Of a stretch of 64,000 nucleotides of DNA, positions 1-64,000 are shown piece after piece. Position 1 is the stretch's first letter. Each line of letters opens with the position of its first letter. The stretch covers positions 45,785,682 to 45,849,681 of the forward strand of contig OX344749.2 of NCBI GenBank assembly GCA_947034885.2. The letters run 5' to 3'. The position numbers were made by a program, and so were the translations under genes. The notes beneath the pieces are model-generated. The model did not search any database, had not been told where the DNA came from, and saw only the letters and a program-made list of their open reading frames with translations. Origin of the DNA: Thuidium tamariscinum. Lineage: Eukaryota; Streptophyta; Bryopsida; Hypnales; Thuidiaceae.

Positions 1-8
1 ACCCAATC

Positions 9-311
9 ATTAGATGAAATTTGAGGGCATTATAGGGCCGTTTCGGGTCTGTTCCCGAAACGGCTCCCAATGCCGTTGTTCGTTGTCAGGCCGATTTTTA
101 TCTAAATAAATAAATAAATAAATAATAATAAATTGGGGGGGGTCCTGAAATATGAAAATAAGTCCAAAATTTTATTTTATTTTTTGAAAAAAAATTAAAT
201 TTATTACGTGGCAGGGTCGTGACCACATAGGATTCAAGTTCATAGGGCAAAAACTGCATTCCTACAATCCGGAAACCCGCAGTCTTCTAATGCCGTCAAA
301 TTTCATCTAAT
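9..311. mobile_element. Small MITE (about 300-bp family), copy 1
   Basis: The termini are inverted repeats: ATTAGATGAAATTTGAGGGC on the left and its near-complement ending CATCTAAT on the right. The inner part has a GC-rich patch (TGTTCCCGAAACGGC) followed by AT-rich sequence. Copies lie at 33209-33520 and, more diverged, at 32416-32701. The target duplication is not clear. It sits inside the piggyBac-like element whose 3' end is at 1831. It is non-coding. Confidence 0.75.
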
Positions 312-1038
312 GCATTTTTGTAAAATTTGACTACATGGTTAAAAAGTTATTGCATGATATATAGTTTTCTTTGATCTCTAAGTAGACCACAAAGTCAATT
401 TTTGGGAAGAAATCCTTTTTTAAGAAACAAAAATTTGAAATTTCTATTCTAGATTTATATATACATGGAAAGCTTTGAATCATTCCACTTCTATCAATGG
501 AATGAAGGTCATGAGGATTTTTAGTTTGCACAAAGTTATAATATTTCTATGCTAAAATAAACTTTGAATCCTTTATTAACTCAATTTTCAAATTTTTTGA
601 AAGAAAATAAAACCATTAGGTGTAGATTGTTTAGTACAAAATTACAACAATTGAAATTGACATTTTGCAATTCCATAAATAAATTGTTGGCAATTTAGTA
701 CTGTAAATCGTTTTTTCTTTCTTCCTATTTACTATTTTTTTTCTACATGTTGTATAGTTTGAAATGATTTGAAATTTTTTAAGCATTAGACTAAATTGCC
801 TTGAAGAATGAATGAAAAGGGTTACCACCCTTTTAAACATTTTTTCATACAAATGTAACTTGGTGAACTGCAGTGAACTGCTTTGTTTACAAGTCTAAAA
901 TAAGGATTTTTGTCTATTCAATTGCTACTATCTTGTGATCTATATGGTAGAAACTTCTGAAATTTTTTGTACATTGATCTGCTCAAAACTAGCTTACTAC
1001 AAGATCCTAATAATACATGTGTAAATTCTTTTTCTAAA

Positions 1039-1755
1039 GGGTCATTACAAGAAAGACCTATACTGTTTTTCATCACACTTAAAATAACAAAGTTGTCATC
1101 CACTATAATTTTTGAAGTATGAAACTGATTAATTTGATATTTTTATTGGAAATATAAAAATTAATATTAGTTCTTTATTTTTTCCAAATTTATTTTATAT
1201 TTAAATTTAAATCTAGCTAATTTGTCACACTTTGCAACTTAGAATTTTTTAGTACTAGACTACTAGGGAGTATTCAAATTTAATGATTTAAAGCTAAATT
1301 TTTGTGGTCTATTTCAATACTAGGTGGACATATATCTACCTAACGAAACTAATAAAAACATTATTTTACAACCTCTACATGCTAACTAATAGGGCTCTCT
1401 TGTGCGCATATTTTTAAACCTTTAAGGTAGTTTTAAGATCATTATTTCAATGAAATCTCTTAATTATGAAGTTGTTCTAGAACACCAAATTTCAGTTTTT
1501 CTTAAAATTATTTTTATGTTTTTTATAAATTAAAATCTCAAGGTCTCTATTTTCTTCAAAAACTAGATTACTCTATTTTGTGAATAATTTTTGACGTGCA
1601 TTTTTGTAGGTCTTAAATTTTGGTGACATGCTATTTCTAGTATTGTACTAGTTATCCATCCTTTATTCTATTTTTAAGAAAATCCAAAAGGTCATAATAC
1701 AAGTAGTAAAGAGTCAAATGCTACAAAAAACGGCCAATCTTTTGTGTAATGACCC
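1039..1755. mobile_element. GGGT(C/G)ATTGC-family element, copy 1 (TSD TAAA)
   Basis: Starts GGGTCATTACAAGAAAG and ends with the complement (TGTGTAATGACCC). It is flanked by TAAA at 1035-1038 and 1756-1759. Length is 717 bp, AT-rich, non-coding. It is nested in the piggyBac-like element that ends at 1831. Its counterpart at the same site in copy B (34244-34958) shows that it inserted before the segment was duplicated. Confidence 0.88.
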
Positions 1756-3540
1756 TAAAATTTGCTACTTGTACTAAAATTAGTAGTTTTGAAGCTTTTT
1801 TTGTGAAAATGCAGTAAAAGAACTTTAGGGGTTAAACTAGGGTTTTCAAATAAGTTATAGTAAGCAATTGATATCCTTTTTGTAAGAGTTTATTTGAAAA
1901 TCTTTGAAATTGAAAACTGAAGACAACTTTTATTCTATGTTTTGCCTACTTCCATTGCTTACAAGATGAAACTTGTTATAAATTGTACTTCATCATTTAG
2001 AATTGACTGGATATCAATCTATACAATCTTCAAAAAATATTTAATTTTTTTCAACAAAGTAAAGTTTTTGTTGTCCAGTTTGATATTAAAATCAAGAAGT
2101 AATCTCTAGCTTTTGCAATATTTACCAAAACAATGTAGTAAAAGCTTTGCATACAAATAATGATGAATAGCATCAATCTTCAAAAAATCATGAATTTAGA
2201 ATGAGTGTATCATCACATGTTTTTCAAGCCTCTAAAAGATTGTTTTGAGATTGTTCCCTCAAATTGTTCTTTATAAAGAGCCACTATTGATTTGAATTTT
2301 CAAATTAAAAAATAGATAAACAAATAAAATCTCAAAACTTAAAAAAATAATAATAAACTGAAAATTGATAAAAAAATAATTCTCAAAAAATATTTCAAAA
2401 ACATTTTATAATTAATTAAAAAATAATTTATTAACATGCTATGGAGTTTGGTAGTCTTTCAACCACATCACCATGTTTACTTGGCATTCCCAAAGTCCCC
2501 TATGGAATTTTTAATGTTTCCACAATTCAAGAACTTGTAGTCTTCTGGAGGCCTCAAAAAAGATACAATGTAAAGTTCTCAAGAAGCCCAAAATAGGCTC
2601 CTTGGTCCTTCAAGAATTAATACTAGCTAAACACTCGCTTTAGTACATTTGGTACTAGTTGATCTATCAATGGTGTTGTTTTTTTCACAATTTTTCACAA
2701 CTTTGCTATAGAAAAACATAAGATATTTTCTATAAAGGAAAGATATAATTTACAATTTTTTTACAAATTAGCTAGATTTTTGTTGTATTTTAAACTAGTA
2801 ATCAAATTTTACCAAAGCATCTCATAGGTCTATGTTTGGTTCATTAGATGCCATACCACAAAATATCACCAACTATGACATGAATATACACAAAATAGTG
2901 AAATTAGGCTCCCTTAACAATTAGATTGCTTTACATCAAGAAAATTACTTTACAAGCCATCAAAGTCATTCAACAAATATTTCTAAAAATATTTACATTT
3001 GTATACATGGAGGCTCATGACTCCCAATTATACCAACACCTAATTCAAAAGTAGTATTGATTCTTGTACAAAAACTGAAAATATTCATTTAGTATCAAAT
3101 GTGGAGAAAATTAGTATGAAGCAACCTAATTTTACTATATTGTCACAAAATAGTGAAATTAGTTTACAAAATACAAAGTGCAGATTGTAGATTGAGATGA
3201 AGAATGAGCTTGACAATAAGCTTGTGCTTGAAAACCTCAACTTGTTCAATGATGTATTTCATTGACAAGGTGGAATTTGTGTGCTATTTTTGACATATTC
3301 TGTATCATTTTGATGGAATTCTAGAAGAATATCGCCACTTTAAAGAAATTCGCCATTTCAAGTATATGAGTTGTGTTTTTGGTTATAAAATTTTTTGAAC
3401 TTCTTGATTTTAGACTAGGGTATAAGATATCTTTACCTTGAAGATAGGTAATTTGTTTTGTTTTGTTTGTTGTCTTTGTTTGTTTGTCACATTGAGATCT
3501 CCTGGCCTATGCGTCCCCCATTTGTGTGCTTTGTACCACT

Positions 3541-3985
3541 ACAAAGCTCTTGGCGAGGGGTGGTGGTGCATAGGCTTCATTTTGTGGCCTTTTGACTTGC
3601 GATGTAAAAGCTATGGATTTCTGAGTTATTTTTGGTTCTAAAAAATTAGAAAATTATTTATATTTATATTTTAGTGACAATCTTAGTACCAACAAAAAGC
3701 CCTTGGCAAGGAAAAGTGCTCAAGCTTTGTTTCGTGGTGTTTTGACCTACATTGTGAAAGTTATGGATTTTTGAGTTATTTTTGGTGCTCAAAAATTAAA
3801 AGATTACTTTCACTTATATTTTGGTTGCAATCTTGATATTATTGAAAAGCCCTTAGCAAAGTGGGGTGCACAAAATCCTTTGTGGCATTTGAATCTATGA
3901 TGTGAAAGTTATTGAATTTCAAAGTTTTTTGTGGATTGATAAATTGAAAAATTACTTTTGCTTTGATTTTGATTGTAGCAACGAC
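3541..3985. repeat. Tandem repeat, unit about 145 bp, three copies
   Basis: Three adjacent degenerate units, each containing a form of 'aaagcccttggcaag', 'gtgaaagttatggatttctga' and 'cacttatattttggttgcaat'. Approximate units: 3541-3690, 3691-3840, 3841-3985. The matching place in copy B (about 38425-38720) has only two units, so a unit was gained or lost after duplication. Non-coding. Confidence 0.7.
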
Positions 3986-4279
3986 ACAGGGCACACTAGT
4001 AAGGATGAAACTCCCTTTTGTAGTTGAAACAATAAGATGGAACAATAGTCACAGTGAAGGGTGTTAAATTCAACCAACAAAGGTGGGCCCAACAACCCTA
4101 GCTATCCCAACCGGGTGGATTTTGGGTTCTCCGGGGTAAAAGTGAAAAAACAAGGCCCCTATTTTGTGATGTGTCTAGGATATGTTTTCAAACCTCACCT
4201 TGAGAAATTGAAGTCTTTGATTGCAAATATGAATTCAAAATGTGCAAAAAAATGATTGTCTACAATGACTACAAGATGA

Positions 4280-4497
4280 CACTAGTAGAAACCCTTGTTT
4301 AAAATGTGACAAGGCCTAATTTTTCTTGACGGATTTTGCTAGGCATCAAAAGTAACAACCCTTGTTTTTATATCAGCATTGATGTTGTATTGAATGTTTT
4401 TGATGACATAAAAACATGGGTTGTTACTTTTGATGCCTAGCAAAATCCGTCAAGAAAAATTAGGCCTTATCACATTAAACAAGGGTTTCTACTAGTG
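4280..4497. mobile_element. CACTA-like foldback MITE (TSD TGA)
   Basis: The element begins CACTAGTAGAAACCC and ends with the exact complement GGGTTTCTACTAGTG. Almost its whole length is one inverted repeat around a short centre near 4385. It is flanked by TGA at 4277-4279 and 4498-4500. A 3-bp target duplication and CACTA terminus are the known marks of the CACTA (CMC/EnSpm) superfamily. The site is empty in copy B (39007-39020). A relative lies at 27858-28073. Confidence 0.88.
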
Positions 4498-4904
4498 TGA
4501 CTACAAAATGACTATTTTAGGCATTTTAAAGTCATCTTGCACAGTCATTGTGGACACTCATTTTTTTTAGTGGTTTTCGTAGGTAGGATTTATCGTCCTG
4601 CAATCGCAACTGCTTTGTAATGAATTTGGTGGTTTGGCCGATTTGTGATGAAAGCATCAAATATATACAGCTTATACTTGCATTGGGAATGTCTGCTTTA
4701 ATTTGCAAAAGGCAGCACCACCGTTAATTTACTTGCTTACATGCAATGTGACCGTAATTAAGTTTCAGTGACTTGAAATCCTTGGCTCTACAAAGTTCGC
4801 AATTTGACAGACGGAGATCTTGGGCTGGTTCGTCGCTGATGGACGGTTAATTTTCGAAATTCCTTTCTCTTGGCAAGCATGTATTTCATAAAGAAAATGG
4901 ACTA

Positions 4905-5029
4905 GGTAACTACAAAGCAACCCAAGTTATCAAAAATAATCACCGGTTAGTACCTACCAAGCCGCTGGGTAGCGAGGTAGATACTAATCGGTGATTATTT
5001 TTGATAGCTTGGGCTGCTTTGCAGTTACC
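4905..5029. mobile_element. Small foldback element, GGTAACTGCAAAGC termini
   Basis: A 125-bp inverted repeat starting GGTAACTACAAAGCA and ending TGCTTTGCAGTTACC. The inner arms contain TATCAAAAATAATCACCGG and its complement around a GC-rich loop (about 4955-4975). A second, diverged copy is at 43140-43264. No clear target duplication was found. It lies at the right border of segment A. Confidence 0.65.
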
Positions 5030-5269
5030 GGACATAATGTTGATGCATAGTTGTTGAGCGGTTTGACTTTTCTAAAACTCAAGAAAAGATTTGTCTCATC
5101 AATACGAGTAGTTGACATACCAACCAAAATTTTAGATAAAGATACTAGAAGTGGAATAATTGTCGTTACAACCCTGGTTTGTAATTAAGGTCACGGCATT
5201 GTATTCATCATTTGTTTGGAAATCGTGAGTTGTGAGTGACTATGAGTGTGTGAATTGAGGTAACCTAGC

Positions 5270-5962
5270 ATGGAAAGAGTCAAGAGGGGTAGAATTCCTT
5301 CTGTAAAAGGACTAGAGTTGTGTGCCTCTCAATGTTTTCCAAGAGGTCGTGGAGGTGGATGTGGGCGTGGTAGGAATAGGGATGATGCGAGAGAAGAGGT
5401 AGTAGGTCAAAAAATTGTAGAAGGAAGATCTTCAAATCCTTACATTTTAGTTGTATCTCCTTCTATCGATGTTGAGGTCATTCCATTGAGCTCCCTTCCT
5501 GAGCAAGTGCAAAATGCTTCAAATGAAAATCTCCAACCTCATCCATTCAACATAGGAATAGATTTTTCTTCTCTAAGTCTTTCTGGAGTTGACTTATTAG
5601 AAGAGCCAAAATTTGATTTGATATTATCAAACTTTGGTTCTGCTAATAACTTCGACGACAATGCCTCTGGATTTTCAAAGAGTGAAATCAATATCGATTC
5701 TTTCATTCCGATGTCCCTTGCTGACGATGAGAAATTTGCTGATGTAGTTCCTTCATTTCTAGCAAATCAGAGTGATTCTTTGCCTACTACAAGCTGGTTA
5801 AGTGAAAACCTTTCAATTCCATTGGGATATGTTTCATCCCAAGCAAGTAGTGAGAAACTAGTAGGTGGTTTTTTAAAATATGACCCAGCAAGAGTACAAA
5901 GCATTTTGAGTAGTAGTGAAAATCCGAGTGTCAAAGCGAGTGAAAATCCGAGTGGAGAATAG
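5270..5962 (+). CDS. Unknown 230-residue frame upstream of a tyrosine-recombinase gene
   Basis: An open frame of 230 residues starting MERVKRGRIP. Residues 25-37 are Gly/Arg-rich (RGRGGGCGRGR). The rest is acidic, Ser-rich and probably disordered, ending in a short repeat (ENPSVKASENPSGE). I recognise no domain. It lies 60 bp before the frame carrying the N-terminal part of a KIAA1958/Crypton-like recombinase and on the same strand, so it may be the 5' exon or a disordered N-terminal region of that gene. Alternatively it is a separate small gene. No splice donor at its end is decisive. Confidence 0.45.
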   Translation: MERVKRGRIPSVKGLELCASQCFPRGRGGGCGRGRNRDDAREEVVGQKIVEGRSSNPYILVVSPSIDVEVIPLSSLPEQVQNASNENLQPHPFNIGIDFSSLSLSGVDLLEEPKFDLILSNFGSANNFDDNASGFSKSEINIDSFIPMSLADDEKFADVVPSFLANQSDSLPTTSWLSENLSIPLGYVSSQASSEKLVGGFLKYDPARVQSILSSSENPSVKASENPSGE

Positions 5963-6021
5963 CTTGCGGATTGCAAACATGTGACTCTATAGAGAAACTA
6001 CCATTGTAAGAGTTTGGAACT

Positions 6022-8308
6022 TTGCTTACCAAATTTTTTAGCATGCTGTGCAAGAAAAATGGAGAATTATACCCAAGTGGAACCATTATGAATCTCCTGC
6101 AAGTTTTCAATAGGATCCTTTGTCACGCACAAGAAGAACATATAATCTTGATTGAAGTTAGTGAACCTCAATTTAACATTAAAAAACACCCTTGGTTTAT
6201 AGGTGCAACTAAAGTAGTAGTAGATGCTATGAAATGTAGCAAAGATGCAGGAGCCACCAAGGAGAGACGTAAAGTAGACGGCATCAGTTTCCAACAAGAG
6301 CAAATTTTTCTCTCACATCCATGCAACATGGCCGTGCATCCTTTTGGTTGTCAGAAGCAGTTTGCGTGGTTCAGAGTTACACAAACTACTTATTTCTAAC
6401 TTCTCTTTAGAAAAAGATGAAAATGGTGAAGCATTTTTAAGGTGAGTCATAGCATGATGATTTTTTGTGATTAAGTTCCTTCATATCTCATATATTTTTA
6501 CTTGATGTTTCAATTTTTAGGAATATTATTGTCATTTAATATTGTATTGAGTTTGTTGGTGACTGGTTGTAGATATGATGAGCGGTTGTCAAAAATAAAT
6601 AAGCCGTCAATGAAATGCTTTCAATAGGAGCATTTTCGTCCCCCGATTTCATCTTTCAATAGAGATGTTATAGAAACATTTTCTACCTTACTAGCACACA
6701 TGCCAGAAGAGTCCAAGAATGTTGGCCCTCTTTTTTCTGTCACCAATTCAAAATGCTAGATCGGTTATTTGGTATAAAAAAGGTATCTCTGTAGGTGAGA
6801 GGGGTGAATGCAAGTGAAAGACTTGTACTATTTGGCGTCACACTTTGAGTGACGGAGTTGTCATGAGCTATAACTTTTGAAGCATAATTCTTTGAACTTG
6901 AAATTTTTATTGAAGATGACTAACTTGATAGTTATCAAAACCCTTATTTTTCAGAAATTTTCAAAAATCATTTTATATTTTAATTTTAATTTCTCTAATT
7001 TGTCACACTTTGCGGTTTAGGGGTTTTTAGTACTGGGGAGTACTTTAAATTAATAATTTAGAGCTGAGATTTCTAGGGTCTATTCCTACACTAAGTAGGC
7101 ATGTTTCCACCGAAGGAAATTTAAAAAATCATTATTCTCTTTCCTCTACATGTGTGCTAACAGGCCTCCCTTGCGCGCACATTTTTGAACAATCAAGATA
7201 GTTTTCGGATCATTATTTTGGTGAAATACCTTTAACCTAAAGTCTTCCCAAATGGCCAATTTTTAGTTTTAAGAAAAATTACTTTCCCTATTTTTTACAA
7301 ATTAAAATGTGAAAATATAGTAAAAGTTACAATTTTCACGAAATTCAACACTTTTCTAGTTCTCCTACTTAGAGAATTTTTCTATGCTTTTCCTTCCTAG
7401 GGTATCTTCTTCTTAAGGGTATATACATCAAACATATTTTTCACTTTAAAAAAAAATTGATTTACTATTTATACAGTACTCCCAAAGAAAAAAGTGAGTA
7501 CTGTGCAAAATGCTACGCTTTGCCGCAGGTCTTTTTTGCAATGACCCAGAGTACAATTAGAAGGTGGATTAAGGTATGATGGCTGATGCAGGAATAGAAG
7601 GGGATTTTACTAATAAGAGTGGTCGAGTTACAACAATTACACGCATGTCAATTGCTCAAGTTCCAAGAGACATCATAACAAGAGTCACTGGTCACCATAA
7701 TGAGAAAACTCTCGCGAGGTATGATCAGAGTGTTTCTTTAAAGCAGAAGGTAGCACAAGCTTTAAGTTGTCAACCATACGACACCATTACAGGAGCAATA
7801 TTGAGTTTTAATGATCATTATGAGAAAGAGCTCGAAGGTTGGCATCGCAAGCAAATTTTGAATCCAAGTAACTAGAGTGAACTTCCAAGTAGTAGACCAA
7901 ATGCACAAGGTAAATATTTTATTCATCAATATTTGATTAGATCAAGCCTCCTATATCTTCAGTCATTATTTTATAAGGTAAACATGTTTTGAATTGGTGA
8001 ATTTGATTGCATGTAATCTTGTGTGATTTTCAGATATTCAAGAAACTGTATATGGTGGACGAAGAGATTCAATTGAACGTGAAGTCCGAAGTCTGGATGA
8101 TGATTTTTGGGAGACTCTCGATTTGGATCTCCTTGAGAGGACTTTAGAAGCCTCAAGAAAGTCTAAGTTATTCAAAGAGAAGTGGAAAAAATCGATGCTT
8201 GAGCACTCAATTAAACATCAAGCATATGGAATCCCTGAAATTTCAAGTTCAATCACTCCTGATTTCAGAATGTCTCCAGGTCCATCAATAATTGCAAGTC
8301 CGCAATAA
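6022..8308 (+). pseudogene. Crypton/KIAA1958-like tyrosine recombinase, broken by a transposon
   Basis: The N-terminal part (6022-6399) reads FFSMLCKKNGELYPSGTI, then FNIKKHPWF and a basic stretch before ISFQQEQIF. This is the order seen in KIAA1958/ZMYM/DUF3504-type proteins related to Crypton recombinases. A catalytic part follows at 6764-6801 and 7548-7875: VIWYKKGISVGE, STIRRWIK, GDFTNKSGRVTTITRM, then VTGHHNEKTLARYDQ. In tyrosine recombinases these supply the HxxR arginine (KSGR here, with the His position read as Lys), the second His (GHH) and the Tyr nucleophile (ARYDQ). A 746-bp element sits between GISVGE and STIRRWIK. Further damage: a frame slip at about 7574-7577 and stops near 6400-6640 and 6760. 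After a donor-like GTAAAT at 7910 and an acceptor at 8031-8033, an exon-like frame (DIQETVYGGRRD...) runs to 8308. A domesticated gene or a dead element are both possible. Confidence 0.75.
6802..7547. mobile_element. GGGT(C/G)ATTGC-family element inside the recombinase gene (TSD AGAG)
   Basis: Starts GGGTGAATGCAAG and ends TTTTTTGCAATGACCC; flanked by AGAG at 6798-6801 and 7548-7551. Length 746 bp, no coding frame. Removing it with one AGAG copy joins the host frame into VIWYKKGISVGESTIRRWIK. This independently fixes its ends and its 4-bp target duplication. Confidence 0.9.
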
Positions 8309-9460
8309 ATGCAAGTCCCATCAAGCTCAGCATACCTACAAGTAATCAACAACCATTTGAAGCAAAGAATGTTCAAGTTCTAATGAGTTGTCCTGAAGCA
8401 ATTGTGCCAGAGGATATTGGAGGCAGTTCAAGTACTTCACCATCCAATAGTTTAGTGAACCTTCCACAGTTCAATGGAAACTTTTCAAATTGTGTTTTTC
8501 ATATCAACATTGGTGATGCAAATCACGATGAGAGTAGGTGCAACAAAAAATAGTGATTTTGTTAAATTCATAAATAGGTGGGTAGTTGGAAATAGATTTT
8601 GGAAGTTGAATGGACATTAGTGAAGTTTCAATGTTGCATTGAAGTTCAATAGTCTCATGAACTTACTACACAAAGTTAGGTGAATTCAGCAAACTCGTGA
8701 ACTCAGTAGTTGAAGCTACATGGATTAGTAGTGACAGCTAAGATAATACCACTTGAAAGTAACAATTAAAGAGATTTTGAAAACTTGCTATTTTTTTACA
8801 TATTATATGATATTTTATAACACAGCACAAATTGATCATAGTTGCAATCATTGCCCATGGGTTGAGCTTCCAATACTCCATTGCATATATAATTATCACA
8901 ATCAAATGGTTACACTTGTGATGGACCATGCCAATTTTACTTCCCATTGTATATTAATATTGCAATCAAATTGATATGCTTGTAATGGACCATGGCAATT
9001 TAGCTTTTGAACATTGAATTCATTAGAGCATAAGATGTCTGGAACATAATTTTTGCATGGAATTGTAAATTGATAAACAAGATATTGTCTTTGAGGAATA
9101 ATTCCAAAGGTAGTTTTCTAACATGTTGTATTGCATCCTTCCCTGGTACATTAAAATCTCAAAATCAATTGTTGTGATTTACAATACAAATTATGTTTGC
9201 ATTTACTGTAATGACTTAGATTCAAGTCTATCAAAAAATTTATCATAATTCATCAATTTGAATGAATCAAATGCAAAGTCACGAGCATTCTACTTTTGGA
9301 TTGAGAAGGACCCAAAGATACACTGTGAAATCCAAATTATTGAAGAATTGAATAGAATCGCACAGTTTCAATCATCCTTGAATGTAAGCTTGTTGAAGAA
9401 TTAGTTTTATAAATTGATGCATTCTTGGTGAAAAGTTAGGTAAGTTTAGGAGTCACTAGA
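8309..9460. other. Intergenic, 3' of the recombinase gene
   Basis: AT-rich. The first 250 bases may be the 3' part of the recombinase transcript (Ser/Pro-rich residues in two frames up to about 8560). Beyond that I see only short shadow frames and no recognisable element. Confidence 0.4.
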
Positions 9461-9462
9461 TG

Positions 9463-9598
9463 AAATTAGGTGAATCCTCACTCATTGTTTACTAAATCCA
9501 CACTGGTTGGTATTAAAATTAGGTGAATCCTCACTCATTGTTTACTAAATTCACACTGGTTGGTGTTAAAATTAGGTGAATCCTCACTCATTGTTTAC
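9463..9598. repeat. 53-bp tandem repeat, about 2.6 copies
   Basis: The unit starts aaattaggtgaatcctcact and recurs at 9463, 9516 and 9569, a constant 53-bp step. Non-coding. Confidence 0.85.
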
Positions 9599-9778
9599 AT
9601 CGTCTTAGCATTGCACTCCAATCTTTGTGGCTTGGAATGGATGCATATGTTTGGGGAAGATATCTTTCTTGAATATACCAAAGAATGTATTATTTAGATA
9701 TTGTGTGCAATGGTCAAGAAGGCCCACAGTTTTATTGACAAACAACCTGAGACTATTCTTTGAAACCATCACTTGGAC

Positions 9779-9945
9779 TACACTAAAAATGATATTTAGT
9801 GTTAGCAACATTATTTACAAAACATGACACTAAATATCATTAACCCTACTAAAGTAAGTAACACTAAATTTCATTTCTAACACTAAAAGTACTCCATAGT
9901 AAATCTGAAATTTGAAGAGGTTTGCATTTAGTGTTAGAGGAAATG
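9779..9945. repeat. Cluster of short inverted repeats
   Basis: AATGATATTTAGTGT (from 9786) is complemented by ACACTAAATATCATT (from about 9826); two more TAACACTAAA and TTTAGTGTTAG boxes follow up to about 9945. It may be a decayed foldback MITE, but ends and target duplication are not clear. The rest of 9600-10845 shows no gene that I can support. Confidence 0.4.
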
Positions 9946-10845
9946 CTCTGGAAATGCATTGATTGTGTAAATGTAGAGCTTATGAATGCCATTGGCAATT
10001 TTGTCTTGAACCATCCAAATGATGATGCGTTTGCGGACAGTGGAGTACTGAGTTTTTTGAAACAATATTGATTGTAAATCTTGTTTTCTGACATAAGCAA
10101 AAGTCTTGGAATTGAATACTATAGATTGACTTAAGAATTCGTGCACCACTGAGTTGTAGCAATCTTCATGCAAACAAAAGTACTGTGGTGTACAATGACC
10201 ACAAGCTGTGCATGGATTTCAGCAGTGAGGGAATCTTTGTTTACGCAGTGCAATTAGCTTCAGTCACTTCGTGTGCACATCGGATTAAAATTAAGATCAC
10301 ACAGCCGCACAAGATCACGGTAAATTTGTAAGGATGATCATTCTCTTGAATATTGAGAAATCTCTTATCCCGTAATTATAACTCGAAAAAAATTGAATGC
10401 ATTGTAATCTACCATGGGAGGAGACTCCAGCCATCAGCACGGAAGCAAAGCTCCTGGGGGGACCAGAGTGTGGAAGTAGACCTCGTGGTGCCCTTATCCA
10501 ACAGCAACACAATCTGAACACGAAAGCCTAAAATTCAGTTTAAGCATTTTGAAAATCTACACAAAGCACTGTACTGTGCAAAAAAATTAATTCCAAGTAG
10601 CATTGGAATACTCCAACAATGGTCAAGAAGACCGCACTACACTCAACTGAAGCCAGATTATCAAAAGAAACCATGCTCGCTTGAAAGCTTATTTGGACTC
10701 ATTTTCAGGTCAGCATATCTTAACTTTCAGATTTGGGCTCGAACTATAATGTGATCAGGTTTGCCATATTTTGCTATGCCACGCGAGGGCTATCAACGGG
10801 CAACTGCGAGAAAACAAAGGCAAGAATTAATATATTTTGAACAAT

Positions 10846-13800
10846 TACCTCGAAACCGGCTGAGCACCTCCTGAAGAGTAAGATGGCTTCTACGAGTGTA
10901 ATTCCCTGTGACCAGCATTCATCGATTACTTTTCAATGAACGTATAGAGTGAATCTGGGATTTTCTTTCAGTTAGAGACCTGCCGTCAAAAGTCAGAGAT
11001 TACTCGCAAAATGGCTAGCGTCTAAAACCCGGTAGAAAGAGAGGTTTTTGTACTTCTTCACGAACCTCTGGTCGAAGTTGAATTGCAGTAGAGCGGTGTT
11101 CGAACTTGCTTGTTGTATGTTCTTAATCCACTCCATCTGTGCCATGCAATGTGCTATTTCTTCTCAGGTCAAAACCAGATATGCCACCAGATATAACATA
11201 CACTCTCCTGTGGTGGCGCAAATTAAGGTCCTTCTCTACGTGAATCGAAGGGTAAATCACACGATGTCTAGGGTGAACAGCTCACTTTAACTTTTGAACC
11301 CAAGCTTCAGCACCAGGCGTTGTACAGATTAAAGCAAGCTGCAAACAACAGTGGTATTCAGCACGTGATTGTGAAATTCTTCATTGGAAAGGGCGATATC
11401 CCATAGAAAATTTGAGCACTTAAAGCAAATCCAACGTGTTTTGAAAAGCGCTGGTTTAGAAAAACTGTACCAAAGTTTCAGAGAAAGAGCAGAAGAAGAA
11501 TGCAAAACCTGAAAAGAGGTTTCGGAATCTAGGGCTAGTCCATGTCAACAAGTTCGAGACTACTGGAAACTGATGGTTTACTTTCTATCTTGAGGTATAT
11601 CATTTCTATAAGAGTGTCCTTTCACAGTTACCAATTTTTTCTACATCTGAAAGCTGCTGGACATAAGTAGGAAACTTAAGAAAGAAAATCTCACCTGACC
11701 ATTGCACACAACCACTTTAATCCCAAGGCGCAATAGTTCATCTACTTGCAACAGAACAGGCCTCCGTTGAGGAAAATTTGGTCTCTTTCCTAGAAACACA
11801 TTGCGAGACCCGGAACGCAAAACGCATGACTAAAATGAGAGGGTTGTTGCACTTTGGGCAGTGGATTCTCACAGGATGAATCGTGTCTTTCATGAAGTCA
11901 CCAGTAAGTGCTGAAAAAACTTCCTCCAATGATGTCCGCCATCCAGTTCACGAACACGAGCAACTAATCAGTGGTAGTTTCAACAAAACTTGATCTAAAT
12001 TCACACAGCTCAGTATCTTCATGCAAGGTCACATGTTGCAATGAAGCTTTTGGAGGATTTTCAGGATGGATAGGAAGACGTTGAGCCAAGAGAAATCTCC
12101 AGAGCGAGAGAGAGTCCGTGATGGGCTTTGTTTCCACAGAGACAGAGAGCTGAACACTTCACAACTTTAAAGTCTTATAGAAACAAGCTTTAAAGGGTTT
12201 CGCTCTGACCGCTTCTCACATAAAGCAGCAAAAGGGACTCGAAGGAAGGAACAGAAGTAGTAAACTCAGAGCCAAAGCATCTTGAGCTTTACCGCACACT
12301 TGCTGGAATAATCTGAAGCTTTTCCCGTGTAACTGTGTTCATGAGTTGAGGAAGAGGGACATTGAGCGCTGCGTTCGTTTCCTCCACTTCCACACCATCG
12401 AAATTTCTAAAGTAATCTCGAAAGACTCTCGACCTCATCGTTGTCGTCGACATGGTCGCTGTGGAGCTGCTGGCTGCGGCTTCATCATCCTCCCAAATGT
12501 TGTAAAAATCCTGGCAGTTCACAAAGCCAGGAATTCGAGACACATTATGCTTGATGTATGAATGAGGGAGCAAAAATATGAAAAATAAGTTATGAAACTT
12601 GGCGATAAGTGAGATGCATTCTCCTACCGGTTCAGACCTTTGAGCTTGGACTCAGACTTTCAGTCAACCCTGACTCAAAGGGTTCGCAGACTCCATAAAA
12701 CCAAATCTTGTTTCTCAAACGAGGGACGGTCTCGCATTCTAGGAAGTAGAGAAGAAAGAAAGAACGTAGCCCTCACCACTAAGTTACTGAGTTCTGAGAC
12801 AAGATTCGAGACGTCTGGCCATGGGATGGTCGCTTCCTCGAATTGGATACTCCTTACGTAGCCAGCTGTCTTATCAACTTCTTGTCATGAACGTGTAGGC
12901 GGCATAAACTTGGTTCCGTCCAAGATTGCAGATTTAGGAAAATTATAAGTTCATCCATCTGGGTCGGGGACCAACGTAGTAAAGAATTCGCAGCCGGGAT
13001 TCCATTACCTGCTAATTGCCAACTGCTCTCCAGAGGGGAAAAACTTACTGGTTGACCAAAACCGCGCTACTTGCGTCCAGACGAGAATTCGTATGCAGAA
13101 AGTTCCCCCAGGAATGCTGCAATGTCAAACCCATCAGCAATTCCTCTCCTCCCTGCACTGTCCCTCTCCTTCGTGCACGAAGGATTTAACGGCAAGGAGA
13201 GGATGAAGAATTTAGAGCAGTCAAAACGGTACATCCTTATGAGTAAAATGAGGCATCTCTAAATGCGCAATTCAGGTTCTTCTAGAAGACGAAGAGTACT
13301 CTGTTCCAAAATTGTTGGACGCACAAACTACCCGCACTACGTTTCTATCAGGGATTTGAAATACGATGTGTTGACCTTACGGGGGTAGAAGGATCACCAT
13401 GGAGTCGAGAGGAGAAATCCAAGCATCCCCCAAAGCAACGCCTGTGTAAGAGAGGAAATGCCGGGTTTGTACACGTGTCAGAAACTCGACTTTTCTGCAA
13501 AGTGCAGTATGTTTCCCACAGTGGTTTCCAAATACAGTGGAAACACCCAAAACCGTCCATTTAAGGAATTCAGTATAGTTGGAGGGAGATTTTCCTAAAA
13601 TTGATATTTCTCTAGTATTAGCGAGTGAAAATTATGAATATTCAAAAAAAGAAATAAATTTTTTGGGCATTGTATGTAATTTCTATGTTTTTTTGAAGTG
13701 ATGGGTGCCTAGACCACTGAAAGTGTCCAGTAGGTGCACCCAAAACTGAACCCTGCGAAAATCAGCCCTGAGCCAACCAGATTTTCTTAAGTGTCCTTCA

Positions 13801-15217
13801 CCTGTGTCAACAAATTATTTTCACACATGTGTCAAGCACATTAACTACACTCTAGGGACATATTTGAGTGACTCTACACTCCACTGCAAGGTACAGGGAC
13901 GGGAATGGGTGTTTCTCCCTTACATTGTACCATGGGATTCTCACGTGAGACTCCCGGTAAGATGGAAAGGTACATCCAAAATTAAGGTCCAAATTGCCGG
14001 CTGCAATGGCCTCATGAATCACGACTCCAAACTCGCTCGCGTACTTTCCACCATAGGACTCGGAGAAGATGAAAAAAGGGCGTTTGCTGAAATCGGGACG
14101 CAACCTTACGATTTCTTTGAGTCATCGAAGGAGGTCAGCCGCAGTTTGAGTGTTGTTGGTTGCCAACAACGAAGGCTCATCCACATAGCTGAAACTTGGA
14201 GACTACTTCATATTCTTTGTACAGGTCATTAGAAAATTGTAAGTGCGATCGTGAGAGAGGATCAAACGCTTTTGCTTCTTCAAAAAATTGACCACAAAAT
14301 AAAGTGTGGGGTCTAGCATTCGAAATGCACCCGTGCCCACCGGGTTTTCCTGGACACAAGAGGAATATTGAACGTACAAGCCGTCGATTACAATTGCAAT
14401 GTCAAAAGACAGGCTCACTGGCAGGATGGGCACGCAACGAGCTGAGCATTGCAAATCTAGTTCTTAAATCTCACCATAAACACAAGATCGGCTATCTCTA
14501 CCCATGAGTACTTGCGAGCTTGGAGCTGGTCATGCAGAGGACCAATTCCTCTGAAATCATCAACACCCACACTAGATCCTCCCTCCGAATCCAATTCTTG
14601 TTTCCAAAACCCTTCGATTGGAACAAGATGGAATGACCCACACCGGTGTCCTGAATTGTTAAGCAACGTTAAGAGAACTTCAGAACATCCTCCGCAAGAG
14701 AACTTCGTGTTATTTAATTTCTCCAACTGAAAATTTATCAATGTGTGAGTGCCCTCTTGCGAGTCTAGTGTACACGACCTTTTATCCTCACAGGAAGGGA
14801 TTTAGAGTTCCGTTAGAAAGAAATTCAGCTAACATGAACATTCCTAACCTGCTATTTCTCGGCACTGTACACAACGGGTGACTTGCTGGACCCCCTGGTA
14901 GCCACCACATTATAACAGCCCGGAATGTTGGAAGCTTGACTCGCGCTGCGGTACCACCACCAAAACATATGTACTCATGACACAAAACGTCCCATCTGAA
15001 ATCAAATCACGGGGAAGCCATGTAACCATCCATCACATTTCAAGCTGAGGAAACTACTTCTCATCCCTTTCGAAGCAAAGAGGAAGTCCGATCTTACCAG
15101 GCCTCGCGTCCACGTATCCCCGCTGCTCGCTTCCATCTGTAGTGCCCGAATTTCGAGCAAAGGCCACTGCCAGCCAGGGCAGCGGCAGGCACATCACGGC
15201 TAGCGAGCGCCTCGGCA
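10846..15217 (-). pseudogene. SCPL51: Serine carboxypeptidase (SCPL51/SCPEP1 type), 13-exon pseudogene
   Basis: Intron-exon structure is well kept. Readable exons (minus strand order): 15098-15217 (signal-peptide-like start, GYVDARPG), about 14860-14985 (MFWW then GGP), 14475-14585 (GVDDFRGIGPL), about 14310-14349 (ENPVGTG), 13976-14188 (YVDEPSLL, then SESYGGKYA with the nucleophile Ser), 13398-13441 (GVALGDAWISPLDSM), 13049-13116 (HSWGNFLHTNSRLDAS), 12777-12852 (FEEATIPWPDVSNLV), 12293-12510 (DFYNIW, then REKLQIIP), 11873-11945 (EEVFSALTGDFMKD), 11695-11745 (VDELLRLGIKVVVCNGQ), 11286-11338 (LALICTTPGAEAWVQKLK) and about 10846-10930 (NAGH). Phases agree across exons 6-9. Lesions: TGA in frame at 14122-14124; frame loss in the FWW exon; the donor after 13976 is not GT; the acceptor before 11745 reads AA; the catalytic Asp expected in GQLDLI is Ala. 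The start codon is displaced by the element at 15218-19178. Such enzymes act in the secretory or vacuolar route. Confidence 0.88.
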
Positions 15218-15439
15218 CATGGTTGTCATAGTGGACGGACGTCCGGTTCGCCCGTCCGGTAGAGCTCTCGCCTGTCCGATGTGGTCAACACATAGTTGAC
15301 TTTTTAAAAGGTAAAAAAAATCCACGTGGATTTATATTCATGCCACCTAGAGACCACGGGCGTGGACGCAACTCAATAGGGCGGGGACGCGAGAAAGGGC
15401 AGGGACACTAGGGTGTAGACCTAAAAATGACAAGGTACG

Positions 15440-15866
15440 GACGTCAACTTTTTTCTACTTTTGCAATTGGAGTTTTGAGAATTTGGAGGCATGCAATATA
15501 CCATTGGAAAGGTATTCAAAATACCTTTCTAATGGTATATTACACGCCTCCAAACTCTCCAAACTCCAATCGCAAATTGGAAAACAAATCTACTACCAAA
15601 ATCCACTATGCAGAGAGTCCACGAGCAGGTGCGGACGCAAGGCCGGGTGGGGACGTCAGGGCGGGGATGCAAGCCTAGGCGGGGACGCAACGACGGGTAC
15701 GGACGCTAGGGCACAAACGTCAACTTCTTTCTGCTTTTGCAATTGGAGTTTTGGGAATCTGGGGGCGTGTAATATACCATTGGAAAGGTATTTTGAATAC
15801 CTTTCCAATGATATATTACACGCCCCCAGATTCTCAAAAATCCAATCGCAAATTGAAAAACAAATC
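15440..15866. repeat. Two hairpin modules in the left arm
   Basis: Two palindromes, at about 15455-15595 and 15733-15862. Each has the core CATTGGAAAGGTATT..AATACCTTTC (A/C)AATG flanked by arms reading GCAATTGGAGTTTTG and its complement CAAACTCCAATCGC. They are separated by a GC-rich minisatellite (ggggacg repeats, about 15610-15715). The right arm has the counterparts at about 18455-18580 and 18735-18860. Confidence 0.8.
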
Positions 15867-18454
15867 TTTTGCCAACATCCACAACGCAGTAAATCCGAGG
15901 CAGGGCGCGGACACAAGGCAGGGCGCGGACATCAGGGCACAGATGCGAGGCAGGGCAGGACATCAAGGTGTTGGCGGGACAACAAACTGCATGGGTATTT
16001 TCAAATGGCCTTGGCCTTGGGATTCCTCTTCTTCACTAAACCCGCCCCCCCCAAAAGGCCACATTTAATTACTGGCAGCTCATTTGTGCACAATTGACTA
16101 GATCTCCAAGTACATGGAGGTCAAATGGGCACATTAAGAACTCCACCTACCAACTACAACGTGCACAAGGGTGGAGACCTTTGAGAGCTAAGTGCATTTC
16201 TCTCTCTTGTGGCCTAACTCCTCAAATCTTCTTTTTCACAAGACCTTGGATTCTTCATTCTTGAATTCTTCATTCTTGAATTGAATCTTTGGGAGCTTAG
16301 AGGATAAAATAGTTCTTTTGTTTGTATTTTTCTTCTTCAATTTGATTGTTGAAGGCTTCGGGTGGGGTTATTAGAAGGTGACATAGCCCTTTCTATTTAT
16401 TTATACCAAAGCTTGGATATGTAGGTTATTTTTTTACTTTCTCTTATAGTAGTTTTACTTAATTATTTATTGTGTAAATTCTAAAGAAGGGATTTAGTGA
16501 AGGGTGCATCTTTTTTCATTTCTTTTTTAAGTAATTTGGATGAATGGTTTTTTTCCCTTACCATTTCTTTATTTTACTTTAGAAAGTGTGAAGAATGAAT
16601 TAATAATAGTGGAGACCCTCGTTCTTCATTTATTTTAGGGCGGTGTACAATTAAGTTCCCCTAGGGATTGTTCATTTAGTTATTGAATGCATGAAGGAGG
16701 GATTTGGAAGAGAGGAGGAGGTGACTTTGTTGTATTTCTTAAAATCTTGAAGTAGAGTTTTTATTTCTTGAAGAATTTTATTTTAGATGAATGTCTTAAA
16801 AAATGATACAATGGAGACCAAGGGCACTTTTTTCCCATTTTTCTTTCCATGTAGCATTTATATTGTTGAAGGGAATTTAGAATTTAATTTTTTAATGATT
16901 GAATGAAGGATTAATTACACAATTTTATTATGTCAATCCTTGAAGGTCACAATGGATATTATTTTTTTCCAAATTTTTGAAGGAAAGTCTTAGATACTCT
17001 AAAAAAAAATTCAATACTTCTATTCTTTCTTCTCAATAAAATTCAATTAAAAGTTGAACCTAGCTTCAACAAAACACAACATTTCTCACAATTGCAATAA
17101 AGAAGACAAAACTTAAGTAAATCTAATATTTTCCATTTATCCTATTCGTGCAACTAATTGTATAGTTATCTAGAGCATGAAATAACATTGATTCCTACTA
17201 TACAAAGAAATAAATTTAAATGAATAAAATGCCTCTACTTTAGTTCCATTCTTTTTATACTCACAATTAGATGTTGAACCAAGCTTAGGCAACATATAAT
17301 CTTTCTTTCCATTCAAAAAAAATTTAAATGAATTCAATTCGTACACTTCTTTTCCATTCCTACTCTTAATTGTTAAACCAAACTTTGGCAAGAACAACCT
17401 TAACTTCTATTGTAGATAAATAAAATAAAATATTTCAAGTGCCTCTCGTCTTGTTCCTTCTTTCCTATACCAACAATAACTTGAATCAAGCAAAGCTAGG
17501 TATATCCTTCACCACCAATGGATAAAAATATAGAAGAAACCTTCACGGGCCTTTTCAATGGACTTGGGGGAATGAGATTCTTCTTCTCCCTAAAATCAAG
17601 AAATTACTTTTATGTTGTGAGGTCATATTTGTACTAAAGACCAAATCTAGAAGTACATGATGTTGAAATGGCAACATTTAATACTTCACCTACCTCAATC
17701 TTTAAAAGAATTGAAGAAGGCATGCATTCTTAATTTTGGGGCCTACCTTTCTATGTCTTGTTTCTTTCCAAACACCTTGCCACTTCAATCTTCAACTAAA
17801 TACCAAAACTTTTAAAGGGACACTTTGAAAAAAACCATTCATCCAAGTTACTTAAAAAAGCAATGAAAAAAGACGTGCCCTTCACTAAATCGCTTCTTTA
17901 GAATTTACACAATAAATAATTAAGTAAAACTACTATAAGAGAAAGTAAAAAAATAACCTACATATCCAAGCTTTGGTATAAATAAATAGAAAGGGCTACG
18001 TCACCCTCTAATAACCCCACCCAAAGCCTTCAACAATCAAATTGAAGAAGAAAAATACAAACAAAAGAACTATTTTATCCTCCAAGCTCCCAAAGATTCA
18101 ATTCAAGAATGAAGAATCCAAGGTCTTGTGAAAAAGAAGATTTGAGGAGTTAGGCTACAAGAGAGAGAAATGCACTTAGCTCTCAAAGGCCTCCACCCTT
18201 GAGCAAGTTGTAGTTGGTAGGTGGAGTTCTTAATGTGCCCATTTGACCTCCATGTACTTGGAGATCTAGTCAATTGTGCACAAATGAGCTGCCAGTAATT
18301 AAATGTGGCCTTTTGGGGGGGCAGGTTTAGTGAAGAGGAAGAATCCCAAGGCCAAGGCCATTTGAAAACACCCATGCAGTTTGTTGTCCCGCCAGCACCC
18401 TCGCGTCTGCGCCCTGCCTCGGATTTACTACATTGTGAATGTTGGCAGAAGATT

Positions 18455-18860
18455 TGTTTTTCAATTTGCGATTGGATTTTTGAGAATCTGGGGGCGTGTA
18501 ATATACCATTGGAAAGGTATTCAAAATACCTTTCCAATGGTATATTACACGCCTCAGATTCCCAAAACTCCAATCGCAAAAGCAGAAAGAAGTTGACGTT
18601 TGCGCCCTAGCGTCTGCACCCGTCGTTGTGTCCCCGCCCAGGCTTGCGTCCCCGCCCTGATGTCCCTGCCCGGCCTTGCGTCCGCACCTGCTCGTGGACT
18701 CTCTGCATAGTGGATTTTGGTAGTAGATTTGTTTTCCAATTTGCGATTGGAGTTTTGAGAGTTTTGAGGCGTGTAATATACCATTGGAAAGGTATTTTGA
18801 ATACCTTTCCAATGGTATATTGCATGCCTCTAAATTCTCAAAAATCCAATTGCAAAAGCA
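18455..18860. repeat. Two hairpin modules in the right arm
   Basis: Same 130-bp palindromic module as in the left arm, at about 18455-18580 and 18735-18860. The region between is the complement of the GC-rich minisatellite (gcgtccccgcccagg type). All four modules are more alike in their central AGGTATT/AATACCT core than in their flanks. Confidence 0.78.
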
Positions 18861-19185
18861 GAAAGAAGTTGACATCCGTGCCTTGTCATTTTTAGGTCTT
18901 TGCCCTACTTCTACGCGTCCGCGCCCTGACGCTGACGGTGAAGTCTGCGCCCTACCTATTTGCGTCCGCACCTTGACGGTGACACAATGAAGTCCGTGCC
19001 CTACTTGTACGTGTCCGCGCCTTGACAGAGACGTGTGCGCTCTAGATCTCACATTCTGAGGTGATGTGTCAACCCTAAAAAATTCCACTACTTTGAAAAA
19101 TAAAGCCGTCCGGTCTGTCCGGTTTGCTCGTCCGTTTGGGATGTCCGGTGACCCTAATTCACTCGTTATGACAACCATGCCTCGG

Positions 19186-19188
19186 CAT
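19186..19188 (-). promoter_or_regulatory. Displaced native start codon of the carboxypeptidase gene
   Basis: Read on the minus strand, the flank just outside the element is GAAG ATG CCG AGG. If the element and one target copy are removed, ATG CCG AGG joins CGC TCG CTA GCC GTG ATG in frame, giving MPRRSLAVMCLPLPWLAVAF, a good signal peptide (basic start, hydrophobic core). The native promoter should therefore lie above 19189. An internal ATG at 15194 remains on the gene side and could start a shorter leader. Confidence 0.75.
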
Positions 19189-20160
19189 CTTCAAACACAC
19201 CACCTTCAAGCTTGAGTTCACAAGTAAGTTCAGTTACATAGAGCATGCGTACGTATAGCTAGATCACAGAACGCGTAGCCTAGGACCTCGTACTCCTTGC
19301 CAAAAAGTGTAAATGGGGAATCTACATGACACCCCTCCCCCTCGAAACCGATTTCCAAGCCGATTTCGGTTTGTTGCAGCATCGGATCGGATTGCTTACC
19401 AAAGCAAGGACTCGTCGTCTACTTGTAGTGTGGCAGTCTACATGGAATGCCATGGAACCCAAACAGAATCAAATTGAAGGTAGCTAAGCTACAAGTGAAG
19501 AGAATGCGGAGACGAAGTTGGTGGCAACTGCAGGGTGCAACGAAATGATTATCAGACGGACTTTCAATCTAGAAGGCGGTAAGTTTCTAAATCACTGGAG
19601 TAGTGGGAATTCATCTTATAAAAAATAGTCAGAGAAACTGATGAAGATGGAAGCTTGGAATTATGCTAGGGTCCAAGACCAAGGGAACTCTGAAATCGAG
19701 CAATCTTTTGGGTTAAGAGTTGAAAATTGGACAAAAAGTGTCTACTGTACAGAATAGCTAGGAACTAAATTTCAAGGAAATCTCTCTTCCAATAGAGTCC
19801 TAAGATGAGCTTTGCATGCACATTCATTACAAGAGGTTGATTGTACATTTCCATGAGGTCTACTCACCTTGCATTACCACTAATTGGAATCCAACTAAAA
19901 CTAGCCGGATTCCATCAAGAACCGTAGATAATAGCTAGGAAGCTCAAAATACAAATGACGGTAAAAAGACATAGACCACTAGAGGCTTGCCAAAAGGACC
20001 ATGGAAATCAAACCAAAAGGGTTATGGAAATCCCTACCTCACACTCCGTCTCTTAGGCGGTGTCCTGTTGTAAATTCCTACATAGTGTACAAACATATTA
20101 TAATATGTTTTATTGGGTAGCTTCAAGGTGACGTTAATTCTTTAAATAACTTCAAGGTGA
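19189..20160. other. Former 5' flank of the carboxypeptidase gene
   Basis: No coding frame of note. By position this is the promoter and 5' flank of the pseudogene before the 3.96-kb insertion. I see no clear core promoter motif. Confidence 0.4.
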
Positions 20161-20166
20161 CGCTGT

Positions 20167-20716
20167 TTGATTGAGATGTACAACATCCATATAAGAATAC
20201 GATTTTGCCTTAGAGTTTCATTGGATTTCGCCAGTGAGTTTAGTTTTCACATTAGAACTAGAATGTCGAACTGGAGGGTTTTTTCTGAGTCTCAAGATGA
20301 AGAGCCTCAACCGGAGGCTAAATTTGAACTTTCATTGTCACAACTGCCGGATCAACCTCTTCTGCTGCGAGATATTGTATTGCCGCATGAGCATCTACGA
20401 GATGAAGCTGGGCCTTCTTGACCACCGAAAAAACCTCGTGTGGAGCAAAGGTGGCATGGGAATCTTCAGCAAGATGCTCGAGCTTTGGTGATCTTATTGC
20501 AAGTGTGTTGAGCCCGGAAGTCGTGAAGTGACATTTGAAGGATGTTTTGAAGGTCTAAACGACGAACAATACTTTGATATGGTGAAGCCTATTGAAGGGA
20601 ATCGCGGTCACGAACGATGGTTAGAAGGACCGGTGAATCCTTTGACAAAGGTGGAACGTGTTGATTATGTCGCCACGACAATCAAACGCATCCTTAAGTT
20701 TCTGCAGATGGAATGA
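20167..20716 (+). pseudogene. Unknown, two broken frames (possible retro-gene remnant)
   Basis: One frame (20167-20421) contains NWRVFSESQDEEPQPEAKF and a leucine-rich tail; it stops and resumes as a basic PPKKPRVE stretch in the same frame. A second frame (20528-20716) reads TFEGCFEGLNDEQYFDMVKP and ends ATTIKRILKFLQME. No intron is needed and codon use looks protein-like between stops, so this may be one gene with two or three lesions. I do not recognise the family. Confidence 0.35.
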
Positions 20717-20719
20717 AGC

Positions 20720-21440
20720 TTCGATTGGAACTCTAGTTTTTTACCTTTAGTAAACATTTATTGAATGTTAATTCTTAATTTTATATTTTGAGTATTTTAT
20801 TTTAATCGCAATGTGTGATTATAAATGTAGAATGAAGTTTTTGTGATAGAAAAATTAGTTTGGGGTTTGGTGGTAAGGGAGAGTGTAAATGGGGAAGTGA
20901 TTGGAATCTTAGGTGGGGTCTTGGTAGGGGTATAGGCTGATGTGCCTCACCCCCTCACTTATGATGGGGAGGAAATTAGGGAAAAGATGCTTAGTTGGTG
21001 TGTGGAGAGAGGGAAGTGTGTGTATGTGTTTTGGAGAGTTTTGGCCGAATTTCGGGTTAATGTAGCTCATTGAGCATGAAGAATTGAGTAAAGAAATTTT
21101 GGCATCAAATTTCTTGTGTTTATAGCTTTTCAAAGAGTGTTTACAAATTGGATTTGAAGTTGGGAGTCAAAAGTTATGAGAGCTTGAAATTGTGAAGGCC
21201 CAAGGATCTCCATTGAGAAGTCAGAGGCTTCAACAAGTTATAACTTTTGTAACACTTGTTTGTTTGACTTGAGATTTGGAGGGATTGTATATCATTGTAG
21301 TAGCTTTCCAAAAAGTCATCACTCATCTAGTTTGAAGTTTGGAAGAGAAAATTATGAGAAGTTGAAGGTCTGGAAGAAAATTGGAGTTTGGAAGGAGAAA
21401 GGCTGTGACTTGAAACGATCACAACTTTGGATGTGTTTTT
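20720..21440. other. Intergenic, AT-rich
   Basis: I see no supported gene or element in this stretch. Confidence 0.4.
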
Positions 21441-21443
21441 CAT

Positions 21444-21649
21444 CACTAGAAGAAAAGCCTCAAAATCTGCGTTTATTTCAACATAATGCGTCAAGTGAGT
21501 TACGTTGAAACAAACGCAGAAAACGCAGAAAAATGCGTTTTTTCTGCGTTTTCCCACTTTTTCACTGCATTTTCTGCATTTGATTCAACATAACTCACTT
21601 GACGCATTATGTTGAAACAAACGCAGATTTTGAGGCTTTTCTTCTAGTG
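21444..21649. mobile_element. CACTA-like foldback MITE (TSD CAT)
   Basis: Starts CACTAGAAGAAAAGCC and ends GGCTTTTCTTCTAGTG; flanked by CAT at 21441-21443 and 21650-21652. Inner arms contain ACGCAGA repeats and CAACATAATGCGTCAAGTGA with its complement. 206 bp, non-coding. Confidence 0.87.
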
Positions 21650-22147
21650 CATATATCTTAGAAAATTCTTGTGGAGTTAGTTTGTAAAATTTCCTATCCA
21701 TAATGAGTTCATTCACTTCATTTGAATTCTTATTGAAGAAGTTATAGAGTGTAGAAGACAGGAAGGAATGTTGCCTTTATAGTTTAGAAACCCGAGACTT
21801 TGTTCCTTAATAACTTTTGAACAGAGTCTTAGTTTCTTATGAAACTTTCTGAGATTGTGGATATTAGTTTGAGGATTTTAAATTGCTATCACACTTGCAA
21901 TTTGGATTTGTAGTTCAAAAGTTATAGAAAAATATAGAGGCAATAGTTGGTTGCCAAGGAATTTGAGGAACCTCTACTTTGCACTCTAATAACTTTTGGA
22001 CAGTAGTTTAGATAAAGTTGAAATTTGGAGGGTGTTTTCCTTGTAAAACTATCTTCTCAAATTGCTATTACACTAAATATTTGGAGACTTAAACCATCTG
22101 TAGCACTAGAAAAAAGGTCGCAGCTAATGAGAGGAGAAGTTTTCTAG

Positions 22148-22205
22148 TGTTCTTTGGGGTTCTTTGGGGTTCTTTGAAGTTCTTTAGGGTTCTTTGGGTT
22201 CTTTT
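22148..22205. repeat. 10-bp minisatellite
   Basis: About six units of GTTCTTTGGG with small changes. The stretch 21650-22710 otherwise has no gene that I can support. Near 22490-22530 a GTCCGG-rich patch resembles the ends of the 3.96-kb element and may be a fragment of it. Confidence 0.7.
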
Positions 22206-22716
22206 GAAGACTTGAAGATTCGAAGGCCGTACATGCCGAGGACCTAGCCTTGTGTTGTGGCTTGTGGCTTGTTTTCATTTCTGTTATTCCCAGCCAGTTT
22301 TGGAGGCTAGTTAAAAATTCAATTTCTGCAGTGTAAAATTGTTGCGAGCCGTAGTTATCCGGTAAGCGCTCCATTTTGTGTTTGTGGCAACGAAGTGGGG
22401 TTAATGGCCCACATAGTCGATCTTTTATGTTGTTCCCATTGATGAAAGGTGCTTCCTGGTCATCGTGGGTTTGAAATTTAGAGGCCCATCATCCGGACGG
22501 TCACTCGTGTTGGTCGTCCCGTTTTACCCGTCCGAAGTCTTGTTTCTTATCACACACCTTCACCCTTGGCCCTATAGAGCTAGCCACAGGATAGGCCAAC
22601 AAAAGAACAAGTAAAGATTCAAGCAAAGATTCGAGTGAAGATCAAGAAAAGATTCGAGTTTTGAAGACTTACCCAACTTCACTCATCAACATACAGCCAG
22701 ACACCCTGTGTGTTCC

Positions 22717-24612
22717 CTAAGCGCGCTCCTCTCTACCCGACAGCGGGTGAAACCTTGAACCCTCTTCAATTAATTGCTCCAGTTTCCTGCTCACAACCTA
22801 AATAAAAATATACAAAATTGGTTAAAATTCTTCTCAAATAAAATATTCTTGAAAGGCTCAATACAATATAAACCTAAAGCAAATGTACCTCGAGGTCTTC
22901 CATGGTAGCTGCCATCTCGCCATCCCGCACTTGGATCTCTTGACACTATCCCTACATGGCAAAAACAATGGTCCCAAAGGCAACAACCGAGGGTGCAAGT
23001 GGAAACCACACTCTAGAACACTTCGCAATGTACGCTGCAGAACCCTTTGCCCCGTGATCTATAGAAGAGGCCAATTGCAACACCATCGCAATCAACAATC
23101 CCTCGAGTGCTACAAATCCCCCCATCCAAGTAAATATTTGTGTCCATAAATCAAACTTCTATTTCCTTTCTCGATCAACTTTTGCGATGAGATCCTTCTC
23201 CTCCTCCTTCCACATTTCCATCGCCACACTCAACAACTTATCTTGCTTCACCCAAGCCATAGTCTCCACCTCATGGTATGAAGCTCCCAATCTCTACACA
23301 ATCCCATCTGCAATGTCCACACTTGTTCCATGAGAAATCAAAATATACTTCACCATCTCCAATTGCACACATAAATCAATTACAACCAAGAAAATGAAGC
23401 TCTTTCCTACCGGGATGACTGGTAGGGTCCTTCACTTCCTCCACCTCGATGATGTCATCTGAAGTCCACTATAAGAAACTCATGTTTTAGATGATGGATT
23501 TTAGGTGACATCTAATGTAGTAACTTGTGTTTTTATGTCAACAATGATGTCCGCCATAACATCAAGATGTTATGGCGGACATCATTGTTGACATAAAAAC
23601 ACAAGTTACTACATTAGATGTCACCTAAAATCCATCATCTAAAACATGAGTTTCTTATAGTGGTCGCCAAAGACAATGACACCTACACTCCATTGGCTAC
23701 CAAGACAGTAGTCAATCTCACTCTCAATGAAAACCAAAAACCATCATAAAACCAAAATAAACCAATGCTAAAATTAGATTCTCAAATAACCAAAAGCACC
23801 TTCCAATTAATCAGCAAAGAAGGTCATGCATACAAATATTTGGAATTATTGGACGCCACCTCAGATTTACTTGTGATTCTGCCCTATCCATGCTTACTTT
23901 CCTCCCTCAGCTACACAACATTGTCTCCTGCTCCGCACCTGAGGATGAAGATTATCCTTGATTGCAATTAGGATTTGGAGAGAAGCAATACTCTCATCAA
24001 CACTACATCAAATTTTTCAAAATTGAAACGCAATAATCAACTCACTCACTCCTCACTAGTTCATCTGCTTGCCTGAGGTGTGACCTTAAGGTCTCTCAAT
24101 GAATCTCTCTAAGCTCAATATATTAAGAAACTCAGGAAAATCAAAGAAGAAAACACCAGTTCATAGAATGCAAGATCTAATAGTTGCAGACTTAAATCGG
24201 TTATGCAAACGAGGATTAGAACCGCTACAAATCCGAAAGGCTAAACATCTTGTATAGATGGAGATAACTAAGACCTAACCTTGTATATTCCAATGCACGC
24301 CACCTCCAATGCTAGATTCATTGTTGACATAAGCCCATCGTGTATTGACATCCACTGACACTAGTGGGTGCCATCTTTTGGAGAGGATGATTCCAACTTT
24401 CAAGCTCGCAACTGGGAGAACATTTTACCCCAGCGGGTAACATTTCACAAATATTTTACAGAAAATATTCTTAGTTCACATAAATTCTCAAAGACTGATA
24501 GAGAGTGAGGTAGCCAAAAGCAAAGTGACTAAAAAAACTCACTTCCTTGAGTTCTTGGAAGTTGTATTCAAGGAGGCCCATGAATCTCCCAACTTCTCTA
24601 TCTAGTGCAATT
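22717..24612 (-). pseudogene. Unknown multi-exon gene with two membrane segments, apparently decayed
   Basis: Exon-like blocks on the minus strand: about 24535-24612 (AIALDREVGRFMGLLEYNF, donor GTGAGT), about 23700-23755 (LRVRLTTVLVANGV), about 23410-23460 (DDIIEVEEVKDPTSHPG, donor GTAGGA), about 22957-23300 (ASYHEVETMAWVKQDKLL, MWKEEEKDLIAK, then two hydrophobic runs ALEGLLIAMVLQLA and WFPLAPSVVAFGTIVF), 22889-22929 (RDGEMAATMEDLE) and 22717-22797 (VVSRKLEQLIEEGSRFHPL, stop at 22717-22719). The charged helices suggest coiled coil at both ends of a membrane hairpin. Damage: an in-frame TAG before KFDLWTQ (near 23159-23163) and a phase mismatch between the last three blocks. The family is not recognised. 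A CACTA-like MITE lies between the 23.4 and 23.7 kb blocks. It could also be an expressed gene whose splicing I have misread. Confidence 0.5.
23467..23662. mobile_element. CACTA-like foldback MITE (TSD GTC)
   Basis: Starts CACTATAAGAAACTC and ends GAGTTTCTTATAGTG; flanked by GTC at 23464-23466 and 23663-23665. It is a nearly perfect 196-bp palindrome whose centre (CATAACATCAAGATGTTATG) has almost no loop. It probably sits in an intron of the unknown minus-strand gene, next to an acceptor. Confidence 0.9.
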
Positions 24613-25103
24613 GCTCTACCTGAACATAGGAAGACAAGAATGCAAGTTCCTTGGTTAACTCTTTGATACCGAACAAAACCAAATCGAGTAGCTACGGATA
24701 GTGAATTTTACAATCAACGCCACAACGCGCTACTCCGTATTTGGGTTGAGAATGAGCACTACCGTAACATGATGGCATGGCACATTCTGCAAACAGTGCA
24801 AACTAAAACCTACTTAAAGCTACATCATGCCAAATCAGACATATTGACACACAGTCGCATGTGAGGAAAGTGACTTGTTGGCTTGAGAAGCTCTTACTCG
24901 CTCAAATTGAACTCACTGTTATCTGTTCACGACTACAGTATTGTCATAAATTCACTCGGACTAACCAAAGCTCATAAAAGAAACCAGGCGCATTTAGGGC
25001 TTTGTAGAGCAAATGAAACTTCCAACAATGATCTCAATTTCCAAGATTAAAAAGCATCTCCTACAAACTCATCTCTGTAGAAAGAATTGGAGTTGGCACT
25101 AAC

Positions 25104-26390
25104 CATAGTGAGCCCAAATGCGAGGATGCACATCGCTGCACTCATGGATCACAGCAGGCAACGTTGGGTTCAGAGCTTTCAAGTCGGCATAATTCCGGTG
25201 AATAAAACTCTTGCCAAGAAAAAGCCGGAAATGTCAATAAACCAACCCATAACCCTTGGCCACCGAACCTACATGGTTCCATAGCCATTAGAACGACAAA
25301 CCCTAAAATCACATTTAGAACAACAAAGTATGAGAGCGTCCTCAATAGCCCCAAAAAATCCACGGAATCCAGGTTTGTCTCGTAAACAATCCCCGAAGAC
25401 TCCTACACAACATCAAAATGACCACACCTACTTCACTTCCATAACCAAACCATGCATTCAAACTCATGATCACAAATTCCCTCCACAATCCAAACAATTG
25501 CAGAAAAATGCAGATTCATCAAGCAAAGAGTCCAAAATCTAATATAAACCCTGAAACCAAAAAAAACATTACAACCCCAAGGAGCACACCTACACCTTTC
25601 ACACCTTTCACAGGCAAGCCGTGAATTCAAACTCCAACTAGGGAGATAATGGATCCCCTCCACAAGCCGAAAAATTTCAAAAGAATTAAGGATAATCCAA
25701 TAGAGAGCCTGAAAGATACATATGCATTGACTATATTACCGAGTGACAATAGACGCCGGTGAGTTCTGGGAGTAGTGGATCTGAATACCGAGAGATACCC
25801 TAGCAGCGAGGCTACACACCGCTGCGCTCATGGATTACAGCAGGCAGCGTCGGGTTCAGAGCTTTCAAGTCGGCATAATTCCGCTGAATAAAACTCCTGC
25901 CGCGAAAAAGCCGGAAATGTCAATAAGCCTACAGTATAAACCACCCCATAACCCGTGGGCTCCAAACTTGCATGGTTCCGTAGCCATCAGAACGACAATC
26001 CGTTGAATCCAAGTTTGTCTCATAATAAATCCCCGAAGACCCCTACACAACATCAAAATCCTAACCCTAAGGACTACACCTACATTGCTTCCATAATCAA
26101 ACTGTGCATTCAAACTCAGGATCACAGATTCCCTCTACAACCCAAACAATTGCAGAAAATGCAAATTCATCAAGCAAAAGTCTAAAATCCAATATAAACC
26201 CTAAAACCAATAAAATACCATAACCCTCACAAGTGCACCTATACCATTCCAACTCCACCCAGAGAGATGACGGATCCCCTCCACAAGCCGAAAAATTTCA
26301 AAAGAATCAAGGATAATCCAATAGAGAGCCTCAAAACAAGAAAATACATGTGCATTGATTGTAGTACCGAGTGACAATGGACGCCGGCGA
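25104..26390. repeat. Direct tandem duplication, unit about 0.7 kb
   Basis: Two diverged copies, about 25104-25780 and 25805-26395. Both run from ATTACAGCAGGCAGCG-like sequence through CGGCATAATTCCG, AAGCCGGAAATGTCAATAA and GGATCCCCTCCACAAGCCG to GAGTTCTGGGAG. They contain the NDUFA2-like exon 2, the intron and the end of exon 1. Confidence 0.9.
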
Positions 26391-26450
26391 GTTCTGGGAG
26401 ACCCGCGACAAGGGAATTCCTGGCGGGGGGAGCCAGATCAATTGGGGCAT
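25104..26450 (-). pseudogene. NDUFA2: NDUFA2-like (complex I B8 subunit), partial tandem duplication
   Basis: Minus strand order: exon 1 at 26368-26450 (ATG at 26448-26450; ends SQNSPASIVTR, donor GTACTA); exon 2 at 25812-25896 (SFIQRNYADLKALNPTLPAV); then a second exon 1 end at about 25745-25800 (IHYSQNSPASIVTR, donor GTAATA) and a second exon 2 at 25104-25210 (NYADLKALNPTLPAV, ECSDVHPRIWAHY, donor GTTAGT). NDUFA2 proteins carry SSPAS, a YxxLKxLNP box and an ECSGVxPxLWARY box in this order, so the match is specific. The upstream exon 1-exon 2 junction keeps the reading phase. But upstream exon 2 has a TAG at 25812-25814 where the downstream copy reads His, and the downstream exon 2 acceptor reads CAA instead of CAG. 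The last NDUFA2 exon was not found. It would act in the mitochondrial inner membrane arm of complex I if functional. Confidence 0.8.
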
Positions 26451-27855
26451 TCCTGGGAGCCGTCGTCACAAGAGGTAGTTATAACCCCAGTATCCACTCA
26501 CTACCCAATACGAAGATCTAAGAACGTGACTAGTCCAATGTCAATCAACAGGAGCAGAAAGTAGGATACCCAACTGACCTTCAATTGTTTTCGTATTATC
26601 AAGCAATGTAGAGTAGATTGAGCATGCAACCAGGCCCTCTTCGAAAATCTCCGCCATCTGCCAAGCATTACCAAAAAAATTATATTCATTGAAATGACAA
26701 ATTTCAGTTACGCCCTTGCAAGAGATGCATAGCCAATGAGAATGGACCCTTGGAGCACATCCCAAAAAATAATAAAACATACTCTAATGGTCAAGATTTC
26801 TGCTTCATTAGATAGTATATTCGGGGCACCAGAGGTACCTACCTTCATCATGTAGTCGTCACGTTCAAGAAACTTAAGACATCCTTATATGTCAGATTTA
26901 GAATACGACAGTGCTTACACTTGCGCGGAGTACTGAATATCAAACCATTGAGCCTTGCGTAGTATCTTGTGACAGTCTGCCAAACAACTCAAGGTAGTAT
27001 GCGCCCAGCAGGATCCTAATGCCCAATCCCACCCGACACTACACTCTTCAATGTAACCTTCTCAAAAAGAACATTCAAGAAGATCCTGCACACTATCATT
27101 GACCGTAGCACTCCAATCACACATTTAGACTATGTCCTAATCCTTTTTATGGCACCCCCACCGTCAAATAAACGAGGGTCGGGTGAGCTCAGATTCCAAA
27201 CCATGGCATCAGTCCACAGCTATTTCAGGGTCGGTCTATTCGCAGAATACGTTGGTAAACGGGGCTGTTGATTCTAATTAGGGAATTTAATCCACTCAAA
27301 ATTTCATCAAGCCCCTTTTTCACAAAGGCCGATCGCTCTCATCAAATCAGATAACATGTCACATGCACAAATAGCATGAACTTTGCAACTAATTTTGCTG
27401 AAGCAATTTACTTCAAATTTCCCAATACGAGCAACAAATAAAACTTGAGAAATCCCTAACGACATCGAGGTTCAACACTACACCGCAATAGACTGGGATG
27501 TGCTGATTTGCTTCGCTAGTTACACAGCTCGTCCCTATCAAGATCGTCACTGCATCCTCAAATGATTTTTAAAGGTATCAAAAAGACTTTTTTTCAATCT
27601 TCGAAAAGAGCTAGAAAAGAACTAAATGACCGTCCAATAAGAAAATGATGTAGTGACTCAACAGGGAACCACAAGTGTACCCTTCACCACGTTGTGCCAG
27701 TCCCAGGATCCTCCAGGGGTACACACTCATGCAGTTGCTTTGACAACATATTAGCACGAACTGGAGATTCACATGCGCCACACAATCTTTCAGCACAACC
27801 CAACCACGGAACATGATAAAAAAAAAGAAAAAGAAAACGCAACCAAATCTCAACT
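26451..27855. other. Intergenic or intronic, no call
   Basis: No recognisable gene. Short frames on both strands are unsupported. Confidence 0.4.
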
Positions 27856-27857
27856 TA

Positions 27858-28073
27858 TACTAGTAGAAACCCTCATTTGATGTGACAAGGCCTAATTTTT
27901 CTTGACAGATTTTGCTAGGCATCAAAAATAACAACCCGTGTTTTTATGTTAGCATTGATGTTGTGTTGAATGTTTTTGTTGACGTAAAAACGCAAGTTGT
28001 TACTTTTGATGCTTAGCAAAATCCGTCAAGAAAAATTAGGCCTTGTTACATTAAATAGGGGTTTCTACTAGTG
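27858..28073. mobile_element. CACTA-like foldback MITE, relative of 4280-4497
   Basis: Inner arms match the copy at 4280-4497 (GACAAGGCCTAATTTTTCTT, ATTTTGCTAGGCATCAAAA and complements). The first base of the left end is T rather than C; the right end is intact (CTACTAGTG). No target duplication is visible, so the flanks have decayed. Confidence 0.85.
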
Positions 28074-28499
28074 CCATTTTGATCTTTTCATGGTTGTCAA
28101 TTCAAGCAACTACATGGCGCCTCAGAACGGCCTGTTTTCACTTGCTGATTCCAAGGCGCTCCCTCAAGTGCTAATCTCGATAAACTAGCTAATATGAAAG
28201 TAGAGTCTCAAGTACAACCACTTGAGTATGTCATCTCCAGAACAAGCTTGTGCTACATCCTCTTCAATCATGCTCAAGGAAATATATGGTCAAATTTGTC
28301 ATGATTGTAACAACCAAGCGCTCTGAAAATTAGGACCAGTAAAGATTTGAGGTTCTCACAAACGAGTCCCTAGAAAATGACGATCTCTTTGAAATTTCAG
28401 AGGGGCTTCAGAAGTTCAGAAGAAGGGCAAGATGAAGAGAGGTATCGATATTCTTCACATCCAATGCGTGGACACGACCTCTACAAACATGAACCTGCA

Positions 28500-29112
28500 C
28501 AGAACTAAAACACGCAGCAACTATCAATCTCATTGCAAAGAAAAAGCTTACCATGCATGTCCTTGTACTCGTTGATGTGGGTGGCGGCACTAGGCCGAGC
28601 ACCCAGCAAGTCACCAAGCTTGGCGTCGTCTGCGCCAGCAACTCGAGGAAGCTCGTGAGCCATGCAGACGCTGGCGGCTTCACGGAGGTGCCATCGAGTG
28701 TACACATGACTAGCCATAGCAGAAACATGTTGCCCACCACCCCCGCCACGATCGGCGTAGGCGAGTGCCTCATCTCCTCTCAAAATGACACCAAATCGGT
28801 GCACCCCTCTGCATCATCAACCCTATCAGGACAAATCACCACAACATCGAAGAACCCACGACGCACGTAAACTCTACCAACAAACTAGAGCACAAACCAG
28901 AATAGGACACAAGGCGTTGCAGGGACATTGCAGCGGCACCTAAATGTGGCCAACCTGCACGAGTGGATCGAGGACTTGGGTGGCGATGATCGGAAGTTGG
29001 GGGAGAGAAGCAACGATGAGTGCAGAAGCGAAATAGGAAAAGGTTGCGGCGAAGGTGGGAAGCAAGACCCGAGTTTTGTGCAAGGCCCGAGTTTTGTCAC
29101 GCACGCAGTCAC
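28500..29112 (-). pseudogene. Possible degraded 5' gene end, GC-rich
   Basis: On the minus strand, 28885-29112 encodes a Ser/Pro-rich, transit-peptide-like stretch. About 28770-28860 reads VYVRRGFFDVVVICPDRV, and 28556-28804 reads GDEALAYADRGGGGG then MAHELPRVAGADDAKLGDLL, ending at a GTAAGC donor near 28550. The blocks are in different frames, so at least one lesion or an unseen intron lies between them. A hydrophobic alternative frame exists at 28408-28773. I do not recognise the product. Confidence 0.3.
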
Positions 29113-29242
29113 AGCACACCGTAGCGATCTAGGGTAATAGGGGGGTCAGTCCTCCGTTCCTCATTGCTTGGGAGTTACGTATCTCCAAACTGGCTAATTA
29201 GCACCAGATTCTTACCATGAAAATCTGCGTGTTATAGATACA

Positions 29243-30651
29243 TTGTATAGTGGGGTACCAATCAAAATGTCGTTTTCGAATTCGCAGTGAGAAAATTTTT
29301 AGTACTGTCAACTTTGAAAGCCTCTCGAGAGCTCAAAAATTAGTATTTTACCACGAAATTTTTACCACAACATCATCTTTAAGTTAATTATATGTATGCC
29401 AAATTTCAAGGCAAAAATATTCACCAAAAAAAAGTTATTCAAAATCTACCAACATGGGTAGTGGTGAGAAACATTTCACTACTTTCAACTTTGACACCTT
29501 CCTAAGGATTGAGTTTTTTTTCTTTTGCCATGAAATTTTTGTCATGAAAAAATGTCTATGCTTTTAATATGTATAAAAAATTTCAAGGTAAAAAAAAGTT
29601 CTTTTATGAAGATATTTGAAATCCCCCAACAGGTTTAGTTTTGAGAAAATTTTCACAAATGCCAACTTTGACACCCTCCCAAGGGCTGGAAAATTGGTTT
29701 CTTACCATGAAATTTCTTTTGTGAAGTCATCTATATGTTGATAATATGTTCTCCAAATTTCAAATTCAAATGAATTATCAAAAAAAAGATATACAAAATC
29801 TCCCAACATGTGTAGTTGTCAGGAGGAGTTTTTGAGCCCTTAGTATAGTGTTATTTTGTGGAGCAAAGTTTGACATGAATGTAAAAACTCAACCTCACAA
29901 CTACACATGTTGAGAGATTTTGAATATCTTTTCTTGGGTAAGTGTTTTGAACTTGAAATTTGGAATATATATTATCAACATAAAGTTGATCTTGTTCAAA
30001 AAATTCCATATTAAATAGACAAATTTTCAGCCCTTGGGAGGGTGTCAAAGTTGGCAATAGTGAAAATTTTCTCACAACTACACATGTTGGGAGATTTTGT
30101 ATATCATTTTTTTGGTAATTCTTTTGAATTTGAAATTTAGAGAACATATTATCAACATATAGATGACTTCACACAAAAAAATTCATGGTAAGAAACCAAT
30201 TTTCTAGCCCTTGAGAGGGTGCCAAAGTTGGCATTTGTGAAAATTTTCTCAAAACTACACCTATTGGAAGATTTCAAATATCTTCTTAAAAAAACTTTTT
30301 TTTACCTTGAAATTCTTTGTAAATATTAAAAACATAGAGATATTTTCATGACAAAAATTTCATGGCAAAAGAAAAAAAACTCAATCCTTAGGAAGGTGTT
30401 AAAGTTGAAAGTAGTGAAATGTTTCTCACCACTACTCATGTTGATAGATTTTGAATAACTTTTTTTTGGTAAATTTTTTGGCCTTGAAATTTGGCATACA
30501 TATAATTAACTTAAAGATGATGTTGTGGTAAAAATTTCGTGGTAAAATACCAATTTTTGAGCTCTTGGGAGTCTTTCAAAGTTGGCAATACTAAAAATTT
30601 TCTCACTGCAAATTCGAAAACGACATTTTGATTGGTACCCCACTGTACAAT
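29243..30651. mobile_element. 1.4-kb palindrome made of about 190-bp tandem units
   Basis: Begins ATTGTATAGTGGGGTACCAA and ends with its complement (TTGGTACCCCACTGTACAAT). The left arm holds three or four tandem units, each with 'atgaaatttttg', 'aatttcaaggt', 'caaaatctcccaacatg' and 'tttgacaccctcccaagg' type boxes. The right arm is the mirror image, with the centre near 29870. Ends look like a foldback transposon, but no convincing target duplication is seen. Non-coding. Confidence 0.82.
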
Positions 30652-32415
30652 ATGAGACCAAAATTTATGGTCCATTCAACTTCAATTCGGAAGAAGAAAA
30701 GTCCAAATAGCCAATTTTAGATGCATTGTCCAATTTTTAAAAAATTCAATCATACCAAAAATTTAATGAATAAATAAGGTAATGTTTAGGAAAACATTCA
30801 TTGTTCTTGTGCATTGAAAGATTGCAATGTTTGACGTGTTTGAGAATTTTTTTTATTCCTATATACAAAACAAGGGTAATGAACTTTAAGCCCTTTTAGA
30901 ATAAATCTTTGTGACCATTCATGAGTATATGATGTTAGGTTCATTTATGAAAAATTTCTAAAGCAAGTATGGAATTTAGGTTATTTTAAATCAATCTATA
31001 TAGTGAAAAGAGGTTCAATGCATTGGCAATACACGAGTCATTTTTTTTCAATGTTTTCTTGTATCATGAAGAAATTTTTCATTTGAAATTCAAATTTAAT
31101 AAAATTGAAAAAACATTTGGAATATGTGAAAAAAAATTTCAAGAACTTTGACTTCATAGGTTGCAAAACAATAGAACTTGAAGTTAGAAAAAAATGTTTT
31201 TTTGAAGTTGCCCCAAATGAATATAGATAACAAAGTTTGACTTCTCTTGAATGCCATATTTTATTAGTTGCATACATGCCAAATTTCAAAAGTTGATGAG
31301 TGTTTTTGCAAAAAATGTATCAAAGATGCCTAAATTGCTTAGCCTACCAAGAAAATTTAGGAGAGTATAACTTTGATTTGGATCCCCAATTGGAAAAAAT
31401 TATATTTTCACTTAAAGACATACATACATGTTCACAACTTGTGTCAAAATTTTATGAACATCTAATCAAAATTCCTTTCATAGAAACCTATCTAAGTTTT
31501 CAATTGTTTGTTCAATGAACAATTGGCCTTTAGAAGTTAAAACTACCACTTCATCAATGGCACTTGAATTGAATTGTTTGTTGTTAGTTTCATGGTGTAT
31601 ATCTTGAACATGTATATAGTAGAAGGAAAGAAAATTTTGTAAAGAAAGGTGAAGGTAGGAAGAAATTTGACACTTGAATTTTAAGTGTAAGATAACTCTA
31701 CTTAAAAACCCACAAGAATGAATTTACAAAAACTATAGGATATTGAAAATATGCCCTTTCAATTGTAGCTTTTTATATAAAAATAGGATCATCTTAAATA
31801 CTAAAACTAAGGTAAATAGCCTCACATCAAATATTGTCTTAACTCAAGTGTATACCTTAAATTACAAGGAGTAATCTCCTAGAGGAGGAATGGCCAATGA
31901 TGTTTTCACATTCGTATTGTCCATTGAAATATAATTTGTATATGTTTTTGGGATTTTGTTTTAAACAAATGGACTAAATTCCATTGGAAAGAAAAAATAT
32001 ATATTGAGCCAAAGTAAAGGCTTTGGTGGAGATTTTTTTTAAATTTTCATTTAAAAGTCAAAGCTAATTCAAATTTCTACTTATCAAACAATGGTTGATG
32101 AAGTGAAATTGAAAAAACTAATAGGCACAATAATAGAGGTTTGTGACTAGAGATTGCAAGCGAGGCAAAAGTTTCTAAGATTTTTTTTGAGTACATGGCT
32201 ATTTAATTGCCAAAATCTTTTTCTTAATACTGAATTGGGGAGCATCTAGAAATTGGGCTAGCAAAAGCAAGCTCTCACTTTGCCCAGGTAGCCAGCTAGC
32301 TAGAACTCTATACATTTTACCTCCTCTTGGCACATTCAGATAGGAACGAGGTAACTCCAATTAATCAAGTACACTCCACTTCCTGTTTGAGTACATGATT
32401 GTGATTGGTGGAAAG
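30652..32415. other. Intergenic, very AT-rich
   Basis: No supported gene. Several homopolymer runs and short frames only. Confidence 0.4.
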
Positions 32416-32701
32416 CATTAGAGAGGGTTTGAGGCCTCCAAAGGGCCATTTTAGGGATGTTTCCTGAAACTGTTCCCGTTACTGCTGGCCGATGTCAACC
32501 TGGCATTTACCCAAAAATAAAATAAGAAAATTTGGGGTCCTGAGATATGAAAAAAAGACAAAAGAAAACCCTTTTTTCATAAATTTTTTTAATGACATGG
32601 CACTCTCTCAACCATGTAGGATTCCTATTCACATGGCAAAAACTGCGTTCCTACAATCCAGGAACCTGCAATCTTCCAATGGCTTCAAAAATCCCCTAAT
32701 G
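32416..32701. mobile_element. Diverged member of the about 300-bp MITE family
   Basis: Starts CATTAGAGAGGGTTTGAGGCC and ends GGCTTCAAAAATCCCCTAATG. The inner order (TGTTCCCG box, 'ggggtcctgagatatgaaa', 'acatggcactc', 'aactgcgttcctacaatcc') matches the copies at 9-311 and 33209-33520. Confidence 0.65.
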
Positions 32702-33208
32702 GGGTCCGTCAAATGGAGGGAAGTCCACCTCATAGTGGCCCATGCCACTTCAAAACAATTTCTTGATTGCACTTTAGGCTAAATCAAAATTACATTCAAG
32801 GGCTCAATTGCCATCCCATTATTCTTCTAATGGGTATTCTTATTAAAGAGGTCAAATTTTCATATAGAGTATTTTTGTGGTGTGAAATGAGAGGAGGTTC
32901 GAATGCATCCAAAAATGTGACTTTTATATGCCTATTTGGAGCCATAAACATTTCAATTGTATTGACAAGAATTTGAACTTTTGAAAAAGTAGGGAAGAAA
33001 ATAATTAATATCAAATTATGACATCCTAAAACAATGTAGGGAGTGGTATTCTTTAATCTCTATAGGAATAAGGCCTACTTAACCCCTAAAAGATCAAATT
33101 GTGTTTTTTTGGCAACATAGTGATTTTGGGCAATTCACCACAAGCAAAAAGAAATTCTTTGAAATTTTTACAAAACATGTGCTTGAATAATAGCTTCAAG
33201 ACCCAATC

Positions 33209-33520
33209 ATTAGATGAAATTTGAGGGCATTACAGGGCTGTTTCGGGTCTGTTCCCGAAACGGCTTCCAAAGCCGTTGTCTGCTATTAAGCCAATTTTTA
33301 TCAAAAATAAAATTAAAATAAAATTAAAATTAAAATTGGGGGGGCCTGAAATATGAAAATAAGTCCAAAATTTTATTTTATTTTTTGAAAAAAAATTAAA
33401 TTTATTACGTGGCAGGGTCGCGACCACCTCACCACATAGGATTCGAGTTCATAAGGCAGAAATTGCGTTCCTGCAGTCCGAGAACCCACAGTCTCCTAAT
33501 GCCCTCAAATTCCATCTAAT
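33209..33520. mobile_element. Small MITE (about 300-bp family), copy 2, nested
   Basis: Left end ATTAGATGAAATTTGAGGGC and right end complement (GCCCTCAAATTCCATCTAAT). Same position as the copy at 9-311 in segment A, so it predates the duplication. Confidence 0.75.
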
Positions 33521-34243
33521 ACATTTTCGTAACTATTGTCTATATGGTTAAGAAGTTATTGCATGATATGTAGTTTTCCTTGATCACTAAATAGACCACA
33601 AAGTCAATTTTTTGGGGGAAATCCTTTTTTAAGAAACAAAAATTTGAAATTTCTATTCTAGATTTATATATACATAGAAAGCTTTGAATCATTCCACTTA
33701 GATGAATGGGATGAAGGTCATGAGGATTTTTAGATTGCACAAAGTTATAATATCTCTATGCTAAAATAAACTTTGAATCCTTTATTAACTCAATTTTCAA
33801 TATTTTTGAAAGAAAATAAAACCATTGGGTGTAGATTGTTTAGTACAAAATTACAAAAATTGAAATTGACATTTTGCGATTCCATAAATAAATTGTTGGC
33901 AATTTAGTACTATAAATCGTTTTTTCTTTCTTCCTATTTACTATATTTTTCCTACATGTTGTATAATTTGAAATGATTTGAAAATTTTTAAGCATTAGAC
34001 TAACTTGCCTTGAAGAATGAATGAAAAGGCTAACCACCCTTTTAAACATTTTTTCATACAAATGTAACTTGGTGAACTGCAACTGCTTTGTTTACAAGTC
34101 TAAAATAAGGATTTTTGTCTATTCAATTGCTACTATCTTGTGATCTATATGGTAGAAACTTCTGAAATTTTTTGCACATTGATCTTCTCAAAACTAGCTT
34201 ACTACAAGATCCTAATAATACATGTGTAAATTCTTTCTCTAAA

Positions 34244-34958
34244 GGGTCATTACAAGAAAGACCTATACTATTTTTCATCACACTTGAAATAACAAAGTTG
34301 TCATCCACTATAATTTTTGAAGTATGAAACTGATTAATTTGATATTTTTATTGGAAATGTAAAAATTAATACCAATTCTTTATTTTTTCCAAATTTATTT
34401 TATATTTAAATTTAAATCTAGCTAATTTGTCACACTTTGCAACTTAGAATTTTTTAGTACTAGACTACTAGGGAGTATTCAAATTTAATGATTTAAAGCT
34501 AAATTTTTGTGGTTTATTTCAATACTAGGTGGACATATCTACCAAATGAAACTAATAAAAACATTATTTTACAACCTCTACATGCTAACTAATAGGGCTC
34601 TCTTGTGCGCATACTTTTAAACATTTAATGTAGTTTTAAGATCATTATTTTAGTGAAATCTCTTCATTATGAAGTTGTTCTAGAACACCAAATTTCAGTT
34701 TTTCTTAAAATTATTTTTCTGTTTTTTATAAATTAAAATCTCAAGGTCTCTATTTTCTTCAAAAACTAGATTACTCTATTTTGTGAATAATTTTTGACAT
34801 GCATTTTTTTGGATCTTAAATTTTGGTGACATGCTATTTCTAGTATTGTATTAGTTATCTATCCTTTATTCTATTTTTAAGAAAATCCAAAAGGTCATAA
34901 TACAAGTAGTAAAGAGTCAAATGCTACAAAAAAACGGCCAGTCTTTGTGTAATGACCC
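34244..34958. mobile_element. GGGT(C/G)ATTGC-family element, copy B counterpart (TSD TAAA)
   Basis: 715 bp, starts GGGTCATTACAAGAAAG, ends GTGTAATGACCC; TAAA at 34240-34243 and 34959-34962. Same insertion as 1039-1755. Confidence 0.88.
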
Positions 34959-36122
34959 TAAAATTTTCTATTTGTACTAAAATTAGTAGTTTTGAAGCTT
35001 TTTTTTGTGAAAATGTAGTAAAAAAACTTTAGGGGTTAAACTAGGGTTTTCAAATAAGTTATAGTAAGCAATTGATATCCTTTTTGTAAAAATTTATTTG
35101 AAAATCTTTGAAATTGAAAACTGAAGACAACTTTTATTCTATGTTTTGCCTACTTCCATTGCTTACAAAATGAAACTTGTTATAAATTGTACTTCATCAT
35201 TTAGAATTGACTGGATATCAATCTATACAATCTTCAAAAAATATTTAATTTTTTTAACAAAGTAAAGTTTTTGTTGTCTAGTTTGATATTAAAATCAAGA
35301 AGTAATCTCTAGCTTTTGCAATATTTACCAAAACAATGTAGTAAAGCTTTGCATACAAATAATGATGAGTAGCATCAATCTTCAAAAAATCATGAATTTA
35401 GAATGAGTGTATCATCACATGTTTTTTAAGCCTCTAAAAGATTGTTTTGAGATTGTTCCCTCAAATTGTTCTTTATATAGAGCCACTGTTGGTTTGAATT
35501 TTCAAATTAAAAAACAGATAAGCAAATAAAATCTCAAAACTAAGTAAAAAAATAATGATGAACTGAAAATTTCTCAAAAAATATTTCTCAAAAAATATTT
35601 CAAATTTTTTTTTATAATTTATTAAAAAATAATTTATTAACATGATGTGGTGTGGTAGTCTTTCAACCACATCACCATGTTTACTTGGCATTCTCAAAGT
35701 CCCCTATGGAATTTTTAATGTTATCACAATTCAAGAACTTGTAGTCTTCTGGAGGCCTCAAAAAAGATACAATGTAAAGTTCTCAAGAAGCCCGAAGTAG
35801 GCTCCTTGGTCCTTTAAAAGTTAATACTAGCTAAACACTCACTTTAGTACATTTGGTACTAGTTGATCTATCAATGGTGTTGTTTTTTCACAATTTTTCA
35901 CAACTTTGCTATAGAAAAAATATAAGATATTTTCTATAAAAGAAAGATATAATTTACAATCTTTTTTACAAATTAGATAGATTTTTATTGTATTTTAAAC
36001 TAGCAGTCAAATTTTACCAAAGCATCTCATAGGTCTATGTTTGGTTCATTAGATGCCATACTACAAAATATCACCAACTATGACATGAATATACACAAAA
36101 TAGTGAAATTAGGCTCCCTTAA

Positions 36123-37046
36123 CCCCTAAAGGACCAACATGCATTTTTTGGGTGTATAGAAATTTTGGGCAGGTACGTGTGATTGGAAATTTGAATATTT
36201 TGGGCTGAAATTTTAATAGAAGGTGGGAGCGAGGAATATCGTCATGTATACCAAATTTCATGACATTTGGAAATATGAGTCAAAAGTTATGGCCTAATAT
36301 GTTGCTTTTTTTCGTAATTGGGCAGTCCGGGCAGATCAGAAAAAATCACTTTTTTCAAAAATAAAAATTTTAAACTAGTTTTCTACATTTATATACAAGT
36401 GGAAAGCTTTGAATCATTCCATTTCAATCAAAGAGTCAAAAGTTATAAGGTTTTTTTGTTTGCGGGCAGTTATGGATTCTCTACTATTAAAAAAACTTTG
36501 AAGTCATTTATTTCACTCAATTTTCAATATTTTTGGAAAAAAATAAAATCCTAGGATTGAGATTGATTGTTACAACATTACAACCATTGGGATTGGCATT
36601 TTTTAATTCCACAATTAAATTCTTAACAATTTAGTGTTATGAATCATTCTCTACTTCTTTCTACTTACTATTTTTTTCCTATATGTTGTACAATTCCAAA
36701 TGATATGAAATTTTTTGAGCATATACCCATCTTGTTTAGGAAACTGAATTCAAAGAAGAACCACCATTTTCAACATTGTTTCTTTGAGAAGTGAGCATGT
36801 GAAGTGCAGCAGCCCGGTTTTTTGCAGGATTGAAAAAATGGTTTTGGTGAATTTGAATGCTTATATCTTTTGATCCACATGGTGGAATTTTTTGAAATTT
36901 TTACCACATGTTGTTTAGACATTATACTACGAGATCCTATGGTTACATATGTCAAAAATTGTTTTTTTCAAGAAAATTGGTAGTTGTACTAGAAATGGCA
37001 GTTTTGGAGCATTTTTGGTGAATACATAGTCATGGAACTTTAGGGG
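36123..37046. mobile_element. piggyBac-like TTAA element, un-nested, 924 bp
   Basis: Starts CCCCTAAAGGACCAACATGC and ends ATGGAACTTTAGGGG; TTAA at 36119-36122 and 37047-37050. Copy A has a single TTAA at 2914-2917 in identical flanks, so the ends are exact. The interior is homologous to the element at 33083-35035 without its nested parts. Non-coding. Confidence 0.93.
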
Positions 37047-37450
37047 TTAACAATTAGATTGCTTTACATCAAGAAAATTACTTTACAAGCCATCAAAGTC
37101 ATTCAACAAATATTTCTAAAATATTTACATTTGTATACATGGAGGCTCATGACTCCCAATTATACCAACACCTAATTCAAAAGTAGTATTGATTCTTGTA
37201 CAAAAACTGAAAATATTCATTTAGTATCAAATGTGGAGAAAATTAGTATGAAGCAACCTAATTTTACTATATTGTCACAAAATAGTAAAATTAGTTTACA
37301 AAATACAAAGTGCAGATTGTAGATTGAGATTGAGATGAAGAATGAGCTTGACAATAAGCTTGTGCTTGAAAACCTCAACTTGTTCGATGATGTATTTCAT
37401 TGACAAGGTGGAATTTGTGTGCCATTTTTGACATAATCTGTATTATTTTG

Positions 37451-38183
37451 GGGTGATTGCAAGAAAGACTGGTACTATTTTGCATCACACTTTGAATGTC
37501 GGAGTTGTTATTGATTATAACTTTTAAAGTATGAACCATATTAACTTGAAATTTTGACTAAAGATTTTTGATGTGACAACAATCAAAATCCTTATTTTCC
37601 AGAAATTTTCAAAAATCATTTTATAATTAAATTTCAATTAAGCTAATTTATCACACATTGCGGTTTAGGGGTTTCCAGTACTGGGGAGCATCCAAAATTA
37701 ATGATCTAAAGCTGAAATTTCTGTGGCCTATTTCCATACTAGGTAGGCATGTTTCTACTAAAGGAAATCTCAAAAATCATTATTCTCTTTCCTCTACATG
37801 TGTGCAAACAGGCCTCCCTTGCGCGCATACTTTTGAACATTTAAGATGGTTTTGAGATCATTCTTTTGGTGAAATCTCTTCATCATAAATTTCTCCCAAA
37901 TTGACAATTTTTAGTTTTTTTTAAAAAAAAATTTCCTATTTAAAAAAAATTAAAATGTCAAAGTACCTATTTTCATGAAAATTTGCACTTTTCTAGTTCT
38001 CCTACTTAGAGAATTTTTCTACACTTTTCCTTCCTAGGGTACCTTCTTCTTAGAGGTATATACATAAAACATATTTTTTACATTTTTTAAAAATTGTTTT
38101 TCTAATTATAAAGTACTCCCGAAAATTTCAGCAGTACTGTGGAAAACGCTACATAAATCGATCGGTCTTTCTTGCAATGACCC
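37451..38183. mobile_element. GGGT(C/G)ATTGC-family element present only in copy B (TSD TTTG)
   Basis: 733 bp, starts GGGTGATTGCAAGAAAG, ends CTTTCTTGCAATGACCC; TTTG at 37447-37450 and 38184-38187. The empty site is at 3309-3312 in copy A. No coding frame. Confidence 0.93.
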
Positions 38184-39411
38184 TTTGATGGAATTCTAGA
38201 GGAATATCGCCATTTTAAAGAAATTCACCATTTCAAGTGTATGAGTTGTGTTTTTGCCTTTTTGGTTATAAAAATTTCTGAACGTCTTGATTTTAGACTA
38301 GGGTATAAGATATCTATACCTTGAAGATAGGTAATTTGTTTTGTTTTGTTTGTTGTCTTTGTTTGTTTGTCACATTGAGATCTCCTGGCCTATGCGTCTT
38401 CCATTTGCGTGCTTTGTACCACTACAAAGCTCTTGGCAAGGGGTGGTGGTGCAAGGCTTCATTTTGTGGCCTTTTGACCTACAATGTAAAAGCTATGGAT
38501 TTCTAAGTTATTTTTGGTGCTCAATTTAAAGTAAAATATTACTTTCACTTATATTTTGGTTGCAATCTTGATATTATTGAAAAGCCCTTAGCAAAGTGGG
38601 GTGCACAGACTTTGTTTTGTGGCATTTGAATCTATGGTGTGAAAGTTATTGAATTTCAAAGTTTTTTGTGGATTGATAAATTGAAAAATTACTTTTGCTT
38701 TGATTTTGATTGTGGCAACGACACAGGGCACACTAGTAAGGATGAAACTCCCTTTTGTAGTTGAAACAATAAGATGGGACAATAGTCACAGTGAAGGGTG
38801 TTACATTCAACCAACAAAGGTGGACCCAACAGCCCTAGATGTCTTAGCCGGGTGGATTTTGGGTTCTCCGGGGTAAAAGTGAAAAACAAGGCCCCTATTT
38901 TGTGATGTGTCTAGGATATGTTTTCAAACCTCACCTTGAGAAATTGAAGTCTTTGATTGCAAATATGAATTCAAAATTTGCAAAAAAATGAGTGTCCATA
39001 ATGACTACAAGATGACTGCAAAATGACTATTTTAGGTATTTAAAAGTCATCTTACAGTCATTGTGGACACTCATTTTGTTTTAGTGGTTTTCGTAGGTAG
39101 GATTTACCGTCCTGCAATCGCAGCTGCTTTGTGATGAGTTTGGTGGTTTGGCCGATCTGTGATGAAAGCATCAAATATATACAGCTTGTACTTGCATGGG
39201 AATGTCTGCTTTAATTTGCAAAAGGCAGCACCACCGTTAATTTACTTGCTTACATGCAATATGACCGTAATTAAGTTTCAGTGACTTGAAATCCTCTGCT
39301 CTGCAAAGTTCGCAATTTGACAGACGGAGATCGTGGGCTGGTTCGTCGCTGATGGACGGTTAATTCTCGAAATTCCTTTCTCTTGGCAAACAGGAATTTC
39401 ATGAAGAAAAT

Positions 39412-40061
39412 AGTTTGGTAGTGCCCTCGTGGGAGAGTACAATGACTGATCGATGGACTGACGGACTGACGGACGGCCCTGCCATTAGAGAGCCTATTAT
39501 TAGTGAATAGTTTACGATTCTAAACCCAGACTCGAGAATCGTAGTACTCGATCACACTGTCGATAAATTGAGACCTTCTTAATCGAGTCGCTTCTACCAG
39601 CGATCTGTGTGAAATGAATTGAAATGCCTCCGAGCAGGTCCACGTGATCCGATGCATCGATTGTTGGCACTTTGTCACCATCCATTGGAACATTGACGAC
39701 GTGGTTGGACTACTTGTAAGTTCCCTGGAGCTAGCTTCTCAAGACTTAATGGAGAAGATGTTTCTAGTTTTTCATCAGTTTTGTTAAAATCGTGGTATTC
39801 CATGCGTCATTTTGACATTTGCATTAGCTTCTTGTGCAGATACATATGCGAAGTGCATTTCATCGGCAACAGTGTGCACTGATAACTTGCAAATCTAGGA
39901 TTTTCACCCAATTCCCCCTCCTGCATCTCTAGCTTAATCATTTCAAGGAAATGTGCCATTCTAATGGAGACGAGTGCAGCACCTCTGTCATGTACGCACG
40001 TGGTACACAATCCCAGTTAGATACTCCGTCAAAATTAAAATTGGGTGTTTCCTGAGTAGAA
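39412..40061. other. 3' flank of the dehydrogenase gene
   Basis: No gene seen. Contains a short GACTGAC-type repeat patch near 39440-39475. A 3' UTR for the minus-strand dehydrogenase should begin just below 40062. Confidence 0.4.
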
Positions 40062-41021
40062 TCAGATTGCGGTTCGTTGCTTGAGCATCTCCAAAGACAC
40101 ATCCCACAGACGAGCGGCTTCGTCGGGGTCGATTGCGTAGGGCCGGACCCCGTACTCAGGAGAATGCAGTCCGACACCGGTAACAATTCCCGCTTCGTTG
40201 TTGTCCTCGAAGTAGCGCCCGCGGACGCCTTCCACCAGGGGCGACGCAGCCAACAGCACTTGTGTGGACGCGCCGCGGTCCACGGTTCTCCAATCCATGG
40301 CGTCCAAGTGTTTCTGCAGTTCCGGGCTGGGTTTTATGTGCCGCATCAAGTTGGTGCGAATGACACCAGGATGGCAAGCGTTCGCGGTGATGCCATCCTT
40401 GGCCCACCGCTTGCTCGCTTCCACGGCGAACAGCACATTCGCCGTCTTCGACTGCCCGTAAGCAGTAACGTCCTCGTAGCTCCGATTCGCGAAGTGGATA
40501 TCGTCGAACACAATTGGAGACACCTTGTGGCCGGTGGAGCTCACGGAGACGATGCGTGCGTTCCCCGCTGCTGCGAGGGCATCATGGAGGCCGAGGGCGA
40601 GCTCAAAGTGGCCCAGGTGGTTGGTGGCGAATTGCTGCTCCCAGCCCTCGGGGGTGAGTGTGAGCTTCGGGAGCGCGACCCCAGCGTTGTTCACCAGAAT
40701 GTGCAGCGGGCCTTTCCATGCTTTCGTGAACGCCGTGATGGATGCGTGGCTGTTGAGGTCGAGCGGCGCGACGAACACGTTCCTGTTGCCCGTCTCGGAG
40801 GTGATGTCTGTGGCGATTAGCTTGCCAGCTTCGGTGTCGCGGACTGCGAGTGTGACCTCGGCGCCTGCGGAAGCGAGCGCGCGAGCAGTCTCAATGCCGA
40901 GGCCTGAGGAGGCTCCCGTGACGATGGCGCGTTTGCCTGTGAGGTCGACATCTGCAAGCACATCGTCCGTGGTGGAGGTGGCCGTGAAGGGCGTCGTAAT
41001 GCGAGTTCTAGGGGAAGCCAT
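40062..41021 (-). CDS. Short-chain dehydrogenase/reductase, retinol-dehydrogenase/Tic32-like
   Basis: Predicted to transfer hydride between NAD(P)H and a carbonyl or alcohol; the substrate is unknown. From the chosen start (MASPRTRITT, ATG at 41019-41021) it has 319 residues. Motifs: cofactor loop TGASSGLG at 35-42, NNAG at 111-114, Asn134 in ATNHLG, catalytic Ser at 161-162 (VSVSSTG), Tyr188 and Lys192 in YGQSK. Arg61 after the second strand favours NADP. The frame is open 26 residues further up (41099), but that part is not family-like. Length fits the Tic32/RDH11-14/WWOX-like group. No intron interrupts it and it is clearly more GC-rich than its surroundings. STTDDVLADVDLTGKRAIVT resembles the start of bacterial members at least as closely as plant Tic32, so acquisition from a microbe is possible but not shown. 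It looks intact. Confidence 0.93.
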   Translation of the reverse strand: MASPRTRITTPFTATSTTDDVLADVDLTGKRAIVTGASSGLGIETARALASAGAEVTLAVRDTEAGKLIATDITSETGNRNVFVAPLDLNSHASITAFTKAWKGPLHILVNNAGVALPKLTLTPEGWEQQFATNHLGHFELALGLHDALAAAGNARIVSVSSTGHKVSPIVFDDIHFANRSYEDVTAYGQSKTANVLFAVEASKRWAKDGITANACHPGVIRTNLMRHIKPSPELQKHLDAMDWRTVDRGASTQVLLAASPLVEGVRGRYFEDNNEAGIVTGVGLHSPEYGVRPYAIDPDEAARLWDVSLEMLKQRTAI

Positions 41022-41099
41022 GGCTGGATCTTCTCTAAATTTGCAGCTATGGCGTGGACAACTGCTCTCTAAGTGCAGAAGATCGATGCCAATTCGCAC

Positions 41100-42400
41100 A
41101 ACTAGCTTGAATCAGATCACAGCATGCAGTTCTCTACTTTCCCTACAAAGCTGGGTGGCGTGCGAATGCTTCAAATAAACCTATAAATCCTTCTACAGTT
41201 GCTCGGAGTCTCCTCGGCTTGGGATTTCAACTGTTGCTACTTCCACAGTGGACGTTACACCACCAAAGATCCACTGAATTTATTGTGAGAGTTGCTTAAA
41301 AACCAAGCTACAATTTTGAAGGCTCCTAGTAAGCTTACACGGACTTTCCTGTCGAACTTCCTTCGCCATTTGAACACATGATAGTCGCAGCTGCTTTCAT
41401 GTGGCTTCTAACTTAAACAGACATCAGATTCTTGCAATTTCGACTGGGGTGAACCGACTTCCTCGCTTGGCCCGTCGGGAAAATGCTGAAATTCTTTATT
41501 TTCGAAGGGCATGGAGAAAAGACACTTTCGAATTAAGTCTCTACGAACTTACAGTGGGTACACCCAAAAGCGCACCTGATCTTAAAGTGTCATCTACAGT
41601 TTGTGTACATTTCCAAAATAAGTTATGTACACAGATTGTAGATGGTGCTTTCATAAACAAACTCTGACCCTTAGTTAATAATTTTTGCATACATTATCCA
41701 AATGCTATATTCTTTGATGCATTGGAATGTGCTTTCACTTGTCAACAAGACTACATAAGAATCTAAACACCTTTACAAAAGTAATTAGGCGTAACTAGGC
41801 ACGGTACCAATTTGCAATGCCTTTGAATATACCCACCTCAATAACCTCATAGGGGTGGAGTGGGTGTCAAGCCATTGTCTAAATTGTATTCCTTCACAAT
41901 AATTTAATTTACTTCAAGCCTATGAACTTTGAAGTAGTTAAAGCACTGTAGACTATTGTTGGTAGCTAGAGTATCTGATATCCTTCTCCTTGCGCATCAT
42001 GTCACATACTCAGTCAATCTCGTTGCATGCTTAATCAATCATCAAGTTTACAAACTAGCTAGATTAACAATTTAACATTCCCCCGGCTCTATACTCCAGG
42101 TCTACTCGATCTCACTTACGGCGAGAATCGTGTTCCAGTTCGATCGATCATGCACGAAATTCTGTTTTAACTTAGTTGATGTTGTGCAGTTCGATCTTGT
42201 GTTCATACCTTTGTTGTGTTGCCTAAACATCACATTACTGATCTGGAATCACATGTTCTAGCTGACTGGAAACTGATCGTTCTTCTCTTGTGAATCTTGA
42301 TTTAATTGTTTATTAAGCTTTGGATTTTTTTTAACTGAGTGTCCTGCTCGACTGATTGGGAGATATACATCAATCATTGTAAGTCCTGAGAATGCCTTGC
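41100..42400. other. Intergenic with a decayed MITE end
   Basis: At 41558 a GGTACACCCAAAAGCGC end resembles the element at 46652-46914. Homology (ACTACATAAGAATC, TTGATGCATTGGAATGTGCT) continues to about 41770, but the right end is not clear. The rest shows no gene. Confidence 0.5.
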
Positions 42401-42409
42401 TTGCTTCGA

Positions 42410-42640
42410 TTCAGTTTTTAATGTTGGTAAGTTCAAAGCGAGCGGAGGTTCAGATGGGAATTGAATCGTACCAATCGTGATTTACGAGCTGATAGACTGA
42501 TCGAGATCGATCGGCGATCTGCAAGCTCAATTATATTGAAAACGAGCTGTAAGTTACAGTGCTGTAAACCAGTATTTAGAAGGTAAACCACCAGGGAGTT
42601 TTAGAGTTTGCAATGGATTGAAGAATGACAGGGAATGGAG
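42410..42640 (+). pseudogene. Dispersed exon-like fragment, copy 1
   Basis: This stretch and the complement of about 57800-58070 share long blocks: 'tctgcaagctcaattatatt', 'tgtaagttacag', 'ggtaaaccac', 'atggattgaagaatga'. The shared GTAAGT after an exon-like block suggests a common exon end. Coding sense is stronger in the other copy. The product is unknown. Confidence 0.4.
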
Positions 42641-43139
42641 TTTCCACGAGGAGGTCATAACCAGCTCTGATTGTATGCGTCCGTTTGCTCGAACGTGTTT
42701 CATCCACGAGCAGGATACTTCGTTCATAATCACACAGTATTCATCCACAAAGGCAACAATTACAAGAGTTTTCATCCATAGACAGAGCTAGTTATGTTTT
42801 CATCTCCCGGCTGCTCCAAGGTTACCTTGTCCATAATGTCAATGTAGGAGAGTTCTCCTGTCATGGCATGCTTCAATTGGTTAAGGAGAGTCAGATTAAG
42901 ACTGATTATGTTCAGTGCTTGCCTTGTGCAAATCTTCAGCAGGATGGGTATGAAGTAGAGATTTCATTGGTTTAGGAATGAGAGAAATCTAGGAGAAATC
43001 TCTCCCTCTACCAACCAATATTAACTTAGTGAATGTAGATCCACCAAACAAAATTTAAAAGAAGAAGACTATTGCTGTTGTGGCATGTTTTGATTCGTTC
43101 AACAATCAAAGTAGTCAAACAAACATTGCTATTATGTCT

Positions 43140-43264
43140 GGTAATTGCAAAGCAATCCATGTTACCAAAAATAATCGCTGGTCAGTACCAACCTCGCCAC
43201 CTTGTGGCTCAGTAGGTCCTAACGGATGATTATTTTTGATAACTTGATCTTCTTTGCAGTTACC
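43140..43264. mobile_element. Small foldback element, second copy
   Basis: Starts GGTAATTGCAAAGCAATCC and ends CTTTGCAGTTACC, with inner ACCAAAAATAATCGCTGG and a near complement. It is a diverged relative of 4905-5029 with the same length (125 bp). Confidence 0.65.
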
Positions 43265-43761
43265 TAGTCCATAATGGTTCAATTGTGGCGGATAGTGAAT
43301 TAACTTTGTTTCATTTCCTTCATGGAAAACTCTTAAACCTCCCTTGTTAACCTGCTTAATATCATTTGTGATAAAATTTAAGTACCTGTGAATTCACTTC
43401 CCTTCTACCTTGTTTCAATTCTATTTATCATCAATAATTCAAAATGAGCATGAAATAATGTGCAAAGATTAGGTAAGCATCGCAAATTAAATGGGAGATT
43501 GCAAGACATGCAGTTGGTGATTTAGGCAACTCTATGAATGGGGGAGAATGGCAGCCGGCCCTTGGAATAGACTTGACTAATGATGCTTATGCAATTCAGT
43601 AACCTATAAAGGCCCCAAGTTTAAGAACATCATAATGATTGCTTTTGAAGTGTTGTAAGTCTAAATGGCACCAAGGGATAGAAATCACAATTTTACAATC
43701 TTGTGATCATGTATGTGTCAAAGATGATGTACATCAAATTGGTCACATAGATTAGGCACAT

Positions 43762-44840
43762 GGGTCATTGCAAGAAACACCGACCACTTTTGTAGCGCTT
43801 ACAAAATTTGTTCCTATCCAATGCTATAACTTTTGATTGATGAATCCATTGCCCAAACCAAAAAAACTATTTCTAGAGTTTTTTATTGCAATCATATTTT
43901 ATATTTTTCAGAATTTTAAAAAAATCATTTTATATTTAAAAGTTATTTTTGTTAATTTGTCACATTTTCAAGATTAGGGGTTTTTTATATTATTGATTGG
44001 TTTAAATTAATGATTTTTGGTTGAAATTTCTGTGGTATGTTTTTATAGTAGGTAGACATGTCTCTACTAAAGGGAATCTAAAAAAACCTTATTTCATGAC
44101 CTCTACATTAGTGCAAACAGACCTCCCTTGCACGCACACTTCCAAACATTAGAAATGCTTTTGAACTCATTTTCTTAGTCAAACCTCATCACCAAAAAGT
44201 CTTCTCAAATGGCCAATTTTTAGTTTTGTTCAAAATTTTTTTTCCTATTTTTTACAAATTAAAACATCAATGTATGTATTTTCTTTACTAGAATTCAATG
44301 TCTAAGATGATGTCCTAGAAAATACATACATTGACGTTTTAATTTGTAAAAAATAGGAAAAAAAATTTGAACAGAACTAAAAATTGGCCATTTGAGAAGA
44401 CTTTTTGGTGATGAGGTTTGACTAAGAAAATGAGTTCAAAAGCATTTCTAATGTTTGGAAGTGTACTCGCAAGGGAGGTCTGTTTGCACTAATGTAGAGG
44501 TCATGAAATAAGTTTTTTTTAGATGCCCTTTAGTAGAGACATGTCTACCTACTATAAAAACATACCACAGAAATTTCAACCAAAAATCATTAATTTAAAC
44601 CAATCAATAGTATAAAAAACCCCTAATCTTGAAAGTGTGACAAATTAACAAAAATAACTTTTAAATATAAAATGATTTTTTTAAAATTCTGAAAAATATA
44701 AAATATGATTGCAATCAATAATTCTAGAAACAGTTTTTTTTGGTTTGGGCAATGGATTCATCAATCAAAAGTTATAGCATTGGATAAGAACAAATTTTGC
44801 AAAGAGCTACAAAAGTGGTCGGTGTTTCTTGCAATGACCC
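43762..44840. mobile_element. Palindromic GGGT(C/G)ATTGC-family derivative (TSD ACAT)
   Basis: A 1079-bp near-perfect inverted repeat: arms about 43762-44285 and 44315-44840 with a loop of about 30 bases. It starts GGGTCATTGCAAGAAACACC and ends with the exact complement, flanked by ACAT at 43758-43761 and 44841-44844. Each arm matches the left two thirds of the 715-746-bp family members; the right third is missing. Non-coding. Confidence 0.92.
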
Positions 44841-45300
44841 ACATAGATTAGTATTGAAAATGGATGTTGAAATTTTTCAAGCAAGATATCAGTTGAAGGT
44901 GAAATTTGATTTCTAAACCTATTCAAATGAAAAAACTTAAAACTATGAAGTGCTTGAAAACCAACATACAAATACATTGTTGCAAGTAAATATCATTCAA
45001 ATAATTCATTATCTTTGTAAAATGAATTTGATTATTCCTTTGAAATGTTTGAAAATAGCCAAAAAATTGCAATAATCACATTTATGGATAAACCTCATTT
45101 TATTGAAATGCTTCTCAAACACTCATGAATAACTTCTTAAAATTAACCAAAAAAAATTTCAACAACCATAATATGGTCAATTTGTTTTTTGAATATAGCC
45201 ATTTCTATGCTTTTGGATAGTAAAAAGACATTTATTCTTAGACTCATTCTAAAGAGAAGCAAGTTAGCTATGAAGTGGTGTATTCAAATTTAGAAGATTT

Positions 45301-46535
45301 GGGTGATTGCAAGAAACACCCACCGATTTGGTTGCGTTTTACAATAGTACTCATGAATTTTTTGGGAGTACTATAAAATTAGAAAACTAATTAAATTTTT
45401 AAAAAAAAATGAATAATGTATACACCTCTAAAATGAAGGTTTTCACCAAAGGAAATGGATAGAAAAATTCTCTAAGTAGGAGAACTTGAAAAGTGCCAAA
45501 TCTCGAGAAAAGGTGATTACAAGAAACACTTGTTGATTTTGTTGTATTTGGCTGATTTTTTTAGTAATACTTTAAAATCAAAAAATTAATTTTTAAAAAA
45601 TTAAAAAAAATATGATTTATGTTTACACCTTTAAGATGAAGGTGCACATGGAAGGAATTGCACAAAAAAATTGTCTAAATAGGAGAACTAGAAAAGTGCT
45701 AAGTCCCAAGAAAATACATATCTTGATAATTTAATTAAGAAAAATTATATAAATTATATAAATTCAAAAAATCAAAACTGGCCATTTGCAAAAACTTTAC
45801 GGAAATAGTCATTCATCAAAAAAATCACTAAAATAATACTTTATAGGTTTCAAAATGTAAGCAAAAAGAAGTTCACTTTGTGGACTTCCACATCACATAA
45901 TAATAACTTTTTTCAAAATCCCTCACATGGAGAGTTGTAAGTACCATCTCATCCAAATTTCATCTCAAAATCACTAAAAGAAGGTACTACTTAGTGACTA
46001 AAAACCCCAACCTACTAAGTGTGACATTCAATTGGGGTCTATTTTCGGATAGTAAATTATTTTCAAAAATTAGGAAAAAATTAGAAAAGGTGTATGATAG
46101 TTAATGAGTACCTTTTCTATAAATCTTGAGTCATTTGAAGCCAAAACATAGAAGTTATGGCCAAAAAACAAATCAGCACACTAGGTGTGATAGAAAATAG
46201 GACGAGTGTTTCTTGCAATTGCTTGAAAATAGGTACTTTGATGTTTTAATTAGGGAAAAATAGTAAAAAAAAGTAAATACAAAAAAAATGACCATTTGCA
46301 ACAACTTTATGGAGATGGTCATTCATTAAAAAACCTACCAAAATCATATTTTATGTGTTTCAAAATACAAGTAGAAAGAAGTTCACTTTGTAGACCTTCA
46401 CACAACATAAAATTAATTATTTTTGAAAATACTTCTTTGAAAATCTAGAAGTCTACTAGAAGACCATCTCATCCAAATTTCATCTCAAAATCATTAAAAA
46501 AAAGGTACTCCGTAGTACTAAAAAACCCTAAGGGC
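45301..46535. mobile_element. GGGT(C/G)ATTGC-family element, truncated and nested into
   Basis: Left end GGGTGATTGCAAGAAACACC at 45301. It is interrupted at 45511-46224 by another member, then resumes (ATAGGTACTTTGATGTTTTA) to about 46535, where homology ends without a terminal repeat. Non-coding. Confidence 0.75.
45511..46224. mobile_element. Inner GGGT(C/G)ATTGC-family element (TSD GAAA)
   Basis: 714 bp, ends AGGTGATTACAAGAAACAC and GTGTTTCTTGCAATTGCTT, flanked by GAAA at 45507-45510 and 46225-46228. The interior, read in reverse, matches the subfamily of 50309-51362 (CTGATTTGTTTTTTGGCCAT). Confidence 0.85.
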
Positions 46536-46651
46536 TGGTTGCATTTGACATGTCCAAGGAAAATGCTCGGTTAGGTAGCGTCGAAGTTTTGAACACTAGA
46601 GGCTTGCGAATGATCACAGGCAGGGCCCTCCCTACATAAGTTAGTAAGGTA

Positions 46652-46914
46652 GGTACACCCAAAAGCGCCCTATTCCTAAAAGCGCCATCTACAGTGCACA
46701 TACATTTCCAAAATCAGTCATGTTCACATACTATAGATGGCGCTTTCAGAAACAGACTTTGACTAGTAATAACTTTTGCATACGGTATCCAAATCCTACG
46801 TTCTTTGGTGCGTTGGAACATGCTTTCACTTGCCAACAAGACTACATAAAAATTTGAACTAATTAATAGCAGGAAGTAGGCTCAGTATGAATAAGTGGCT
46901 TTTTTGGGTGTACC
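46652..46914. mobile_element. GGTACACCC MITE (TA flanks)
   Basis: Starts GGTACACCCAAAAGCGCC and ends GGCTTTTTTGGGTGTACC, flanked by TA on both sides (46650-46651 and 46915-46916). TA targets suggest Tc1/mariner type, as inference. An inner pair (AAAGCGCCATCTACAGT and complement) forms a second hairpin. Confidence 0.7.
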
Positions 46915-47333
46915 TACTTTAGTTCAATCCCTCTTTCAAACTGTTGGATCCACCACCACACTGACCGCATCCATCAATCTTCAGAACCCCACAACAACCA
47001 AGATGAATTGCAGCAACTTAAGAGACCACGAGCTTGACTTTCTGGTGAGCAAGCAACTTCAGAAGCTCTAAAAGAAGGCCCAGAATACCGGAGTGAGAGG
47101 ATTCAAGCCCTCAATCCATTGAAGAGTTCAAGGAAGAAACGATGATAGTCCATGCGAATGCAACGTCGAGATTTTCAGGAAGCATTGTGACCGAAGATGC
47201 AGCAAATTGGGCAAAATGATCGACTCCAGAGACGAAATGAATCAGCTGCCTCGCATTTCCACACGTGAATTGCAAAATTCACAATCAGTACACGCTCGCA
47301 TGGAGCTCATCGATCGACTGTGCTAACGAGTTC

Positions 47334-49193
47334 TCACATCGCAAGATCTTTCTTCGCAAGACCTGGCGGTGGTGGTGGTGGTTGTAGAGGCTTGACGATG
47401 TGCTTGATGTAGTTAGGATTGGTGATGATGTGTTTGAAGTAGTTTGGATTAATGTCGTCGTCATCGTCCGTTTCGGATCGGCAGCCATGGCCAGTGAAGA
47501 GCATAATCGGCTCCATTGAAGAAGAAGTTCCAGTGGATGTGCGGCTCAAATTGTTACGGAGCGGTATGTTTAAACGACCCCTAAATGTTAAATCTTGGGC
47601 ACCTAACGTTTCGGTGTCGCGTTTCGTTTCGGATCCGTCGAGGTCTCTATCGAGAGAATTTGAAGAAGAGTCGGATCGAGGAATGCTCAAGGTCGTGTAC
47701 CCGCTTTCAATTGTGGAGGTTCGGCTCAGATTTCTCTCGCCGTTGCCGGCGCGCTCTGGGTTTGCATTCTCATGACCAAATTGCAGCTGACCTTCTTGCT
47801 TAAGAGGATACGTCGGGGACGTTTTGTCGACACCATAGCTGTTGCAAGGCTCTCGCTGCGTACGGCTTGCCTTTCCACCTGCAGAAGTACTCATGTGGTG
47901 CTCTTCGTACTTCTGTGTGCCCCATCTTGAGCTTGGAGTCTGTGGAGTCGTCGTCGGATAATCGTAATGCAAAAAATCCTCAACATGCCTGTCTTGCGAC
48001 ACAGAAGCTTGTGGCAAGGGAGAGTACACACGCGGCACCACGGGCTGGCTAAAATCCCGCCGAGAGTTGGCTTTCTCAGAGAATCGAGTTGTAGATGTGA
48101 ATGGTCTCGATGGAGAAGAATCAGCATGTTGTAAGCCGTGCGAGTTTCGGAAGCTCTGGCTGTAAATTGGTATGTAACGTCGAGGTGTGGACAGATGGCT
48201 TAAACTCTCCTCGGACCGCTTGTCAACGCGTGTGCGAATTGGTTTGAAGTCTTTCCCGCTTGAGATTGCTTCTGGAAGAGGCACTTGGCTTGCTTCCGAG
48301 GACAGGTGATGGCTGCGCGTTTGGCTGAAGCTTGGTCGACTCGTAGGGTAAATTACACTCTTCGGGATATGTTCATGTCCCTGGATATGGCTCCGGCTAT
48401 GGCGTCGTGGAGTGGTAACGACATCGTACTTCGGTGCTGTGCCATATGCATTATACCTTGTGTGCAGGCTCCCTTGGAATTCGTATTGTCTCGACAGATC
48501 TGATTTGTTTGCAAACGGCGAAGGGCCGCTGTATGCTGGAGTTTTATGGTTGCTGAGCTTCTTCTGGGGAGATTCCTGGCCTCTGTAATAGCCACGCTTG
48601 ATCAAGGTCGGGTTTGAAGAGATTTGTCTTGCTGCAGCCGACTGGCACGAGTGAAACGCATCTCCACGCACCGTTACATTCTTGCACCCAAGTCCTGGAA
48701 GGAACCGTCTCTGTTTCGTGACATGCTTTGTCGACTTGATTTGGAGGACGCTGCCGCTGCCGCCTCTCGCCATAATCAGGGAAGCTTTTCCTGCAGCTAC
48801 CCTGCTGGTGTGTTTCTCGTCAACCTCCAGGATTAGGGCCTTCCAAAACTCTTCACACTCAGAACAACAGACCGGCGCACGTAGATATTCACCAGCTGGA
48901 GGTGCTTTGTTTGAGTTCCCATCATACTCGTACGCTTCCGTGTGGAGTTCTCTGCGTGAAGAAGGTGCTCTTTGTTTGCCATTGGAGGTTGACGAACTGG
49001 TCAGCCTGGTGTGCTCGTTCGCTCCTCCGTTGGGCTGCATTTGGCAAGAGAGACACATCATAAGAAATTTGCGGCCAATTTGTTCCTGGTGGTGCAAAAG
49101 ACATAATTCAGACGTTGCAGCTCTCCATCGAAGCTCAATGGACTGAACGTCTTCAAATGGAAGAACAAAATCTCTAGCATTCAGGTGTTTCAC
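47334..49193 (-). CDS. Orphan 619-residue, Ser/Arg-rich protein
   Basis: A single uninterrupted frame with GC content well above its surroundings, which argues for a real exon. Residues 1-45 look folded (FVLPFEDVQSIELRW). A Cys-rich patch follows near residue 110 (VCCSECEEFWKALILEVDEK), then a Gly/Ser segment (ARGGSGSVLQIKS). Most of 200-540 is Ser/Thr/Arg/Tyr-rich and probably disordered. The C-terminus has an acidic run (TDDDDDINPNYFKHI), an imperfect repeat (NPNYFKHIIT/NPNYIKHIVK) and polyproline (PPPPPPGLAKK). No enzyme domain is recognised. Start at 49191-49193 is the first ATG in frame; a start further in cannot be excluded, and more exons may exist upstream. The polyproline-acidic tail suggests a scaffold or binding partner, which is speculation. 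Confidence 0.6.
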   Translation of the reverse strand: MKHLNARDFVLPFEDVQSIELRWRAATSELCLLHHQEQIGRKFLMMCLSCQMQPNGGANEHTRLTSSSTSNGKQRAPSSRRELHTEAYEYDGNSNKAPPAGEYLRAPVCCSECEEFWKALILEVDEKHTSRVAAGKASLIMARGGSGSVLQIKSTKHVTKQRRFLPGLGCKNVTVRGDAFHSCQSAAARQISSNPTLIKRGYYRGQESPQKKLSNHKTPAYSGPSPFANKSDLSRQYEFQGSLHTRYNAYGTAPKYDVVTTPRRHSRSHIQGHEHIPKSVIYPTSRPSFSQTRSHHLSSEASQVPLPEAISSGKDFKPIRTRVDKRSEESLSHLSTPRRYIPIYSQSFRNSHGLQHADSSPSRPFTSTTRFSEKANSRRDFSQPVVPRVYSPLPQASVSQDRHVEDFLHYDYPTTTPQTPSSRWGTQKYEEHHMSTSAGGKASRTQREPCNSYGVDKTSPTYPLKQEGQLQFGHENANPERAGNGERNLSRTSTIESGYTTLSIPRSDSSSNSLDRDLDGSETKRDTETLGAQDLTFRGRLNIPLRNNLSRTSTGTSSSMEPIMLFTGHGCRSETDDDDDINPNYFKHIITNPNYIKHIVKPLQPPPPPPGLAKKDLAM

Positions 49194-50305
49194 GAGCGCG
49201 AGATGTTTGTCTCACCATGTTTTTTGCTGTTTGTGTCGTTGGCATTGTTTTTGAAGCAGAGCCAGCCACTCCGTCCTGCTTCTTATTCAATTTCCGCTAG
49301 GATTGTCTTTAAAGAAGTCTGAAACTCTCTCCCATGAGCTCAACATATTAACTCAACCTCGCCGTCGTTCATGCAGGAGAAGGTACGTTTCTGACCGTGA
49401 CATTCTGACTCCGACTCAAGATCACTAACATCCAGTCTCTATTAGTCGACTAGACAATGAGGAGATCATCATCAACCATCATGAAGGCTTTGACAGCATG
49501 TTCTAGCTAGCAAGGAGGCTATTTACAGAATCGAGATGGTTTCCTTCGTGGTGACTCCGTATTGCAATTTCTTTGGGACTCAATTGGTCTTGACTATGCG
49601 AAATATTCAAGGCTATGAAGAAAATCTAGGCTTGAGCCAGCAACGTTCTCAAGAAGAGCAGCTGTTATCTGCTTAGTCTCGACTTCCAGGCGTTCTATGA
49701 CTTCTATCTCTTATACAATGCCAAGGGTTTCCTACTGTATATCACAACGTTCAAGACGGAGACGAATTTGCCGTAGATATGGGTGGCAAGCTATGAGGTC
49801 TGAGTCAATGTGGCCACCAACTCGCTGGAATAGTCTGTCTGTTGCTCGACTGTCAAAGGTGACAATTTCTGGTGATTCGCAACCAAACATGTTGAGTGCA
49901 CATGACATTTGAACTAGATTTCAATTGAAATTCAAGATCATCCATCCATGACCAATATCTGAAGTGGTTTTTAATCCCAACAACAAATTCGTGCAATGAG
50001 GGACCAAGTCCACATTCTGTTATTTGTTCAGGATATTTCTAGCTGGGTCTGCCTGTTCTCAAGCTGTGAACTCAAGCAGCTGCAGTTTCACTAGCTCAAT
50101 TGAGTCAGTAAATCCCGCTAACCCTTATTTTTTAAGAGGAACAGGCCTGGCTCCTATACATCTTGTGCAAGCACAATGCAGAGCTTAACGAGTCACACAA
50201 GTGAGTCTACAAAATTGGGCTTACAGTCTACCATATATCTGAGCTAGTCTTAATCACTATCATCCCAACAAAGTAATTCAGCAAAAGCAAAAGTCACATT
50301 AGAGA
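49194..50305. other. Upstream region of the orphan gene
   Basis: No supported gene. About 49690-49915 has a mildly GC-rich block with open frames on both strands that I could not assign. Confidence 0.4.
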
Positions 50306-50308
50306 TTA

Positions 50309-51362
50309 GGGTGAATGCAAGAAACACTTGTACTATTTTTCGTCACAACCTAAGTGCTGATCTGTTTTTTGGCCATAACTTTTGCATTTTTGTTTGAAAT
50401 GACTTAAGATTTCTAGAGAAGGTACTCATGACTATCATATACCTTACATAATTTTTTCATAATTTTCAAAAATAGTTTAACACTAAAATAGTACTAGTGA
50501 TTAAATGTCACAAATGACAATTTGGAGGTTTTTAGTACTAAGGAGTACCTTTTTTTTAATGATTTTGAGATGGAATTTGGATGCGATGGTCTTCTAATAG
50601 ACTTATAGCTCTCCACGTGAGGGATTTTGAAAAAATTTATTTTTACATGGTGTGGAAGTCTACAAAGTGAGCTTCTTTTTGCTTGAAGTTTTAAACATAT
50701 AAAATTTTATTTTGGTGATTTTTTTGGTGAATGACCATCTCCATGGAGTTGTTGCAAATGGACACTTTTTATTTTTTGTATTTATTTGTTTTTACTATTT
50801 TTACCGAATTAAAACATGAAGGTATGTATTTTCTGGAGGTTTGGCTCTTTTTAAATTCTCCTACTTAGAGAATTCTTCTATCAATTTCCTTTGACAAAAA
50901 CCTTCATCTTAGAGGTGTATAGTATACATTATTCATATTTTTCAAATTCTTTTCAAATTAATTTTCTAATTTTAAAGTACTTCAAAAAAAGTCATGAGTA
51001 ATGTAGTAAAGCGCAACGAATAGTACAGATGGTGAATTTTGTTAAATGACGATATGCCATTAATTTGGCAGTTTTTACAATTCTGACCATGAGGTCCAAA
51101 ATCTAAACTTGTCATACATTTTTGAAATCTATATGTGTTGTAGATGACTGAAATCTATACTAGTCCAAGATGTTTCGGACCGTGAGGTCCGAACTGTAAA
51201 AACATTATAGATTTTGTAAATCTATGTATGTCTTAGATGTCTGAAAATCTATACCAATTCTAAATATTAGCTTTTAGTTCTGACCGTGCGGTCCGAAAAA
51301 TGGCATAGTGAATATCGCCATTTTTTTGAAATTCGCCATACAGGTGTTTCTTGCATTCACCC
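50309..51362. mobile_element. GGGT(C/G)ATTGC-family element with nested MITE (TSD ATTA/ATCA)
   Basis: Starts GGGTGAATGCAAGAAACAC and ends GTGTTTCTTGCATTCACCC. Flanks ATTA (50305-50308) and ATCA (51363-51366) differ by one base. Total 1054 bp; taking out the nested MITE (51029-51339) and a 4-bp duplicate leaves 739 bp, the family length. Non-coding. Confidence 0.85.
51029..51339. mobile_element. Nested MITE with GACCGTGAGGTCC palindromes
   Basis: Starts ATGGTGAATTTTGTTAAATG and ends with a near complement (ATCGCCATTTTTTTGAAATT, then CGCCAT). ACAG occurs at 51025-51028 and 51340-51343. Inside, three units carry the palindromic box GACC(A/G)TG(A/C)GGTCC at about 51096, 51178 and 51285. A relative of about 163 bp lies at 54745-54907. 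Confidence 0.7.
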
Positions 51363-51539
51363 ATCATTGCCTTGGGATTGAACTTTTAGACAAAAAAATG
51401 AGTGTATATGGGGCCTCGAATGCTGAGAGCCTGAGAGAGTTGTCTTCAATGCAGTCTTGTGCGTCGAGTGACGGGTGCTTAGAAAGTTCATTCTTTTGCT
51501 TACTGGATAAGTAACAGAATCACAGGTTTTTTACAGTCG

Positions 51540-52011
51540 AGGTTTGCCGTGATTTTGATGCATCTTCCCGGATTCCAAACCTTAGCCAATGGTACCATTC
51601 CGAAGTTGTCTTTGCTGAGATTTCTCAGCTACTACCGGTGTCAGTTAGTAGTACAGGATTGGATTGGACATTTATTGTTGAAGAGCTGATACGGGAATTG
51701 TTGTTGGTGCGTTAAAGTGGCATATAATTAAGTACATGAATTAAGGAGACAAGCTAGCGTACCACCAAAGGTAAAATTGGGCAGGACGACGTACCGGTGC
51801 TTGGTTTCTAACAAGATGGGCTTCGACCACAGTCATCACACACTCCACAAGTTTGCTCACGAAAATCTGCAGCAAGCCCCATGCTTAGAGCCTCAAGTAC
51901 CGAAGAGATGCGACTAGCAAACAATCCATGGATCGAGTGACGCAATTTGTATCCCCACTTCACGAAGTCACTACACTGTTGTACACCCCTTACTACAAGT
52001 CTCCATGACAA
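51540..52011. other. Exon-like blocks, unassigned
   Basis: On the plus strand 51537-51716 is open (VCRDFDASSRIPNLSQWYHS, ending EELIRELLLVR). On the minus strand 51808-52011 is open and ends in a Cys cluster (TCGVCDDCGRSPSC), loosely like the Cys-rich end of wall-associated kinase galacturonan-binding modules. Neither is convincing. Confidence 0.25.
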
Positions 52012-52249
52012 AGTCCTAGACGCTTCACGTGTAATCTCTCAAATTAAAGCTACGTTGATCACAATTTCGTTCTAGATTGGGGTGCTGATTTGCAGGCATA
52101 CAGTCTGCAATGCACAGTTTACCTGCAAGAGAATGTGATTCGCTTGTGACTAGAAACTGTATAAAACCCTCGTTCCATAAATCTACACTCTGAACCCTTT
52201 ATCGCAGTCAGTAGATCTATTTAAAAAAATTTGCATGCTTTGTGTTATA

Positions 52250-52982
52250 GGGTCATTGCAAGAAACGCCGGTCCTATTCTCCGTCACAATGGGAGTGACG
52301 TCATTCTTTTCTGCTATAACTTTTGAATCTAAAGATCTAATAATATGAAATAATTATTGGACCTCTCTAACTTGATGATTTTCACATCCCTTATTTTTCA
52401 GAAATTAAAAAAAATCATTTTATATTTAAAAATCATTTTTCTTAATTTGTCACAAACAGAGGTTTAGGGGTTTTTACTACGTTCGGAGTCCCCAAATTTA
52501 ATGATCTAAAGCTGAAATTTTCATGGTGCATTTGCATAGTAGGAAAGCATCTTCATACCAAAGGGAATCTAAAAATACATTATTTTATGTCCTCCACATA
52601 TATGCAAACAGCACTCCCATTGCACACAATTTCTGAACATTGATGATGGTACTAAGATAATTTTTTTGGTAAAATCTCATCACCATCAACTCTACCCAAA
52701 TGGCCAATTTTTAGATTTGAGAAAAATAACTTTTCCTATTTTTTACAAATTAAAATCTAAATATGCCCATTTTCATGAGTTTTGGCACTTTTCTAATTCT
52801 CCTACTTAAAGAATTTTCCAAATCTTTTCCTTCATAGGGAACCTTCTTCTTTAAGGTATATGCATTTTACATATTTTTCATGTTTTTTTAAAATTGTTTT
52901 TCTAATTAAATAGTACTCCTGAAAAAAAAAGCATCCAAATCCAAAATGCTACAAAAACGGACGCCCTTTCTTGCAATGACCC
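52250..52982. mobile_element. GGGT(C/G)ATTGC-family element (TSD TATA)
   Basis: 733 bp, starts GGGTCATTGCAAGAAACGCC and ends CCCTTTCTTGCAATGACCC, flanked by TATA at 52246-52249 and 52983-52986. Same internal order as 37451-38183. No coding frame. Confidence 0.92.
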
Positions 52983-53163
52983 TATACGTCTTTGAATCGG
53001 AATTTGTATCTGTTTTCCTGAATTTTATGAAACTCCTACAAGTTAAAACGGGAGGTTAGGTATTCAGATTCCAGCACGAACTTTGGATGAATGAGAAGTT
53101 GTTTGGACAACTGAAGTCAAACTGAAATTAAAGCACTCACTCACTGCTAGTAAAAAGCCTACA

Positions 53164-53399
53164 CGTCAGTAATATTGCATTACAGTTTCAATGGGTTTGC
53201 AGTAGAGCATTGAAAAAGTACTATTGCAGTGCAGAGGTTATATTGCAACAATATAGTTTCAATGGAAAAAGTGTCTTCCATTGAAACTATAAACTATAAT
53301 GTTGTAGTATTGTTTTAGTACTGCAACAGTATGCTTTCAAAACTCGACTGCAAACCCATTGAAACAGTATTAATGCAATGGCGGGTTACTTTCCTGACG
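53164..53399. mobile_element. Foldback MITE, about 236 bp
   Basis: Arms contain AGTTTCAATGGGTTTGCAGT and ACTGCAAACCCATTGAAACA; an inner pair ATAGTTTCAATGGAA / TTCCATTGAAACTAT closes on a short loop near 53275. CGTCAG / CTGACG mark the ends. Target duplication unclear. Confidence 0.7.
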
Positions 53400-54744
53400 C
53401 ACCGCCGACGATCACCTTGAATCACTCTGTTCATCGTCCGTTTAGGGCCCTACAGTAAAGGTTAGTGTGCCGTTGCCACCTAATGGCAGCACACTTGTCG
53501 CTCATATATGAGTATATTCAAACTGTTCCATAGTCAATAACCATGCATGGAAAGATCAACTGTAGAGGGCAGGGATGGGAGTTGCGAAACCTCAAGTCTT
53601 AGAGTCGAAGGCTAGAGTCTGCTGGGTCGCATCATTCCTGGCCTTGAATCCCACGCTTTAATTCTCCTTTGCAGTTAGAGATGGTTTGCACCCGTGAAGA
53701 CGACGAAACCAAATTGATTCAAAATTGCTGCAAAACTCCGTCACGGCCAACCAGCCCGCCTCCAGAAGTTCAATCAGAAAACTCTCCCCAATAAGTACGG
53801 TACTGAAAACCCCCACGCTCTTCGATCTTAACCTGATCGATCGTCATCAAAACTTAACGGTCAAATTTCAAAGAGATCGGTACAGTTTTTCCAGGCGCCG
53901 ATTAGGAACTTGAAATCTGTTGATACTGGTAGTAAATTTCAGAGAGCTCTGCTCTTGAATGCATTCCACAATTTGAAAGCTCTCAAAACTAACCGGTATG
54001 TGAAATTGATACTCCGTGGGATTAAATCTTAAGCTCCTGTTTATCCATCGATAGCCAGGCGCGCGCCGCGTGAATGCTTCGATTTGATTCTCCGGCCGTT
54101 CAATTCAGGCAATGCAGCGACTTCCGCCTCCGTCCACCACCATCGTATCACTGTTGAATTGAATGAGTTCAAAAGGGTCGCGGTACGTACTGTCACCACT
54201 CAGTTTGAATGTCTACATGCAGTAAATTTTCAAAACTTAAAAAAGCTTCTGCCTTGGGATGTCCGTTGACCAACGACATTAACTCAGACTGAACAAATCA
54301 TTTTCGATACTAGCTAGCACCTACTTGCGTTGGTACGGTAGGTCCCAATTTGGAAATTTGAAAACCTCGATCTGAGGCCGTGGCAACCATGCATCATCCG
54401 CCTTGGGATGTCCGTGAACGAAACGGAGACACAATTTCGATATAGCAGAGGTTCCACGACGCTAGCCAGCTCCCATTCTGAGTCTCGATCTCTCGATCAG
54501 GTCAAGTTTCGAAAAAATAAAAAATAATTGACTGTGAAGTCTATCTGCTTTGAGTCTTTGACAACAAAGCATTCAATGATCGAGCAATATTTAGACGCTA
54601 AACTCTCTATTGGAACTGGGACTATGGAGGACTGAAGCTAGGCGAACTCAGATCGCGAGCTGCACTGACTGGGACTTGGTGGCAAGCAAGCTGCAATTAA
54701 TAGGATCAACCAGCACATACTGGGAGACTACTGCAAATTTAACC
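53400..54744. other. Intergenic, no call
   Basis: Near-neutral GC with scattered short frames (for example 53725-53913) and no recognisable family. Confidence 0.35.
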
Positions 54745-54907
54745 AAAATTTCGTTGAAATGGCAGTATTCCACAAACTTGACAATTCTACGTTTTTAGAC
54801 CTCATGGTCTGAAATCTAAACCGTTCCTAAACCTTAAGACTAAAAAAAGCTAGGAAATGAAAAATATAAAAAATGGCGAATTGAATACGACCATTTTAAC
54901 TAAATTT
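54745..54907. mobile_element. Short relative of the nested GACC..GGTCC MITE
   Basis: Left AAAATTTCGTTGAAATGGCA and right complement-like end (ATGGCGAATTGAATACGACC then ATTTT). One inner box GACCTCATGGTC. No clear target duplication. Confidence 0.55.
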
Positions 54908-54959
54908 TTCACAGAGCCTGTATCTTTGTGCAAAGGATGTCATCTGGTCGAATTCTAGG

Positions 54960-56437
54960 GCCAGACTCATGCTTCAGAAGTTTAATTGACTCCACAAGTG
55001 GGGAGCCCCAGCCTTATCTCTAAGAGTGATTTGAAGACCGACGTAGGTTTGCTAGCATATACAGAAAGGACATCGAAGGCAAACATACAGGACGTGAGCA
55101 TTTATTTGTCATTGGAGAAGAAGTGGGGGTAGCACTTCTAAGAAGACTAATGTAATGGAACCTAAAATTGGGATGTAATGATAGACTTACAGCATACACT
55201 TGGAAAATCTGATGGCCGAAAACAGTGATTTTGCTAAGGTACTGCACACAACACGTACAGGGAAATAGTCAAAAGCAGGTTGCTTTCTGTGAAGTGGAAC
55301 CTCAAAATCTTTCTATTCAGCGTTTATTGGAGTTGAAAATGCAGAACTTCTCTATTAGTTGAATCATAACTCAATTGCATGTTAAAGGACAGGGAATCAG
55401 AACTCCTAAACTCTCGACCAACTACACCGAAGTGGAAATGATGGAATACACAGTGCATCGGAAAATTAAAAGTGGTGGCAAGCATCATCTCTCCAACTCA
55501 CCAGGGCAAAGAGCACCAGTAACACAATCTGCGGAACACCGATCTCCAAGCACCTGCATTGGAAATTATCGCAACAGAGCTCTCTTAATTTCATTGACCA
55601 CAAAATATAATATGACTAGCCCATTCGTGGGACAGACATGTGGTACACGGTCTATCCGAGATTTCGGAGCATCGATTGATGCTTCCTAACATCTCTAATT
55701 GCTCAACAAGTACTTCAAAAGGACTCTCGATCAATGCCAAAGTTCTTGGAGTCTGGCCGTCAAGATCTGAAGTACCTCAGAATAAGTGACATAGCTCCAC
55801 TGTATCCCAAAAATGCTTGGAACTCGGATCCAATGATTACAGCACCTTGCAATTCCCTCATTGTTATCTTGAACCGCTGTCAGCATCGTTGGCACCAAAA
55901 CGCTTACTTACTGCTAGTGCCACTTTCCCACATTCGAGATACATAAATACTTCCGAAATTACAGTAAAAAAATTTCATATTGCAAACGGGGAGCTGAGGG
56001 ATCGCTATCAATGAAGTAGAACACATCCATAAACACAAATCTCAAATGCAGCTCGCAACATATAATTGGGCACTTACATCTTTTGAATGGTTTACGAACG
56101 CAGGGGAGCTAGAAGGCAATGGTGCTGGGGCGAGGTAGACAAAAGACGCTCCCTGAATCAGTGGCAACAGTGATTTAAAAGACGTATGCAAAAGAGTGAG
56201 CATACCATAAGCATGCTTGACACAACTTTGGCTGTGGCCTCCTGCCAACAATACAACAAAAATTAATCATTCCCACAATTACCCCAACCAACTGGTTCAA
56301 AGAAAGCACAAAAGCTTGTCTGAAGAAATCATGTAAGTCGACAGGTTACTCACAGGCGTGCCACCCATTGAGAGGAATCAAGATGATCGAGCCAAATATG
56401 GATAAGTAATGCTGAATGGCATAGAATATCAATGAAA
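54960..56437 (-). pseudogene. NAT12: Nucleobase-ascorbate transporter (NAT11/12-like) pseudogene
   Basis: Minus strand exons with GT-AG ends: 56354-56437 (FYAIQHYLSIFGSIILIPL), about 56045-56247 (EATAKVVSSMLM, then in another frame LLPLIQGASFVYLAPA), 55776-55876 (MRELQGAVIIGS, FLGYSGAMSLI), a doubtful one near 55660-55735, 55502-55553 (CLEIGVPQIVLLVLFAL) and 55191-55241 (YLSKITVFGHQIFQVYA). The QHYLS, LPLxQGxSFVYLAPA, MRELQGA and EIGxPQ boxes in this order are specific to plant NAT proteins, multi-pass carriers of purines, uracil or ascorbate. The last two good exons join in phase. The second exon switches frame after MLMV, the exon between MSLIL and CLEIG is unreadable, and the family signature (QNxGxxxxT) and C-terminal half were not found. 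It is a fragment or a dead gene. Confidence 0.8.
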
Positions 56438-56439
56438 CT

Positions 56440-57790
56440 GCACAAATAGAAGCAAAGAAATGTTAAGTCCTGAAATAAACATGAAGTGCAAAAATTAGTA
56501 AGGAGCGAATGCAGCGTTGCTTAGTAGGCATCACAACTCAGGATCCCCATGCACAGCATTCAAGATTGACCCCAAAAAATGCCGTCTCTTTTGAGACTCG
56601 ACGCACATGCGGTGAAAAGTAAGACTTTTACAATCCCATTTCGAGAATACATCCTGTTTCGAGGATCCACCAAAGTTAAGTTGAGTTAACTTAAGCTGCA
56701 AATATTAGCAAGAGACAGGTATATTCACCACTTTATATATATTCTTCAAACCATCTCAAGCCTGGCAAACAATGAAATATGACCCACAAGAAAAGAAATA
56801 CTTCAACGGATTGTAGAGAGAATGAACCTGTTTATAACCCTATCCTGATGATCGATCCTGACACTCAGTTGTACACAAAAACTGAAAAACCTAGCTACAG
56901 TACGTGCGCCATTTTCTTCCCCGTTTCAATTCCATGTGCTGTCAAACCTATTGAATCTTACCACCTAGGGTTCAAATTAATTCATTGTGGCATAGTCTGA
57001 ATGCGGGACAAGCTAGGGCGACACAGACCATAATAGTTTAATACTGAGGAGATTCTAGAAAATTATGCAAGAGAAGGTCACAGCAAAGAGGTTGCAAAGT
57101 TGTGCGATTATTATTTTCACGCTCCCCTTGCATCTATGGCTATCAATTCACTGTTTACCAAATCAAAGCATCGTTCATTCAAATCATCTTGTCGGAATCT
57201 CCATGCAATCCGAAAACCGGACCTACAGAACTCAAAAGGAAAATTCAAATGAACATTAGATGTTCTCAAGCAGCCCGATTCATCAATAGCTATGCACTTC
57301 ACTATTTTTCACTGCCAAGCATAGTGTTTACGGCCAACGCTCAATGCAATCCGAATGATCAGACCTAACAACCGAAACGGAAAATTCATATATGCAAACT
57401 AGCTTCGGTGACAATAATGCTTACGAAGAACTGCAGAATTCCTTTTCATCTATGGCTATGTCTTACTCTTTTAAGTTTCACAATGACAGTGTCAATGCTC
57501 GTAACTCGATGCATATGCAATCCGAGCGACGAAACCTAAAACCGGAACGCACGATATGTAATCAAACAAATGTTTCCAATTTTCATATATACTCCCGATT
57601 CATTGAGATTTGAAGCCACCATAACTATCTTTTAAACTCCTATTTATTTTGCAATGCTCGATCACCTAATCTTTGCACAATATTTCATCCTTATTTTGAT
57701 GGTATACTGAATTCAAACAAAGCTAGAATTGATTTCGAAGTGCGATTACTAATGATATTAAGCAGGTTAACAACGGAGTCTTTACAGTTT
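56440..57790. other. Intergenic, no call
   Basis: No supported gene. N-terminal exons of the transporter would be expected here on the minus strand but I could not recognise them. Confidence 0.35.
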
Positions 57791-58194
57791 TCCATGGAGG
57801 GTTTAAGAGCTTGACGACCTCCTAAGTGCTAAACTCCGTTCCGCTTCATTCTTCAATCCATCTTAAACCCTTAAAACTTCCTTGTGGTTTGCCTTTTCTA
57901 TACTAGTATGACAGTTCTGTAACTTACAGGACATTTCGAATATAATTGAGCTTGCAGAATGCAGATCGTAGATCGATCTAAGTCTAGATCTGTTAGCGAA
58001 TCCACGAAGGTCGGTTTGATACGATTCCCACCCGGTCGCCCGTTTGCTTTGACCTCACGCACCAACATTCGAAACCCAATGGATGCCCGCATTCCAAGGG
58101 ATGCCAACAGTACTTGGCTAGAATGATTCATCCCAGTCCAAGTCAGCAGAGCAAGAGAGTTTAAAATCCAAACCAAATTTTCCAAAGTAAACAA
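57790..58194 (-). pseudogene. Dispersed exon-like fragment, copy 2
   Basis: Minus strand frame 57898-58194 (98 residues: hydrophobic NLVWILNSLALLTW, later NGRPGGNRIKPTFVDSLTD). The part from about 58070 down is homologous to 42410-42640 and both have GTAAGT after the same block. Family unknown. Confidence 0.4.
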
Positions 58195-58199
58195 ACTAA

Positions 58200-60930
58200 G
58201 TTACGCAAGAGTAGAACGATCAGTATCTAGTCAGAACTCAGAACATGCAATTCCAAATTAATAACATAATGCGCAACAGTAGCGCTGCACAACATCAACG
58301 TCAACTGAACCAACTAAACGTACTGAAAATTTTAGTGATCGACTTTGAAGCAGGATTATTTTGTGCCTGCGTACACAGAGCCGTGAGAATCTAGCAAGTT
58401 TGATTATTAATTAAGCAACCAGCTGACTGAGTAGTACGTGACCGCACGGAGAAGGATAGTCGGCAATCAATGCTTGGCAGAGGTAGCAAGCAGTGTGCTG
58501 CAGGTTTTGCCCACGCAACTGACGCAAGTCACTATTCCGTTTAAATCAGGACAGTTTCTCTCTCTGCTGCCGGATGACAAGCAAGTCATCGCGCGCCATG
58601 CCTGCTCGGCCAGCTCATGAACGACAGCGACGGCGGCGCAGGTTAGGTTCTTTTTGGAAAAAGAAAGGAGGAAACCCATTACTCGAAACAAAAAAGTACA
58701 AATCAACTAATCAAGTCTGTCTGAGCACCGCACAGAGTCAGAGACAGAATGAAAACGTACACAGGAGAAGATATTTTACATCATGAGGTTGTTAAAAGTC
58801 CCCCATCAGATGCTGCAGTGGTCCCAGAGTGATTATCATAAACAGATCAATTTGCTAGAAACACTCTACATAAACGGGGTGAAATTACAATCAAACACTC
58901 TAATTATCTCCACATTTTGCATTGAAAGAATCAAGTTTTGATACTTCTACGCTCCAGATGCTAGATTTAGACACAATCAGGAGGTCAAAGAAACTAGTAA
59001 AGTTGAGAACCCAAAAGCTAGTCAGTCTGGACGTACAGGAAACACCTAGATGCACCAGAAAATCGGGAAAATTCTACTGACGATCTCTAGATTAGAGACA
59101 TCTTGAATTGGAGACCGAGAGACATCTACGTAGAGCTAGTATACTGCACTGGGGTCCTCAAATTCGGGCCAACATGTAAGGAGGCCCTAAATTCTACCCT
59201 GAGTACAGTCCGTACAGTGAGCTATCCTTGATTGGCGTGATGAACTTGCCGGTCGGCCCTTGGTTTTCGAGCCACTTTCTCGCTCTCTCCCTCTGCAGTG
59301 AAGGAATTTTTATCTATTTGACTTAGATGCGGAGGCTATAGAACTAGGGTATACTGACGTGGAAGCTACGCGTAGGAACTGTATATGCAGGTGGAGCCTG
59401 GTTAGTGGCTACGACTTTGCAATAGCATCGATCACCGCGTTCTCTCTTCCCGATTCCACTCATTGCAACTCCTGTGGAGTTCTGGAAAAAAGCCCGCCTT
59501 GGAAGTTGGAAGTTGCCACTGTCGGGTGCATTGTTGGCACGGCGACTGTGGACGAGCGAAATCAGAGGGTTGCATGTAGTTGCTTGTTCTCTGAAGTTGT
59601 GGAGCGATTCCGAGTTCCGTCGCTGTTTTTTTAAAACCTATTTTTATCTGTTGATCTCTTGTGGCTTTGCGTTCATTAGCAGGCAGTTCATCTTCTGCCT
59701 TGCTCGTGGACATAGAGTGTCAGTGATTTTGAAGTTGGCCGTGCTTCGCAGAACCACAGCATTGCTGGAATCGGGTAAGCCATCCGAGCCTTCCACCCTT
59801 ACAAGTTTTCAAAGAGAAGTTCGGTTTTCATTATTGAGAATTTGAGAGTTTCTAGCGTTGCCTGTAGTTAAGCTTTCGGTTGGAGACATGAAGTAAGATC
59901 GTTTGTAGCAAGCGAGTGAGGTTCTAACTTAGAGTTGCTCTGGCTTGCCTCTTGGTCAAGCGCATGATGAAAACTGGTCATGGAAAACTCTTCGCTTCTA
60001 GAAATGGTTAAGAATTTCCAGGGAGATACGTACGTAATGTTCTGCAAGTTGTAAACAGAGGCTTTAATCATTTAGGTGCTGTTATGTGGCTGAGAAAACT
60101 GTACTAGATCCGGCATTGTGAAATATCACATTTTTTAATGTGTTTCGTTCAATTCGCTCTAGAATAGGCATGGTCAAAATCCTGATTTTTGTAGCCATCA
60201 CGAAGCTCAGTGATAAACTGATAATCCAACCTAGCCTAGCTCCGGAATGGTCCGATCCAAGACAAGCTTGGCCTCAACAGTGAATCAACGCGATTATTTA
60301 ATCATTCTGTTTATGTCGGAATTCGACAGCAAGGACCAACTTCACGTGTTTCGGAACGAGAAACTTCACTCGTTAAAGAGCTAGACAGTTTGAAATATCG
60401 ATTGAACAGCAGGTTACATATTTCCAACTATCGATGCTAGCGCAGAGGGCCCTTTTGCACAAGTTGGGTATTTTAATTTCCTTCCCTCTGTAACTCTGGT
60501 AAGATTAGCATTTTTCACGTGGACCTCAGTGACAGGGGCCGGGATTTGCAACATTTCCTTGGTCTTAAGGAGGGAGTCAGATCACAGCCTGACAGCCCAG
60601 GATTTGAATGCATCTTTCTGTATCAAATAGAGGATTATTTTTATTAACTTGTGCGTATTACCCAGTCTGATATCACACATGCAGGGGATTTCTATGAAAG
60701 TTTTCCCCTTGACTCACTTTAACATTAATGTCATCCCTCTATGCATAACTTGCCTGTAACACCAGTAGAGTGACCTGCCTGCAGTAACACCCTTCGATCA
60801 CAGCAGGCATTGCAAGACAAAAACAATATCATGGGCCGGTACTCTGCTCAGTTAGTGCTAATCGCCACCAGAACAATCAGTCGCTCTGATCTGCAACAAT
60901 GAGTTTTCTTTCAATTTTTTCCTATTTTCA
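58200..60930. other. Intergenic, no call
   Basis: Several overlapping open frames on both strands (58438-58786, 59359-59845) have no recognisable domain and no consistent strand, so none is called. The part above 60900 may be 5' leader of the next gene: a TTTTCCTATTTTCATC...GATGCAG acceptor-like site ends at about 60957. Confidence 0.4.
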
Positions 60931-61248
60931 TCTCCTTGCATGTTGTGGATGCAGGGGACGACAGTCACCTCGTTGGCCAGCAACCAGAGTCCAACACACA
61001 GGGACGATCGAGTGCTGCTCAGGGGAGACCGTTACCACCCCCCAGAAATTCGTGAAAGCCCTCTGGTACATTCTCTTGTCCTCTGTTATATTAATCAACT
61101 AGGGGTCCCCAATTGCACTGTGAAGATATACATGCTCAGTAGCCATGAGAATGCATGCCAGAAAAATTGCAGGGCTTCACCTGATTGCAGAAAAAATTAT
61201 CGGTGGTGCAGGTGCAGAAGGAGAGTCGGGAGAGGTTCCGCTCTCACA

Positions 61249-62784
61249 ATGGACGATCAAGCAGAGTCGAGCCGACGCGCGCCGCCCATGACGCCGCCAC
61301 CATCCCCTACACTTCCCAAGGACGACAGCAGCGAGGCGATCCTGTGGGCGACTTCCGACGGCTCCACCTCGAGCACTGCCCACTCCGACTTGCTCTCGCT
61401 TTGGTTGCCGTACTATTCGGCACTACCCCAGTTTGAAGCTCAAGAAGAGCCCGTGGCGGACGTCCCTACTTTGCTGAACTTCAACCTCGAGTCCCCGTTT
61501 CTAGACCTCGTGGACTGGAAGACAACCAGCAGCGCCGGCACGCAAGCACCCATTGTCACTCAACCGCTGTGGGTGCAGTTGAGCGCCGGAGCTGCGGGCG
61601 AGGTTGACGATCCATCACGACTGGCAGTCGGACTCCAATCCCCGGAAGCTTCCATCTTGCCACTGGCACTCAGGATTCAGGACCCTGAAGCTTGCGTCTC
61701 GCCGCTGGCACTCGGCATACACCCCCCACCTGCTTCTTCCGTGATAGAGGCCCCTCAAGCTTCTCTCTCCCCGGCGGAACTCGGTTTACAGTCCCCTCCT
61801 GCAGCTTCCTTCGGGATACAGCCGTTTCAAGCTCCCATTTCGCCACCGGCATGCGGGATGCAAGTCCCTGAAGCTTCCATCTCGCCCCCGATCTCGCCAC
61901 TGCCACTCGGGATCGAGGACCCTCATAATCCCTTCGAGATCCAGTCAGTTCCATCTTTCTTCTCGTCACTGCCACCGATTCCTTGGACATTGCCGATGCC
62001 ACCCCCTCTGTGGAACCTACCGCCGATTCCTTACACATTGCCCATGGCGCCTCCTTTGTGGGATCTGCCGTCAGTTCCTTGCACACTGCCAATGCCACCT
62101 CCTCTGTGGAGTCTGCCGCCGATGTCTTGCACATTTCCAGTGGAACCTCCTTTGTGGGATCTGCCGTCGGTTCCTTGCACACCGCCAATGGCACCTCCCT
62201 TGTGGAATTTCCTACCGAGTCCGTCTACCGTGCCAGAACGTCGCAGCTGGAGCGAGTTTGCGAGCGCACCGCCACCAGCCCAGCGACAGCTTCCTCTTCT
62301 TCCGCATTCGACATCTGCAAGCGCGAGTTCAGCTCCCTCCAGTCACCCCAGTCATCAGCCTCACCACTTCTTCCTCGCCGCGGGATGTCAGCAGCAAGTG
62401 CCTGTTGCTCATGCCCCGGTGACAGTAGTTTCCACCCCAGATGCGAATGCAAATTTCTGTGCTGGATATGTTCCTGCAAGTCGACCGCCGTGGTCGCAAG
62501 CGATGGCGCCGCGCAGGAGCTGGGCTTCGAATCCTCCGTGGATCAGCAGTGGCCAGGACAATCTGAAGCTTCCGATTCCGCGACGTCCGCGATTCTTACT
62601 CCCTACTGCTGCTCCAACGATGCCTGCGCCAAGTGCCCCGCTCCTTGCCAACTTCAGAAGCTCTCTGGGAAACATGCCGAGTTCGAATGCGAGTGGAGAT
62701 CCTCCTGTTGGCGATCAGCAGCAACAGGATGAGCGGGTTCAAACGGGAGAGTCGAGTAGGCCGCGGAAGAGATCCAAGCTTGCG
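61249..62784 (+). CDS. Proline-rich, repeat-bearing nuclear-type protein, first coding exon
   Basis: 512 residues from ATG at 61249 (context CACAATGG); the frame is open above it from 60940, but that part is unlike the rest. The exon ends in phase 0 at GCG|GTACGT, a strong donor at 62785, right after SSRPRKRSKLA, a nuclear-localisation-like basic run. The start is acidic and Ser/Pro-rich (MTPPPSPTLPKDDSSEAILW), followed by LLNFNLESPFLDLVDW, activation-domain-like. Two internal repeat arrays follow: about 20-residue units around (V/I)SPLALGIQ.PEA (61625-61920), then five exact-length 16-residue units LPPIPxTLPMxPPLWx (61969-62208, 48 bp each). A basic DNA-binding domain in the next exon, outside this window, would make it a transcription factor; that is inference. 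Confidence 0.65.
61969..62208 (+). repeat. Five 48-bp coding repeats
   Basis: Units of 16 residues without indels: LPPIPWTLPMPPPLWN, LPPIPYTLPMAPPLWD, LPSVPCTLPMPPPLWS, LPPMSCTFPVEPPLWD, LPSVPCTPPMAPPLWN. Trp and the PPLW tail are kept in all five. Confidence 0.92.
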
Positions 62785-64000
62785 GTACGTACTTGTTGAA
62801 TGCATGGCATGCTAGCTTCAAATATAATAATATAAAATGCATCGTGACTGTCGTCTGCGTGCATGCTCCATAGCTACGGGAAATTGAGGCATATTCAGAT
62901 ACAGATTTAAACTCCATAGACCGTATACAAGTTGAAGATCCGCATCCGGAGCAGCATTAGAGGGATCATGGCTGTTATCTCAACCTCTGGGTAGAACGAA
63001 TCAGTGGGTTGACACAGTGATGATACTCTGCTAGTGTTGAACGTTTTCAACAAGATTGGTGCACTTAATCAAGTGCTGTAATTTATGTATGTTGGATTTA
63101 CTTAACTACAGAAACTTTGTTTGAATTTAAAAGACGACATGGATCTACAACAGCAAAAGCATTGGAATATAGCGATGAACGTCAATTATATACTTTCTTT
63201 TAAGATTGGAGATATTCCATAATTACTTTACTGTGGTTTAGGCTGAGTTGTCTGAAACCAAAATCTGTATTAATTTGTCTTATTTTATGGCCTCGTTGGC
63301 CTGAAATTAGACGTTTTAAGGTGTATGTTGAAGTTTATTTTGCTTTTGGATCATCACCAGTTTAACAAAATTGACGCTGATGACTATGATTGGCTGTTGT
63401 TTCCGATGGTTGATGGATTTGGGTAACACAATCTTAATTTATTCTATTAGTGTTGTTTTCAACTGGGATTGCACTCTCAGACTAGGGTATTGAAGCTAAG
63501 TACCATAATTAGTATCTGTTGAATTTAATTGATTACCTTGACATACGTTTTTAAAATATTGATATTAAAACTTACAACATCAATTGCCATTTGTTAAAGA
63601 TGATTGTTGTTTCAGCCTTCCAATTAAGCAAATGAATTGATGCAATGTTAATTTATTGTATTAGCATTCTTTTTAACAGGATGATATGCACTACTAGGGC
63701 TATGGTACAAATTGATGTTAAGTGACATTGTAGTTTGTATCTGACGTCAATTTTATTGAATTGGAAATATCTACTACTTTGGCATAATTAAAACCACAAT
63801 TGAAACCAAAATCTTTACTTATCCTAATTTTTGGCATGAAATTAGACCCTGATGAAGATATATGTTATAATTTTTGGTTTATAGAATACCACATATTGAA
63901 CAAAATTTATATCAATTGTTATAATTTACATATGATTGTTGCATTCAATTAACTATATATATTTAAGAAAATCAAAATCCAAAATGAACAAACCATTGGA
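62785..64000 (+). other. Probable intron, runs out of window
   Basis: Starts GTACGTACTTG, AT-rich from about 62820 on, with no open frame of note to the window end. Confidence 0.55.

Follow-up and report, generated by a model that had tools for sequence, protein, structure and literature searches.

Nine copies of one transposon family and their surroundings

The window, the whole 64 kb stretch of DNA that was analysed, is taken to be moss nuclear DNA; a 625-aa frame at 47337-49211 has seven protein matches that include Ceratodon purpureus (49%) and Physcomitrium patens (31%), the best two standing at 58% and 51%. It carries nine copies of one transposon family, numbered from left to right as follows:

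e1, 1039-1755, plus strand: intact, 717 bp, flanked by TAAA on both sides; lies within a TTAA-flanked element
e2, 6802-7547, plus strand: intact, 746 bp, flanked by AGAG on both sides
e3, 34244-34958, plus strand: intact, 715 bp, TAAA; the insertion of e1, copied by segmental duplication
e4, 37451-38183, plus strand: intact, 733 bp, TTTG at 37447-37450 and 38184-38187
e5, 43762-44840, no strand assigned: palindromic, 1079 bp, two half-elements, flanked by ACAT on both sides
e6, 45301-46535, minus strand: host copy split by e7, left ~215 bp missing
e7, 45511-46224, minus strand: guest nested in e6, 714 bp, with decayed tips and with GAAA at 45507-45510 and 46225-46228
e8, 50309-51362, plus strand: 1054 bp, family sequence to ~51021, then a foreign tail and a proper tip; ATTA/ATCA
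e9, 52250-52982, plus strand: intact, 733 bp, flanked by TATA on both sides

The first-pass annotation had placed nine copies at these positions, and all nine intervals proved real when both ends of each were checked and the window was scanned with a family profile derived from seven members, which gave 13 matches at E ≤ 0.01, all 13 inside the nine copies. Its statement that e1 and e3 are the same insertion is also borne out; the two lie in one duplicated segment of 94% identity, and the nine copies therefore represent eight insertion events. Summed as intervals, with e7 counted within e6, the family spans 7,012 bp or ~11% of the window; the copy number of nine in 64 kb refers to the one window studied. 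The copies are AT-rich (GC 0.25-0.32), and the intact ones (e1, e2, e3, e4, e7 and e9) are 714-746 bp long, all under 800 bp, the usual limit for MITEs, which e5 and e8 exceed. Copy e6 had been described as truncated; its left ~215 bp are indeed absent, and it is more exactly the host of the nested guest e7, both being on the minus strand.

Several other features share the window. The segmental duplication pairs 1-4898 with 33201-39411 at ~84-94% identity, depending on the piece, and each copy has private insertions. Another non-autonomous family, which has CCCCTAAA tips and is flanked by TTAA, is present at 36123-37046, at 33083-35035 (with e3 nested inside) and as a part ending at 1831; a single TTAA at 2914-2917 marks the precise empty site of the copy at 36123, and by its TTAA this family is presumably piggyBac-, Kolobok- or Sola3-like. 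A short CACTAGTAGAAA-ended element lies at 4280-4497, with TGA on both sides, and at 27859-28073, and appears to be absent from the paralogous segment near 39005-39016. There are also a large inverted repeat (15409-16555 and 17827-18907, arms 90% identical and ~1.3 kb apart), a palindrome at 23466-23663 whose 98-bp arms are 100% complementary and 2 bp apart, and inverted arms of 581 bp and 94% identity at 29242-30651 that overlap a 177-bp tandem array. An uninterrupted SDR dehydrogenase frame occupies 40065-41048 on the minus strand and matches Ceratodon at 71-75%; among the best 120 of its 8000 matches, those with names comprise two from Ceratodon, the rest being bacterial at ~62-68%, which could reflect an old gene transfer.

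Tips, target duplications and empty sites

Fourteen independent tips have GGGTSATTGCAAGAAA in common and, read inward, give the consensus GGGT(C/G)ATTGCAAGAAA(C/G)ACC, in which positions 3, 6, 8, 10, 11 and 16 are invariant; this set omits e3 (the duplicate of e1), the end that e6 has lost and the second tip of the palindromic e5. The ends had previously been said to carry GGGT(C/G)A... and its complement, and these 14 tips agree with that, those of e7 being decayed (AGGTGATTACAAG and AAGCAATTGCAAG). Within the window, ends that differ from GGGTSATTGCAAGAAA at no more than one position are confined to family copies, and outside the family there is one site with two mismatches, at 43493. Five Markov shuffles searched on both strands contained no site with fewer than two mismatches, 2 sites with two and 11 with three. 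When the two ends were aligned with one another in eight copies, pairing began at base 1 in six and at base 6 in e7; the best local end-to-end match of e2, whose left tip carries a 2-base insertion, lies elsewhere than at its tips. The tips thus form the terminal inverted repeats of a non-autonomous TIR transposon. Matches of the 20-base tip pattern to two viral contigs (L001 and L002) are attributed to chance: both contigs are 66% GC and match with the same 24 bases, and no second end with ≤3 mismatches is present in the stretch searched.

The tips are more conserved than the interior in most of 15 pairs of copies: over the left 16 bases, 11-15 of 16 positions are identical (13/14, 12/14, 14/14 and 8/10 in gapped pairs, where fewer positions are compared) against an interior identity of 0.66-0.82. 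Pairs that include the decayed e7 have little or no such excess (for e7 and e8 the left tip matches at 11/16 and the interior at 0.80). In the other pairs the excess would fit selection through a transposase acting in trans.

Identical 4-bp flanks were found in six of the seven independent two-ended events, and the seventh (e8, ATTA/ATCA) matches at three of four positions. Flanks of 1 bp and 2 bp were identical in one and two of the seven events, respectively, and flanks of 3 bp and of every length from 5 to 10 bp in none; a 4-bp match arises by chance at 0.6% of random window positions. The target duplication thus has the fixed length that characterizes such transposons, and the targets (TAAA, AGAG, TTTG, ACAT, GAAA, ATTA/ATCA and TATA) have no evident common motif.

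The element ends and the duplication length are proven by two precise empty sites inside the window, those of e4 and e7; a third, for e1/e3, is approximate. The two that lie in paralogous sequence are:

3309-3312, plus strand: empty site of e4, a single TTTG in a paralogous segment; the joined flanks align gap-free at the junction
36968-36976, plus strand: approximate empty site for e1/e3, where a paralog (~70%) of the TTAA-flanked element around them has small gaps close to the junction

The segment 2914-3827 is paralogous to 37047-38712, and when e4 and one TTTG are taken out, the paralogs align through the junction with no gap (92% identity over 895 aligned positions). Taking out e7 and one GAAA likewise lets e6 align gap-free with e8 through the junction. 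Sequence near 36972 aligns through the e1/e3 site (66% overall, 70% in the left part) and agrees with the other two, less precisely. With six identical duplications, a single mismatch in the seventh and these empty sites, the 4-bp duplications of the first-pass annotation are confirmed.

Structural variants, coding content and age

Copy e5 is a family member, and it is a palindrome of two ~520-bp half-elements rather than an ordinary copy; its arms are 97% identical over 521 aligned positions when gaps are not counted and 94% when they are. Which type of end does it have? Its tip carries GTAGC at 31-35, and GTAGC is found at 31-36 in the right ends of e1, e2, e4 and e9 (four of seven right ends), the remaining right ends having GTTGC (e6), GTTGT (e7) or neither (e8); all six left ends carry TCACA at 35-41. 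The e5 tips give two weak opposite-strand profile matches of 18.2 and 15.7 bits. Pairwise global scores are mixed (24 for the best right end, 17 for the best left end, 9.5-19 for the other right ends) and agree only partly. The signature and the profile matches suggest that e5 has right-type tips at both ends; if so, its own ACAT duplication suggests that an element with two ends of the right type can transpose.

Copy e8 belongs to the family up to ~51021 and again at its terminal tip, the ~340 bp between being without family similarity, so that the earlier listing of 50309-51362 as a family copy holds for its two outer parts. The foreign tail at 51022-51362 contains repeated GACCGTGAGGTCC-like motifs in direct and inverted units of ~124 bp.

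None of the copies had been thought to code for protein, and no coding signal was detected. The eight copies examined (all but e6) have longest open stretches of 39-78 aa, lengths that 32 or more of 100 shuffles reached in each case; Pfam gave a single match, below the cut-off (E 0.15), for five such stretches taken from three copies; and codon-position substitution bias had no consistent excess over 45 pairs, single pairs being uneven. The eight copies thus lack coding capacity, as non-autonomous TIR transposons do, and no autonomous member or transposase of the family was seen in the window. Rfam gave no match in the window at the gathering threshold and none in 50300-53000 at E ≤ 0.1. The RNA fold of e9 has a z of -3.5 (20 shuffles), and e9 was rejected as an RNA gene because the outermost pairs of the fold are the inverted tips.

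By K2P distance the copies form three groups (e1/e3; e2/e4/e9/e5; e6/e7/e8), separated by 0.33-0.49 and with internal distances of 0.22-0.36 in the second and 0.18-0.27 in the third. Copies e1 and e3 differ by 0.033 and their flanks by 0.057. The flanks of e4 differ from those of the paralog that lacks it by 0.086, and its nearest kin in the window, e2, lies at 0.224. Copy e4 therefore appears to be a fairly young copy of an old, diverged lineage that inserted after the segment was duplicated; alternatively, it may have been excised precisely from the paralog. A young copy from a distant lineage is as expected if several source lineages were kept mobile in trans. This feature of e4, the palindromic e5 and the tail-replaced e8 are new relative to the first reading.

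Probable mobilization and superfamily

We are confident that the family consists of non-autonomous TIR DNA transposons, large MITEs in a moss nuclear genome that would be moved in trans via 4-bp staggered cuts. The enzyme, a transposase of DDE/D type supplied by an element elsewhere, would bind to the conserved tips of 16-20 bp (GGGTSATTGCAAGAAASACC), excise the copy and ligate it into a target whose strands are cleaved with a 4-bp offset, and gap repair would then produce the 4-bp duplication. Movement in trans and the transposase type are what we infer from these features, and an autonomous partner elsewhere is a sound prediction. The family is filed here only as a non-autonomous TIR transposon.

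That the copies spread by segmental duplication only, without transposition, is hardly credible: e1 and e3 do share one 94%-identical duplicated segment, but the 4-mers next to the remaining copies differ, and precise empty sites exist for e4 and e7. Given transposition, which superfamily supplies the enzyme? The duplication lengths of Mutator, CACTA, hAT and PIF/Harbinger fit 4 bp poorly. Tips starting with GGG are common in PIF/Harbinger, and the tip here begins GGG, but that superfamily duplicates 3 bp, a length at which none of the seven events matched; membership in it is rejected, and a driver from a known superfamily that departs from its typical duplication length, such as PIF/Harbinger or another relative, is improbable. 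Kolobok targets TTAA, and it and piggyBac are rejected, TTAA being in none of the seven duplications. Chapaev (now within EnSpm/CMC), which the first-pass annotation had named, has 4-bp duplications and CAC-type termini, which the GGGT tips do not match.

In published descriptions, PIF/Harbinger is given ANT and TNA targets (PMC12477816) and piggyBac a TTAA target (PMC5199201). Ginger has 4-bp duplications and TGTNR termini, with Ginger1 targeting CCGG/CCGT (PMC2836005), and is rejected since the tips here start GGGT. Seven plant TIR superfamilies are given in PMC10741241, with Sola, present in Physcomitrella, having 4-bp duplications and very variable termini, and Physcomitrella Sola1 is recorded in PMC9033089. 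The first-pass annotation could not place the family. That stands in so far as Sola is not demonstrated, but Sola and Ginger both have 4-bp duplications and the Ginger termini do not fit, so Sola leads among plant superfamilies with this length. Its 4-bp target duplication was found here, and we give it roughly an even chance of being the right superfamily, judged by duplication length and the Physcomitrella report. It is rather doubtful that the driver represents a superfamily still to be described, with GGGTSATTGCAAGAAA (GGGT) tips and unspecific targets of 4 bp, that has long maintained the mobility of many separately evolving passenger lineages in mosses; the tip sequence has no relevant match in the literature text search and the duplications lack a common motif, but 4-bp duplications and variable termini are already known from Sola, which has been reported in moss (PMC10741241, PMC9033089).

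We regard this as a new family of a known kind, its kinship with described families being judged by text search. Of the tip strings, one was matched in two papers, both unrelated by title and abstract, and no description of the family was recognised among the papers listed in the literature text searches. The tip and the duplication length are thereby well defined for a family of moss DNA transposons that matched no described one in these searches, and the transposase can be sought directly with the tips. DNA transposons are reported to make up 23.68% of the genome of the moss Pohlia nutans (PMC9247546), and such families may therefore matter in mosses. The Repbase rule for non-autonomous elements, as given in PMC4455052, uses the same duplication length plus aligned positions 1-11, and insect MITEs assigned to Sola1-3 are described in PMC5199201.

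How does the family compare with known systems? It resembles plant and insect MITEs in being <800 bp when intact, AT-rich, bounded by inverted tips and without coding signal, although two variants exceed 800 bp. It is like Chapaev in its 4-bp duplications and unlike it in having GGGT rather than CAC-type termini. Ginger1 and Ginger2 share the 4-bp duplications but differ in their TGTNR termini and, for Ginger1, its CCGG/CCGT targets (PMC2836005). Sola, including Sola1 of Physcomitrella, is similar in its 4-bp duplications, variable termini and report in moss (PMC10741241, PMC9033089), whereas described Sola elements are mostly 2-9 kb long with a DDD transposase, of which none was seen in the window, the likeness being one of description.
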